NCBI RefSeq assembly: GCF_019649055.1
Contig: NW_026570225.1
Span: forward strand, 1,798,001 to 1,862,000
DNA: 64,000 nucleotides
Origin: Paramacrobiotus metropolitanus
Lineage: Eukaryota; Tardigrada; Eutardigrada; Parachela; Macrobiotidae
Direction: 5' to 3'
Both the position numbers and the translations under genes were made by a program. The first letter of the stretch is position 1. Each line of letters opens with the position of its first letter. Positions 1 through 64,000 of this stretch are shown in pieces. Below the pieces are notes generated by a model. That model searched no databases, was not told the origin of the DNA, and worked only from the letters and a program-made list of their open reading frames with translations.

Positions 1-740
1 CACGAACGTAAGGCTTTTAATTTGTTATCGATTTGTTAATAATTATCGTTCTTAACTCTGAGACACCAGACGTGTCTGAAGATTAAGGCCTGGGTGAAAA
101 TTGGTTATTGATTAATCCTGATAAAATCAGCTGATCAGTGCCAAGATTTCAGATTTAGCCAATTAAATCGTACGGGATAGTCAGAATTGAAACTACCTAA
201 CTCAACATCAGATTCCTGCTTCATACCAGCCTGTTAGAGGAGCTTTCCTTTTGGTTAGTTATAGACATCTCGCTAGTTACGGTTTTATGTGGGGACTGAA
301 GAGCGGCGTTTATGTTACTCTGTATCATGATTTTACATCGAAATGCAGAAGTTCTACGGGAAAACATTTTCGAAATCTTTGGAAGAGAGATCGTCGTATT
401 TTGTATCACGCTTCCGACGTGTACGTAACACTGAAATTGTCAGTTCAAGCACTGTGATGAAATTCCTGTGCCGTATAAATATGATGGTTCATGTTGCCTC
501 TAGTAATTTTCGTTGGTACCGTTTTGTGAATTCTAAGTTGCAGTCGTTTACCGCGGTGCGGTGTCATGCGTTAGACCTGGATGATGATCAGAGATCGACT
601 TTCTCCGTCAGCTCGCCCGTTACAGAATTCAAAAATTGTCAACCATTTGCAGCAATTATACGTACTTAATTTTTATGTTTCTATATAATCGTACGGTCGT
701 TTTGTTGTCACTGATTTACAAAGTTCTGGAAATTTATTAG
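1..740. other. No recognisable gene; upstream of first PKN exon
   Basis: AT-rich sequence with no open frame that I can tie to a protein family. It ends at a good splice acceptor (TTTATTAG at 733-740) in front of the first recognisable PKN exon. It is probably intron or 5' untranslated sequence of that gene; the start codon is either here or outside the window. Confidence 0.5.
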
Positions 741-6088
<5,348 letters not shown>

Positions 6089-6462
6089 GCCGGATGGTCG
6101 TTGGTTGGTCTTTCTATATTTTGTGCCCAATCTGTATGGACTTCGGGCCGTGGGTTCGGCTTGGCAGTTGCACTGCGTGGATGGGGCAGGCTGCAATCCT
6201 CTTCACTCTCTTGGCGTTTCGTTTTGTATCGAAAGAAATGATTTAATTTGTCCGTCATGGCTCAACAGTTCAATAGGAAGCGGAATTGATGATGTTTTTA
6301 TACGTACTTAAATTTTGTTACGGGTTGCGATGCGGTTTGTAAAAATTTTGCAGCGCTGTTTTGAAGTTTGAGTTTTTCCAACCCTGATGCAGCTGTTTGG
6401 TTAATGTCGACAGTTCTGGACTTGAAAGTTCTACCAGTACTTAGTCGTCGGTATGGTTTTCT

Positions 6463-6468
6463 AATAAA
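6463..6468 (+). terminator. Candidate poly(A) signal of PKN
   Basis: AATAAA about 375 bases after the PKN stop codon, in AT-rich sequence. It is the first canonical signal downstream of the gene. Confidence 0.45.
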
Positions 6469-8299
6469 TTATTCTGAGTTGTTATTTGTGAAGGAAATCA
6501 CAGAAGCGACTCAACCTGCTAGCTGGTAATATGAAATTTTTGCAGATGACAAAATCATTAGGCTTTTATTACTATGTCAGAAGATGGCAAGATTAAGCAA
6601 ATAATTGTTATGCCAGCTTACAAATAACACAATGTACCTAGTGCGATTTGCTCCAAAGCAAAATGCAACCGGAAGTCGAAAATGATCGTGCTACCGAAAA
6701 TTGAAATTGACGTCACGCCAAGGAAGCTGTGATTGGTCAGAGTTTTAGCTCGGCTCGGAAATTTGCCAGGCTAAGCATTTTGGCTGAACCTGTCATCTTC
6801 TGAAAATTCCAAAAAACCGAATTTTTGGAATTTTCATTTTCCCGTCTTCGGGGAGATGCCGAGAGTGTCTGAAATTCCAAATCTACTGTGTCGTCGTGCC
6901 GTACTCCCGTTGTCTAGCAGTTACGAATAACAATCTTTGAATTTATGTTTCTCCATGCATATTGCTACTGCCTTTTTTCAGTCGCACAGCACCTTTACCA
7001 TGTCAAACTGCTTAACTTAAAAATATTGAAAATTCCAGTAAAAAAATGGGCGTAAATCCAATTAATGGTGCATTTTGAATTTTGCCACAAGCAGCACTTT
7101 GTCATCGCACGCGGTCTAATATCACGAGATGTAGTTTTAAAAATCTATACAACCTTGAACCAATCAGAACTCATGCCGCAAATCGATATACCACGGTATT
7201 AATAATTAGTATTAATTAATACAGTAGCTCCACGCATACAGTTAGCAAAATAATCTGAAGAACACAATCTATGAACATTTTGACCTGCGTTCTGAAAATA
7301 CTTATTAAGCCATAGAAAAGTGTTTCATCCTAAAATTTTGTTAGCGTTTAACGCTAAAAAAAACCCGAGAAAAACGTAATTGAACAATAACCGGATTACG
7401 AAAACTGGGTTTTCATTATATGTAACAGAATTATCGCACATTTCTGATTTACCCGCATAAAATGCAATTATTAATTCCCATAAATTCTAATTAATAAGAG
7501 TTTCTCGTTTTTTAACGTTCTATTTGATGTATTTTGGCTATTACGTAATACGTGATTTAACTTATCGTTAGTATTTATACAATTATTATTTTTAACTCGT
7601 GGATTAATCATTGCAAGCACTTCTATTATTACCTGCTTTTTCAAATGCAGACCGAGTATTGTATGTACCGTATCTGTATGTACGTATACTGTATACAGAT
7701 AATATATTATAATAATTATCGTATAAAGTAAATGCCTTTTAGAGTTCAGGTGCGTTCGTTGAACTTCGTTCTATAAAGTAATTTTAACAATTATAATATG
7801 AGCTTTCTATGATAATTATAATATGAGCTTTTTATTTAATTTTTTTCAGAATATCACTTTGCTTTAACGCGGTTTACAATTTTACATAAACATTTTTGAA
7901 ACCAGCAAGTGCCAGATCAAATTTTACAAAATTTTTTGTTCCATAGTACAGTATAAAGTAGCCGATCGACATTCGACCCTGCCATTGGTGCTAAAAGTTT
8001 GATTCTGGGCGGGCACGGAATTGATCACCGCTAGTTCACGGCACGTGAAACAATACTAAAGGGATATTTGCCGCGCTTTCTGTGCGCACTTCTGCGTATC
8101 GATCGGGATTTTGCCCGTCTGCTGTCGATGTCCGTTGATTCACAGATATCGTTCCTCTGCTTCAAACGGAAGACTTATTTATACAAGGTTGACTCTACAG
8201 TAGTCAGATTATCGATCCCGTGGTTTATTAGCTCGATAGATTGACAACATTACAATTTTACATCTCTCGCTCTCCCGTTTCCGTGACCCGTGAGTGTAA
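6469..8299. other. Intergenic AT-rich sequence, no gene seen
   Basis: No open frame of note and no protein family recognised. There are short AT-rich tracts (7500-7850) and a duplicated 'tataatatgagcttt' at 7793-7832. The last few hundred bases probably hold the reticulon promoter and 5' leader, but I see no clear TATA box. Confidence 0.5.
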
Positions 8300-8344
8300 A
8301 TGCTAGCGCTGCAATTAGTTCAAGAGTGGAAAATTACTGGCGCA

Positions 8345-9029
8345 ATGGAGAGCCACGAAGTCAAAGAATTCGTGCATCCCGATGGAACCTACTTGAGGGA
8401 GGAAAACCATACCGAGAAACCCCAGGAAACGACAGAAACTTTCGTTCGTACTCACGACGCAGCTGTGGAAGAGCCAGAGAATAAAGAGAATTCGTTGGAT
8501 TTAAAGACTGATGGCAGCTTCGCTTCGACGGGAGATGCTTCGCTGAACTATTCGGGATTCGTGCGGGATTTGGCTGAAAAGAATCGCGATGGCAACTACA
8601 ATCAGTCGCCTGACATGAGCAAGCTGAACATGTTGCAACAAGAGACAGTGTTTGAACAACGTGGAGCTGGCGAACCTAATGGGGACCTGAGCAAATTTAT
8701 TCCTCCGACAATCTCAACATCCACTGTTGGTACGTTTGCATGGATATGTGGCCGTAATTTGCTTGTCGTATCTCGGTAACTGGTATCAGTTAATACACGA
8801 TTGTGCACTTGCGGTATATTCAGCAATCAGCGGCGCTCGTTGATTTTTCGAAAAAATTATGCAGTGTTTCCTTCTTTTCTGAATGATTTCCGATGCGATG
8901 AACTAAATAGTTAGATCTTGAGTCAGAACATGGATTCTTACCTTTTGTAATTATTATTTTCTAATTTATTCGACAGTCACGAGCGACGATGGATCGTTTG
9001 GCGCCACTGGTCTCAACAACGAACTCCAT
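8345..9029 (+). CDS. Candidate 5' coding exons of a long reticulon isoform
   Basis: An open exon 8345-8729 starts at an ATG in good context (GCAATGG) and encodes an acidic, low-complexity peptide beginning MESHEVKEF. It splices (GT at 8730, AG at 8975-8976) to a 53-base exon 8977-9029 that ends at GTAAGT. Acidic unstructured N-termini that vary between isoforms are normal for reticulons upstream of the conserved domain. The phase does not join cleanly to the reticulon-domain exon if a splice acceptor at 9741-9743 is used, so a further exon (perhaps 9182-9238) or another join is needed. The link to the reticulon gene is inferred from position and orientation. Confidence 0.5.
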
Positions 9030-9673
9030 GTAAGTTTATCGAAACAATTCACAATGTTTCATTGTATCTTGTATACAGTGTACTGTGTTGCGTAACGTTT
9101 TCTGTTTCGCTTCCGGAGATGCACTTTCGATTGTTTTATCACCGTTTATGCTAAAAGCGTGACATTCATGGGTATTTTTAGTTGAATACTCTGAAGGGAA
9201 TGTCAGTGTCGCTGGTCGTGAGGAGCGAAATGAGAAAGGTACTACTACTTGTTAATTTTCTTTTTCCCGAAGAATTACAGTATGGTAAAAAAATGAATGT
9301 TGGTAAAATATTCACCCAATTAAACACAAACGTTGCTGCTTTAATGAAGAAGAAAGTCGCTGAAAATTGGCCGCACGGGTCTATGATTCTCAACGATTCG
9401 ACTTCCAAATTTGCGTCTTTCAAAACTGGTGACTGCAGCGTGCTCGTATTTACGTTTTCACGTTTCCTTTACGGTTTATCTTGCGGCTGTCGGTGCTCAT
9501 TTAGCAACAGCCATCGGTAATATTTGGCAGCATACTTTTGAAGTATTAGATTTGAATTGCGGTGCATGCCTGCTTTAATAAATTATTGCATCGCGCGGTA
9601 GTCGTTTATATCAGTGTGATTAGTTTCGCGTTGAATTGTCTGGAGGTGCCAGTTTTCCCGAAAGACGCAAATT

Positions 9674-10869
9674 ATGGAGAAGCCAGAATGTCTTATCGAG
9701 CTTGGGAAAGCAAGAGTTCGCTTGTTAATGTATATTTTCGTAGATGACTGGCCGAAGCTGCCGGCCGTCAAAGGTAGCGCCTTGCACGCCGATGCTCCTT
9801 CCTTCGTTCCGCTGGCACAAACTGTCCATCGTCCCGATCAGCTGTCGCGTACGACCCTTGGTCAGCCGCATTTGGACTCGCCGATGGCCGAATTCGACGT
9901 CGACCGTCGTCGCACCAACAGTCACGGCAACATTCGTACCCGCCGCGCCCGTCCGCTGTCGCAGCACGTTGGCGATCTGATCATGTGGCGCAACACGAAG
10001 GACTCTGCGGTTATCTTCACCTTCGGCACTATTCTTCTATTGTCTCTCTCCTACTTCAGCCTGATCAGCATCTTCGCCTATTTGTCCATGATCACGTTGA
10101 TGGTGATTACCACGTTCGTATTGATGCGCCAGGTTACATCGGCCTTTCAGCAACAGACGTCCGAGCATCCATTCCGAGGAGTAATTGGGAAGGATGTGGT
10201 TATCAGTCCGGAATATGCCCATCAGCAATTAGACAGTATTCTCAAGCCCTTGAATAATACACTGGTGAAGGTGCGCAATTTGTATTTGGCTGACAGTTTG
10301 GGACAGACACTGAAGTTAACCTTCATCATGTACCTCTTGACCTATGTCGGTAAGTTTTAACATGTATTAGCCAGTGGCTCAGAATTCTTTATCGCTGTTT
10401 AAGTATCGGTAAATGATGCAGTTTTTCAAAAACTGAAATTTGTTGCCAGTACGCCAACGGATAAGCATCAGCATTTGACATAAAATTGATTTGCATTCCC
10501 ATTGAGGGCAGGCATCAACTTACTTGCTTGCGGTTGCGAATAAGTACTGCACGAGTTCATTGTTAACAATTTAACACTCTGTGCTCTTCTTGCTAAGGTT
10601 CCTGGTTTAACCTGCTTACTCTGCTGACGGTTGTGTGGATTGGTGCGTTCAGCATTCCGAAGTTATACGAGGCTAACAAGGAGCAAATTGACAGTGTGCT
10701 GGATGTGATTCTGGAAGGTCTGCGTGACGTGCGTCGCCAGGTGATGCGCGCGGCCAATCATCAGCTGGCTAAGATTCGTCCCGGAGCCCGACGTGTTAAT
10801 TCCACCAAACGGGAAAACTTGGCCGGCAAGATTCGTACGCAACCGGAAGTCGCTTCCAAGTTGGAATGA
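9674..10869 (+). CDS. RTN: Reticulon (RTN) domain protein, two exons shown
   Basis: Reticulons are hairpin membrane proteins that shape tubular endoplasmic reticulum. Exon 9674-10349 (ATG in good context, starting MEKPECLIEL) is followed by exon 10598-10869. The reticulon homology domain starts at SQHVGDLIMWRNTKDSAVIF, runs through a first hydrophobic hairpin (LLLSLSYFSLISIFAYL plus TLMVITTFVL), a hydrophilic loop with PEYAHQQLDSIL, and a second hydrophobic hairpin split by the intron (LTFIMYLLTYVG then SWFNLLTLLTVVW). It ends with SIPKLYEANKEQIDSVLD, the usual RTN signature, and a basic tail. An isoform start at 9674 would give a short RTN1-C-like protein of about 315 residues; the upstream exons at 8345-9029 may give a longer form. 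Domain identity is certain; the 5' end is not. Confidence 0.9.
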
Positions 10870-11096
10870 ATGGATATCCGATTTGCATGGAGGATTTTCT
10901 CTCACCGTTCGATTTTTCTTTTCTTAACCAGAGTGAGACATTAATTTGTTCTTTTTTGATCATTTACTCTGTTCCTACGTAATATTTTCTGCTACTGATG
11001 CTATGTCATTCCACTCATCCAGTGTGAATTGTGTACTGGTCGTTGTAATTACATTCTTTAAAGTTAATTCCATGGCGTTGAAAAGTTTTTGCCTGA

Positions 11097-11102
11097 AATA
11101 AA
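11097..11102 (+). terminator. Poly(A) signal of the reticulon gene
   Basis: AATAAA 228 bases after the reticulon stop codon, followed by a T/G-rich stretch, as expected for a 3' end. Confidence 0.6.
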
Positions 11103-12660
11103 CGCGTTCCATTGTTTACGTGTTTCTGAGTTACTCTTGAGAAAACTAAATTCTTATTGTTAGAAAATCATCGAGTCAAGTCATGAATTCTCGTTAAAGC
11201 AGGGCGAATTAGCGTTTATTGTAGGATGCTTCGGCTCCGATACCATGTTAAATGAATTTTATTTATGGCAAAAGCTGCCATCACTTGCCGAGGCTGCTTT
11301 GCAGTGCCATACGGTACGTTAGAACTTCGAACTTTTGAAGCCCGTCCCATTATTCTTCGTTTTCTGTAAGTAAACGTAAATATTAGGTCTCTTGACCTAC
11401 AATAGGGAGATCAATAACAATTAACAATAATAATATTAGTGCGCTTGCGAAATGCAGGAAGTATCTGTACGGTATCTGTATAGGCTGTAGTCGGCGTCGC
11501 TACTGAAATTCCCTCTTATATTGCTGGAGGTATCGTTCAAATCGTTGAACTCTTCTAAATTTAATCGAAAGAACTGCGTTGAAGAGTGTCAAATCGACAG
11601 CCTCCACCAAGAAAAAAACATAACTTCGTTCATTCAAGTTAATATAACACCGCATTCAGGGCCAGACTGTCGTAGTCACCGAGTGACCTTAAAAATGCTG
11701 ATGTCACTCTGTGTGGCTTTTTGCCTACTCTACTTAGGCTTCGAGACGAACCAGCTTGCGTGTACACCGGCTGCTACCGAAAGCGGGGTCAGCGACAAGC
11801 TTCAGCAAACCGGTTCCCGAGGCTAGAGGATGAGGAGTGGTGGTATATGCAAACGACAGCAGCATTGATTCTTTTGCTGAATAAGTATACATTTTTCATA
11901 AAGTGATATATCACCAGCATTTCACTCCAAATTCGGTGTCTCCCATGCAACATCTTCCGTGTCAGCATCGAACATCCGGTTGTTACGTAATTTCGCCATC
12001 GACACGCTATGCAGTACGCAAGGTATGTTACGCAATACAAATCAAGCACTTATTTTCGCTCGATTCGCTGGAAGATTATCGTTGTACTCACTTTCTAAAG
12101 TTGTACGAAGAGTTGCTCCCTACTGGGCTTATGAACCGACCGGAAATACTGCAGCGCTCGAAGTGTGTACTACTATGCATGCAGTACCATTTTGCTAGTA
12201 CCGCAAAAAAATCGATGCTGACGCATTGATTTATGCTCGCGTGACATCAGACACAGCCCTGACTTTCAAACTTTCATAACTGGGTTTGTCTGTTTAGAAA
12301 GACACATGATCTTCTTAACGTTAAGCACCCGAGGTGGTCGCACTTTTACGCACATGTAAATTATTGAAAGAACTCATGTATAAGCTATGTACTTATGTGT
12401 ATATTTAATCGTATTTCTCTACATACAGTAGTACTACATAGTACTTAATGCATAGTACTGCACACACAGTTTAAAATTCACTCTGTGCAATGCTGATTCA
12501 TCTTTTTTGCTATAACAAACACTTGGCTTAATTTCGAATGCCATATTCTCCTAAACAGTATTGCTAAGTAATCCCTTTTATCTCCATTTAATTAGCGTCT
12601 TTTTTTTATCTGGAGTCGATTATTTATCAAGGTAAGGTTTGGTCGTTTTTTATCAGGACG
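11103..12660. other. Intergenic sequence, no gene seen
   Basis: Open frames up to about 108 codons exist but overlap on both strands, lack family motifs and have no convincing splice partners. The last part (about 12,580-12,660) is T-rich and could be an intron or leader of the phosphatase gene. Confidence 0.5.
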
Positions 12661-12773
12661 CACCTTTGCTTTGTTCAGACAAATGGACCGGAAGTGAGTC
12701 GAAGCACGGATCTGGATTTCGTAAGAACTTCTGGCTTTAATTTTGCGCGGCAGCTCCTGTACGTGATATCAGA

Positions 12774-13850
12774 ATGGTGGATAGATTTGGAAGGGTACAC
12801 CAGATCGTGGACTTCCTGTATTTGTCGGGCGCCAACGGAGCTCGCCGGGATCATATTCGCGAGCGAGGAATTACATGCGTCATCAACTGCACTATCGAAT
12901 TATCCAATCTTCCGCTCACCAATGTGGAGTTTATTAATGTTAAAGTGGATGATTCTCCGTATGCTTCCATAATTCGGTATTTTGACAGCTGCGCCGATAA
13001 AATCGAAGAACACCGATTAGCAGGTGAGAATATATTGTAAATTTGTTCAATCACTTGTACTAATTAAAAGTATTTTAATGATTTTTACATGCCCTGCTCA
13101 GTAGCTACCAGCTTGTACAAGGTGGTATGCAACTTTTGCAGTTGTGACAGTTGTAACATAGCTTTTTTGTTGTTAACTGAGCGCAAATGAGTTTCTGGCA
13201 ATGCGGAATCTGAGAGATTAATAAAGTATTACCTAATCAGCAGGAGAAGGACTCATGAAATTTGCGCAAATTAATGCAACTGTTTTAATGCAGAGCCCAG
13301 TTGGCTTTGGATTCTTTTTAAATTTTCGAAACTGATGTTTTCCGAAAATTGAAAATACCTCTTATCACCGACGAAACCCAAATCTGAAAATTTCAAAACC
13401 CAGACAGAAGTACCTGCGTAGTACGGCTGCATTTAATTATAAGTCGCATTCACGGTCATAAGAAATGAGTGTATTGTACAAGCTTACGCCCGGCTTTCAT
13501 ACACATTATTCTTATTAAGTTTGTAATTGTGATGTACTTTTCTCATAGGTGGTAAAGTGTTGGTCCACTGTATGGCTGGCGTATCTCGTTCGGCGTCCAT
13601 CGTAATTGCCTACTTAGTCAAGTATCAGAACTTATCCCTAAAGGAAGCGTATGCTGCTGTGCGTGCTGCTCGCTCCATTATTCGGCCCAATCCGGGCTTT
13701 TGGAAGCAGCTGATTGAATACGAATACCGCATTCGCAAGGAGGAATCAGTACGGATGGTTCCGTCGGCGTTCGGCATGATTCCCGACGTGTACGAAAGTG
13801 AAATGAAGCCTATGGGCTGGCTAAAGGTCAAAACTACGTTCAGGTTGTGA
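12774..13850 (+). CDS. Atypical dual-specificity phosphatase, DUSP14/18/21-like
   Basis: Small cysteine phosphatase for phospho-Tyr and phospho-Ser/Thr. Exon 1 12774-13023 (ATG before VDRFGRVHQI) and exon 2 13549-13850 join in phase at Ala-Gly (GCA G|GT). The general-acid aspartate is in VKVDDSPYASI; the P-loop is HCMAGVSRSAS (Cys nucleophile, Arg). The sequence after the P-loop (YLVKYQNLSLKEAY, IIRPNPGFWKQLI, then AFGMIPDVYESE) matches the DUSP14/18/21 subgroup, which has this same tail. No MAP-kinase-binding (rhodanese-like) domain precedes it. The total of about 183 residues is normal for the subgroup. An upstream noncoding exon near 12,660-12,720 is possible. A candidate AATAAA lies at 14376-14381. 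Confidence 0.92.
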
Positions 13851-14445
13851 TGGCTGATGTCTCCGGATCGGACGATATGGGTCATCTAAACTTTTGACCG
13901 TACTTCTGATCAGATTACATTTTTTTAAAAATTTTAGGATTTCGGACACATACATCTGATTTTGTTTTTGAAATAATGACACATTGCACACCTCATGGCG
14001 TATGTGCAGTGCTACAGATATATGTATCAAACACGGATGCAATTGCGGCCTGAAGTCTCAGTCGTTGTCAGTTTGTGACTGTTTGTTATTTTATTCTGTT
14101 ATGTGACAATAGTTTTAAAATAATGTGATCTTGCGGTATTACGTACATAACAGATGTCGTGTGTACATGTACTTATTTTACTGCCTACAGGGCTTGCAGA
14201 AAATACTGCGTACCAAATTTATCACTTTCAGGGCGGATGAACGGAAATTTAAAACACAATAGTATTCAGTCCTGTCATTCTATAAGATGCTCAACACTCT
14301 TCTGCAGAACTTGCTAATGGCAAATGCGTAACGGTACTAGGATAATGAACTAATGGATTTTACAACTGAGGTGGAAATAAACTCATTTATGAGTTTTTAC
14401 CAGTGGATCATCAAACATTATTCATTACTATGATAAGATAAAGCC
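13851..14445 (+). other. Probable 3' UTR of the phosphatase, then intergenic
   Basis: No coding signal. AATAAA at 14376-14381 is the likely polyadenylation signal. Confidence 0.4.
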
Positions 14446-14482
14446 TCACCCAACGCAGCAATTGGCTGCGTCGGGTGAGGTC
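14446..14482. repeat. Near-perfect 37-bp palindrome
   Basis: The arms CCTCACCC and GGGTGAGG continue inward as ACGCAG / CTGCGT around a core of CAATTGG, with one A/C mismatch. It sits at the edge of the retroelement remains that follow, so it may be a terminal hairpin of that or another element. Confidence 0.6.
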
Positions 14483-14505
14483 GCCCTTGGTAGCTTGCAC
14501 GGTTG

Positions 14506-15669
14506 TTATTCCGTGCTTCTAAGTTTTGGCCACTCCAAACGGAATCTTCCAGTCAACATCGTTGTGTTCGTGGATAGGCTCGAAGATGTCGCTGTAGTAC
14601 AATACATGTAGCCGATTTTCGCACCATTGCGTAGTGTCTGGTCGTAGTCCGTTGTGTTCTGGACTCGGATCCAAGCCGTGTCGAGGGAGGGTCGGATGTC
14701 CACATCGGGTTCATTAGGCCAAATTTTACGGTTTAGTCACCGCAGGGACTCAAAAGTTATTCGGTCTCTGTGTATCCATATACCGAATTAAGCGCACTGG
14801 TATGGCGCATGTGTTTCTTTCGACAGTGGTTGTTTGATGTCAAGTACTTCTGTGTTTCAAGTGCTCTCCGTACGTCGTCGTTCGTATGCGCGCTTTTTTG
14901 TCGCAGTAGGTCAGTGATTTCACTGGTACGGTGGTCGGTATTGTACTACGGAAAACCAAGCAGGGTATTGTTGCATTAAGATACCAGCGGCTCGTGCCTC
15001 TGGTTTCAAGACAGACTTTAACATTCTCCTGACTGATTCCATTGGAGTCGTCCGGATGTGTGCCATGTGCCGTTCAATGGCAATAATCAAGCAGATTAAT
15101 CCACAGTTCTCAGCCTCTGGTATGGTGATACTTCCAGCTGCGCTACACCTGTAGATTGTGTTATCTGACCTTCGATGGGGGTCGGCGCACAGTAAAAATG
15201 AAATGAGAGTGCAGGAGTGGAGTGAATAAAATGGGAGTGAAATGGGAGAGAAATCGCATTCAAGTAGCACCCGAGTTGTTCGGTTGGACATGTAAGGTCT
15301 GGGCGTTGTTAAATCCCTGCGGCGTTACCGGTACGGCGCAACAGCAACAGAGACTTCTCCGCCGACTCTGAGGGTTTGACTGAAACCTCCCGTTGGTTCA
15401 AATTTCAGGCCGTTCAGTTTGTCGATTAAGAATTCGTCTGATCCGATATCCAGCATTGCCATAGCAGGCGTAGATCCGATTTGGACTTCGTGCGTCCATG
15501 CCCAGACTTTCTTCGGTTTCCCGAAGGACACCAACCGTTCGAAGGTGACAACCCGAATCGTTAATTCCACCGGGATTAAGGTTGTTATTCCGCAATTTTT
15601 TGACGCGGATCCGCTCGAGACAACGTTGGTGTCTGTGCGCGGTGACTGAGACACTCGATTGGGGCTCAC
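14506..15669 (-). pseudogene. LTR retroelement remains with retropepsin-like fragment
   Basis: Minus-strand open segments in two pieces. 15,669-15,325 encodes a segment with AMLDIGSDEFLID, the pattern of an aspartic protease active site, although the usual Thr of D-T/S-G is Ile here. 14,703-14,506 encodes a segment with VQNTTDYDQTLRNGAKIGY, which resembles the extended region just downstream of protease in some invertebrate LTR retroelements. The two are separated by about 600 bases with stops, so this is a decayed Gag-Pro relic. No reverse transcriptase is visible in the surrounding sequence. Which LTR family it belongs to cannot be told. Confidence 0.5.
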
Positions 15670-16800
15670 ACCGGGGATGCCGTCTGGTATAGTGATAATT
15701 AAGACTGACTGCCGTTGCAGAGGTTATTCTACAGACGTTGCCTTAAGGTTGACCGTTTTCCGTACATTTAGTCGAATTACGACTCCAATCTCTAGTATTT
15801 TGGCAGTTTCTACATTCGGGATCTGATTCGATATGCGTTTTTCATGGTTGGTTCTCCCGGGCGCAGTGTCGATAAGTTATGCTGCAGGTTGAAAAACGTT
15901 CGCGAGCCCGTTACGATTTTCACGTTGAGGCGTTGAAAGGAGTTCGCTTTCTCCGGCCGAGGGTGAGCGGGTACTCTTGCCTCCAACGAGATTGGCTCTC
16001 TAAACTTCAGAGTCTGCTCTCACGGGAGGGTCTTTGTCGCGAGCGGTCTCCCCGGTAGGCCCGCTGGTGACGGTTCCGGCGTCATTGTGACACGCTCCGA
16101 AGTTGCGGCGCTGCGCCTCGGTTATCTGCATGGCTCGTAGACCGTGGTACCTAATTGGGCGCCTGACGGTCCAGGTGGACTGGTAACACATCTTTCCCGG
16201 CCGGTAGAGTCACTTTTTTTGGTATCGGTAGAAATTTTTTGCCGAACTTGCTGGTTACTCCTTCTGGCTCGGGTTAGACAGCTGCGCTATTGCTGTCGTG
16301 TCGTTCGGGTCGATTCTTCGGTTTTCCGAACCAAATCTCCATGGGGTACCATTCCGACTTCAGCTGCAAAGGTTTTCGCGGCTCGGCCCTCCGGTGTGGG
16401 GGCGGCAGATCTGGCGTTTTGATTGCAGATGTTGGCGTTGCAGATCGGGCCTTCGGATTCCCTGACGATGGTGTCGGGTTCAGAATCTCTGACTTGGGGG
16501 GTCTTGACCTGTTGCAGAAACTCCCAGGCGGTTTATGGGTCCCCAGCATCTTTTTCCGGGTTCTGAAGGTTGCCTTCGGAGTCCCCTAGGTCGATTTCGA
16601 GGACGGTGGTGCCGGTTTAAAGGTCCAAGAGTTGTTTCGGGACCGGAATGCCGATTTCCAGTTTTTTTGTTCGGCAGTGTATGGTTGCCCTCCGTTGGTT
16701 TTGGGCGTGGACCGAAGATACCGGGGGACTTTTCTTCCAAACTCATTCCCCGGGTTGATGAAGTTATTCCTCCTGTTGTTGTCGCGTACGTAAGGTTACC
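15670..16800. other. Likely retroelement remains, nothing firmly identified
   Basis: GC is higher than in the flanks. Minus-strand segments are rich in Pro, Arg and Ser (16,274-16,746), compatible with a decayed Gag upstream (in minus sense) of the protease fragment, but I see no zinc knuckle or conserved gag block. Confidence 0.3.
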
Positions 16801-16819
16801 ATGTCGCCCTGTTGGGGCA

Positions 16820-16965
16820 CGGTATCACGACATTTCACAACGCGACATTTCACATCGTAACATTTCACCGAATCCATTTCATGACCACGACATTTCTCAA
16901 CCGCAACATTTCACAACTGCAACGTTTCACAGCCACAACATTTCGCAACCGTAACATTTCATGAC
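16820..16965 (+). repeat. Degenerate short tandem tract around ACATTTC
   Basis: About a dozen copies of (A)ACATTTCNC at roughly 11-17 base spacing. The same motif occurs in the opposite orientation at 48,970-49,190, and a GGCC-containing relative (CATTTCGGCC) makes up the arms of the palindromic elements at 56.0 and 57.4 kb. Confidence 0.7.
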
Positions 16966-17329
16966 TTGTGCATTTGCCGCCCCGTAACAATGCATAAAGT
17001 ACATTGCGCACACAGGAACAACTCTATAACGCTATTCCATAACGAGACTCGATTGCTACAATTCAAAAACCGACAAATTTACTAAATATCCTATTTTTGG
17101 CAACTGCGATAACCCATGCCTAATATTCTGTAAAATTGTTGTAACTTGTACCTAAAACCTATTACCAAAACCCATCTTTCACAATAAAAATGACACAGCT
17201 GATATGCCTTTTATTGTTACTGTTTTACTGAAATATAACCAGTTTTAGGCACAGCATTATGTTGGCATAACTGTCATCGGGAAATTATTACAATCATAAC
17301 AATCATTTTAAAACAAGCCGAGCACGGAT
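16966..17329. other. AT-rich, nothing recognised
   Basis: No open frame or known repeat seen between the ACATTTC tract and the first C repeat. Confidence 0.4.
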
Positions 17330-18369
17330 GAATATTGGCTGATGACTATAAGAATTAAGTAATTTCAAGGATGTGTTGAATTTTGGTTGCTTACAAACTG
17401 TTATAATATTGCAAAACCCGTACGCGTATTTAGCAATAATAGCCTACTCTATATTTCAGACTGCACGGTTTGTGTTAGTTGCGGCTCCGGTTCCATGTGG
17501 AACCTTCGGTTCCGGGTTGTTTTACGTCCGTTTGCGACGTTAGCAGCTGTAACCTAGCTGTAATGATTTTGACACGCTGTAGTGACTGTATCTGCACACT
17601 CACACACTCCTTGTGGCTAGATGGATAAACCTTCGGGTTTTGAAAGATAGTCTACATCGAGCGCGGTTTGGACTTAGATGGGTGACCACTCTGAGTTCAG
17701 GCTGCGAGAGCACGGCCCGCAAGGCCTGTGTGCGAAGTGCTTGGCTGAGGCAGCAATACCACCAAGGAGACGGGCACGGGAGATGGAGGATCACAATACC
17801 ACCCTGGCTACTCAGTAACGGCTTGGACTGAAGGCCTGTGATGTCCGCAGCACCAATCGTGCCAAATGGAAGGAGACAGGGAGATCAGTCGACGCAGAGA
17901 ATTAGCGCCTTCCCTAGAGATGTGCTTGCTGTCGTTTTCGAAACAACTAGCCCAATAAAGCAATAGCAAAGTACGGCTGTGTTTTTTTTATAAGTTAATA
18001 GGAACCAGGACTGTCTATATACTGTCCGTAAGTTGCATTTTGCGCTGATGACTGCCATTTTTACATGAATTTGTACTTTGCATTGTGCTTATTGTTGAGT
18101 AGGAGCACAAGTATTTCTACAGTTCTGGGTCAAGTTGTGTTAAACAGTATGCATTTCTTATCGCGTCCATGGTAACAAGCTTATGGCTGACCACTGGACC
18201 CAGCCAAATGATTTTGGCAAAAGGTTGACCATCTTAGATCCACCGATGCGCTGAGAGCATTCTTATGCACTTTAAAGTAGCAAAATTGATGAAGTAGAAG
18301 CCGATGTCCTTGGCCTCAAAGGAGAGGGGCCGAAGGTTTGGCACAGATAATTAGTATTCATATAACCAG
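17330..18369 (+). repeat. Repeat family C, diverged copy
   Basis: Begins with the family-C opening GAGCACGGATGAATATTGG and ends with the family-C close AGTATTCATATAACCAG (here TTAGTATTCATATAACC). In between it shares 'ccatggtaacaagc..tgaccactgg' and 'agtagaagcc' blocks with other copies but holds an unrelated segment at about 17,460-17,950. Confidence 0.55.
17605..17710 (+). repeat. Possible Pol III-derived (5S-like) SINE head
   Basis: GCGCGGTTTGGACTTAGATG followed directly by GGTGACC resembles the 5S rRNA box C region, and TGGCTAGATGG 50 bases upstream resembles a tRNA A box. There is no complete 5S or tRNA fold. It lies inside the diverged C repeat. Confidence 0.25.
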
Positions 18370-18379
18370 TTTACGGGAT

Positions 18380-19548
18380 CTACATCCGTACACAAACTTT
18401 TGCGGCGCAAGTTTGTTACGCAATGCACACTTCGCAACGGTTGATCGCATTGGTCCCAGCCGCTAAGAAAACTAAGAAAGAGAAAATCTAAGAAAACTTG
18501 AAAAACCGTAAGAAAGCCTAAGAATTCTAAGAAACCTAAGAACCTAAGAACCTAAGAAACCTAAAAAAACGAAGAAACCCAAGAAATCTAAGAAACCTAA
18601 AAAACCTAAGAAACCTGAGAAACCTAAGAATACCTAAGAAACCTAAGAAATTTAAGAAACCTGAGAAACCTAAGAAATATCGTATATGAAAGAATACGAG
18701 GTATACCGATCACGCTGGTGGGATTGGCTGCGATTAATTTTTGCACATGTTTCTTAAATTTTCAATATTTCGTAACGTGCCGATGCCGAAGGCCGCGGTC
18801 TGTCTTGGTTTTTCCGAACGGTGCATTTACCATGTATGTCTATGGGGGCCCATGGCAACAATTTGTTTTTTGGGGCTACTCCTTCCCTTTTGGGGCGTAT
18901 CGATGGCGCAATAGCGTAAGAACATTCGCGCCGTTGAGACGAATTTAACGCACTTGGCCGCGTCGAAATCGGTGCAGCCGCTCGCCCAAACATTGGCTAC
19001 TTTATCAATCGTGTACAGTGAAACTCCTCTTAACATTCACCTTCCTATAACATTCACCTCTTTACTGCATACATGAGGCTGGGAACCAAACCGTCCGGTA
19101 GACTTTAACACAAGGGCAGTTCTCTCTATAGCATTCACCCCTTTACAGCTGTAACATACACTTTTTATGGAACCGGTAACAGTTTTACCAGCTTATTCAA
19201 CCCCAGCATAACATACAGTTGGCTAGGCTGGTAAAAAAAACCATTTCGTAGACTGTAAAACAAAGTCCCGGCTTCTATTTGTAATCCGTTCAGTACCGGA
19301 TCTTCCAACGCCAGGCATACAAAAGGGCAGCAAAACCAACATTCAGACCGAATAATATCCACACTCTGGTATTTGGTTTTGTTTGGTAAAGTAAAACCTC
19401 CGGCGGCTACGCCCCTGTTCCCTGGAGGGCAGTGCCTCTGGGGGCAATGCTCCTGTATAACATACACCCCTCTGTAACATTCAGAAGGCCTGGAACGGAG
19501 GGTGTATGTTATAGAGAAGTTTCACTGTATACGTGGTTACGGATTTAG
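18380..19548 (+). mobile_element. Repeat family A, copy 1 (interrupted by a MITE)
   Basis: Starts CTACATCCGTA and ends TACGGATTTAG (one change from the expected TACGGATGTAG), so it has an 11-bp terminal inverted repeat. Inside are a CGCAA-rich head, a (CCTAAGAAA)n tract (about 18,466-18,680), then a shared block with 'gggcgtatcgatggcgcaat'. Without the 19,016 insertion it is about 655 bp. No coding capacity; likely a nonautonomous DNA transposon. Confidence 0.7.
19016..19527. mobile_element. pogo/Tigger-type MITE with TA target duplication
   Basis: Terminal inverted repeats start CAGTGAAACT(C/T)CTCT..TAACAT(T/A)CACC, the pattern of pogo-like nonautonomous elements, and the element is bracketed by TA (19,014-19,015 and 19,528-19,529). 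Copies A3 and A4 carry the uninterrupted site GTGTATACGTGG at the same place, proving this is a later insertion of 512 bp. Confidence 0.85.
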
Positions 19549-19567
19549 ATAACCAGTTTACGGAGGA

Positions 19568-19887
19568 CTACATCCGTAACCAGTTTGTCGGGTCAGATTT
19601 GGTTGATTAATTTAAGTTTTTGTTCGCATCGAGGCCGGTGGCCGAGGTGTGTCGTGTCATTACGGACATGAGAACAACTTGTCCATGTATGTCTATGGAG
19701 GCCCATGGAAACAACTTTCCTTTCCGGTCCCTTTTTTTCCCCTCGAGGCGCATCGTCTCGGTAATAGCGTAACATCCACCGCGTCGTTGCAGCGGTTCTT
19801 AGGCACTTGACCGCGTTGAATCGGCCTACCCATTCTCCCAAACATAGGTTTTTTTACCTTAAGCCGTCACGGTTGTTAAGGATGTAG
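19568..19887 (+). mobile_element. Repeat family B, copy 1
   Basis: 320 bp from CTACATCCGTA to AAGGATGTAG. Family B shares its termini with family A but has a different interior (CATCGAGGCCGGTGGCCGAG near the start, 'aaacataggtttttt' near the end). Noncoding. Confidence 0.7.
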
Positions 19888-20358
19888 TTATATTATATGA
19901 ATACTAACTACGTAACCAGGGTCCTCGACACTTTGCCGTTGTAACCAATTTTCTCCCGTTCCACACATCCAATCTGCCCGCTCTAAAGTGCTACAGAATC
20001 CTCTCAGTGTCGAGAGTGTTCCTGCATTATCAATTTTCTGGAAAGCCCACTACCCACAGTCCAGTGGTCACTCAAAAGCTTGTTACCATGGTGGCCATTA
20101 GCTTACCATGGGCTAACTGTAAATCCCCAGATTGTTACTATGTGTTATTATATCGAATTCTCATTAAAATTAGCGAACTGCGAATAAGCAAAATAACAGG
20201 TTCTGCTCACGCCTGTTTATTTTGTTCGTGCTTCTTTAATGTAATAGACATCGTGCCATTAAGTATTTAATACATACTTATACAGTTAACCTTTTTACAT
20301 GCTCGAAATCCTAAGACATTATTCATCCGTGCTGGGCTTGTTAACCAGTTTACGGGAT
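19888..20358. other. Spacer with an inverted fragment of repeat C
   Basis: About 20,060-20,110 ('ccagtggtcactcaaaagct' and following 'tgttaccatgg') is the reverse complement of the repeat C block found near 53,440. The rest is unassigned. Confidence 0.4.
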
Positions 20359-21071
20359 CTACATCCGTACACGAACTTTTGCGGCGCAAGTTTGTTACGC
20401 AATGCAGACTTCGCAACGGATGATTGCATTGGTCCCAGCCGCTAAGAAAACTACGAAAACTATGAAAGAGAAAATCTAAAAAAACTTGAGAAACCCTAAG
20501 AAAGCCTAAGAAACCTAAGAAAACAAAGAAACCCAAGAAATCTAAGAAACCTAAGAAACCTGAGAAACCTAAGAATACCTAAGAATACCTAAGAAAACCT
20601 GAGAATACCTAAGAAAACCTAAGAAAACCTAAGAAACCTAAGAAACCTAAGAAAACCTAAGAAACCTAAGAAACCTAAGAAACCTAAGAAACCTAAGAAA
20701 TATCGTATACGAAAGAATACGAGGTATACCGATCACGCTGGTGGGATTGACTGCGATTAATTTTGCACATGTTTCTTAAATTTTCAATACTTTGTAACGT
20801 GCCGATGCCGAAGTCCGCGGTCTGTCTTGGTTTTTCCGAACGGTCCGCGAAAAGACAATGCATTTACCATTTATGTCTATGGGGGCCCATGGCAGCAATT
20901 TGTTTTTTGGGGCTACTCCTTCCCTTTTAGGGCGTATCGATGTCGCAATAGCGTAAGAACATTCGCGCCGTTGAGACGAATTTAACGCACTTGGCCGCGT
21001 CGAAATCGGTTCAGCCGTTCGCCCAAACATTGGCTACTTTATCAGTCGTGTATAAGTGGTTACGGATGTAG
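20359..21071 (+). mobile_element. Repeat family A, copy 2
   Basis: 713 bp, CTACATCCGTA to TACGGATGTAG, with a (CCTAAGAAA)n tract at about 20,451-20,700. Closely similar to copies 1, 3 and 4. Confidence 0.75.
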
Positions 21072-21089
21072 ATAACCAGTTTACGGGAT

Positions 21090-21765
21090 CTACATCCGTA
21101 AACAAACTTTTGCGGCGCAAGTTTGTTACGCAATGCACACTTCGCAACGGTTGATTGCCTTGGTCCCAGCCGTTAAGAAAACTACGAAAACTAAGAAAGA
21201 GAAAATCTAAGAAGACTTGAGACACCCTAAGTAAGCCTAAGAAACCTAAGAAAACTAAGAAACCCAAGAAATCTAAGAAACCTAAGAAACCTGAGAAACC
21301 TAAGAATACCTAAGAATACCTAAGAATACCTAAGAAACCTAAGAAACCTAAGAAAACCTAAGAAAACCTAAGAAACCTAAGATATCTAAGAAATATCGTA
21401 TATCAAAGAATACGAGGTATACCGATCACGCTGGTGGGATTGACTGCGATTAATTTTTGCACATGTTTCCTAAATTTTCAATACTTTGTAACGTGCCGAT
21501 GCCGAAGGCCGCGGTCTGTCTCGGTTTTTCCGAACGGTCCGCGAACAGACAATGTATTTACCATGTTTGTCTATGGGGGCCCATGGCAACAATTTGTTTT
21601 TTGGGGCTACTCCTTCCCTTTTGGGGCGTATCGATGGCGCAATAGCGTAAGAATATTCGCGCCGTTGAGACGAATTTAACGCACTTGGCCGCGTCGAAAT
21701 CGGTTCAGCCGTTCGCCCAAACATTGGCTACATTATCAATCGTGTATACGTGGTTACGGATGTAG
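21090..21765 (+). mobile_element. Repeat family A, copy 3
   Basis: 676 bp, CTACATCCGTA to TACGGATGTAG, separated from copy 2 by only 18 bases (ATAACCAGTTTACGGGAT). (CCTAAGAAA)n tract at about 21,180-21,410. Contains the intact site that the MITE interrupts in copy 1. Confidence 0.75.
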
Positions 21766-21784
21766 ATAACCAGTTTACGGAGGA

Positions 21785-22110
21785 CTACATCCGTAACCAA
21801 TTTATCGGCGTCGGCTTTTGGTGATTAATTATTTTTGTTTTTGTTCGCATCGAGGCCGCTGGCCGAGGCGTGTCGTGTCATTTACACACATGGGAACAAC
21901 TTGTCCATGTATGTCTATGGAGGCCCATGGTAACAACTTTCCTTTCCGGTCCCCTTTTTTCCCCTCGAGGCGCATCGTCTCGGTAATAGCGTAACATCCA
22001 CCGCGTTGTTGCAGCGGTTCTGGCGCACTTGACCGCGTTGAAATCGGCCTACCCGTTCTCCCAAACATAGGTTTTTTAACCTTACTCTGTCATGGTTGTT
22101 ACGGATGTAG
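21785..22110 (+). mobile_element. Repeat family B, copy 2
   Basis: 326 bp between CTACATCCGTA and TACGGATGTAG; the linker to copy A3 is again ATAACCAGTTTACGG plus AGGA. Confidence 0.75.
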
Positions 22111-22120
22111 TTAACAAACT

Positions 22121-22884
22121 GAGCACGGATGAATATTGGATTACGACTGGGTAAATAGACTCGTTTAAAATTCAAATGTTGCAGTCTTTTGAGGTAGCAG
22201 TAGTAATTCACTAGCAGTTAGGAATTTTTTTGAAAAGAGATAGTTTTATAGGAATGTAAGACAATAGATCGCCTTCAGTTTATTTGATTAAACTGGTCAC
22301 AGCGAATGCTCTGCGGTCAACTTGCGTTTGTATCTGCTGAAAATCTTTCTGTTTCTGTTTCTGCAATTAGATCATTGACCAGCCAACAAGCGGATGTTTA
22401 CTGGCATTATATATTACGTTAGCAGTTTGCACTTTTTCTTATGAGTTGAGGTCGATTAAGCCGATACCTGATGCCTGGTTCTTCAAATGTTGACTTTTCG
22501 CCATTAAAATTTGTTTCGTTTGTTCCTCGGCTGCTACTTTTCATTTTATTTTAAAACTGACTGAATCATTTGTTCACTCGGTATGTGGTCCACAAAAAAC
22601 GCAGAGGCGAAGCCAATGCTGTTTCTTGTTTAACCCTAATTTGCCCGTGGTGAAAACAAGCGCATGTTAGCCCTATGGCATCCATGGCAACAAGCCTTTG
22701 AGTGACCACTGGGCTTATTCTACTTGTTAGAGTAGAAAAACCACTAGCTTTGTGTTACTCTACGTTTTGAAAAGATTCTGTGAAAATTTAAAGCTGCAAA
22801 ATCGGCTCAGTGGAAGCCGAGAGCATAGGTAACAAAGAGGAGAGGCCGAAAACCTGCAAGAGATGTACATTATTCATATAACAA
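22121..22884 (+). repeat. Repeat family C, copy 1 of a tandem pair
   Basis: Runs from GAGCACGGATGAATATTGG to AGATGTACATTATTCATATA. Shares long blocks with the next copy ('gatcgccttcagtttatttg', 'gcggtcaacttgcgtttgta', 'gcagaggcgaagccaatgct'). No coding frame retained in all copies. Confidence 0.7.
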
Positions 22885-22894
22885 GATGAGCATT

Positions 22895-23709
22895 GAGCAC
22901 GGATGAATATTGGCTTACGACTGTGCAAATAGACTAGTTTAAATCTCAAAAGTTGCAGTGTGTTCGAGAAGACAGTAGTTATGATTTCATAGTTAGCAGT
23001 TATGACTGTATTCGAGCCTCGAGGAAGCAGTAGTCATTCAATAGCAGTTATGAATTTGTTTGAAACGAGTTAATTTTAGTACGAGTATAAGACAACAGAT
23101 CGCCTTATTAGATTTAACTGGTGACGCGGAACGCTCTGCGGTCAACTTGCGTTTGTATCAGCTCAAATTTTTCGTGTTCCTGCATTTAGTTTGGTGACTA
23201 GTCAACAAGCGGACGCTTACTGGCATTACATAATATTACGAGTACGTTAGCAGTCTGCACTTTTTCTTATGAGTTGAGGTCGATCAGGCCAATATCTGAT
23301 GCCCGGTTCTTCAAATGTTGACCTTTCGCCATTAAATTTTTTTCGTTTGTGCCTCGGCTGCTATTTTGCATTTATTCTAAAACTAACTGAATCATTCGTT
23401 CACTCGGTATTTGGTCCACAAAAAACGCAGAGGCGAAGCCAGAGCTGTTTCTTGTTAAACCCTAATTTGCCCGTGGTGACAGACAAGCGTATGTTAGCCC
23501 TATGGCATCTATGGCAACAAGCCATTGAGTGACCACTGGGCTTATCCTACTTGTGAAGTAAAAAAACCACTAGCATTGTTTTACTCTACGTTTTGAAAGG
23601 ATTATGTGAAAACTTAAAGCTGCAAAATCGGCTCAGTGGAAGCTGAGAACATAGATAACAAAGAGGAGAGGCCGAAAACCTGCAAGAGATGTACAGTATT
23701 CATGTAACC
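22895..23709 (+). repeat. Repeat family C, copy 2 of a tandem pair
   Basis: Directly follows copy 1 in the same orientation, about 815 bp, ending AGTATTCATGTAACCAG before the next family A copy. Confidence 0.7.
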
Positions 23710-23721
23710 AGTTTACGGGAT

Positions 23722-24594
23722 CTACATCCGTACACGAACTTTTGCGGCGCAAGTTTGTTGCGCAACGCACACTTCGCAACGGTTGATTGCATTGGTCCCA
23801 GCCGCTAAGAAAACTACGAAAACTAAGAAAGAGAAAATCTAAGAAAACTTGAGAAACCCTAAGAAAGCCTAAGAAACCTAAGAAAACAAAAAAACCCAAG
23901 AAATCTAAGAAACATAAGAAACCTAAGAAACCTAAGAAACCTGAGAAACCTAAGAATACCTAAGAATACCTAAGAAACCTGAGAATACCGAAAAAAATCT
24001 AAGAAACCTAAGAAAACTTAAGAAACCTAAGATATCTTAGAAATATCGTATATGAAAGAATACGAGGTATACCGATTACGCTGGTGGGATTGACTGCGAT
24101 CAACTTTTGCACATGTTTCTTAAATTTTCGATACTTTGTAACGTGCCGATGCCGAAGGCCGCGGTCTGTCTCGGTTTTTCCGAACGATCCGCAAACAGAC
24201 AATGTATTTACCATGTATGTCTATGAGGGCCCATGGCAACAATTTGTTTTTTGGGCTACTCCTTCCCTTTTGGGGCGTATCGATGGCGCAATAGCGTAAG
24301 AACATTCGCGCCGTTGAGACGAATTTAACGCACTTGGCCGCGTCGAAATTGGTGCAGCCGCTCGCCCAAACATTGGCTACATTATCAATCGTGTATACGT
24401 GGTTACGGATGTGTATACGGTTACGGATGTTTATACGTGTATACGTGGTTACGGGCGTATCGATGGCGCAATAGCGTAAGAACATTCGCGCCGTTGAGAC
24501 GAATTTAACGCACTTGGCCGCGTCGAAATTGGTTCAGCCGTTCGCCCAAACATTGGCTACATTATCAATCGCATATACGTGGTTACGGATGTAG
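23722..24594 (+). mobile_element. Repeat family A, copy 4, with internal tandem duplication
   Basis: CTACATCCGTA to TACGGATGTAG. The last ~150 bases ('gggcgtatcgatggcgcaat' to the terminus) occur twice (about 24,273-24,420 and 24,449-24,594), which makes this copy longer than the others. (CCTAAGAAA)n tract at about 23,810-24,045. Confidence 0.7.
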
Positions 24595-24613
24595 ATAACC
24601 AGTTTACGGAGGA

Positions 24614-24946
24614 CTACATCCGTAACCAATTTATCGGCGCCGGCTTTTGGTGATTACTTAATTTTGTTTTTGTTCGCATTGAGGCCGCTGTCCGAGGCGT
24701 GTCGTGTCGTTTACGCACTTGGGAACAACTTGTCCATGTATGTCTATGGAGGCCCATGGTAACAACTTTCCTTTCCGGTCCCCTTTTTTCCCATCGAGGC
24801 GTATCGTCTCGCTAATAGCGTAACATCCACCGCGTCGTTGCAGCGGTTCTGGCGCACTTGACCGCGTTGAAATCGGCCTACCCGCTACCCGTTCTCCTAA
24901 ACATAGGTTTTTTAACCTTACTCTGTCACGGTTGTTACGGATGTAG
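24614..24946 (+). mobile_element. Repeat family B, copy 3
   Basis: 333 bp with both termini intact; the last array member before the giant retrotransposon. Confidence 0.75.
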
Positions 24947-25060
24947 TTAATTATGTGTTATTGTACTTTGCCTCAGCGTTAAATTAGTACATTCAGTTAT
25001 ATCAAAGTTATTTAGTTATATAGATATCAAAATCAGTTATATAGAAATGAGTTATATCAG

Positions 25061-25512
25061 TGTTAGAGGCACGACAGCCTGCGTGATAGATACGCCACTT
25101 TGCGTATGCGTATCACTGCACACATGCTGATTCGGCCTCTCTTGTACGTACGTGAGTGGCTGCACTGCACTCTCCGCCTAGCGGATCACACCGCGGGCGC
25201 ACTCACTGAGCATACTTGCTCTCTCGCTCCTCTCTCTCGCTGTATGACTCAGCGCATATACGCTCGCGTTGCATACGAGTCCAGTCTGCGCGCTCACATT
25301 CCATGTGTCTGGACAGCGTGACGCCGTTGCTGCCAGCACATTTCTTTCTCTACATTTTCATTACGCGTTAGAACTCGCTCGCAGCAACTTGACTTGATGA
25401 TTTCTGCCAGACATTGGCTTTGTTGTCTTTTTCTCCCGCAATCACGCGGTATTTGCTCCACTTTATTTGTACAATAAAGGTATCTGTGAGCTCTCTGCGC
25501 TTGCCTGTCACA
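25061..25512 (+). repeat. 5' LTR
   Basis: 452 bp, TGTTAGAGGC..CTGTCACA. AATAAA at 25,473-25,478 is a probable polyadenylation signal. Seven substitutions and no indels relative to the 3' LTR (about 98.5% identity), so insertion was fairly recent. Confidence 0.93.
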
Positions 25513-25530
25513 TGGTAAGCAGATCGTCTG
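25513..25530 (+). promoter_or_regulatory. Candidate tRNA primer-binding site
   Basis: TGGTAAGCAGATCGTCTG starts immediately after the LTR; TGG pairs with the CCA end of a tRNA as expected. I could not assign the tRNA. Confidence 0.55.
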
Positions 25531-26776
25531 GTTTTTCGTTCTACCGGATCCTTTGAGGAGACGGTAAAGGCATAATTTGCGGAGAACCCTGAAGAACCCG
25601 TGGTTGAAAGTCAGATTGACTGCGAACGCAGCCTCTGCTTCAACCTGGTCTTTGCTGTCTCGCGATTGTGGTAGCAACAGGTTGATCGCAAAAGCGATCC
25701 CTGCCACCTTCGCTTGCCCTATTTCTCGCCTCTCCCACACAAGGAGAGCATTTCGGCTGACTGCCCCAGACGGACGAACGGGAACTTCCCCACCGCAACT
25801 GACGGATCAGGCTCAGAAGAGAGCCTGCAGCGCGCGGAAGGAGCCTCTCAACAATCGGGGACCTTCGCCTTGAACGGCGACCCGCAACTCTAACGGATTT
25901 CGACCTCCCAACGGCGGATCACTGACCTCCACGGACACCAGTAACAAACCGGGAAAGTCCTGGTTACAGGTCGACACAGGTCGAATCTAATTATAACTCT
26001 TAATTTCTAACGGCTGAAACTTATTTCTAAGAACTAGAAATAATTTTTCTACGGTAAAAAAGTTAAATTTTGTCGGAGAAACCGACCTAAAACTTACTTT
26101 TACCGACCTAACTGATTACTCTGGATAACCGACCAGAGGTCGGTCATTGACTTTCTTTTCGATTTTGACGGACTTTTCACCGTCAGAAAAATTTCTAAGA
26201 ACCTAGAAATTATTTCTAACGGCTTAAGAACTAAAATTTCGACCAGAAAACATTTCTGATCGACCTAAAAATATTCTTGTTTTTCCGCGAAAATAAGCGC
26301 GAAAATTCTCGAACTTCCTTGTGACGTCAGAACGCTCGACTTTCAGTACTTTGAGGCTAGCCAATCAGCGTGCAGGGGAAACTTCCCATAAGCTTAACAT
26401 AGGCGTGAATCATCATTTTTTAAATTTTGCACGCGGCTCGCATTCTGTGACGTAGGCAGTGAAGTGCAAGACCACTTAGCCCTGTGACGTCATACTGGTC
26501 AGCACAGTAGTATAGGACGTACTCTACTGTAGTACCTTATCATACTGTACTGTACCATAGTACTGTATTGTAACGTTGTGTACTGAGTCATACACAGACA
26601 CATCAACACATCAACACAACAACAACATCAAGTCGGACCATCCTAACCCACGGAAGTTCCTGAACCTAAAGACGTTCCTGATTTCATTGAACATCCCCAC
26701 ATAAGGGATTGTTCAATTTATTGTACAACAGTACAAGTCTTGGTTGTTCCACTTGAACCGACCTGACCTGGCAACA
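25531..26776 (+). other. Leader between primer site and gag
   Basis: About 1.2 kb without a long frame. It contains a run of related AGAAATTATTTCTAA-like blocks (26,025-26,260), a hairpin CAGGCT..AGCCTG (25,808-25,827), and ends with ACA-rich repeats before the gag ATG. It may hold the packaging region. Confidence 0.5.
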
Positions 26777-27160
26777 ATGTCAAATCCGAAAGAGAATGAA
26801 TACGCCCGAAAGTTCAACACGGACTATTCGTGGCGTCTGACCTCAAATGCACCGTACTCACTACGGCATGCAGGTCGGGATGGAAGTCAGCCGTCATCAA
26901 CGGACTCGACGAAATCGGCCGAGGCAAGGGAGAAACGCAACGAGCGGATCCTCCTCGCCGATTCCAACCCAACGTCGGATGACAGCTTCGAGGACGCCCA
27001 TGACAAGACGTTCCTTGAGCCTAGAGCTGACTTAGCAGCCCCGTCCCACCCGACCGGGGGGGAACTGGAGAAGCTGCAGGCTGAGACCACATTGTCTCAC
27101 GCCGAGGCGGAACACCCACATGGTGCACCGACCTCTTTGGACCCAACTGAAGGAATCCAA

Positions 27161-27181
27161 CTGAGCTCACAGAAAGCTCAG
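27161..27181 (+). other. Hairpin, loop CACAGAA, stem CTGAGCT/AGCTCAG
   Basis: Seven perfect pairs around the 7-base loop, inside the gag frame. The stem is unrelated to the common CCGAC stem. Confidence 0.75.
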
Positions 27182-27339
27182 GAGTCGGAAACGACTACGA
27201 AAGTCACCGACGTCGGACGCAAATCACCCAACCAAACGGATGACGTGAAGAGGTCGACCTCACCCAAGTCGGGTAGAGCGACTTCACCGACCTTGAAGGT
27301 CGGAGAGGAGCAACCTAAAACAGAAATCGGTCAAGTCCA

Positions 27340-27358
27340 ACCGACCACAGAAGTCGGT
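27340..27358 (+). other. Hairpin, loop CACAGAA, stem ACCGAC/GTCGGT
   Basis: Six perfect pairs; in gag it encodes one PTTEVG unit. Neighbouring units at 27,287, 27,539, 27,590 and 27,653 keep the stem CCGAC/GTCGG and a 7-base loop of different sequence. Confidence 0.7.
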
Positions 27359-27866
27359 AGGGCTTCACCAACCTCAGAGGACGGTCAACGGAAACCAACC
27401 TCGGAGGTCGGTTATCCTCAACCAGAGGTCGGTCAACAGAAGCTGACCACTGAGGTCGGACCTCATCTGACAACACAAGTCGGAACCGAGGTCGGACGAC
27501 CCCAGCAATCACCAACCAAAGAAGTAGGCCAAGTCCAACCGACAACCGAAGTCGGAAGGATTACACTGACCAAGAAGGATGGAAGTCCACCGACCAACCA
27601 GGTCGGACCTCTTTCGACAACACAAGTCGGAACCGAGGTCGGGCAACTTCCACCGACCTCAAGGGTCGGACAACAGCAAGTCGGTCAAGTACAACCGACC
27701 TCCCTGGAACAGAAGCCAGTGGATAACAGGTCGGATATGGATGTCCAGTGGCCTAAACTACCGGTCAGAACGGGAGAAACTGAAGCTCCGCCACGAAGCG
27801 GACCTTACCTGGCTGGATCACCAACTAACATACCGATGCCTAACGAAAAGGCCATCTCACCGCTAA

Positions 27867-27897
27867 GTCGACCTTCGCCAACAGAAGGCGGGTCGAC
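27867..27897 (+). other. Hairpin, loop AACAGAA, stem of 7 + 4 bp
   Basis: GTCGACC pairs with GGTCGAC, and CGCC pairs with GGCG closing the loop, with a two-base bulge (TT) on the 5' side. Confidence 0.7.
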
Positions 27898-29650
27898 CCG
27901 AGCAACGGAAGCTCAAGTGACGAAACCGACCAAGTCGTTAACAAGTCGACAAGTCGACCGACCACCAAAATTCAGACTTGGTGAGTCGGAAAGTGAACGG
28001 ACACCCTCACCAACGGATGAAGTTTTCCAGACGACCACCACAGAAGCGGTTCGTCCGGACAGCAGGGAAGGATTTTTCCGAACGCCGGTGGCACCCCACT
28101 TGGGTAACCACAGGTATCAAGCGAGCACGCTTGAATACACGGCACGGAAGTGGATTGCATCCACACCCCTGAGAAGATCGATGACATTAACCGACTCCGG
28201 GAACGATGCCATGAACTGATTACGCAAATCGTTCTGGCCGACCAAATCGTTAACTCTTCGGAAGGTCAGATGTCACGATCGGCTGACACCCATAAGCTCG
28301 AACGGAGGAAATGGGAAAAGGAACTAGCCGAAGCCAACAAGGGCATAGCTGACCAACAGCGTCGCATTGAACACTTGGAGCTTTACCTCAAGAGGCTCCG
28401 ACAACCCATGTCGGTACGACTTCGAAGAGGTTGAACGGCTCAAAAGCACACTTGCAACCTCAGTGGAATCAGTCTTCGAACTGAAGAGACGGCTCGCCAC
28501 CGCGAAGAGGACTTGGCCGACACACAAACGGCCTTGGTCGAATCGGAACAGGTGGCAGCGGCATTCCACCAGAAGTTGAACCTGGCCAACGAAGAAGCCG
28601 AGGTTTACCGAAGCGAGGTTGACAGATATATTGTCGAACTTAAGCAGGCCGACGACGAGGTCGACCGGCAACGACATCGCATTGAACAACTGGAAACGGA
28701 GATGGAAATCCTTCTGGTCAGGGCCGGACGACAGTTTATGGCGAACTATAGCCAGCAGCCGGATGCCCCTGACCGAAGTAGGGCCATCACCGACCTGGAA
28801 CAAGCCAACGCCCAACTGGCTGACCAGGTGTACGGACTTGATCACGTGCTAAATGAGGAACAGAACCTCCGAGCACAGCTGGAACACAGCCTGACGGAAG
28901 CTCAGAAGGTGAACGAAGCGCAACGGAATCGCATCGCTCACCTCGAGGCCCGCGAAAGTGAACTCCAGACTTACGGAGAAAACGCGGATCGGTATATCGA
29001 TGACTTAAATCGGTATATCGACGAAATGGATACGGAGGTACGATGCCTCCGGGAGGAAACCAAACACCTGGAACAAACCAGGGTTGAGCCTCCATCCTAC
29101 AAGACATCGATGGCAACGGACTTCCACTTTGAACCGTCGCAAACTGTTCGTGACATCTTGTGGGATATCAAACCCAAGGACTCCGAGAAGAAGGAACCAT
29201 CCTACTTCGTGGGAATGCTTACAACTAACCCACTTACCGGAAGTCCCCCGCAGCAACAGCCCCTGCCCCACCACCCGGAACCGGAGCATAACACATCGAC
29301 TGCGGCACCACATGTGCCAACGTCGAATGTTCCGACAACGACAACAGCCACCGCCGGTACCTACACAAGTACCACGTATGCAACGCACACAACGATGCTT
29401 GCGACAGCGCCCACCGCGTCCCACCCGAACGGAAAACGGGGAACGGAACGTGATGCGGGTCGGCGACTGGATGGACGGATTGGCTCCTATCCTAACATGG
29501 ACGAATTCGGACGCCTAACCATACGCGACTCCGATTATCAGAGGACTCGGGCTAGGTCATACAATAATGACCTTCCCCAAGGAGGACATAACCGACAACC
29601 AGATTCGGGAAATGCAGATGATTACCCGGATCAGTCAGACCGGGCGCCTC

Positions 29651-29678
29651 GGTACCGACCCACAGAAGGTCGGGTACC
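29651..29678 (+). other. Hairpin, loop CACAGAA, 10-bp stem with one bulge
   Basis: GGTACCGACC pairs with GGTC-GGTACC leaving one bulged G. It is the longest stem of the set and lies in gag. Confidence 0.75.
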
Positions 29679-29825
29679 ACTAAGGAGGCCACAAGCAGGT
29701 CAGTTTGGAAGGGTTAACGATAACCCGGCTGGATTTTACCAACAGCCACCAAGACCCCCTCGAGCAACAGCACCTCAGCCGGAACGCCAACCGGCCGGTT
29801 ACCCAGATCAACAAAATTACGGACA

Positions 29826-29846
29826 TCCTGAGCACAGAAATCAGGA
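29826..29846 (+). other. Hairpin, loop GCACAGAAA, stem TCCTGA/TCAGGA
   Basis: Six perfect pairs with a G-A opposition next to the loop. Confidence 0.65.
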
Positions 29847-30497
29847 ATATCCAGACCAACAGGGTCATGGAAATCCGAACAGAGGTCGGGAACCGAACTC
29901 CGCCGAGTCGACTGCCAGGAATGCACAACAAGCATTCCAGGACACGATGATTCGAGTGTGTGCCCGCGGACGCAGACAGAAACTGCCGGAATTCGACGGC
30001 GACCACAACAAACTAGAAGGGTGGTTGAAACAAATCCGTCGGTTCTACGCGGAAGCGAAGTAATGGCATGAATCGGACCACACATTCATGACCGACCTCA
30101 TCTCACGACTCGAAGGCCAAGCCGCCCAATGGCACCCGGACACTGCCGGCGCAGAACCAGACGGGGGATGGCCAGTGAGCGTGTGGTTGACTAAGTTCGA
30201 GGAGCGGTTCGCGGACAAGAACAAGGAACTGAATGCCGTGACCGCCTTAGCCAAACGGAAGTACCGTTTCGGTCAAGAGACACCGGAGCAGTACTACGAC
30301 GCGATGATGAACATCGAATCACGGTGCGACACCATAACGGACCAGCTGGTATTGTTCCACCTGAAAGAGAACATTCACGAACCCAAGCTACGAGAAGCCT
30401 TGGAGATTCGTATGCCAGCGACTCCGGTCGAACTGCGTGACTATATACGCTCGTTCGTAAATGGCAAGGAGATGTATGAAGTGCTCAACATGACTAC

Positions 30498-32523
30498 CCG
30501 AAGGCGGAACGCCAACTAAGGTCGTTCCTGGGATTGGCTAACTACTATCGGAAGTTCATCCGAGGATACGCCCAGAAAACATCGAAGATGTACGAGCTCC
30601 TACGGAAGGACCAGAACATCAAAAAAGATTGGACGGAGGCCCACACGGCCGAGTCCAACGAAATCAAGAAGGCGTTAACAGAAGTGCCCGTACTGGCGAA
30701 GTTCGACCCGACAAAGGAGACCGTCATTGAATGTGACGCAAGCGGAGCCGGACTTGGCGCGGTGTTATCCCAGGACGGACATCCGATCGCCTACGCTAGT
30801 AGAGTCTTACACGGACCTGAACTCAACTATGGAGTCACTGAATGGGAATGTTTGGCCGTGGTATGGGCAGTGCAAAAATTTAAGCACTACATCGACCATG
30901 GACCTTTCACCGTACAGACGGATCATCGAGCATTGCAGAACCTGCTCAGATGCGAGTCAAACCGACCTGGCATCAACCCTCGACTAACACGATGGGCACT
31001 GGCTTTACAAGGACGGGACATAACCATCAAGTACAAGCCAGGAGTATTCTGCGACAATGCGGATGCCTTGTCGAGGTGGCCACTCGAACGGAGTGATGAC
31101 AAAGATCCACACGAAGAGTTGGATCAGGTGCCTAACTTTGAAGACTTTAAGGACGAAATTAAAGTCTGCACCATAAGGACCAAGCCCACATGGCGAGACA
31201 CTCGTACCGCCCGTGTCAACAAACGCGGAATTGCGGAAAGCACAGTTGCGAGACCCGCATCTGAGGAAAATTATCGATGAGCTGGAGAACCTGGATAAAC
31301 TCGACTACAAATCGAAGTACACCGAGCATTACCAAATGGCTCAGGGACTCCTATATCGACTGAACACCATTAACGACAAGCTGGAACGATGCTTTGTCGT
31401 ACCTCTCTTCATGCGAACGAACATCATACGCTCGCTACATGATGGGAAAACCGGAAACCACTTCGGACGTGACAAGACGGTAGAAGCATTGAAGTTACGC
31501 TACTACTGGGAACGGATGTCAACGGATGTCTTCGAATACATTCGAAAATGCCGACAGTGCATTTTGGCCAACAAGGTCCGACGTCCCCCACCGGGTAAAC
31601 TCCAGAAGATGGAAGTTGGTGAAGCTTGGTATCGCATCTACGCGGACTTCAAGGGACCTTTACCCCGAACTCAGACGAAAGGATACCAATACATCGCAGT
31701 TGTAACCGACCAGCTGACGAAGTTCACCATCGCCCGGGCAACTAAAACGAACACCGCGAAGGAATTTGAAAAGTTCTTCGTGGAAGACGTCCTGCTGAAG
31801 TACGGAATGCCGACCTTCATCCACTCGGACCGAGGGACGCACTTCACGGCGAAAACATTTGCCAAGGTTGCGAGGATCTTTGGCATCCAACATACGCTTG
31901 GAACAGCCTACCATCCGGAAGGTCAAGGACAAGTCGAACGGCAAATGCAGACGATATGGGACGGAATACGGAAGTTCTGCAACATAAAGGACGGACACCG
32001 TTGGCACAGAGCCTTACCATACATCGTCTGCGGGATGAACAGAGCGGTCCATGCCTCGACGAAATTTTCACCTTACCATATGCTGTTATATGGTATGGTC
32101 GAGAAATGACCATGCCACAGGACTTGGTGGCCGGGACGAACGCACCGGAACAGTACACGGATAAGGAACACTACATCAGGCGGATAAAAGAACGACTTCA
32201 GATGGCCCACGAAATTGCGCGCATCAACATTGATGAAGCTTTCGAGCGGAGAGCCGAAACTTACAATAAGAAGAAGTCGTCACCGACCTTCAAACCACGG
32301 GACAAGGTAACGGTGGAATTTCCAACTAAGGATCCCGCCAGGATCAACGATACGACGGAGAGTGGACGGTCATCAGTTACGTTGGCCCAAACAACCTACT
32401 ACTTCGAAGTGAGGACGGACGTGAAGACACCGTAGCCGTCGACCGAGTGAAACACTTTCCAGCCGACGCACGTCGACCAGTAACTCGGTCATCTGGTCAA
32501 AAGAAGCCGGATAACGACCTGTG
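30498..32523 (+). pseudogene. pol: pol remnant: RT connection, RNase H and integrase
   Basis: Starts mid-protein at LRSFLGLANYYRKFI, the conserved thumb/connection of Ty3-type reverse transcriptase. RNase H follows with acidic residues in ECDASGAGLGAVL, TEWECLAVVWA, QTDHRAL and NADALSR. Integrase has the HHCC zinc finger (LHDGKTGNHFG, CRQCILAN) and the DDE triad (YADFKGP, HSDRGTHF, GQGQVERQ), then the C-terminal part ending in VAVDRVKHFP. Everything upstream of the connection domain, including the YxDD palm and the protease, is missing. Frame breaks: one near 31,220; a 5-base tandem duplication near 32,087-32,096; one near 32,335. A TGA at 32,521-32,523 ends the frame. Confidence 0.88.
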
Positions 32524-33247
32524 AACCGACCCCACAGAAGGGAAGGCAACCAGTAAGTCGACCAAAAAGCCTGAAGTAACCATCGAACAATCGGAGAAAT
32601 CGAACTTAACTGACCAACCTGAAGTAACGGTTAAGAAAAGAGGTCGAGGTCGACCTCGGAAGAAACCGCCGATGGACTTCGAGACACCAGCCCTGCAGGA
32701 ACTGCAAAAGCAAAATGTGATACCAGATGAACCCGTCGAACCGACCTTGGAGAAACCTAAGGAGTCGGACAACAAGTCCGAAGAACCGGTTCAGCTATCC
32801 AACCAACCTGCGGAAGAACCCAAAAAGTCGGGAACTAAGCCGGCCAAGAAGAAGTCGGATAAGACGACCGATCAGGTGGCATCGACCACGGAAGTCGAAG
32901 TAACCGACCCGGCAGTCGCACCGACGAAGCCAAAACGGACCTATAAGAAAAGGACGGTCAAATCAACCGACCCGGCGGCACCGACCACAGAAGTCGAAGT
33001 GACCGATCAGGAGGTCGGACCGCCTAAGCCGAAACGGAAAATCGGAACGGTAAAGAAACCAAAGCTGACAGCACAACAAGTGCTGGAGGAAACCGAAGTC
33101 GCTGAAGACGAGGCCCATAAGGAAATCCTCGATAGAATCTCGGAAGGACGGGCAGACTCGGAGAAACCAGTCAAAACAGCAAAATCAAAGACACCTAAAC
33201 AAGCAGTCACAACAGAACAGACTCAGCGATTGGGCCATAGGCGTAAC
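32524..33247 (+). CDS. Basic AT-hook tail continuing the pol frame
   Basis: In frame with the integrase C-terminus after the TGA at 32,521, about 240 codons rich in Lys, Pro, Thr and Glu. A canonical AT-hook core (KKRGRGRPRKKPP) is at about 32,633-32,671, followed by repeated TEVEVTD segments and KPKRTYKKR / KPKRKIGTVKK clusters. AT-hooks and chromodomains at integrase tails can guide integration to chromatin; that role is inferred here. The frame is cut by the MITE at 33,251. Confidence 0.6.
32882..32898 (+). other. Hairpin, loop CACGGAA, stem TCGAC/GTCGA
   Basis: Five perfect pairs; relative to CCGAC/GTCGG both outer bases have changed together. Confidence 0.6.
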
Positions 33248-33250
33248 TTA

Positions 33251-33975
33251 CCAGGGCAGCGTCACCGGCCCCCCTCTCAGAAAAATTTCATTTTTTGCAG
33301 GTTTGCAGAGTAACACTAGGGTATGCTTAAAAAATAGTTTCATCTGCCATGGTCAGTAGGGCGTGGCCAAACAGAATTTAGAAGTTTAAAATTTGCTATG
33401 TTATAGCCTATGGCCAATGCATTGCTTCGTACTTTAAGCACATTTACGATTTAATACAAACCACTTCACGTGGTATCTTACGAGGCTTATGTGCGCTAAA
33501 TGTTCTCGGCTTCCCGTTTCTGAAACGGGCTAGTAGATGACAGTTAATTATTTTTAACTTTAGAGGTAATCTGTAGGTCCTCATTACCTCGGTTTTCGTG
33601 CTAGCGGTATGTGATAAAACTGATAGCGCAGATGAAAGATATTTACGTTACACCTGCTAATCGGCTCTTACAAATATTGTTAAATTACCACGTACAGGCC
33701 GCTTCAGAAACAAAACGGTTAACGGGGAATATTGGGCACATAGGCCTCGTACGATAGCGCATTCAAGTGGTTCGTATTAATTCGTAAATGTGCTTAAAGT
33801 ACGAAGCAATGCATTGGCCATAGGCTATAACATAGCAAGTTTGTAACTGCAATTCTGTTTGGCCGCCCTGCTGACCATGGCAGACAAATTATTTTTTAAG
33901 CATACCCTAGTGTTACTCTGCAATCCTGCAAAAAATGAAGTTTTTCTGAGAGGGGGGCCTGTGACGCTAGCCTGG
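33251..33975. mobile_element. Harbinger-like foldback MITE inserted in the giant element
   Basis: 725 bp with inverted arms of about 245 bp each (33,251-33,498 and 33,728-33,975, roughly 80% identical by eye), starting CCAGG(G)C.AGCGTCAC.GGCC. Flanked by TTA on both sides (33,248-33,250 and 33,976-33,978), a 3-bp target duplication like that of PIF/Harbinger. No open frame. It interrupts the pol tail frame, so it arrived after the region was coding. Confidence 0.8.
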
Positions 33976-34139
33976 TTAGAATAAGTTATAGTCATAGGTA
34001 GTTTAACAGTAGCTAGGTATAGGCCGACCTTTGGTGTCAAAATGGAACCTCTTCAGTTGACCGGAACATCTTCAGTTGAATTTACGGGAGTTGGTAGAAT
34101 TCTAACGCGCCGTATTCCTCTCCTTAACAGCAGACAACA

Positions 34140-37100
34140 ATGTCGGGCCGACAACGCAACGACCCACCTTCTAGCGGATCCAACAGCGGACGCAGTGGTA
34201 GCAGATCGAACAGATCGCACCCGTACCCTCCTCACCATCGCTCGACTTCGCGATCGGATAACTCGCGGTCGGCAACGAACACACCGCTGCCGCAGGTACA
34301 TAACCCGCACGCTAACGATACAGCTAATGTCTTAGCAGGTTTAATGGTCGGGCCAGAACGAAGCCCACAATATCGACCAGTACCACCGCAACATCTGCCA
34401 CCGAACACACGGGATTTACTACTGGCGGACTTCTCGTCAACTATGGCGCGAACGGTAACCAACCTGCTACGGTAATTGCGGGCGACCCACTTGGTCAAGC
34501 GCAACCTTACCGTTGGACGGTACCAACAACAATGGTTGGTCCGACCTTCCCAGTGCCAACGTTAGTGCCTGGAATGGTGAACGTACCACCGCCGATTTTC
34601 AGAACGCCCACTTTGGCGTCAAGCCAGCCGACATGGGCTAGACCGGTAACTCGATACGTACCAGTGTCGGGAGGAATGGGAACGATAACTCCGACGTCAC
34701 CAACGCGATTCGGAACGTTCAGCGCGATAGGGCCAAACAATACCCTATCACCTCCTCGACTTGGAACATTCAGTATCGCGGGAGTGGTTCCACCTTTACC
34801 AATGACGGGACCAGTCTCACCGACTCATATCGGACTCCCGGGACAACCGATTCCATGGGGGAATCCACATGCGGCACAGTACTTGATTCAGTCGCTTAAC
34901 CAGCACTTGAATCAGTACGGAGGACAGACCCCACATGGGACTATACCGGCGACGACCACGCAAGTCGTACCGCCACAGCCTCCGCCGCCACCACCGACTG
35001 AATTTCCCATACCGACCTCTACTCAAAGCAGGTCGATACCAACGGGAGAGTTACGGAAACTTGACCAAATTGCTCGTGACCAGGCGCGTGACTTGACGCA
35101 CCAGTTGTCGACAATTACACCGACAACCCCTGGGTACCTGGACAGAAGGGTGGAAATCTTGGATCGAATTTCCGGACTCCAGACCTTCATTAACGACAAC
35201 ACGAACATATTCGCAATTTGGAGTCAACGGGCGGCCCAACCGACGTCCGCCTCCTCAGTTCAACCGTCATCGACAACGACCACACAAGTCGTTACGTCGA
35301 TGCCTTCACCACAGGAACCGACCTCGTCTACCACACAAACCGGTAGTCGGACATCGTTCGCAGAGGCTATGGAACGCAGAAAGCGGAGAGACGCCGAGCT
35401 GAAGCGATCAAAGTTGGACGAACTCCGACAGCAACGAGAAGATGCTTGGAACGAAACGGTTGAACTCAGACAGACGCTACATAAGCTGTCTACTGAACAA
35501 CCTACTAATAATGTTGCTTGGAAGGAGGTCATGGACCAACTAATTGGTTGGGACCATTACATGAGGGATATGGACGAACAAATCGAGCAAGAGGGAACAC
35601 CACCTCCGGAACTCGCAATCGTTCCTCCGACTCAGCCGATACAACCGGTTCAACCGAGTCCGACCTCGCCAGCAACGGTGCCTAACGTGCCGAACGTGCA
35701 ACCGCAACCAGCACCGAACCCACCGACTCAACAAGAGGCGGTAGTGGATCCAATTATACAGGAGCTACAGTACCTCCAGCGGGTATCGGACATTATGATG
35801 ACCCGAATGGAGGCGGTCGGACAAGATCGGAGACTCGAACTTCACGAGTCAACCCGACTGGAAAGAGACCGACAAGATATTATGAAAACCAACGCCCAGA
35901 TCCAACATGCAATCAAGAACGGCATTCCCAAGGAACAACTGCCCTTAACGACCTTCCATCAGAAGATAGCTCCTCTTCGGCAGTTAATGGACCAGTACCC
36001 CCACATGTCCCAGAACTTGGAAGCGTCAGAAGGGCAATCCGAACAACTACGGATACCCGACCCTGTGGCCATCGCCTCCACATTGAGCGAGGCCAGACGA
36101 CTTCGTCAAGTATGGACTATGTCTGACCATATAATGGAACTAGGCGAAGTAATTGGCAACGCACAACGACTTGCCGACTTGGACAGAGCATTCTACTCAG
36201 CAGAGCGCCTTAGCAGTCGAGGTCGACCAACAACGGACGACGAAGCTCGACGGCTCATTAATATTCTGGATCGACTGAAAACTCTGATCCAAAACGAACC
36301 TTTGATGGCGGAACAACAAGTTCCCCAAAACCAGGATAAGAAGTACCACGCGATGGCACTCCAGACGGAGGAGTCCAAGCAGACAGAAGCAGCTTGGAAA
36401 GCCATCCTTGAAGGCAAAGACACTTCGAACAATTTACGAGCGTGTCCTGTTAGGCACCGAACCAAGGGCCTTCACCAAAATTTCCGACCTCCGAGCTTAC
36501 ACAAAGCTTGCGGAGAGTATGGTTAAGAAGGGTCCAACAGCGACAGTGCAGGAGAAGCAACAGCTTCGGATGGCGGTCCAGTGGATCGAGAGACAAAATC
36601 TCCTCGAAAAGAACCCTCCATCCCTGATACCCTTACCAGACAGGAATTATGTGGTATCCCCGGACTTCTCCACACATTCAGTAAGTCCAGTGACGTCGCC
36701 AAGGACGGCCCTACACAACAAGGTGCAGGAGGACCGCCAAACCCGGATATCCACCCACATTTCGGACGGATGGAACCGGCTCGACGACCTCCAAAGGGCA
36801 TACGTACAATTAACGCCTATGGACCCAGACGCCATTAGAACGGCACGCCAGAAGATTGACACCTTGGCTGCTTACTTAAAGCAAGCCCAGGACCTCTTCG
36901 ATAAGGTCGATCCGAACGAAACCGAGAGCCGACAACTTAGGTCGGTAGTTGAACGGATTGTAGAAATCCTCGACTCGGAACCGTCGTGTACTCGGATTGC
37001 CACACCATTACCTCCTCAACGGCCAGCACCGACCATCACAGCAGTAATGACGCTGGTACGAACAACGCCGATACCGGACGTCTTGAAGCATGTGGAGACA

Positions 37101-40100
37101 ATTGCCACGCTGGTCGGGACTTAGCCGAAATTTACAATTACCAGCTGAATCGACCGATGTCACCAACAAAAGTGACCGACCTCGAACGAACGGATCGACA
37201 TTTGCGAATCGAGCTGGACTTCGCTGAAACACTCAGCGAATGGGGCGTCCCAACATGCGGCCAACCCAGAGAAAGGTTGATAGAAACCCTTCAGTCGATA
37301 ATCGACCATGTTAAACGGTATGTGCCGGTGCTAACACAAGCACCAGCTAGAGAGGCAACGCCACCTGAAGCGGAACCATCTCCAGCCCCGTCACCGGCAC
37401 CAGCTGATGGACTTGAATTTGCTGAAGACGCCAGAGACCAACAGGAGGTCGACCTGGATGAGGTCGAAAATCAGTACCGAGAAGCAGTAGACGTGCTAGA
37501 GAATCTAGCCAAGCAACTTCGCGACCTCAACCCAGCGGACAAGTCAGAAGAACGCCTGAGAGTAGCGCTGGAACAACAGCACACCATCTGCTCCAGACGA
37601 GTTGATGATTTGTGGAAGATATTGGAGGCGAATCCACGGACGGTTCACCTCCCGCCGACCCAACAAACGGGACCGCCCATTTTTAAAACACAAGGCGAAC
37701 TTGGCCGGGAGGAAATGAAGAAGTTGAAGACGGACTTTGCCCGGGCAGAACAAATAGCTGCCAACCTCCAGGTCCAGGTTAACAAGATGGAAGGCCATGA
37801 CCCGATAATGGCTAACGTGAAGAGGGCGCTGGAGAGCCAACTTAGGCTTTCTCAGATACGCGTCTCTGACCTCCAAAACAAAATCGACGAACTACGTACT
37901 GACGGTCACCGCAGAACGATGGCTCGGATAGCAGCAAAGCAGAACCCGACCTCAACTGTAGGATCCGTTCAGCCGAAGCCACCAACACAGAACCTGGCTA
38001 CGCTACGAAGCGCTTTGAGTATCGCGGAAGAAATTGTCGTCAACCTGACGGTACGACTCGCGGGCATGGATGACAATGATCCAGCCCAAGCAACAGATAA
38101 GAAAGCCGCCGAAGACCGACTGAAGTCTTCCCAACAACGAGTCCGTGAACTAACGGCGGAAATCGCCGAGCTTCAAAGTCAGCAGTCAGCACCGACCTTG
38201 ACCAACCCGACTCAGCCGGCCTTAACAGTTGGTCCGGCTCCACCGACCTCAACAGAAGGATCGGTCCAGCTTAAGCCAGTGGACACTAGCGACCGACCTA
38301 TGTCCCAGGTTACTGAAGCTCGAATAATGTCGGCAATACCGGACCCAGGAACGATGCCAACAAGTGCACCACCTCACTTGGTTAACCTGGTGAATCAGAC
38401 CATGGAACTCATCACAGAAATGAGAGCCCGTCGAATCTTTTGTGATTCCAACAGCCGGTTAGCACAAGACTTGGACCGTGATATTTTGGCTTGGGGAACC
38501 AACGTAAAGTTCCTCCGCCAACTCGACCATCCGGATATGCCGAAAACTCCCGGCATAAGAGGCCATATAATAAGGACCTCTTCCTGGTTGGAAACGCGAG
38601 TCCGAGACTACATCGAAGAACGGGACCGTGACCAACAACGAAAGGATACCTCTGAAGCATCACTACGGACTTCAGCAACGGACCGTCGATCTCGGATCAC
38701 ACAAATCCAATCGACACGTAACCCGTCGGACCCTTTCGCGGTTCCACAATCTATACCGGATGACGAAATCCAGCTGACTCTGCAGACAGCGGACAGATTG
38801 ATTGGTGAACTTTACCAGTTACGGGACTCAACCGACCCGCAGACTCCGCAGTACTGCCAGATCGACATCAACCTTGGCCACTTGGAGAACAATACCAAGG
38901 AGGTCCGGTTCATTCTCCGACCTGAGACGCAACGGACCGTCAAGAATCAGGATCGGTTACGGATTCTTAAAGTCAAAATCGACAGCTTCGCGGAAGACTT
39001 CTACAAACGGAAGCAACAGGAAGCTGAACGCAAGCTGAAAACTCCCGCGAAGAAAATTAAGGCGCAACTTAAGCCACCGGTCCAACCTGTCAAACCATTG
39101 GAGGTTGAACAAGATGAACCAATGGATGAAGCACCGCCACTTGGGAACGAACTCGAGGTCGGAGCCTCCAAACAGGTGGACATGGATACTTCCGAAACGT
39201 TAACAACACCGCAGGATGGCCAACCGAAGCCAACTGCCCGACTCACCCGACCAACAACTCTGCCGGGACTCTCACATAAGGAGCCCATAGCAGATGACAA
39301 AGGTCCGAGGAGACGCTTATTCTCACCTCCACCAGTCCGAACAAAGGAACAACTGTTGGAAATTTTGAAAAAGACTCCAGCGGATGAAACACAACCGGGT
39401 CAGTCACAGAAACCGACCTCGGCAACGAAGTCAGTGTTCACCTCCGGAGTCCATAAGAAGCTAGTCCGACAGGCCAAGAACTATGACCTGGAACGGATAC
39501 TTAACGAAGCCCACCTAACAGAGGGACTGAGGCTAGGAAAGCTATCCACCGATGAGCAACAGGCACTCGGTCAGCGGATATACGCGTTAATCCAGGACAG
39601 GGATAAGGCTTTACGCCGATTGATGTTCGTGAGGTGCGGAAGACAGGCATTACGACAGCTCCCGTTGGACGCGGCCATTATCAAGCCAGTCCAACTCCTC
39701 CGTCACCCCCGCATCAACCCTGCCGCTTATACTTTGGAAATGCCCCCTCAACCGGGACAACAAGTCACCGAGAAAATTCGATTCATCATGTCGGACAGTA
39801 GCGACGAATCTGACCACAACTACAGAAAGGGTGCTCAGATCGAAGATGATCCGACCTACGACGACGACCTAACGTGGCAAGAGACTCTGCTGATGGATGC
39901 ACAAACAAGCTCCAGGTCGTCATATGGATCTCGACCGGCAGAATCAACGCCGAGAAGGAGTAGGTCTCCGTTGAAACAGATCTTACCGAACCGGGCAGCG
40001 CCTCAACCGGCAACGATGCCGAGTCAACCTCCGAAGGAACAGCCACGAAGGTTCACGCCCCGGAATACTCCAACTAAACCAAAACAGACCCCGGAGGAGA

Positions 40101-42774
40101 TGGACACGACATCTCCAAAGGAGGTCGGACCTGAATCACAGAATGAATTGACCTCGGAACCACCCAAATTGGTCATTGACGAATCTCGGACAGACGAGCC
40201 GGCAACAGCTCCGGGTAAGAGAAGCAAAAAGAAGCAGCAACCGGCTGACGACTTCTCGCGAGAATACCACAATGACCCAGCCTTGAAGCACGTTCAGGAC
40301 CTGACTAGGTCGGAACAGGATGCGAGTGTGGACACTGCGTTTCCAGAGGACAAAGAACTCTGGAACTCACTCAAGTCACGCCGTGCCAGCCTCGTTGGAA
40401 ACACCGACGCGGTTCGTAAGGAACACGAACGCCTTACGCAAAGGATGGCTGAGGTCATGAAACGAATGGAAGAACGATTCCGTGCGGAGAAGGCCCGACC
40501 CGCGGCACAACAACAGGCTGCTACGGTTCGGCCGAAACTCTTCACACCGGACTTCCAGTCAACCTCCACGACGACACGTCAACTGGTCGTTAAAATGAAG
40601 AACCCTCAACCAGTAAGGGAACCTTCCGTGCAGATCCAGGACGAATTACTGGATTCGAAGGTGATCGACTCGGCTAACTCGGTTAAGTTGTCACGGAGGG
40701 AAAAGAAAAAGGCTAAGAAAGAGGCCAGAAGGGAAGCCGAAAAAGAGGCGACCAAAGAACCCCCAAAGGGACCGTCCAAACCGAAGTCGGACCCTTCAGT
40801 CAAAACGCCGAAATCTAACCCGGCTAAAAGACACAAGTCCTCTGATGACTTCGACACCTCTGACGCTGGCCCACAGAAGCCGGACCAGAAGGAGCGACCT
40901 AAAGAGGCATACGATTACGAAGCAGCCGAAAAGCGGATGAAGGAACTAATCGCTAGAGCAGGTACGATGGCGACCAAAACGCAGGCCGAACGACCACACG
41001 AAAGGTCTAAGCCGACGCTTAAGCCACCTGCCAAACAGCCGAAACCTTCCACGTCCAACAAAGACTCGGACGACGAATCGGAAAAACCTTCGGAACCCGA
41101 CGATGAAATCTCCGACCATGGGGAAGCCGATCTATATGAAAGATTTAAAGGCGATCGAAATGAAGAATGGAGTCACGAAGAAGACACTGACGCTTCTGAA
41201 TGGCCAGCCCCTGATGACGTACGTCAGCGGCTACCTGATGCTCAACCTGGCGACCGACCAGTCGGATTTCACACAGTTCGACTCCACGTCGAAATAGTCC
41301 GGAGCGTTAGGAATGCCCGAACGGAAGGCGGAGACGTGTATCAGTCACTGGTGCGCGACCTCTCGACCAACTTAAGGATCGTAGGTCGGACCTCACCTTG
41401 GCTCACACAGAAGCTTATGATGGCGATAGTGGCTTGGGTTCTGGACTTCAGTTTAGCCGTAGCGGTCCACCGACAATGGGGACGGATTGCCGAGCTGATC
41501 TCACCCGACATCATCCAGAAGCTCAAAAGCGCCACAGCCAGAAATCAAGACGATCCCCCGACGAGAATCGTACGATGCATCGGATACGCCAGAAACCCTC
41601 GCGGATCCTCCCTACTGCACATTGCCCGTATATACAACGTTATGTACGAGAACAGTCAGGGAATTATCGATGCAATAATGGACATCTTACGACCCGTCAT
41701 CGCAACGATGGTGGCGGAATTCTCTCTTCAAACGACCAACGCGGAAAGCGACCTACCACTTCGGTACACAGTACCTCGGTTCATACCGGAGCAGCAACGA
41801 CGCGACTTCAAACTCCGGATGTCCTTTATCAATCGACAGCGCTCTCCAGAAGGTACCGAGATGATCGTTGAAGAATACAGCGAGTCGGATGAACAACCAT
41901 CCGGCGAAGCGGCGGACATGTTGAACATAGCGCGAGCGTCCGGTATGTCGTCACAGAAACGACTACCAACCAATCGACCTCGCGCACCGTTCGAACCCGT
42001 CACATACATCAATACCGCCCCGGCACCAGGACGAGCGAGCGCAGTCAAGTCAGGTCGGAACGCAACAGGACGTTTTGCGGCGAGAGACACACAATCTCTC
42101 CCACCGGCCTCACCTATGGAAACTTCACCGGCCCCGGAAGGTAAGACTCCACGGAATAGTCAACCAAAACCGGCTAAATCAACGAAGAAGTCGGCGAAGA
42201 CCAAGGAGAAAATGCCCTCCGATGAGGAGGACGAAGACGAAGAAGAAGAAGAAAACGAGGACGATGATGACACCTACCAGGGTACAACGAGAGCAAAATT
42301 ATACGGACATACACCAGCAGCAAGCGGATGTATTACGAGTTCCCACCGGAGAAACGAGACCCGGCGCCGACCACTTACGAAGGTTGGGTACATGCCATTG
42401 AAGCGTGTATGGAGATGTCGTGGCACCCGGAAGGACTGACCCGCGGCGAAGTTCTACATCAGCTGGTGGCTAGGTTCGAATTTAAATGGGAAGCCGAAAA
42501 ACCTCAGCTAGCCGATCCGAAGTACAAGCCCACGAACAGAATGCAAGGAGGCGAGAAATACATGTTGGGCGACGACCTGGACTTCGTCCTTAACAAAGGA
42601 TTCTTCCAGAAGAGATTTGGCATCAACCAGACTCGGGAAGGCGAACGATACGAAGCCCTTAAACCATCGACTCATCGATACGGACACTTACCAAAGCATC
42701 CACCGACCTCGGAGCAACAGAAGGAGTCAACCGACTCTCTCCAGGTGAACCGGGTGGAATCGACCAACGGTTGA
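34140..42774 (+). CDS. ORF2: very large accessory protein of the giant element, unknown function
   Basis: Starts at ATG 34,140 (CAACAATGT context, Ser/Arg-rich MSGRQRND). It runs for about 2,850 codons in pieces: frames change near 34,450, 36,420, 37,118 and 42,310, each consistent with a one- or two-base slip, and a single uninterrupted stretch covers 36,986-42,439. The first half contains at least eight divergent units of about 45-60 residues, each two predicted helices joined by a Pro/Asp turn (EGHDPIM, MDDNDPAQ, STDPQTPQ, PMDPDAI), spaced by Pro/Thr linkers. The middle is charged (KKAKKEARREAEKEATKE, probable nuclear signal). A helical, apparently folded block (about 41,330-41,800) and an acidic run (DEEDEDEEEEE) precede the end. 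I recognise no known domain and no membrane segment typical of Env. Confidence 0.65.
34952..34968 (+). other. Hairpin, loop CACGCAA, stem ACGAC/GTCGT
   Basis: Five perfect pairs in ORF2; outer pair A-T instead of C-G. Confidence 0.55.
35275..35293 (+). other. Hairpin, loop CACACAA, stem AACGAC/GTCGTT
   Basis: Six perfect pairs in ORF2. Confidence 0.6.
38408..38424 (+). other. Hairpin, loop CACAGAA, stem CTCAT/ATGAG
   Basis: Five perfect pairs in ORF2, with a stem unrelated to CCGAC. Confidence 0.65.
41947..41963 (+). other. Hairpin, loop CACAGAA, stem GTCGT/ACGAC
   Basis: Five perfect pairs in ORF2. Confidence 0.65.
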
Positions 42775-42818
42775 AGAGACGTGGAATACGTCGGAGGAGT
42801 CGCAGAATCGACCTCCTT

Positions 42819-42843
42819 CATGAGTACCACATAAGTACTTATG
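42819..42843 (+). other. Hairpin, loop CACATAA, 9-bp stem
   Basis: CATGAGTAC pairs with GTACTTATG with one G-T wobble, in the noncoding gap after ORF2. Confidence 0.7.
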
Positions 42844-42860
42844 ATTACCGACCTCCCCTT

Positions 42861-42878
42861 GGACACAACAGAATGTCC
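42861..42878 (+). other. Hairpin, loop CAACAGAA, stem GGACA/TGTCC
   Basis: Five perfect pairs, with an 8-base loop. Confidence 0.6.
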
Positions 42879-42892
42879 CGACCTACCTCATT

Positions 42893-42911
42893 AGGCACCA
42901 CATAAGTGCCT
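42893..42911 (+). other. Hairpin, loop CACATAA, stem AGGCAC/GTGCCT
   Basis: Six perfect pairs; third of the cluster. Confidence 0.7.
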
Positions 42912-43139
42912 TGGACCAGCTCGAGAACCGACCTGGCCCGACCGTTGTAATTATAGGGTGTAAAGTTTATAGGATAACGAATCCGAGAAACGGATCGTTT
43001 AATTTTTCTTTTAACAGCCACGACGGACTGCCGACATTGCAGAGAGAACTCAACTCCGCAGGGCAACAGACTCCCATGCGCGGACTGCATCATCTCCTTT
43101 TCGGATGAACACACTCCATTGGTCGGACGTCGTGACGCG

Positions 43140-45147
43140 ATGCAAGCAGCGGCGTTGTACATAAACGTCGTCGCTGGGAACATTAGCGCATACCGACGCT
43201 TCGCTCGCAGCGAACGCCTGATTAATCAGTTACGGGCCTACGAACAGGATCACTTGTCGGAAATTCAACGCAACCGCGCTTCCGACCCTGGATGGACTCA
43301 CACGGCACCACCGGTATTAACTAACCGACTTCTGGAGTACCGTCAGCAACAGGACCTGCGGCGCCAGGAGGAGGACCGTGCGAAACTAAAGGCAGTCAAC
43401 GAAAGAATTGCTACAATAAAGGTCCACCCACCACCAACGAGACATAAACCAGAAATCACTGTTCGGTTACAGCAGCCCACAGAAGGCCGCACCGACTCGG
43501 AACAGGTGAATCATGACGTTCAAGAAGTAATAGTCGGAGACATTCACCGACCTCTTCAAACCGCGTCAATCCGAATGATAATGCGGCAGGACGATGGAAC
43601 CATGCAAATGGTCACTCTTTACCACGCAACGGAGGAACAGCTGGCAGCGATCCCACAGAAGGTCGTTCCAGTGGTCACACACCCAGCCAACCGTTCCCCA
43701 AGAGATTCCCCAACCTGGATCCTCGGCACAACCAGTTGCCTCGTCGTCGACTCAACAGCAGCGCCGACCTGCCAAACCATTGGCCGGACACGACCTTCGA
43801 CATAGGCTCGGACACGATGCTCGACACAGAATCGAGGAACGACGAGCCTCTGCCGGACATGGTAATAGTGAGGCAACTCGACCTTCACCTGCAAAACGGT
43901 CAAGTCCGGAGAAGACAAGTATGGGACTGGTCGTTGACTCAACTAGTAAGTCTAAACGGAACTTCGTCTCACCTGAACAACGACAGGAGCCGGAGGCCTA
44001 CATGGCGGAACCGGCAGATAAACCCGAGGAAATGGACGTTGAAGTGGCGAATCAGATGGCTTCGATGCCAACAGTGCAAGTTCCGAGCCGGGACGACCCT
44101 CGTTACGACAACGCCCGACGACAGGGAGTTGAGGTCGTCATGCCACATCCGAACGAACGGACGAATTACATCATGAACACTATGGGATATGAGGAGCGAC
44201 ACCGACCACACATTTGGTGGATGGTAGAAAACCTACGTCAGTTCCTCATTCCATCGGGATTCCAGACCAGATTCCAACTGAATAACTGGATGGGCGAGTT
44301 CAACATGAACGACCACCCTAACCTGGATCACCCGACCAGTCGAGCGAACGCCTTGCCTTCGGTGACTGACCCGGCACTGTTGGACATACCTTCGTCCACA
44401 CCGGAGAGGACGAGTTTAAGTCAGCTCGGACCTCAGGAGTACTCACGCGATCAACTGGAGAGCGTGGCTCAGTTCGTCATCACCGACGCCCACCCGGCCT
44501 TTGTCATCGCAGCAGCTCGAGGGGCCCTGGACTTATTGCAGTACTTGCCGGAAGTAGAACCAGGACCAGAGGACCACAACGCGACTATTGTACGGTACAT
44601 CTTCGCAGCAAGGTTGGGCAATTACTTTTGCCACTACACGCTGTGGGGAGCACGCCGTACCGGACACACACCACCGGAACTGGACACCGTCGTCGCTCAA
44701 CTCGGTTCACCTATGCGGAGTATCATCCTGGCAGTCTGGTTACGCGACCTCCTCTACATACAGGAACGGCATGCGGCCAGATATGCTTTCCGCAAGGACT
44801 TTAAAGACCCGGACGACGATGCAGCCGAGTTCGTGAAGTGGTACCGAGAAGAAAAAGCGTTACCCAGCGGATTCACCTCTAGACCGTACGGAGAAGGGAT
44901 GTCGGACGACTTGGCACCCGGTGCAGTACCCAACGCACATAAACTCCGTCGGAAGGTCCAGAAAGCCAAAAAGGCGCGGGCAGAACAACCTGGCCAGGAA
45001 GACACCCCTCAACAGAGTGGGCAGCCACCAGCAACATGTAAGCCTGATGTCTTCCGACGCCTCGGCCGACCACCAAAAAAGGATGAAGACGACGATGAGG
45101 AAGATTACTTCGGCGGAGACCCGCCGATTTCAGTCCCCTTGGGATAA
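43140..45147 (+). CDS. ORF3: accessory protein of the giant element, unknown function
   Basis: ATG at 43,140 (MQAAALYINVVAG). The frame changes near 43,700 and continues to a stop at 45,145-45,147, about 660 codons. It has a helical N-terminal part (RLINQLRAYEQDHLSEI, coiled segment RRQEEDRAKLKAVNERI), a Pro/Ser/Gln-rich middle, then an apparently globular helical domain of about 250 residues rich in Trp and aromatic positions (HIWWMVENLRQFLI, YFCHYTLWGARRT, LAVWLRDLLYIQE). The C-terminus is basic then acidic (KLRRKVQKAKKARAE, DEDDDEEDYF). I do not recognise the family. It lies where envelope genes sit in retroviruses but has no signal peptide or transmembrane segment, so an intracellular role is more likely. 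Confidence 0.6.
43820..43836 (+). other. Hairpin, loop CACAGAA, stem CTCGA/TCGAG
   Basis: Five perfect pairs in ORF3. Confidence 0.65.
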
Positions 45148-45352
45148 CAGGTTCCCACACAAGGAGCCTGTGGTCCCACTTCAACAGTAAGGAAGGGACA
45201 TTGGGCTGAGAAACAGCGAAGTCGAGAACCGACCTGGCGGAGAACCTGCCCAGCTGAGAAACAGCATCGCCGAGAAACGACACGGAAAACACGGAACAGA
45301 CACTTCTTTTACGGATTCTAAAGCAGACGTGAACCACGAATAAGCCAGAAGC

Positions 45353-45371
45353 GCCAACTACATAAGTTGGC
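45353..45371 (+). other. Hairpin, loop TACATAA, stem GCCAAC/GTTGGC
   Basis: Six perfect pairs in the noncoding tail. Confidence 0.6.
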
Positions 45372-45767
45372 CGGATTCTTTGGTCGGACCCGGAAACGCG
45401 TGGTCAGACCTGGGTATTTCGGTTCTTTCACCGTACCGGTACGTCCCCCAAGGAATCCCCTGGAATGAACTGGGCAACCGACCTCAGTTCCCCAGCATGG
45501 CACCGGAGACAACAGACGCCCCGGCTTGCTAACATAGCATCTCGTGAACCACGTTCTGCTACCGAAGAAAGTTACCCCGGCCAACCGACTCCGGAGGACA
45601 GACCGAGAGGATTACGCTAGCATGGTGTGAAACACGTCACTGCGCTTGTTTCACGTCATGCTTGCCTGGCACCCGTGGCCGACTTTGGGACCGGGTAACC
45701 GACCAGTAACTTTCATCACCGCAGACAGTGGTATCCTCTCGGATCGCAATGTCACATTGTTCGGAGC

Positions 45768-45782
45768 TGACCACAGAAGTCA
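45768..45782 (+). other. Hairpin, loop CACAGAA, stem TGAC/GTCA
   Basis: Four perfect pairs; the outer pair is T-A where other sites have C-G. Confidence 0.55.
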
Positions 45783-45897
45783 AAACCGACCTATGGCATA
45801 GCACAAGCGACACACCCAAGGCAGGACCGAAGAACCGGACTCCCGCCCAGAGACAAGACACCGCAAACCGCGGCCTTAACTACGTTTGGCTACCTCA

Positions 45898-45916
45898 GTC
45901 GACCACAGAAGTCGAC
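45898..45916 (+). other. Hairpin, loop CACAGAA, stem GTCGAC/GTCGAC
   Basis: Six perfect pairs in the noncoding tail. Confidence 0.7.
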
Positions 45917-45964
45917 CGCTTCCGAGGTACAAATCGGAACTCTCATTGTGACTCGGATGACTTA

Positions 45965-45983
45965 ACCGACCACAGCAGTCGGT
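45965..45983 (+). other. Hairpin, loop CACAGCA, stem ACCGAC/GTCGGT
   Basis: Six perfect pairs in the noncoding tail. Confidence 0.65.
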
Positions 45984-46120
45984 CAAGTTTCAACTTTACA
46001 TCCGAAGGACAAGTCGTCTGCCAACAGTAGCCGACCCTAGAAACGTTACCACTCGACCAACCGACGTCGACCTGATGGAAGCATATGGAAGTCACAAAGC
46101 GGACCGCCTTATCGTAGCCT

Positions 46121-46143
46121 TTACTGACCACAGAAGTCGGTAA
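46121..46143 (+). other. Hairpin, loop CACAGAA, 8-bp stem
   Basis: TTACTGAC pairs with GTCGGTAA with one T-G wobble. Confidence 0.7.
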
Positions 46144-46702
46144 CGGTGACCGCAGACCGCGGTACCTGACTACGATCTTAGTCTGGACGGATTCTCCGTT
46201 TGAACCCAGATCTACAGGCTCTCAACTAGGAACCTGTACCCGGAGTCCAACCGCAGTCTCCCCCGGAGGATATCGGATAAACCAACCGATTCACCGGTGA
46301 CCACGACTACGCGCGGCTTGACCGTGCTGCCATTACCTGAAGAGGAACAGCGACGGTGATTTGGCTACTGGTGTACCAACGACTCCGCCGCGACCTGCTT
46401 CCCCATGTCTTAATGGAACATCCTAGGCAAACCGTGTTAGAACACACGGCTTGCACCCCCAGACAGACCCCACCTCGGACGTGTGGCGTCTTTCCCCAAC
46501 AGAAGTGGTAAGGCGTCACAGGTTCGCGGAACGGAACGAAGAAACTCCAATCAGGGAACGAAGATCTGATTCTACCTCAGGAGTGCATGCTGCATGGGGA
46601 TGGGAACGGGCAGTCTGACATAAGTCGGGGCCCGAGGCACAACGCTGCCGAGGCGCGGGAACCGTACGCCGGTCTGAAACCAAAGAGTCTGTCTTGTGGA
46701 GT

Positions 46703-46719
46703 GGGACCACAGAAGTCCC
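46703..46719 (+). other. Hairpin, loop CACAGAA, stem GGGAC/GTCCC
   Basis: Five perfect pairs; both outer pairs are switched from C-G to G-C relative to the common stem. Confidence 0.7.
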
Positions 46720-46963
46720 TTGATGCCACAAGGCGACCTGGATTGGATGTTGAATGGCCAACAGACGCCATGGAATCGCCGAACCTGACGGAACTCGGAC
46801 CCGTCCAGAGGCAAAGTTACGGACCCGAACCAGGGCATGTTAGAGGCACGGACCGGATCACCGCTCCAAAACAACTTTACGGAGCCCGGACGGACGCCGA
46901 GAGGTTTAAACCGACCTCTTGACGGACGGAACCGACCTGGATCCAACCGACCACAGAAGGTCC

Positions 46964-46984
46964 AACCGACCACAGAAGTCGGTT
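46964..46984 (+). other. Hairpin, loop CACAGAA, stem AACCGAC/GTCGGTT
   Basis: Seven perfect pairs. Confidence 0.7.
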
Positions 46985-47493
46985 AGGAACGCCGGATCTT
47001 TCGGATTCGCTCGGAACATCAGCGGATTAGCCGAAATACGACCTTCGAACGGACCAGTTACGCGGTAACCAACCTCGGGTCGTTCAACACTACCACCGAC
47101 CTTAGGTCGGACACCAGGAGTCCCTGATAACAAGTCGGTAAAGTATCACCAAATTGAAGAACGGAACTGGAAACGACCTCGAAATGGACGAATTCGACCT
47201 AACGGGACTTGCTCGGCCCCACATGGGCCTAAGTTACACAAGTTACCGAGGTCGACCATGGAGGTGCGTTATCACCGACCTCAGGTCGGATAACATTATG
47301 ACCGACCTCGGGTCGGACATCCATCCCAACCGACAACAGGTCGGATGACAACAGAGAATCATCAGTGGATGGATGGAACAACAAATTCCGACCAGACCTT
47401 CGAGCCAGTTCGCCTCGGAAAAGCCTTAACCAGGCTCGTGGTAGCAGATTTAACAGTTTTTAACCGACCACATCCCATCGGCATTACCACTTG

Positions 47494-47510
47494 GCGACCA
47501 CAGAAGTCGC
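47494..47510 (+). other. Hairpin, loop CACAGAA, stem GCGAC/GTCGC
   Basis: Five perfect pairs; outer pair G-C instead of C-G. Confidence 0.7.
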
Positions 47511-48316
47511 ATGATACAAGTACGGTTTTGCCCGACCTGACTTTTGGGATTTGGGACTTAGCCGAATTCCCTTGCCGCCGGTTAACTCCCCGGTAGGCCG
47601 ACCTTGGTCCGATGACCTTGGTCCATTCCCTCTAATTAGAGAGGATGCTTCGGCATTCGCAACAGCGACAGTGCCTCTCCCTCCGGAACGGATGAATACC
47701 AGTCGGACGTAAGTGTCAGCCGTGCTTACCCGACCTCGGACGAATTTACCGGTTACGTTGGGTAACCCGGGAACCGACGCCCCGGACCTGATATGCCGGA
47801 CTGCAATTAGACAGGAGACCCCGTGGAAACTCAAGACCCGTGGACGTCATCCTAGTCGGAATAAGCCCCCGGACAGATCTGTTTTTAGTATTTTTATACA
47901 TTTTCTAACAAAACGAAATTGTATTTTACTTAGAATCTCTAACCAGATCTGTTTCGCATTTATTTTTTGCTCACTGGAATTGTGATTAAACTCTATTACT
48001 TTTTATTTCGCGCTGTTCAACCGTCATTACACTTTTCTTTTACTTTCTCCGCGAGCCAACAGAAGCAAGATGCCAGGCCAACAGAAGGAATACCGGTCCA
48101 ACGAAGACACCCGAAGGGCTTCCAGATTTGCGGCCGTGAGTTGCTTGCCTCTCATGGGTCTGGAAGTGATGGATGGGACGGTCAACAGGACACCGGACTC
48201 CCACTGGAAGAGGACGCGTACCGGCGACCCCACATGGGTCGACCGGAGAGGTGCGATCCTGGTGCGGTACTGAGTCAGAGCATCCTCGCAGGAGCTCGGA
48301 TTCCCGCCCAGAGGCA

Positions 48317-48768
48317 TGTTAGAGGCACGACAGCCTGCGTGATAGATACGCCACTTTGCGTATGCGTATCACTGCACACATGCTGATTCGCCCTCTCTTG
48401 TACGTACGTGAGTGGCTGCACTGCACTCTCCGCCTAGCGGATCACACCGCGGGCGCACTCACTGAGCATACTTGCTCTCTCGCTCCTCTCTCTCGCTGTA
48501 TGACTCAGCGCATACACGCTCGCGTTGGATACGAGTCCAGTCTGCGCGCTCACATTCCATGTGTCTGGACAGCGTGACGCCGTTGCCGCCAGCACATTTC
48601 TTTCTCTACATTTTCATTACGCACTAGAACTCGCTCGCAGCAACTTGACTTGCTGATTTCTGCCAGACATTGGCTTTGTTGTCTTTTTCTCCCGCAATCA
48701 CGCGGTATTTGCTCCACTTTATTTGTACAATAAAGGTATCTGTGAGCTCTCTGCGCTTGCCTGTCACA
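48317..48768 (+). repeat. 3' LTR
   Basis: 452 bp, followed directly by the TCAG target duplication. See the 5' LTR for the comparison. Confidence 0.93.
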
Positions 48769-48969
48769 TCAGTTACATTACAGTAGTTATATATCAGTTA
48801 TATCAAAGTTATTTCGTTACATGTACATCAAAATCTTTTACCGGCACTTATCAATCGTTACTCTAAGATATTAATAAAAATCTCCGGTTTCTCTCTTGCC
48901 GCTAATTTGTTTTGAGAGATTGTCAAAAATAATTATACCTGCACATCTAGATCGAAAAATGTATAGGTT

Positions 48970-49190
48970 GAGAAATGTTACTATCAGGTTGAAATATAGC
49001 GAAGGTTGAGAAATGTTACTATCATGAAAAGTTGCGGTTGCAATACGTTGCGGATATGAAATGTTACGGTTTTGAAATGTTGTGTCGGCGAATTGTCCGG
49101 GATCTGAATCGTTACTGCGGTGAATTGTTACTCGGTGAAACGTCTGGTTGTGAAATGTCTGGCGGTGAAACGTTGCACAATCTTGGGGCA
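48970..49190 (-). repeat. Degenerate short tandem tract, ACATTTC type, inverted
   Basis: Repeated GAAATGT(T) words at about 10-20 base spacing on the + strand, the reverse complement of the tract at 16.8 kb. Read on the minus strand it follows the gag-like fragment and encodes TFH-containing repeats. Confidence 0.65.
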
Positions 49191-49529
49191 CCACCGGGTC
49201 ACCAGGTTTGGTGACACCGCGGCAATAAATGATGCCGAGTATGACGCTCCGTTCGTTGGGATACCGACCGGCATGGCACGTACTGGATGCACATGTGCGG
49301 ATCCGGACTCCGAGTTCTCCGTATTTTCGCCCTTTGGGCAAGACGAAATCTCGGGTAAAACGTGGGACGGCTCTAGCAAGGTTCCATTCTGGGCGTCTTC
49401 GAAGCTGTTGTCCGGTGATTGAGTCGTGCCTCCGGCCAGGATCCGCCCATCTCGCTTCGTTTGCCTTCCAAAGACTTGTTCGACTTGGTTCACCGGTTGG
49501 AGTCCAACTAAACAGACTCCGAGCTGCAC
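49128..49529 (-). pseudogene. gag N-terminal fragment of an element related to the giant one
   Basis: Minus-strand frame with a block KRDGRILAG..SPDNSFEDAQNGTLLEP that aligns with KRNERILLAD..SDDSFEDAHDKTFLEP of the gag at 26.9-27.0 kb. Only the N-terminal part is seen, followed by the ACATTTC tract instead of a coiled coil. No LTR or pol accompanies it, so it is a remnant of a sister family. Confidence 0.6.
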
Positions 49530-50800
49530 AGGCCGGCATGCCGAAAAGTGTAGCCGGCTGCCGTCCCGTTAAGAGTAGCCCTTCTCAAACTTTCTCACAT
49601 ACAGATCTTTTGGTCCAGTTGTAGCTCTGTTGAAGCAGTGGTGTATCTCCGCGATTGCCGCTTCGACCGAAAGCAGTCGAATGACCTGTAGGTGGAGACT
49701 TCCAAAATCGCCCTGATCGGGAACTCTCAGGTACCTGGAGAATGTGGGCTGATGTGTGTGAAGTTGTATTAATTGAAACTCAGTAACAATATTAGTATAG
49801 TGTACTCTTGCTACGTACTTGCTCTTGATTTTAGCGGTTAAAAGTTCGTGAACAATTCAAGAAAGATCGGAAAAATTCTGTTTCTCGATTTCTTTTCGGT
49901 TGAAACCTCTTTTCGTCAGAGGGAAGTTAGTTTCTTAATTTTTTCAAATTTTAACACGAAGAATTCCAGGGCCTGAAGGGTTGAAAAAAAGTCAAATTAA
50001 CCAGTAAAATATGTTTTTAGCCCGTTTGTCCGGGTAAAACTAACAATAACTTTTAGCCTAAGGAAACTACTTTTTATCAGGAGGAATGCTCGGCTATATC
50101 GGGCTGTCTTAGGGATTATTCGGTACTACGAGATAGTTTACAGGCTCTTCAAGGTTGGTTGACCGTGTCGTCGTCCGCTAGGTCAGCTTGATTCCTGTTG
50201 GTACGTAGCGGGTGTGGCTTAACGCAAAGGCGACTCCGTTGCAGGTGATTAAGTATCCGTGCGCAAGAGAGAGAGAGAGAGAGAAGTGGCTGACATTGGG
50301 GATAGGGATGGGAAGTGATTTTCAGTTCTCTCCGTACCAACGATCGCCGTTACAGAATAAGTCGTATACAGTACCGTCTTTTCAATAAAAATTCAGTGCA
50401 AGAAAAATAATTACCCTGTAACAACCCAGAACAGTCGAGCTCACAATAGTGAGAAAAACTTTATTGAGAAATCAATTAAAGGAGCAGAATACAAGTGCAG
50501 AACAATGGCTAATCTGGCATGAAACAGGCGACATGTTGCCTCATCCTGCACATCATTTCGAGAGTGATTAAATGAGAACGGAGACAAACCAGAGAAAAGG
50601 CTCCATCGGCGACCCTGGGCAGATCTACCTCCAGCGATACGAACGATGATTGGCCGAAGACGCAGGTGTAAGCGGAGTCAGGGCCAAATCGCGCATGACT
50701 GAGCGAGAGAGCGCTGAGTGCAACTCAGCACACCGGAAGCAGAACTGTCGCTAGCTGCCACTGCGGTGGGATGCAATAACGACTTCTTGAATTTTTTATC
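49530..50800. other. Unassigned sequence with a short (GA)n run
   Basis: No gene recognised. A (GA)9-10 microsatellite is at about 50,267-50,285. In minus sense it may be the leader of the gag fragment. Confidence 0.35.
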
Positions 50801-50939
50801 AGCCATTACTGCCGAACCCGATGTTGCGCGCGAAAACGGACTTCACGCCTCTGTATACAAATCATTTGGCTACAAAGTGTCAAAAAGCAATTCAAAAAAA
50901 GTGTTTGGTAGTGCCCGAAAGCGAATAATACACGATCAT

Positions 50940-51234
50940 TTTGCCGGTGTTTTTGTAATTCTCCATTATTTCTTAACGAAGCGATGCCGAATGCAGCGGG
51001 CTGCTTTTTTCGCTCAACATTAGTGCACATCCGTCTATGGGGGCGATGGCAACATTTTGATTTTTGAAGTTCCTGTTTCACCTATGGGGCGTATCGATTC
51101 CGTAATAGCGCATGAACCTTCCCGCCGTTCCGACGATTCTAACGCTCTTTACAGCGTCAAAATCGGACTACCCGTTCACCCAAACATAGGTTTTTTAACC
51201 TTATTGCCGTCTTGGTTGTTAAGGATATAGTTAA
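50940..51234 (+). repeat. Diverged repeat family B-like copy
   Basis: Shares with B copies the blocks 'ctatggggcgtatcga', 'gcgtcaaaatcgga', 'cccaaacataggtttttt' and the end GTTGTTAAGGATATAG, but the left terminus is not recognisable. Confidence 0.5.
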
Positions 51235-51508
51235 CAAGCTGAGCACGGATGAATATTGGCTTACGAATGGGTAAATACACTAGTTTAAAATTCAAACGTT
51301 GCAGTGTATTCTTTAGACTTCCATACTTAGGCAAAATTATTTCAAGACCGACATGGTGATAATTTATCAAAATGCATCTAGTCACATTGTTTAACATTAA
51401 CACCAATCATAAAAATTTGTGTAACACCATAGCAGGAATGAAGGCGCGTATCTGTATTGTATATAACAGATCTTCATTCCTGCTATGGTAACACTGAACC
51501 GTAATCCT

Positions 51509-51706
51509 CTAGAAAACCAAAAACAGTTCATCGAGATTGCGATTGCATTCAACTGTACCAAGAACACAGGCAGCATTGCCCCGTTGTATTTCTAAACTGC
51601 AACGCTGCAACAAAAACTGCTTCGCACGGCTTTCTCCAGTCTGCTCCCTAATACGTTTGGCCAGATCCGAGATAAAACCACTAGTGTCTCTCGAACGAAT
51701 AAGCAT
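51509..51706 (-). pseudogene. 3' end of an RT/REL non-LTR element, fragment
   Basis: The minus-strand peptide has KQFLLQRCSLEIQRGNA then ACVLGTV, and ends DELFLVF at a stop. It aligns with the C-terminus of the element at 59.8 kb (FFKQRISMQIQRGNAICVMG, ending EEVFLL). Only about 65 codons remain. Confidence 0.7.
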
Positions 51707-51762
51707 AACTACTGTCTCTCGAACACACGTTGCAGCGTGTTCGAGAGACAGTAGTTATGCTT
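51701..51762. repeat. Perfect 26-bp inverted repeat with 10-base spacer
   Basis: AAGCATAACTACTGTCTCTC plus GAACAC is followed after 10 bases by its exact reverse complement. A single arm occurs in repeat C copy 2 (about 22,950), so the palindrome arose by an inverted duplication. Confidence 0.8.
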
Positions 51763-52428
51763 TCATAGTTAGCAGCTATGCCAGTATTCGAGGAAGCAGT
51801 AGTGATTTAATAGCAGTTAAGAATTTGTTTGAAACTATTTGATTATAATACGAGTATAAGACAACAGATCGCCTTCGGTTTATTAGATTTAACTGGTGAC
51901 AGGGAACGCTCTGCGGTCAATTTACGTTTGTATCAGCTGAAAATTTTTCTGTTTCTGCATTTAGATTAGTGACCAGTCAACAAGCGGACGTTTACTGGAA
52001 TTATATATTACGTTAGCAGTTTGCACTTTTTCGCCATTTAACTTTTTTTCGTTTGTGCCTCGGCTTCTGGTTTTCATTTATTCTAAAACTAACCGAATTA
52101 TTCGTTCACTCGGTATGTGGCCCAAAAGAAACGCAGAGGCGAAACCAAAGCTGTTTCTTGTTAAACCCTAATTTGCCCGTGGTTACAGACAAGCGTATGT
52201 TAGCCCTATGGCATCCATGGCAACAAGCCATTGAGTGACCACTGGGCTTATCCTTTTTGTGAGAGTAAAAAAATCACTAGCTTCGTTTTACTCTACGTTT
52301 TGAAAGGATTCTGTTAAAATTTAAAGCTGCAAAATCGGCTCAGTGGAAGCTGAGATCATAGGTAACAAAGAGGAGAGGCAGAAAACCTGCAAGAGATGTA
52401 TAGTATTCATATAACCAGTTTACGGGAT

Positions 52429-53019
52429 CTACATCCGTACATGACTTTCGAGCTGCATATTAGTTTCGAACTATCCCCCTAGCTTAATTCCGGCCGCTCA
52501 AGAAAACTGAAAATATAATAAATCTGAGAAAACCTAAGAAACATAAGTAACTCTAAGAATCCTCAGAATCATAAGAAACCTAAGAAACCTAAGAAACCTA
52601 AGGAACCGAAGAAACCTAAGAAACCTAAGAAACCTAAGAAATCAAGGAATCCGAAGACATCTAAGAAAGCTTAGTAAACAGAACCTCAGATGATTAGGTA
52701 ATTTGAAACGCCAGGCTCAGAATGTTATTTTGTTGCGCATTTACAATTGTTACATGAGTTGTTAGCGAAGCGAGGCCGAAAGGCGCGATTTGTCTTTGTC
52801 GCTCTGCGTTAGCTCATGTATGTCTATGGAGGCCCATAGCAACAAGTCGTTTTTTGGGGGCTGTCTTGCCCTCTTGAGGCGCACAATATTCGCAGTGTCC
52901 CTATGTCACTCGCAACGTTGCGACGATTCCGGCGCACTTTACCGCGTCAAAATCGGACCATCCGTTCGTCCGATCATCGTGGTCGTCTGCTTAGCATGTA
53001 TAAGAGGTTACGGATGTAG
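52429..53019 (+). mobile_element. Repeat family A, copy 5 (diverged)
   Basis: 591 bp with CTACATCCGTA / TACGGATGTAG termini and a (CCTAAGAAA)n tract at about 52,500-52,680. The interior is clearly older than that of copies 1-4. Confidence 0.65.
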
Positions 53020-53029
53020 ATAACAAGCT

Positions 53030-53903
53030 GAGCACGGATGAATATTGGCTTACGACGATTTTAAAAAACTTTGTATTTCATATGCAGTATACGTATTATT
53101 GTTTAGCATGTAATTTAGTTTCCCGAAAAGTCGGAATGGAAAAGCCAAACAACTGCTCAGGATGGTTGTCCGCGACGTGCGTACTGCGTTGTTGACCTTT
53201 AACACCTAGGGCTTGTTTTGTTTTTTGCTCGCCTGGTAGGTCTCTGCTCATTTTGCCGTATTCTGAAATTGCCGAATTAATAAGCTGCTTTAGCCAGTGA
53301 AGTGGCCGAAATTATCTGTTCACTCAGCCCGTAAACAGAAGAAACGCAGAGGCAAAGCCGAAGCTTTTTTTGTTGTTTGAGTGCAGTATATAATGTGCCC
53401 GTGGTAACCGGCCAGCCATGTTAGCCTTATGGCATCCATGGTAACAAGCTTTTGAGTGACCACTGGGCTTGATATTGTGAAGATAGCAAACAACGACCGG
53501 CCTTAGATCACCCGCCAGACCGCGACGTTTTTAGAACACTTTGAAGCAGTAAAATCGGATGGGTAGAAGTGATCAAGTGAAATACTGCAAGAAACGCAGA
53601 GGCGAAGCCAAAGCTGTTTACTGTTTGAGTTAACTATGTAAGACCACTATAATGTGACCGTGGTAACAGACTAGCCCATGTTAGCCCTGTGGCATCCATG
53701 GTAACAAGCTTTTGAGTGACCACTGGGCTTGAGGTTCTGAATATTGCCAACAACAACGATTGGTCTTAGATCACCCCCTAGACCTAGAGGTTTTTAGAAC
53801 ATTTTAAAGCAGGAAAATCGGATGAATAGAAGCTGAGATTACCGCGGTCTAACAGCAGAGGCCAAACACCTGCAAGAGATGTTTAGTATACATATAGATA
53901 ACC
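53030..53903 (+). repeat. Repeat family C, copy 5, with internal tandem duplication
   Basis: Starts AGCACGGATGAATATTGGC (after GCTG). A block of about 250 bases ('gaaacgcagaggc' through 'gaccactgggcttga') occurs twice. Ends 'ctgcaagagatgtttagtat'. Confidence 0.6.
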
Positions 53904-53916
53904 AGTTTGCGGAGGA

Positions 53917-54301
53917 CTACATCCGTAACCAACTGTGTGGCGTTACGGCGCATAATTTTATGAGGTTTGTGGAAAAAATTTCCTTTTTTTACGCATCGAG
54001 GCCGGTGGGCGAGGTGCGCCCTGTATTTCATACCGAAAATAATAAGCAGTTAACATTGTTAACAATACTTTGCTTTACACAAATGGGAGCGATGTCGGAA
54101 GCCGAGGCTGACAGGCCCATGGCAACAATTTGTTTTTTGAGGCACCTGCTTTCCCCTCGAGGCGCATCGGGTCGGCAATAGTGCAACATCACCCGCTTCG
54201 TTGCGACGATTCTGGCGCACTTTACCGCGTCAAAATCGGCCTACCCGTTCGTCCAAACATAGTTTTCTTAACAAAGGCCGTCATGGCTGTTACGGATGTA
54301 G
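53917..54301 (+). mobile_element. Repeat family B, copy 4
   Basis: 385 bp, CTACATCCGTA to TACGGATGTAG. Confidence 0.65.
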
Positions 54302-54320
54302 TTAACCAGTTCACGGAGCA

Positions 54321-54662
54321 CTACATCCGTAACTAATTCGTCGGCGTCGGGTTTGGTGATCGGCGTCAAATTTTGGCGATTTAATTTCGTTTTTTTGCGC
54401 ATCGAGGCCGGTGGCCGAGGCGCTTTGTGTCTTTTACACACAGGGGAACAACTTGTCCATGTATGTCTATGGAGGCCCATGGTAACAACTTTCTTTTCCG
54501 GTCCCCTTTTTTCCCCTCGAGGCGCATCGACTCGGTTATAGCGTAACATCCACCGCGTCGTTGAAGCGGTTCTGGCGCACTCGACCGCGTTGAAATCGGC
54601 CTACCCGTTCTTTCAGACATAGGTTTTTTTACCTTATGCCGCCACGGTTGTTACGGATGTAG
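54321..54662 (+). mobile_element. Repeat family B, copy 5
   Basis: 342 bp, CTACATCCGTA to TACGGATGTAG, very similar to copies 2 and 3; 19 bases separate it from copy 4. Confidence 0.7.
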
Positions 54663-55292
54663 TTAAACAATGTACGGAAATCTACATTCGTGCACATGTT
54701 TTTCGGCGAATGTTCTGCAAGAAGTTCTTCGATCGCTCAAACAAACTTAAGGAACACACCTAAGAAATCTAAGAAACCTAAGTAACCTAAGAAACCTAAA
54801 AAACCTAAGAATTACGTTAATTGTAATTACTAAAGGTCGTTCGTATTTAATTAAGGGACAATTTAATTATAGGAGAATACACAAGAAAACTCGGAAATCT
54901 TAGCATTGCGCCGCGATTTTTTCCCGAATATTGTTTTTAGCGAATGTTTTCGTTAAGTGTGGTTGCATTTTCCGTTTTTTCGTGGTTTTTTCCCTTTTTT
55001 TTCGTGATTTTTTAACGAACCGATGCCGAAGTGCGCGGTTGTCGCTTAATCTGTGCAAAGCCTTACCCTATGTCCCTCTATGGAGGCCCATGGCAACAAT
55101 TTTGTTTTTTCGCCCCCTATTTTCCCTTAGAGGCGCAACACAGCGGGAATATTGTATAAACATCCGCGTCGTTTCGACGATTCCAACACATTTTACCGCG
55201 TCAAAATCGGCCCACCCGTTCGCGCAAACATCGCGTTGGTTAGTAGTTTCTGTGATAACTGTTTCGAATGCAGATAACCAGTTTACGGAGGA
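54663..55292 (+). repeat. Decayed family A/B-like sequence
   Basis: Holds a short (CCTAAGAAA)n remnant (54,760-54,810) and the shared blocks 'aggcccatggcaacaatttt' and 'gcgtcaaaatcggcccaccc'. The termini are degraded. Confidence 0.45.
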
Positions 55293-55805
55293 CTACATCC
55301 GTGCCCAGTTTCGGGGCGCATTTTATTCAAAAAAAAATTTAGAAAAAAAACGTAAGAAAACATAAGAAACATAACATCGTTGCGGCGATTCTGCCATTTT
55401 TGACCGCGTCCAAATCTGCCTACCCGTTCACCCAAACATTGCTTTTTTAGGTCTGAACGTCACGGTTGTTCCAGGACAGTTCTGTGGTATTTTTCCTAAT
55501 ATTTTTCGCGCCGAGGCCGAGAGGGCCGATCTAACGTGTAAATGATGCTCGTGCAAGCTCGTGTGCCTATACTTTATGTTAACCGGTTTGGAGCGAGGTC
55601 GGAAGCCGAGACTTGCAGGCCCATGGCAACAATTTGTTTTTTGAGGGTCGTGCTCCCCCTTTGAGGCGCATCAGATCGGCAATAGCGCAACATCACCCGC
55701 TTCGTTGCGACGATTCTGGCGCTCTTTACCGCGTCAAAATCGGCTTACCCGTTCGTCCAAACATAATTTTCTTAGCAAAGGCCGTCATGGCTGTTACGGA
55801 TGTAG
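55293..55805 (+). mobile_element. Repeat family B, copy 6 (composite)
   Basis: 513 bp, CTACATCCGTG to TACGGATGTAG, with the terminal block present in two diverged versions (about 55,375-55,470 and 55,690-55,805). Followed by a family C opening at about 55,816. Confidence 0.5.
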
Positions 55806-55998
55806 TTAACAAGCTGAGCACGGATGAATATTGGATTACGACTATTTAAAATTACATACGTCGTATCTTGATGTGTTGAATTGTGTTGCAAATTCAGAAT
55901 AAAAGCCAGACAGCTACAAAGTACTTATTCAGGATGGTTGCCTGCGGTGAGCATCGTGGATTATTAACAATTTTCCCCTTGAGTTTTTTCGCGCGTCT

Positions 55999-56805
55999 GA
56001 TCACTTCGGCCGCGTTACATTTCGGCCGCACAGGCTCATTTCGGCCAACGTTCATTTCGGCCGTGGCTCACTTCGGCCAACACTCATTTCGGCCAACACT
56101 CATTTCGGCCAACACTCATTTCGGCCAACGCTCATTTCGACAACTGGATGTGTCGGCCATCTTAGGCTCTCTTAGGTTTCCTAGGTTTTCTTAACAAGTT
56201 TTCTTAAGTCTTCTTAAGTCTTCTTAAGTCTTCTTCTGTTTTCTTAGGTTTTCTTAGGTTTGTTATGTTTTCTTAGGTTTCTGGAGTTTCTTAGGTTTCT
56301 TAAGTTTTTTTTTTATGTTTCTTAGATTATGAACTTATGGTTTATTTGGCTTTCTTAGGTTTTCGTATTTATTTTTAGGTTATTCGCAGGTGATTTAAGA
56401 TCTGATGATTTCTTTCCGTTTTTTTGTTGTTCTGAGTGTCGTGCGGTTAACTCACCCGGGACGGTAGACTTAGTGAGATCGATCATATGACGGTCGACGA
56501 TGTGTTAATAAGAACACTTGGAAAAGAGAGACATAATGGTGCATTGGTGAAAATAGCACTTCCAAAATTTGTTTGAAAAACAGTGCGTGCAGGATGAAAT
56601 AGAAATAGAAGGAAAGTTCGTGTCAACGATAATTATTCAGTTACTTTTACGCTGCAGAATAAAAGTTTAGGCAACGCCTATTTCCGCCGAAATGTACTTT
56701 GGCCGAAGTGAATTGCGGCCGAAATGAATGACGGCCGAATTGAGCGGCGGCCGAAAAACTTTGGCCGAAATGAGCGCGGCCGAAATGAAAACGGCCGAAG
56801 TGATC
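55999..56805. mobile_element. Palindromic element with CATTTCGGCC arms and TTTCTTAGG core
   Basis: Ends are exact inverted repeats GATCACTTCGGCCG / CGGCCGAAGTGATC. Each arm is a run of short units (CATTTCGGCCAACACT-like on the left, GGCCGAAATGA-like on the right), and TTTCTTAGG repeats (56,163-56,340) lie inside. No coding frame. Confidence 0.7.
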
Positions 56806-57391
56806 GGTAGCCCAACCGAACAGCTGTTCAAATTCAACCGAATTCAACCGAAGATCGTTCTTACACCGATCCACTGTCTAGCATGTTTTTCATATTTTAA
56901 AATGTATTTTTAAAATTCGGAAAAATTCGTGGAAGTCTGGATCGGTGTAAGAACGATCTTCATGGTAATGTGAATTTATGTGCAAAATTTAAAAGGGATC
57001 GATCCATAATAAGACTTTTGGTACACCTGAATGCATTTAAACTTTTTGGAATTTTCTTACCCTCATAACTCCGCAACTGGATGTTGCGCGGGAAAACGGA
57101 TTTCAGGCCTATGTATACAAATCATTTGGCATATACTAGTACGTTGGCGCGTTAATTTAACTGTTCACTTGTCAATTTCACTTGTTAATTTCAAGGAACT
57201 GCTATACAATCATAATTACTTCTGCAATTTTGACTTACTATCGTTAACTGTAACAATTTTACTGCATAAGGGTTCAACAATTGCCCGCGGATGAGTAATT
57301 TCCCTCATCCGTGTATAATGGATGGCTACGGGACCTAGTCCGAAGGATTTCTTCGGAATCCTTTCGGAGGCTGTCGTGGCAGCTTGGGCTC

Positions 57392-57751
57392 CCTGACACT
57401 TCGGCCGCCGGACATTTCGGCTGCATGACATTTCGGCCGCCTTAAAGCCCGTTCAATTCGGGCGTAAGAAAACCTAAGAATCTAAGATTTGCTAAAAGAT
57501 CTAAAAAACCTAAGAAAACCAAAATAACCTAAGAAAACTTAAGAAACTTAAGAAAACCTAAGTAGACCCAAGAAAACCAAAAAAATCTAAAACCTAAGAA
57601 ACCGAAGAAAACCTCAGAAATCTAAGAAAACCTAAGAAGACTTAAGAAAACCTAAGAAAACCTAAGAAAAACATAAAAAATATCAGGCAGCCGAAGTGTC
57701 GGGCAGCCGAAATGTCAGGCAGCCGAAGTGTCATGCGGCCGAAATGGCAGG
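57392..57751. mobile_element. Second palindromic element with the same design
   Basis: Left CCTGACACTTCGGCCGC pairs with right GCGGCCGAAATGGCAGG (15 of 17). Arms contain two or three ACATTTCGGC-type units, and the core is (CCTAAGAAAA)n at about 57,465-57,680. Confidence 0.7.
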
Positions 57752-59796
57752 ATACCGGCAGCTTGTCCGGTAGTTATCAGGCCTCCACCGTGCTGCACTC
57801 TGTAAGTTTCTCTCTTCTGGGTCATGTACTTCCCATTCTGCCGTGAGGTTTTTGTCAACAGCTGCGATGACGTGGACCTTCCCCCAAATTTCAGCTTATC
57901 TACAAGCGCCAAGGCAGTCATCTAGGCAGTGGGAACTGCCTCGAGCGCCAAGCACAGCGACTTGCAGGGCCTAAAAACTTGTGCTCACATAGCACAAAAT
58001 GTGCTCACATAAAACTGCGTGTGCTCACCTAGATTGGAACTTGTGCTTAAAAATTGCCAATACTCCCCTCTTCTCTGTAATTAATCGGCTTTCTGATGTT
58101 TTTTTATTTTTAAAAGAGTAAAAATTTTCACAAACGAACACGAGAAACGTTGTAACTCAGTGTGTATCAACTACCAAGTTATCTTGTACTAAAACATGCG
58201 CCAGTGGGCACATCACTTACAGGTTACTCAACCACTCTTCTGGCGAGCAAAACAGCATAATCATGCTCTTGTTGCACGAACTATTTCATAGTTATAATAA
58301 AATTAGTTCGAGTTTCGAACGCAGTTTTAGTGTGCATCGGATCGTACGACACCGGAAATAAGCATTAAGCCAGCGAGCTCACAGAGATGGCTACGCCTTC
58401 TTAGGGAATCTCTAGCCGACTGAACTGGCTGGAAAATCAGCAATTTGAAAAGTAAGCCTAACCCGTTTGAGTCCTCTGTGATGGTTTCAACTTCACGCGG
58501 ATGATCTCGCGGTCATTCGAGAGAATGGTCTCTCAGGCTAGACATACGGTATTCTATTCAACAGCGAATGTCTCTACACAGTAAAACAGAGATTGCCTTC
58601 TGCGTAAAGAAAATGCTTCCCGAAGGGTGCAACAGAGATCTTGTTGTGTCCACATTTGTTGTTATTATGTCCAAAATACTGATCTGCGTCTTTCTCAATA
58701 TCTGGCATTGGATTTACACAATGAAACATTGCAATTATTCTCATTACTTACTACGTACAACAAAGTCGGTATTATGCATGTGAGACTTTATGCAGCGTCG
58801 GAAAAGCAGCCCGATAAAATAGTTGCATTTTCGACCTGATGATGGCCGGCAATTAAATTGATTAAGCAAACAAAGTGCCAACGCCGCTTGTGCAAATGTG
58901 GACCGACTCTGCGCAGCGTTAGACGGCTGCTTACTGGCGGCACGGCACAACTAGCCTGAACATAGTGTCAGACACAGCTGGACGTCCACCATCAGCTCGA
59001 AGTTGAACGGCTACTACTAGTACGTGGTAGCAAAATTGGGGTGTTCCAAGAGTGTGGTTACGTTAAAATATGCTCACTTCCAGTAAAGTATAAGGGGTAT
59101 AATTTTGTATATATTGGCGCATATAATATATCCGCCGATATATGCCATATACTCTGTACGATTTCCTTCGTATACGATGCACTTTGTACGCATAATGTAC
59201 TTCGTATCTTTCCAAGTGGATCGATTGTCTTACTTTATAGTACAGTACTTAGGCGACCTTTAGAGTATCGATAACCGATCAAGTTCGGTATTATTTTCAT
59301 TAACTTCTGTAGTGAAGAAAATAAAAGAATGATTAATTCAATGATCAGTTTGGAACTTCGGACAGCCAAATATGGACACCGCAGCCGAATGCCAGCCGTA
59401 AGGTCACCTTTTTATCCCGCCATCTTCAGATTATGGGCAAGACGGAAGCACCCTTCGCGAATTCTGTATTAAATCAACAAACTCGAAACATTTCTATGAG
59501 TGAATAACTTCCACACCTTAAATTTATCTCGTTAAGCACTAGCGCGGCCGACATTTGTAATCACAAAACGAAACAAAACCAAAATATTTTGCTGAGTAAG
59601 TACCCTAATTTTTATTGAATTTCTCGTACTTTCTGGCCGAAAAGCATCGTCAGCTTCGCGCTTCGCGCGGGGGTTCGATTCGGAGCTCATCTCGTATTTT
59701 ATGTTACCATTACGAATACGCCAGTTATACTCGCCCCCTTAAAAGCTTCTGCACATTTGTACACTGTATGTTATTGTATCTGCGGTATCAGCCGCT
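57752..59796. other. No gene recognised
   Basis: Contains repeated TGTGCTCAC words (57,985-58,030). GTGTGCTCACCTAGATT at about 58,018 recurs at about 59,847, at the start of the reverse transcriptase frame. Open frames are short and not supported by motifs. Confidence 0.4.
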
Positions 59797-62652
59797 GTGA
59801 AAATCCAAGAAAATAATGAAGACCCCCCTCTTTGGAAAATTAAGTGTGCTCACCTAGATTTTGAAGATTTTAGGCTCTGGCGACTTGGGCACCCTGTTGG
59901 TCCTCCACAAGCCCAGAACCAAGCACACCATTCTCCTCCGAATGCAGCTGGGGCGCCTCCACCTCCTTTCATCTCAGCTAGGAGGAGAATTATGCGGCGT
60001 ATACCGAAAGCAGCACGCGCCTCCGTCGCGATAGCCTTGACAAAGCTTATGCGGAGCGCTGTGTCTACCAATGATTCCTCTTCATGGTTGAAGCTGCTGT
60101 CCGCCTCCTCAGCTATTCTCTCCCTTCCAGGCGCTAATAAGAAATCACGGAAAACCTCGATTACCTCTTACATCCGTGACCGGATTGCCAGATTCGAGAA
60201 CGGCGAGCTCGAAAGCGAAGAACGAGAAGCCCCTGGCAAGCCTCGACACGCTACTCCCGATGAAGAGAGTACCCGTCGCGTGGGTATTCAAATTGATGAC
60301 TTTAACGTCAGTGGAGCCGTACGCACCCTGTTTTCATCCGACTCTATAGTTGACGCGACCCCGATTGTTATTGAGTCCATGAAGGTAAAACACCCAGCAG
60401 CTCCGTTGCCTACACTCCCGACTGCATCCCCAGCCTCTACATTTGTTCCGCTTACTCCCGTAGAGGTTTTGTCCGTTTTAGAGGCGATGCCACGTGGCAG
60501 CGCAGGAGGCCTGGATTACCTGCGCCCACAACATTTGCTGGATCTAATAAGCGCAGGAACAGATGACGCCGCGTCCGATCTGTGTGATACCCTGACGGAC
60601 CTGCTCAATCTTATCCTGGCGGGACAAGTACCTCAGGATATTGTTCCGCTGCTCTGTGGCGTACATCTCGTTGCTCTACGCAAAAAGGACGGAGGACTGC
60701 GCCCAGTTGCCGTTGGAAATGTATACAGTCGTATTGTCGCCAAGGCGGTGGGTATCCGAATTCTACCAGTCACATCGGAAATTCTCCAACCACACCAACT
60801 TGGTTCCGGAGTAAAGAAGGGAGTCGAAGGAATTACCCACGCCACCAGAAACTTTCTCCTTAAATACAGCAATGGGGTTAAAGCACTTCTTAAAATTGAT
60901 TTCAAAAAAGGTTTTAACTGCGTCTCTCGAGAAGAAGTACTGCGGATAGTTGCCGACGTCATTCCGGAATATTACGCCTTTATCAAAATGTGTTACAGTT
61001 CATACTCGTCGCTGTTTTTGGGAGAAACGGTTATTTTCTCTCAGTCTGGCGTGCAGCAAGGAGATCCTTTTGGGCCCGTGTTGTTTTGTCTGGTACTGCA
61101 GTTCATCGTCGACAAACTGAACTCCTATCTGAACGCGTGGTACATGGATGATGGAACGCTAGGAGGAACTCCATCGGAAGTAATCCGTAACTTCCAGTTT
61201 TTGGTTTTCGAAGCTAAAAAGATTGGCCTGGAAGTCAATATTGCAAAGTGCGAATTGTTCTTGTGCGGGGGCACCGAAGCACAGCGTTCATCGGCCGCTA
61301 ACGAGTTCACTAGTTTATTCCCCGGAATAGCTATAATCACAGCGGATAAACTGAATTTGCTCGGGTCGCCCCTTCTACCATCTGCCGTAATCCCGATGAT
61401 CAATGAAAAGATCAAGTAGCTGGGATTTATGTGCGGCCGCTTGCAGTTAATCCCTAAACACCAAGCGCTTTTCCTGTTGAAGAACTGCCTGGGAATTCCA
61501 AAAATAGTGCACATCTTGCGCACCTCTCTTGCATGGATGTTTCCACAGGAGTTGTACAGGCTGGACCAGGTCTTTCGCGAAGCAGTGGAAACCATAACCA
61601 ATGTAAGGATGGACCACCCAACATGGCTCCAGGCCTCCCTTCCCGTCCGTTTCGGTGGTTTGGGGATCAGACGCACAGAGAAGCTACCTCCCTCTGCCTA
61701 CTTGGCATCGGTTTCTTCGTTGCACCAACTGATTTCCGGACTGTGCCCCACACTAGCGGCAACGGATATCACCACAGCTACCCGCTCTTGGAAGTTAGAG
61801 GCCAACACTGACGATATTCCGGGACAAGCTTTCCGACACGTCCGGAAAGCCTGGGACACTCCACTAACCCTGAATGCATTTTCAAGGCTGACTACACTAC
61901 GGACTTCACAGGAAGAAATCGCGCACCTTAAGGCGGTATCAGTCCCGGAATCTGGCGTGTGGATTCATGCATTACTCGCCGTTTGCCTCGGTAACCTGCT
62001 GGAGGACAACGCTATCCGCATCAGTGTTGCGTTGCGTCTGGGAGCGCCGATCGTTACCCCACACGTGTGCGTTTGTAGAGGGTTAGTCGACGAGCTAGGC
62101 CGGCATGGACTTCGCTGTAAGCGGTCTGCCGGAAGACTACCACGACACGACGGAATCAGCGCAGAATTTGCCCGAGGTCTGAAGTCAGCAGGCTTTCCTT
62201 CTAGAATGGAAGGTCTGTCCGTGAAAGATCTGTCCGTGAAAGATAAGAAAAGGCCGGATGTGATTACACTTATACCGTGGACACGCGGAAAGCCGCTGGC
62301 CGTGGATGTTACCTGCGTGGACACGCTGGCGGCCTCGTATATCGACCGCACCTCCGTGAACGCCGGCGCAGCAGCCGAACTCGCGTAAAGGAAGAAACTT
62401 TCGAAACACGCCTGGCTGCAACCAAGATACGATTTTGTTGCCGCTGCCTTCGAAATTTACGGACCTTTGGGAGACGGAACAAAAAAGCTAGTGGAGAAGG
62501 TTGGAAACGGTATAGCGACTTCCACTGGCCAGAAGCAAGCGAAAGCGTTTTTTAAGCAGCGAATATCTATGCAAATACAACGGGGAAACGCGATTTGTGT
62601 AATGGGTACGCTCCCCTATCAGGATAGCATGGAGGAAGTTTTTCTGTTATAA
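59797..62652 (+). pseudogene. Non-LTR retroelement: RT plus restriction-like endonuclease, two stops
   Basis: A single frame of about 950 codons interrupted by TAG (61,417-61,419) and TAA (62,386-62,388). Reverse transcriptase motifs: LRPVAVGNVYSRIVAKAV, LLKIDFKKGFNCVSR (motif A Asp), SGVQQGDPFGPVLFCLVL (motif B), YMDDGTLGG (motif C, both Asp kept), VNIAKCELFLC. The C-terminal part has a zinc-knuckle-like CVCRGLVDELGRHGLRC, then RPDVITLIPWTRGKPLAVDV, a PD-(D/E)xK arrangement as in restriction-like endonuclease elements, and a conserved tail (ISMQIQRGNAICVMG). The N-terminus lacks a start codon and may be truncated. I see no LTRs, poly(A) tail or target duplication. Apart from the stops the coding sequence is intact, so inactivation is recent, or the stops are assembly errors. 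Confidence 0.85.
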
Positions 62653-63071
62653 TAACGTTCTGTTTTGGTACTAAGTTTGTACTTGTACTACGATACTTAT
62701 TAAAGGTCATTCTATTTGGCTACACAATGTGTTTGGAACCTAAACCTAAAAACGCAACCTAAAAAAGTGTTTGGAAGTGCGCGTTTTTTTCTAGCTATGT
62801 TGCACGGGGCGGCCGATTAAAATACAGATCTATTTTCTTGATACTTATATAAAGACCAGAAAATTTACGCTCCTTCAGTTACGTAGTCGCCTCGCGAAGT
62901 AATGTAATTAACAGTCGAACGAACTTAAATCACCTAATCAATTTCTTATATTCGACATCCCAGTTTCTGGATTTTTACAACGGGTTTAATGCAACCTTTG
63001 TGCTTATAAGTTTGAAAATGCTTTCCCTAATAATTATTAGGTGAATTAACATGCCCTATAAGCAGGCCCGC

Positions 63072-63342
63072 GCTCAAGCTCTCACTCTGACTCAGACTCT
63101 GACAGCTGAAACTCTGACTCTGACTACTCAAAGTCTGGCTCTGACTGTCCTAAGTCTCAACCTAAGAAAAATCTGAAGAAACCTAAGAAAAAACCTAAGA
63201 AAACACCTAAGAAACCTAAGAAAACCTAAGAAACCTTCAGAATCAGCAGACGTTGAGCGGTCAGAGTCAGACTTTGAGCAGTCCGAGTCAGGGTTTGAGT
63301 GGTCAGAATCAGAGTTTGAGTGGTCAGAATCAGAGTTTGAGC
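63072..63342. mobile_element. Third palindromic element with (CCTAAGAAA)n core, different arms
   Basis: The left arm is tandem ACTCTGACTCTGACTCAAAG-like units and the right arm (GAGTCAGA/GTTTGAG units) is their reverse complement, flanking a (CCTAAGAAA)n core at about 63,155-63,232. Confidence 0.65.
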
Positions 63343-64000
63343 CTAAGCCCTTTAAGCATAACAAAGTGCAGAAAATCATAAAGCTCAGTCTGCTTTATGA
63401 TTGTGGACGGTCTGAATTTTTTTTCTGATGGCAAATTATTTGAGCAAGATCGGCTTTGCCGTTGGCGTTGTTAAAAGCAAATCGAAAATTAATACGGTAA
63501 AAAATGGTCCATTTCATTCTGCACTGTTTGCAAGCATTTTCACCCGATTAACCTTGCGATGTTCCAAAGCGGTCTCTTCAATGTCAAATTAAAGATTTAA
63601 ATTAATATCAAATGGAAGATTGTCATGGAAATGAAATGAATAGATACTTACTTAAATAACACCGATTTCGAGCATTATTATGTAAGCCGACTTCCATCTT
63701 TGTACGTTTGTTCTCCCGTTAGCACGATCTTTTCGAATCGGTCCTAAAACCAGACGCACGGTATGCGAAAGTAAACGAGACAGCTTAAAGGATTGCGGGA
63801 ATCAGCCAATACCGATGCACCTTTTCAGGTCCGTACCCCTCGAAGCACCGATCAATTCCATAACTCGGCGCTTATCCCATTTTTTTGACGGAGACAGTGT
63901 TGTGTTACTGTCAATTTCCAATTCGCTTTTACTGTTTACTATACCACGGTTTTCTTTTACTTTACTTTTATTGTTTTTTTCTGCAGGGTTTACTGTTTAA
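63343..64000. other. No gene recognised
   Basis: AT-rich sequence without supported frames; the last ~100 bases are T-rich. Confidence 0.4.

What the first reader, a model, noticed from the sequence alone, without database searches (positions are those of the whole stretch)
27161..47510. Dispersed hairpins with a constant CACAGAA loop and covarying stems throughout the giant retrotransposon
I count about two dozen CACAGAA words on the sense strand of the element. At most of them the bases on both sides are complementary, while the stem sequence itself differs: CTGAGCT/AGCTCAG (27,161), ACCGAC/GTCGGT (27,340), CTCAT/ATGAG (38,408), GTCGT/ACGAC (41,947), CTCGA/TCGAG (43,820), GTCGAC/GTCGAC (45,898), GGGAC/GTCCC (46,703), GCGAC/GTCGC (47,494). 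Loop variants CACATAA, CACACAA and CACGGAA behave the same way. Loop length is nearly always 7. On the opposite strand I found only one TTCTGTG (26,443), without a stem. Constant loop, changing but paired stem, one strand only, coding and noncoding alike: this is the signature of a selected RNA structure rather than a copied DNA repeat. By analogy with the dispersed packaging hairpins of some RNA viruses, a Gag-binding role is a reasonable guess. Exceptions without a good stem: 40,138, about 41,406, and weakly 32,531 and 46,952.
Basis: partly seen in the sequence, partly recalled or inferred. Interest (0 to 1): 0.88.

Follow-up and report, generated by a model that had tools for sequence, protein, structure and literature searches.

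The report
Lineage-specific RNA hairpin tags in giant retrotransposons
A giant retrotransposon of a tardigrade carries dozens of small RNA hairpins whose loop is nearly constant while the stems differ, and related families in the same genome use other loops, as if each family marked its own RNA for recognition.

Summary
The element (LTRs 25061-25512 and 48317-48768, Ty3/Gypsy-type RNase H and integrase, tardigrade Paramacrobiotus metropolitanus) has 24 CACAGAA words on its sense strand, against a mean of 3.9 and a maximum of 9 in 300 dinucleotide shuffles. An unbiased loop scan picks out a 7-nt loop NACANAA. Of 83 such words 34 close a hairpin of -6 kcal/mol or better, with 0.95 expected (shuffles mean 0.5, maximum 4). 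Antisense: 0 of 8; flanks: none. The 34 hairpins have 26 different inner stems, lie in all three codon frames, and 13 lie outside the ORFs checked.

The larger finding is that other lineages of this element in the same genome use other loops: ACANA (5 nt), CAAUNA (6 nt) and CNANCG (6 nt), each enriched mainly in its own lineage. At orthologous hairpins the C...A loop ends of this family are mostly changed, often to a C-G pair.

I read them as dispersed recognition signals for an element-encoded RNA-binding protein, most likely for packaging. Binding was not testable, stem covariation between copies is only suggestive, and no RNA-binding domain was identified.

The parts
25061..25512 (+). 5' LTR (TG...CA)
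   Evidence: 98.5% identical to the 3' LTR; flanking 4-bp TCAG repeat; TGG of a PBS-like site follows at 25513
48317..48768 (+). 3' LTR
30480..32109 (+). RNase H and integrase (RT_RNaseH, Integrase_H2C2, rve)
   Evidence: Pfam
25731..25747 (+). hairpin, loop CACACAA, 5' leader
   Evidence: -8.4 kcal/mol; CTCTCC/GGAGAG becomes CTCTTC/GAAGAG in L067
26693..26709 (+). hairpin, loop CACATAA, 5' leader
   Evidence: -13.1
27161..27181 (+). hairpin, loop CACAGAA, coding (LSSQKAQ frame)
   Evidence: -10.0
27340..27358 (+). hairpin, loop CACAGAA, coding (PTTEVG frame)
   Evidence: -16.7
27467..27483 (+). hairpin, loop AACACAA
   Evidence: -12.9
27614..27630 (+). hairpin, loop AACACAA
   Evidence: -12.8
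27875..27891 (+). hairpin, loop AACAGAA
   Evidence: -17.7; weakened in most copies
28854..28870 (+). hairpin, loop AACAGAA
   Evidence: -11.1; not kept in the copies aligned
29381..29397 (+). hairpin, loop CACACAA (interrupted stem)
   Evidence: -8.0
29656..29672 (+). hairpin, loop CACAGAA
   Evidence: -15.3
32528..32544 (+). hairpin, loop CACAGAA (short stem)
   Evidence: -7.0
32981..32997 (+). hairpin, loop CACAGAA
   Evidence: -10.1
35276..35292 (+). hairpin, loop CACACAA
   Evidence: -12.1; L108 counterpart has pentaloop ACACA
35473..35489 (+). hairpin, loop TACATAA
   Evidence: -7.8
36493..36509 (+). hairpin, loop TACACAA
   Evidence: -10.3
38246..38262 (+). hairpin, loop AACAGAA
   Evidence: -8.0
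38408..38424 (+). hairpin, loop CACAGAA, just under the -6 cut (not among the 34)
   Evidence: -5.9; L108 CTCATC[ACAGA]GATGAG
38693..38709 (+). hairpin, loop CACACAA
   Evidence: -10.0
39268..39284 (+). hairpin, loop CACATAA (bulged stem)
   Evidence: -12.4
39400..39416 (+). hairpin, loop CACAGAA (interrupted stem)
   Evidence: -10.1; both inner pairs changed and paired in L108
41947..41963 (+). hairpin, loop CACAGAA, in the accessory ORF
   Evidence: -10.0; pentaloop ACAAA in L109
42083..42099 (+). hairpin, loop CACACAA
   Evidence: -10.3
42819..42844 (+). hairpin, loop CACATAA, up to 10 bp
   Evidence: -11.0; L108 counterpart AACACC[ACAAA]GGTGTT
42893..42911 (+). hairpin, loop CACATAA
   Evidence: -8.4
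43473..43489 (+). hairpin, loop CACAGAA
   Evidence: -9.5
43649..43665 (+). hairpin, loop CACAGAA (bulged stem)
   Evidence: -13.4
43820..43836 (+). hairpin, loop CACAGAA
   Evidence: -7.1; CTCGA/TCGAG becomes TTCGA/TCGAA in L109
45151..45167 (+). hairpin, loop CACACAA
   Evidence: -18.7
45353..45371 (+). hairpin, loop TACATAA
   Evidence: -9.2; GCCAAC/GTTGGC becomes GCTAAC/GTTAGC in L011 and L019
45767..45783 (+). hairpin, loop CACAGAA, 3' noncoding
   Evidence: -7.3
45898..45916 (+). hairpin, loop CACAGAA, 3' noncoding
   Evidence: -7.6; several paired double changes among copies
46123..46141 (+). hairpin, loop CACAGAA, 3' noncoding
   Evidence: -12.1; ACTGAC/GTCGGT becomes ATCGAC/GTCGAT in L012
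46703..46719 (+). hairpin, loop CACAGAA, 3' noncoding
   Evidence: -8.5
46964..46984 (+). hairpin, loop CACAGAA, 3' noncoding
   Evidence: -12.7
47494..47510 (+). hairpin, loop CACAGAA, 3' noncoding
   Evidence: -6.8; GCGAC/GTCGC becomes GTGAC/GTCAC in L033

Best explanation
The element's genomic RNA carries some 34 dispersed hairpins that present a nearly fixed apical loop (NACANAA, mostly C-ACANA-A) on stems of free sequence. SHOWN by sequence statistics: the loop rule, its restriction to the sense strand, free stems, frame independence, and different loop rules in sister lineages of the same element. INFERRED: the loop is read by a protein that tolerates any stem; the protein is encoded by the element, since lineages sharing one genome use different loops; many sites on one RNA give cooperative, self-specific binding. 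MOST LIKELY ROLE: selective packaging or ribonucleoprotein assembly of a very long RNA (24.5-31.5 kb between LTRs, inferred) by its own Gag or by the product of a giant accessory ORF, with the loop drifting between lineages together with its reader so that each family packages itself rather than its relatives.
For: Enrichment: 34 of 83 NACANAA words, 0.95 expected; shuffles mean 0.5, maximum 4 of 300; unbiased pattern scan, corrected p 1.6e-38. NACANAA hairpins at -6 are absent from antisense (0 of 8) and flanks (0 of 29 left +, 0 of 19 right +; 0 of 66 and 0 of 37 on their - strands). Lineage loops: L108 ACANA 17/80 (0.84 expected), L109 18/75 (0.97), L110 CAAUNA 8/10 (0.15), L111 CNANCG 14/67 (1.22). 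Off-diagonal counts stay near expectation, except NACANAA in L109 (6/22) and L108 (3/16) and CAAUNA in E (2/21, 0.25 expected). In 40 shuffles each of L108, L110 and L111 (loops of 5-7 nt) the best corrected p was 0.0049, against 1e-14, 8e-7 and 6e-8 for the real sequences. Concerted change (my count of its rows): of 9 CACANAA hairpins of E aligned to L108 the last loop base A reads G in 7 (background A-to-G 14.4%); of 10 aligned to L109 it reads G in 5 (background 12.4%) and none keeps both C and A. The core ACANA is flanked by C.A in 26 of 35 E hairpins, by C-G in 15 of 22 in L108 and 14 of 25 in L109. Derivatives lacking the stretch from about 27750 to 45360 keep the hairpins at high density: 11 NACANAA in 3.36 kb in L012 and in L014 (0.4 expected).
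Against: No binding data. No RNA-binding domain found: Pfam finds none in the accessory ORFs, both AlphaFold models are too poor to use (pLDDT 49 and 39), and no CCHC knuckle was seen in the pieces searched. Pairing retention among copies does not exceed that of control hairpins (43% v 40% of changed pairs kept; 8 of 17 v 49 of 158 between lineages, Fisher p 0.19). The A-to-G change is not confined to hairpins: of the few aligned CACANAA words without an E hairpin it occurs in 1 of 4 (L108) and 2 of 4 (L109), and one L108 site (41952) keeps both C and A. L012 and L014 are 99.7% identical and I could not show that they arose by transposition. Ty1 and Ty3 of yeast need only their ends in cis (PMC4974528, passages), so packaging by internal dispersed signals would be unlike them.
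Confidence: 0.5

Rival explanations
1. The hairpins are binding sites for one or more host RNA-binding proteins (export, localisation to germ cells, stability, translation). Dispersed sites raise occupancy on a very long RNA.
For: The loop is short, A-rich and stem-independent, as host RBP sites can be (general knowledge); Pfam names no RNA-binding domain in the element's proteins.
Against: Lineages sharing one genome use different loops (ACANA, CAAUNA, CNANCG), which a single host reader would not allow; several readers would be needed. On the + strands of the two flanks no hairpin of these types was found except one CNANCG.
Confidence: 0.22
2. The hairpins mediate RNA-RNA contacts (genome compaction, dimerisation, pairing with a trans RNA).
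For: Exposed loops of fixed sequence could pair with a complementary RNA; Ty3, Ty1 and HIV-1 dimers rest on short palindromic contacts (PMC11381356, abstract).
Against: The complement TTNTGT occurs only 8 times on the sense strand against 83 ACANAA, and the loops are not self-complementary. The rule ACANA with a free fourth base does not look like pairing.
Confidence: 0.07
3. Protection or decoy role: the hairpins block decay, RNAi or editing, or titrate a host defence protein, and the loop changes are an arms race.
For: Lineage-specific turnover of the loop fits an arms race too.
Against: Protection by double strandedness would not need a fixed loop; many stems are only 4-7 bp.
Confidence: 0.1
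4. A copied DNA or protein repeat (CCGACCACAGAAGTCGG = PTTEVG) that happens to be palindromic.
For: 11 of 34 hairpins share GAC before the loop and several code for PTTEVG-like repeats.
Against: 23 of 71 NACANAA words without GAC still form hairpins (0.81 expected); all three frames are used and 13 lie outside the ORFs checked; loops differ by lineage while the architecture stays.
Confidence: 0.04
5. DNA-level inverted repeats bound by a DNA-binding protein or transposase.
For: Inverted repeats are present as DNA.
Against: The arms are free and only the spacer is fixed, on one strand; a reader of DNA palindromes would be expected to fix the arms.
Confidence: 0.02

Closest known systems
Dispersed RNA packaging signals of ssRNA viruses (PS-mediated assembly)
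   Same: Many short RNA sites along one genome sharing a coat-protein recognition motif (PMC6281560 and PMC7793301, abstracts read). Further cases STNV PMC3593212 and HBV PMC8677749 were seen in a search listing only; that stems vary while the loop is kept is recalled.
   Different: Here in an LTR retrotransposon; the loop rule is strict, and sister lineages in one genome use different loops. Protein binding is unproven.
Ty1/Ty3 genomic RNA packaging (yeast LTR retrotransposons)
   Same: LTR element, RNA encapsidated by Gag.
   Different: There cis signals are confined to the ends: 380 nt at the 5' and 357 nt at the 3' end for the minimal Ty1; Ty3 nt 429-4979 dispensable when proteins are supplied in trans (PMC4974528, passages).
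Burro giant Gypsy-like elements of planarians
   Same: Gypsy-type, internal region up to 25 kb, huge accessory coding region (PMC6431247, passages).
   Different: No ankyrin, BIR or MATH domains found here. No hairpin system is mentioned in the passages I read.
Retroviral psi stem-loops (e.g. MMTV purine loop)
   Same: A loop recognised by Gag in cis (PMC8096270, title and start of abstract in a listing).
   Different: A few elements near the 5' end (recalled), not dozens across the genome.

Membership tests
Dispersed packaging signals (PS-mediated assembly) | Multiple stem-loops along the genome sharing a loop motif, beyond chance | tested here: met
   34 hairpins, 0.95 expected; shuffles maximum 4 of 300
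Dispersed packaging signals (PS-mediated assembly) | Stem sequence free to vary | tested here: met
   26 distinct inner 4-nt arm pairs in 34 hairpins
Dispersed packaging signals (PS-mediated assembly) | Conserved across variants by compensatory change | tested here: inconclusive
   Clear cases and 5 paired v 1 unpaired shared double changes, against 1 v 2 at controls, but overall retention equals controls
Dispersed packaging signals (PS-mediated assembly) | Specific binding by the cognate capsid protein | not testable with these tools
   needs protein and RNA
Dispersed packaging signals (PS-mediated assembly) | Loss of motifs impairs assembly | not testable with these tools
   -
Ty3/Gypsy LTR retrotransposon | LTRs with short target duplication | tested here: met
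   98.5% LTR pair, TG...CA, TCAG on both sides
Ty3/Gypsy LTR retrotransposon | RT-RNase H before integrase | tested here: met
   RNase H then integrase in the window. Most of the RT is missing in this copy; YIDD upstream of the integrase in the four relatives looked at, L002, L003, L005 and L008
Ty3/Gypsy LTR retrotransposon | Gag | tested here: inconclusive
   Retrotrans_gag only at E 0.054, 14.1 bits against a cut-off of 24.1
Burro-type giant element | Total length around 25-30 kb | tested here: met
   LTR matches on one contig lie 24.5-31.5 kb apart in several places (coordinates only; that each pair bounds one element is inferred)
Burro-type giant element | BIR, MATH, ankyrin accessory domains | tested here: not met
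   No Pfam match to these at E 1 or better in nine ORFs of this copy

The most novel reading that the evidence does not exclude
The loops are self/non-self tags: each retrotransposon lineage in one genome reads its own dispersed loop code through a co-evolving element-encoded protein, so that packaging of relatives and parasites is avoided, and non-autonomous derivatives survive by keeping the tag. The code C-ACANA-A and the code C-ACANA-G are connected by parallel changes at many sites.
Probability: 0.4. Interest if true: 0.93.

Novelty: new variant of a known kind. Interest (0 to 1): 0.86.

Why it matters
If right, this is a dispersed packaging or recognition code in an LTR retrotransposon, a kind of mechanism so far argued for RNA viruses, with natural variants of the code side by side in one genome. 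It makes the question of how packaging specificity evolves testable: the loop families, their closing pairs and an intermediate (L109 mixes two rules) are all present in one animal.

Tried and rejected
Contiguous Watson-Crick counts alone undercount the hairpins, so I used a constrained fold of each site with all positions of the same sequence as background. Other loop lengths in E: no comparable motif at 3-6 or 8-11 nt; the 9-nt patterns are the same hairpins seen one pair further out. On the antisense strand the same scan finds only the mirror image (TT..GT., 48 of 227, corrected p 3e-29), as it must, since the complement of an inverted repeat is one too; the strand statement therefore rests on the loop words, not on that scan. 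A general covariation test across 30-40 copies was weak: many other hairpins of this palindrome-rich element keep pairing as well, and dead copies may decay neutrally. I do not rest the case on it. The output was cut, so not all rows of the 46952 and 46971 sites were seen. In one search two of 13 rows were set one base off; one search repeats it corrected. The pattern scan is too generous where a sequence holds repeated palindromes: the left flank reached a corrected p of 4e-5 on + and 2e-4 on -, so I trust the shuffles and the cross-lineage table more. L113 alone is not convincing in the scan (best 0.003 sense, 0.0004 antisense) and counts only as a test of a pattern fixed beforehand (3 of 6). 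L112 is an 88% copy of L111, so not independent. L109 was not shuffled. Rfam: no match at E 1 or better. PDB by profile of one accessory domain: none. Both AlphaFold models were unusable, so no fold search was made. CCHC zinc knuckles genome-wide (150 listed of 572 candidates): by eye I saw none beside the own-clade integrases I compared; not exhaustive. The reverse-transcriptase listing was not used. Literature: searches listed no paper that I recognised as describing such hairpins in a retrotransposon or this element (open-licence PMC library only; most listed papers were seen as listings).

Full report
WHAT THE ELEMENT IS. The window lies on contig C5 of a 169.8-Mb assembly. The element runs between LTRs 25061-25512 and 48317-48768 (TG...CA, 98.5% identical) with the 4-bp repeat TCAG outside and a TGG primer-site start inside. 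It encodes RNase H and integrase, a weak Gag-like stretch, and several large accessory ORFs without Pfam domains. This copy has lost most of its reverse transcriptase. At least 40 close copies exist (both lists capped at 40), and 128 integrase matches from 100% down to 68% identity were scored (capped). LTR matches on one contig lie 24.5-31.5 kb apart in several places.

THE OBSERVATION. CACAGAA occurs 24 times on the sense strand of the element and once on the other; shuffles give 3.9 on average and 9 at most. A scan that knows nothing of the motif ranks, among all 4-position patterns in loops of 4-9 nt, '.AC..AA' in 7-nt loops first (46 of 227 against 2.6 expected, corrected p 1.6e-38). The motif is NACANAA with C preferred first: C 26 of 37, A 5 of 27, T 3 of 9, G 0 of 10. 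Single-base neighbours fall to 0-2 hairpins per pattern, apart from NACGNAA (7 of 58, 0.66 expected) and NACTNAA (4 of 33, 0.38 expected). In all, 34 NACANAA hairpins reach -6 kcal/mol; 0.95 are expected from the rate over all positions and 0.5 from shuffles (maximum 4 of 300). The opposite strand has 0 of 8, and no such hairpin was found on either strand of the flanks.

NOT A COPIED REPEAT. The 34 hairpins have 26 different inner 4-nt arm pairs. In coding stretches they fall in all three frames (11, 6, 4) and 13 lie outside the ORFs checked. CCGACCACAGAAGTCGG encodes PTTEVG in one reading, while CTGAGCTCACAGAAAGCTCAG encodes LSSQKAQ in another. A share of the hairpins (11 with GAC before the loop) may descend from one unit, yet without them 23 of 71 words still form hairpins against 0.81 expected.

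COMPENSATORY CHANGE AMONG COPIES. Individual sites show it plainly: 47499 GCGAC/GTCGC to GTGAC/GTCAC; 45904 GTCGAC/GTCGAC to GTCAAC/GTTGAC and GTTGAC/GTCAAC; 46129 ACTGAC/GTCGGT to ATCGAC/GTCGAT; 45359 GCCAAC/GTTGGC to GCTAAC/GTTAGC; 25736 CTCTCC/GGAGAG to CTCTTC/GAAGAG. At 28039, 15 of 29 relatives have a different hairpin at the same place, GACAC[GACACAA]GTGTC (my count). Other sites are not kept: 28859 is fully paired in 0 of 5 distinct variants and 27880 in 1 of 9. Counted over all copies, changed stem pairs stay paired no more often than in control hairpins (43% and 40%). Shared double changes are 5 paired and 1 unpaired at motif sites against 1 and 2 at controls, which is suggestive only.

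LOOP DIALECTS. I scanned six stretches (L108-L113, 5-10 kb each) of other lineages of the same element family. L108 (integrase of that element about 86% identical to the window's) has a 5-nt loop ACANA: 17 of 80 words, 0.84 expected. L109 (integrase pieces 84-87%, with one poorer piece) has ACANA (18 of 75, 0.97) and some NACANAA (6 of 22). L110 (77%) has the 6-nt loop CAAUNA: 8 of 10, 0.15; its relative L113 (76%) has 3 of 6, 0.09. L111 (71%) has the 6-nt loop CNANCG: 14 of 67, 1.22; its 88% copy L112 has 9 of 53, 0.85. Off the diagonal the counts are near expectation, including NACANAA 0 of 5 and 0 of 7 in L110 and L111; the exceptions are L108 NACANAA 3 of 16 and E CAAUNA 2 of 21 (all). Forty shuffles each of L108, L110 and L111 (loops of 5-7 nt) never came below 0.0049.

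HOW THE DIALECTS ARE CONNECTED. The first two rules share the core ACANA. In the window family it is flanked by C.A (26 of 35), in L108 by C-G (15 of 22), in L109 by C-G (14 of 25). At orthologous hairpins the last loop base A reads G in 7 of 9 sites in L108, where A-to-G occurs at 14.4% of aligned A; in L109 it reads G in 5 of 10 (12.4%), and in no site of 10 are both C and A kept; in L108 one site, 41952, keeps both (my count of its rows). The control is small and not clean: of aligned CACANAA words without an E hairpin, 1 of 4 and 2 of 4 also read G, among them 40872, where both relatives have an ACAAA hairpin. An example of the switch is CTCAT[CACAGAA]ATGAG (38413) against CTCATC[ACAGA]GATGAG (L108:4403). 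At 42828 part of the stem has changed too: GAGTAC/GTACTT against AACACC/GGTGTT. Of the L108 hairpins that could be aligned, 6 of 12 sit on an E hairpin; in L109 it is 5 of 18. So part of the set is conserved in place and part turns over.

DERIVATIVES. The fetched pieces L012 and L014, 99.7% identical on two contigs, join the region of 27113-27748 to that of 45364 onward and so lack what lies between; each keeps 11 NACANAA hairpins in 3.36 kb (of 26 and 27 NACRNAA words, about 0.4 expected). L026, also rearranged, has 11 NACRNAA hairpins of 22 words in 3.4 kb; the window's own piece L009 has 8 of 20 in 3.6 kb. The stretch across the junction was matched in full in only these two places, and their flanks could not be fetched, so recent transposition is not shown.

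MECHANISM. A near-fixed loop, free stems, many sites, the sense strand only and independence of coding together point to an RNA-binding protein that reads the loop in the element's own RNA. That sister lineages in one genome use different loops argues for an element-encoded reader. Packaging or RNP assembly is the most economical role: it needs specificity for the genomic RNA, gains from many sites on a very long RNA, and would explain why coding-deleted derivatives keep the hairpins.

COMPARISON. Dispersed packaging signals of RNA viruses are the nearest parallel in operation (PMC6281560, PMC7793301; abstracts). Yeast LTR elements need only their ends in cis (PMC4974528, passages). I found no counterpart of the dialects. 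Membership in the packaging-signal class is not claimed, because its defining feature, coat-protein binding, is untested.

Noticed in passing
33250-33976: A nested insertion of about 0.73 kb with long inverted ends (CCAGG...CCTGG, arms 93-94% complementary) and a TTA target repeat; L002 has the empty site.
   Followed up: partly
about 30480: Gag-like stretch runs directly into RNase H: most of the reverse transcriptase is missing in this copy, while four relatives looked at keep YIDD.
   Followed up: partly
46950-48300 and homologs among L010-L036: 3' noncoding region filled with other short palindromes (CCGACCTCGGGTCGG, AACCGACAACAGGTCGGTT), a second hairpin class with short loops and variable copy number.
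   Followed up: no
L012, L014: Two nearly identical coding-deleted derivatives of the element on different contigs that keep the hairpins.
   Followed up: partly
L107, L031 and L025: Some copies have small deletions that remove just the loop or much of a hairpin, as if reverse transcriptase had skipped it.
   Followed up: no
46838: The first 13 bases of the LTR (TGTTAGAGGCACG) occur a third time inside the element.
   Followed up: no
20450-24400 and 51000-54700: Flanks hold arrays of a 9-bp CCTAAGAAA-like unit and palindromic GTTACGGATGTAG repeats on both sides of the element.
   Followed up: no
59743-62388: Two adjacent ORFs that look like a non-LTR reverse transcriptase (YMDD motif read by eye).
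   Followed up: no
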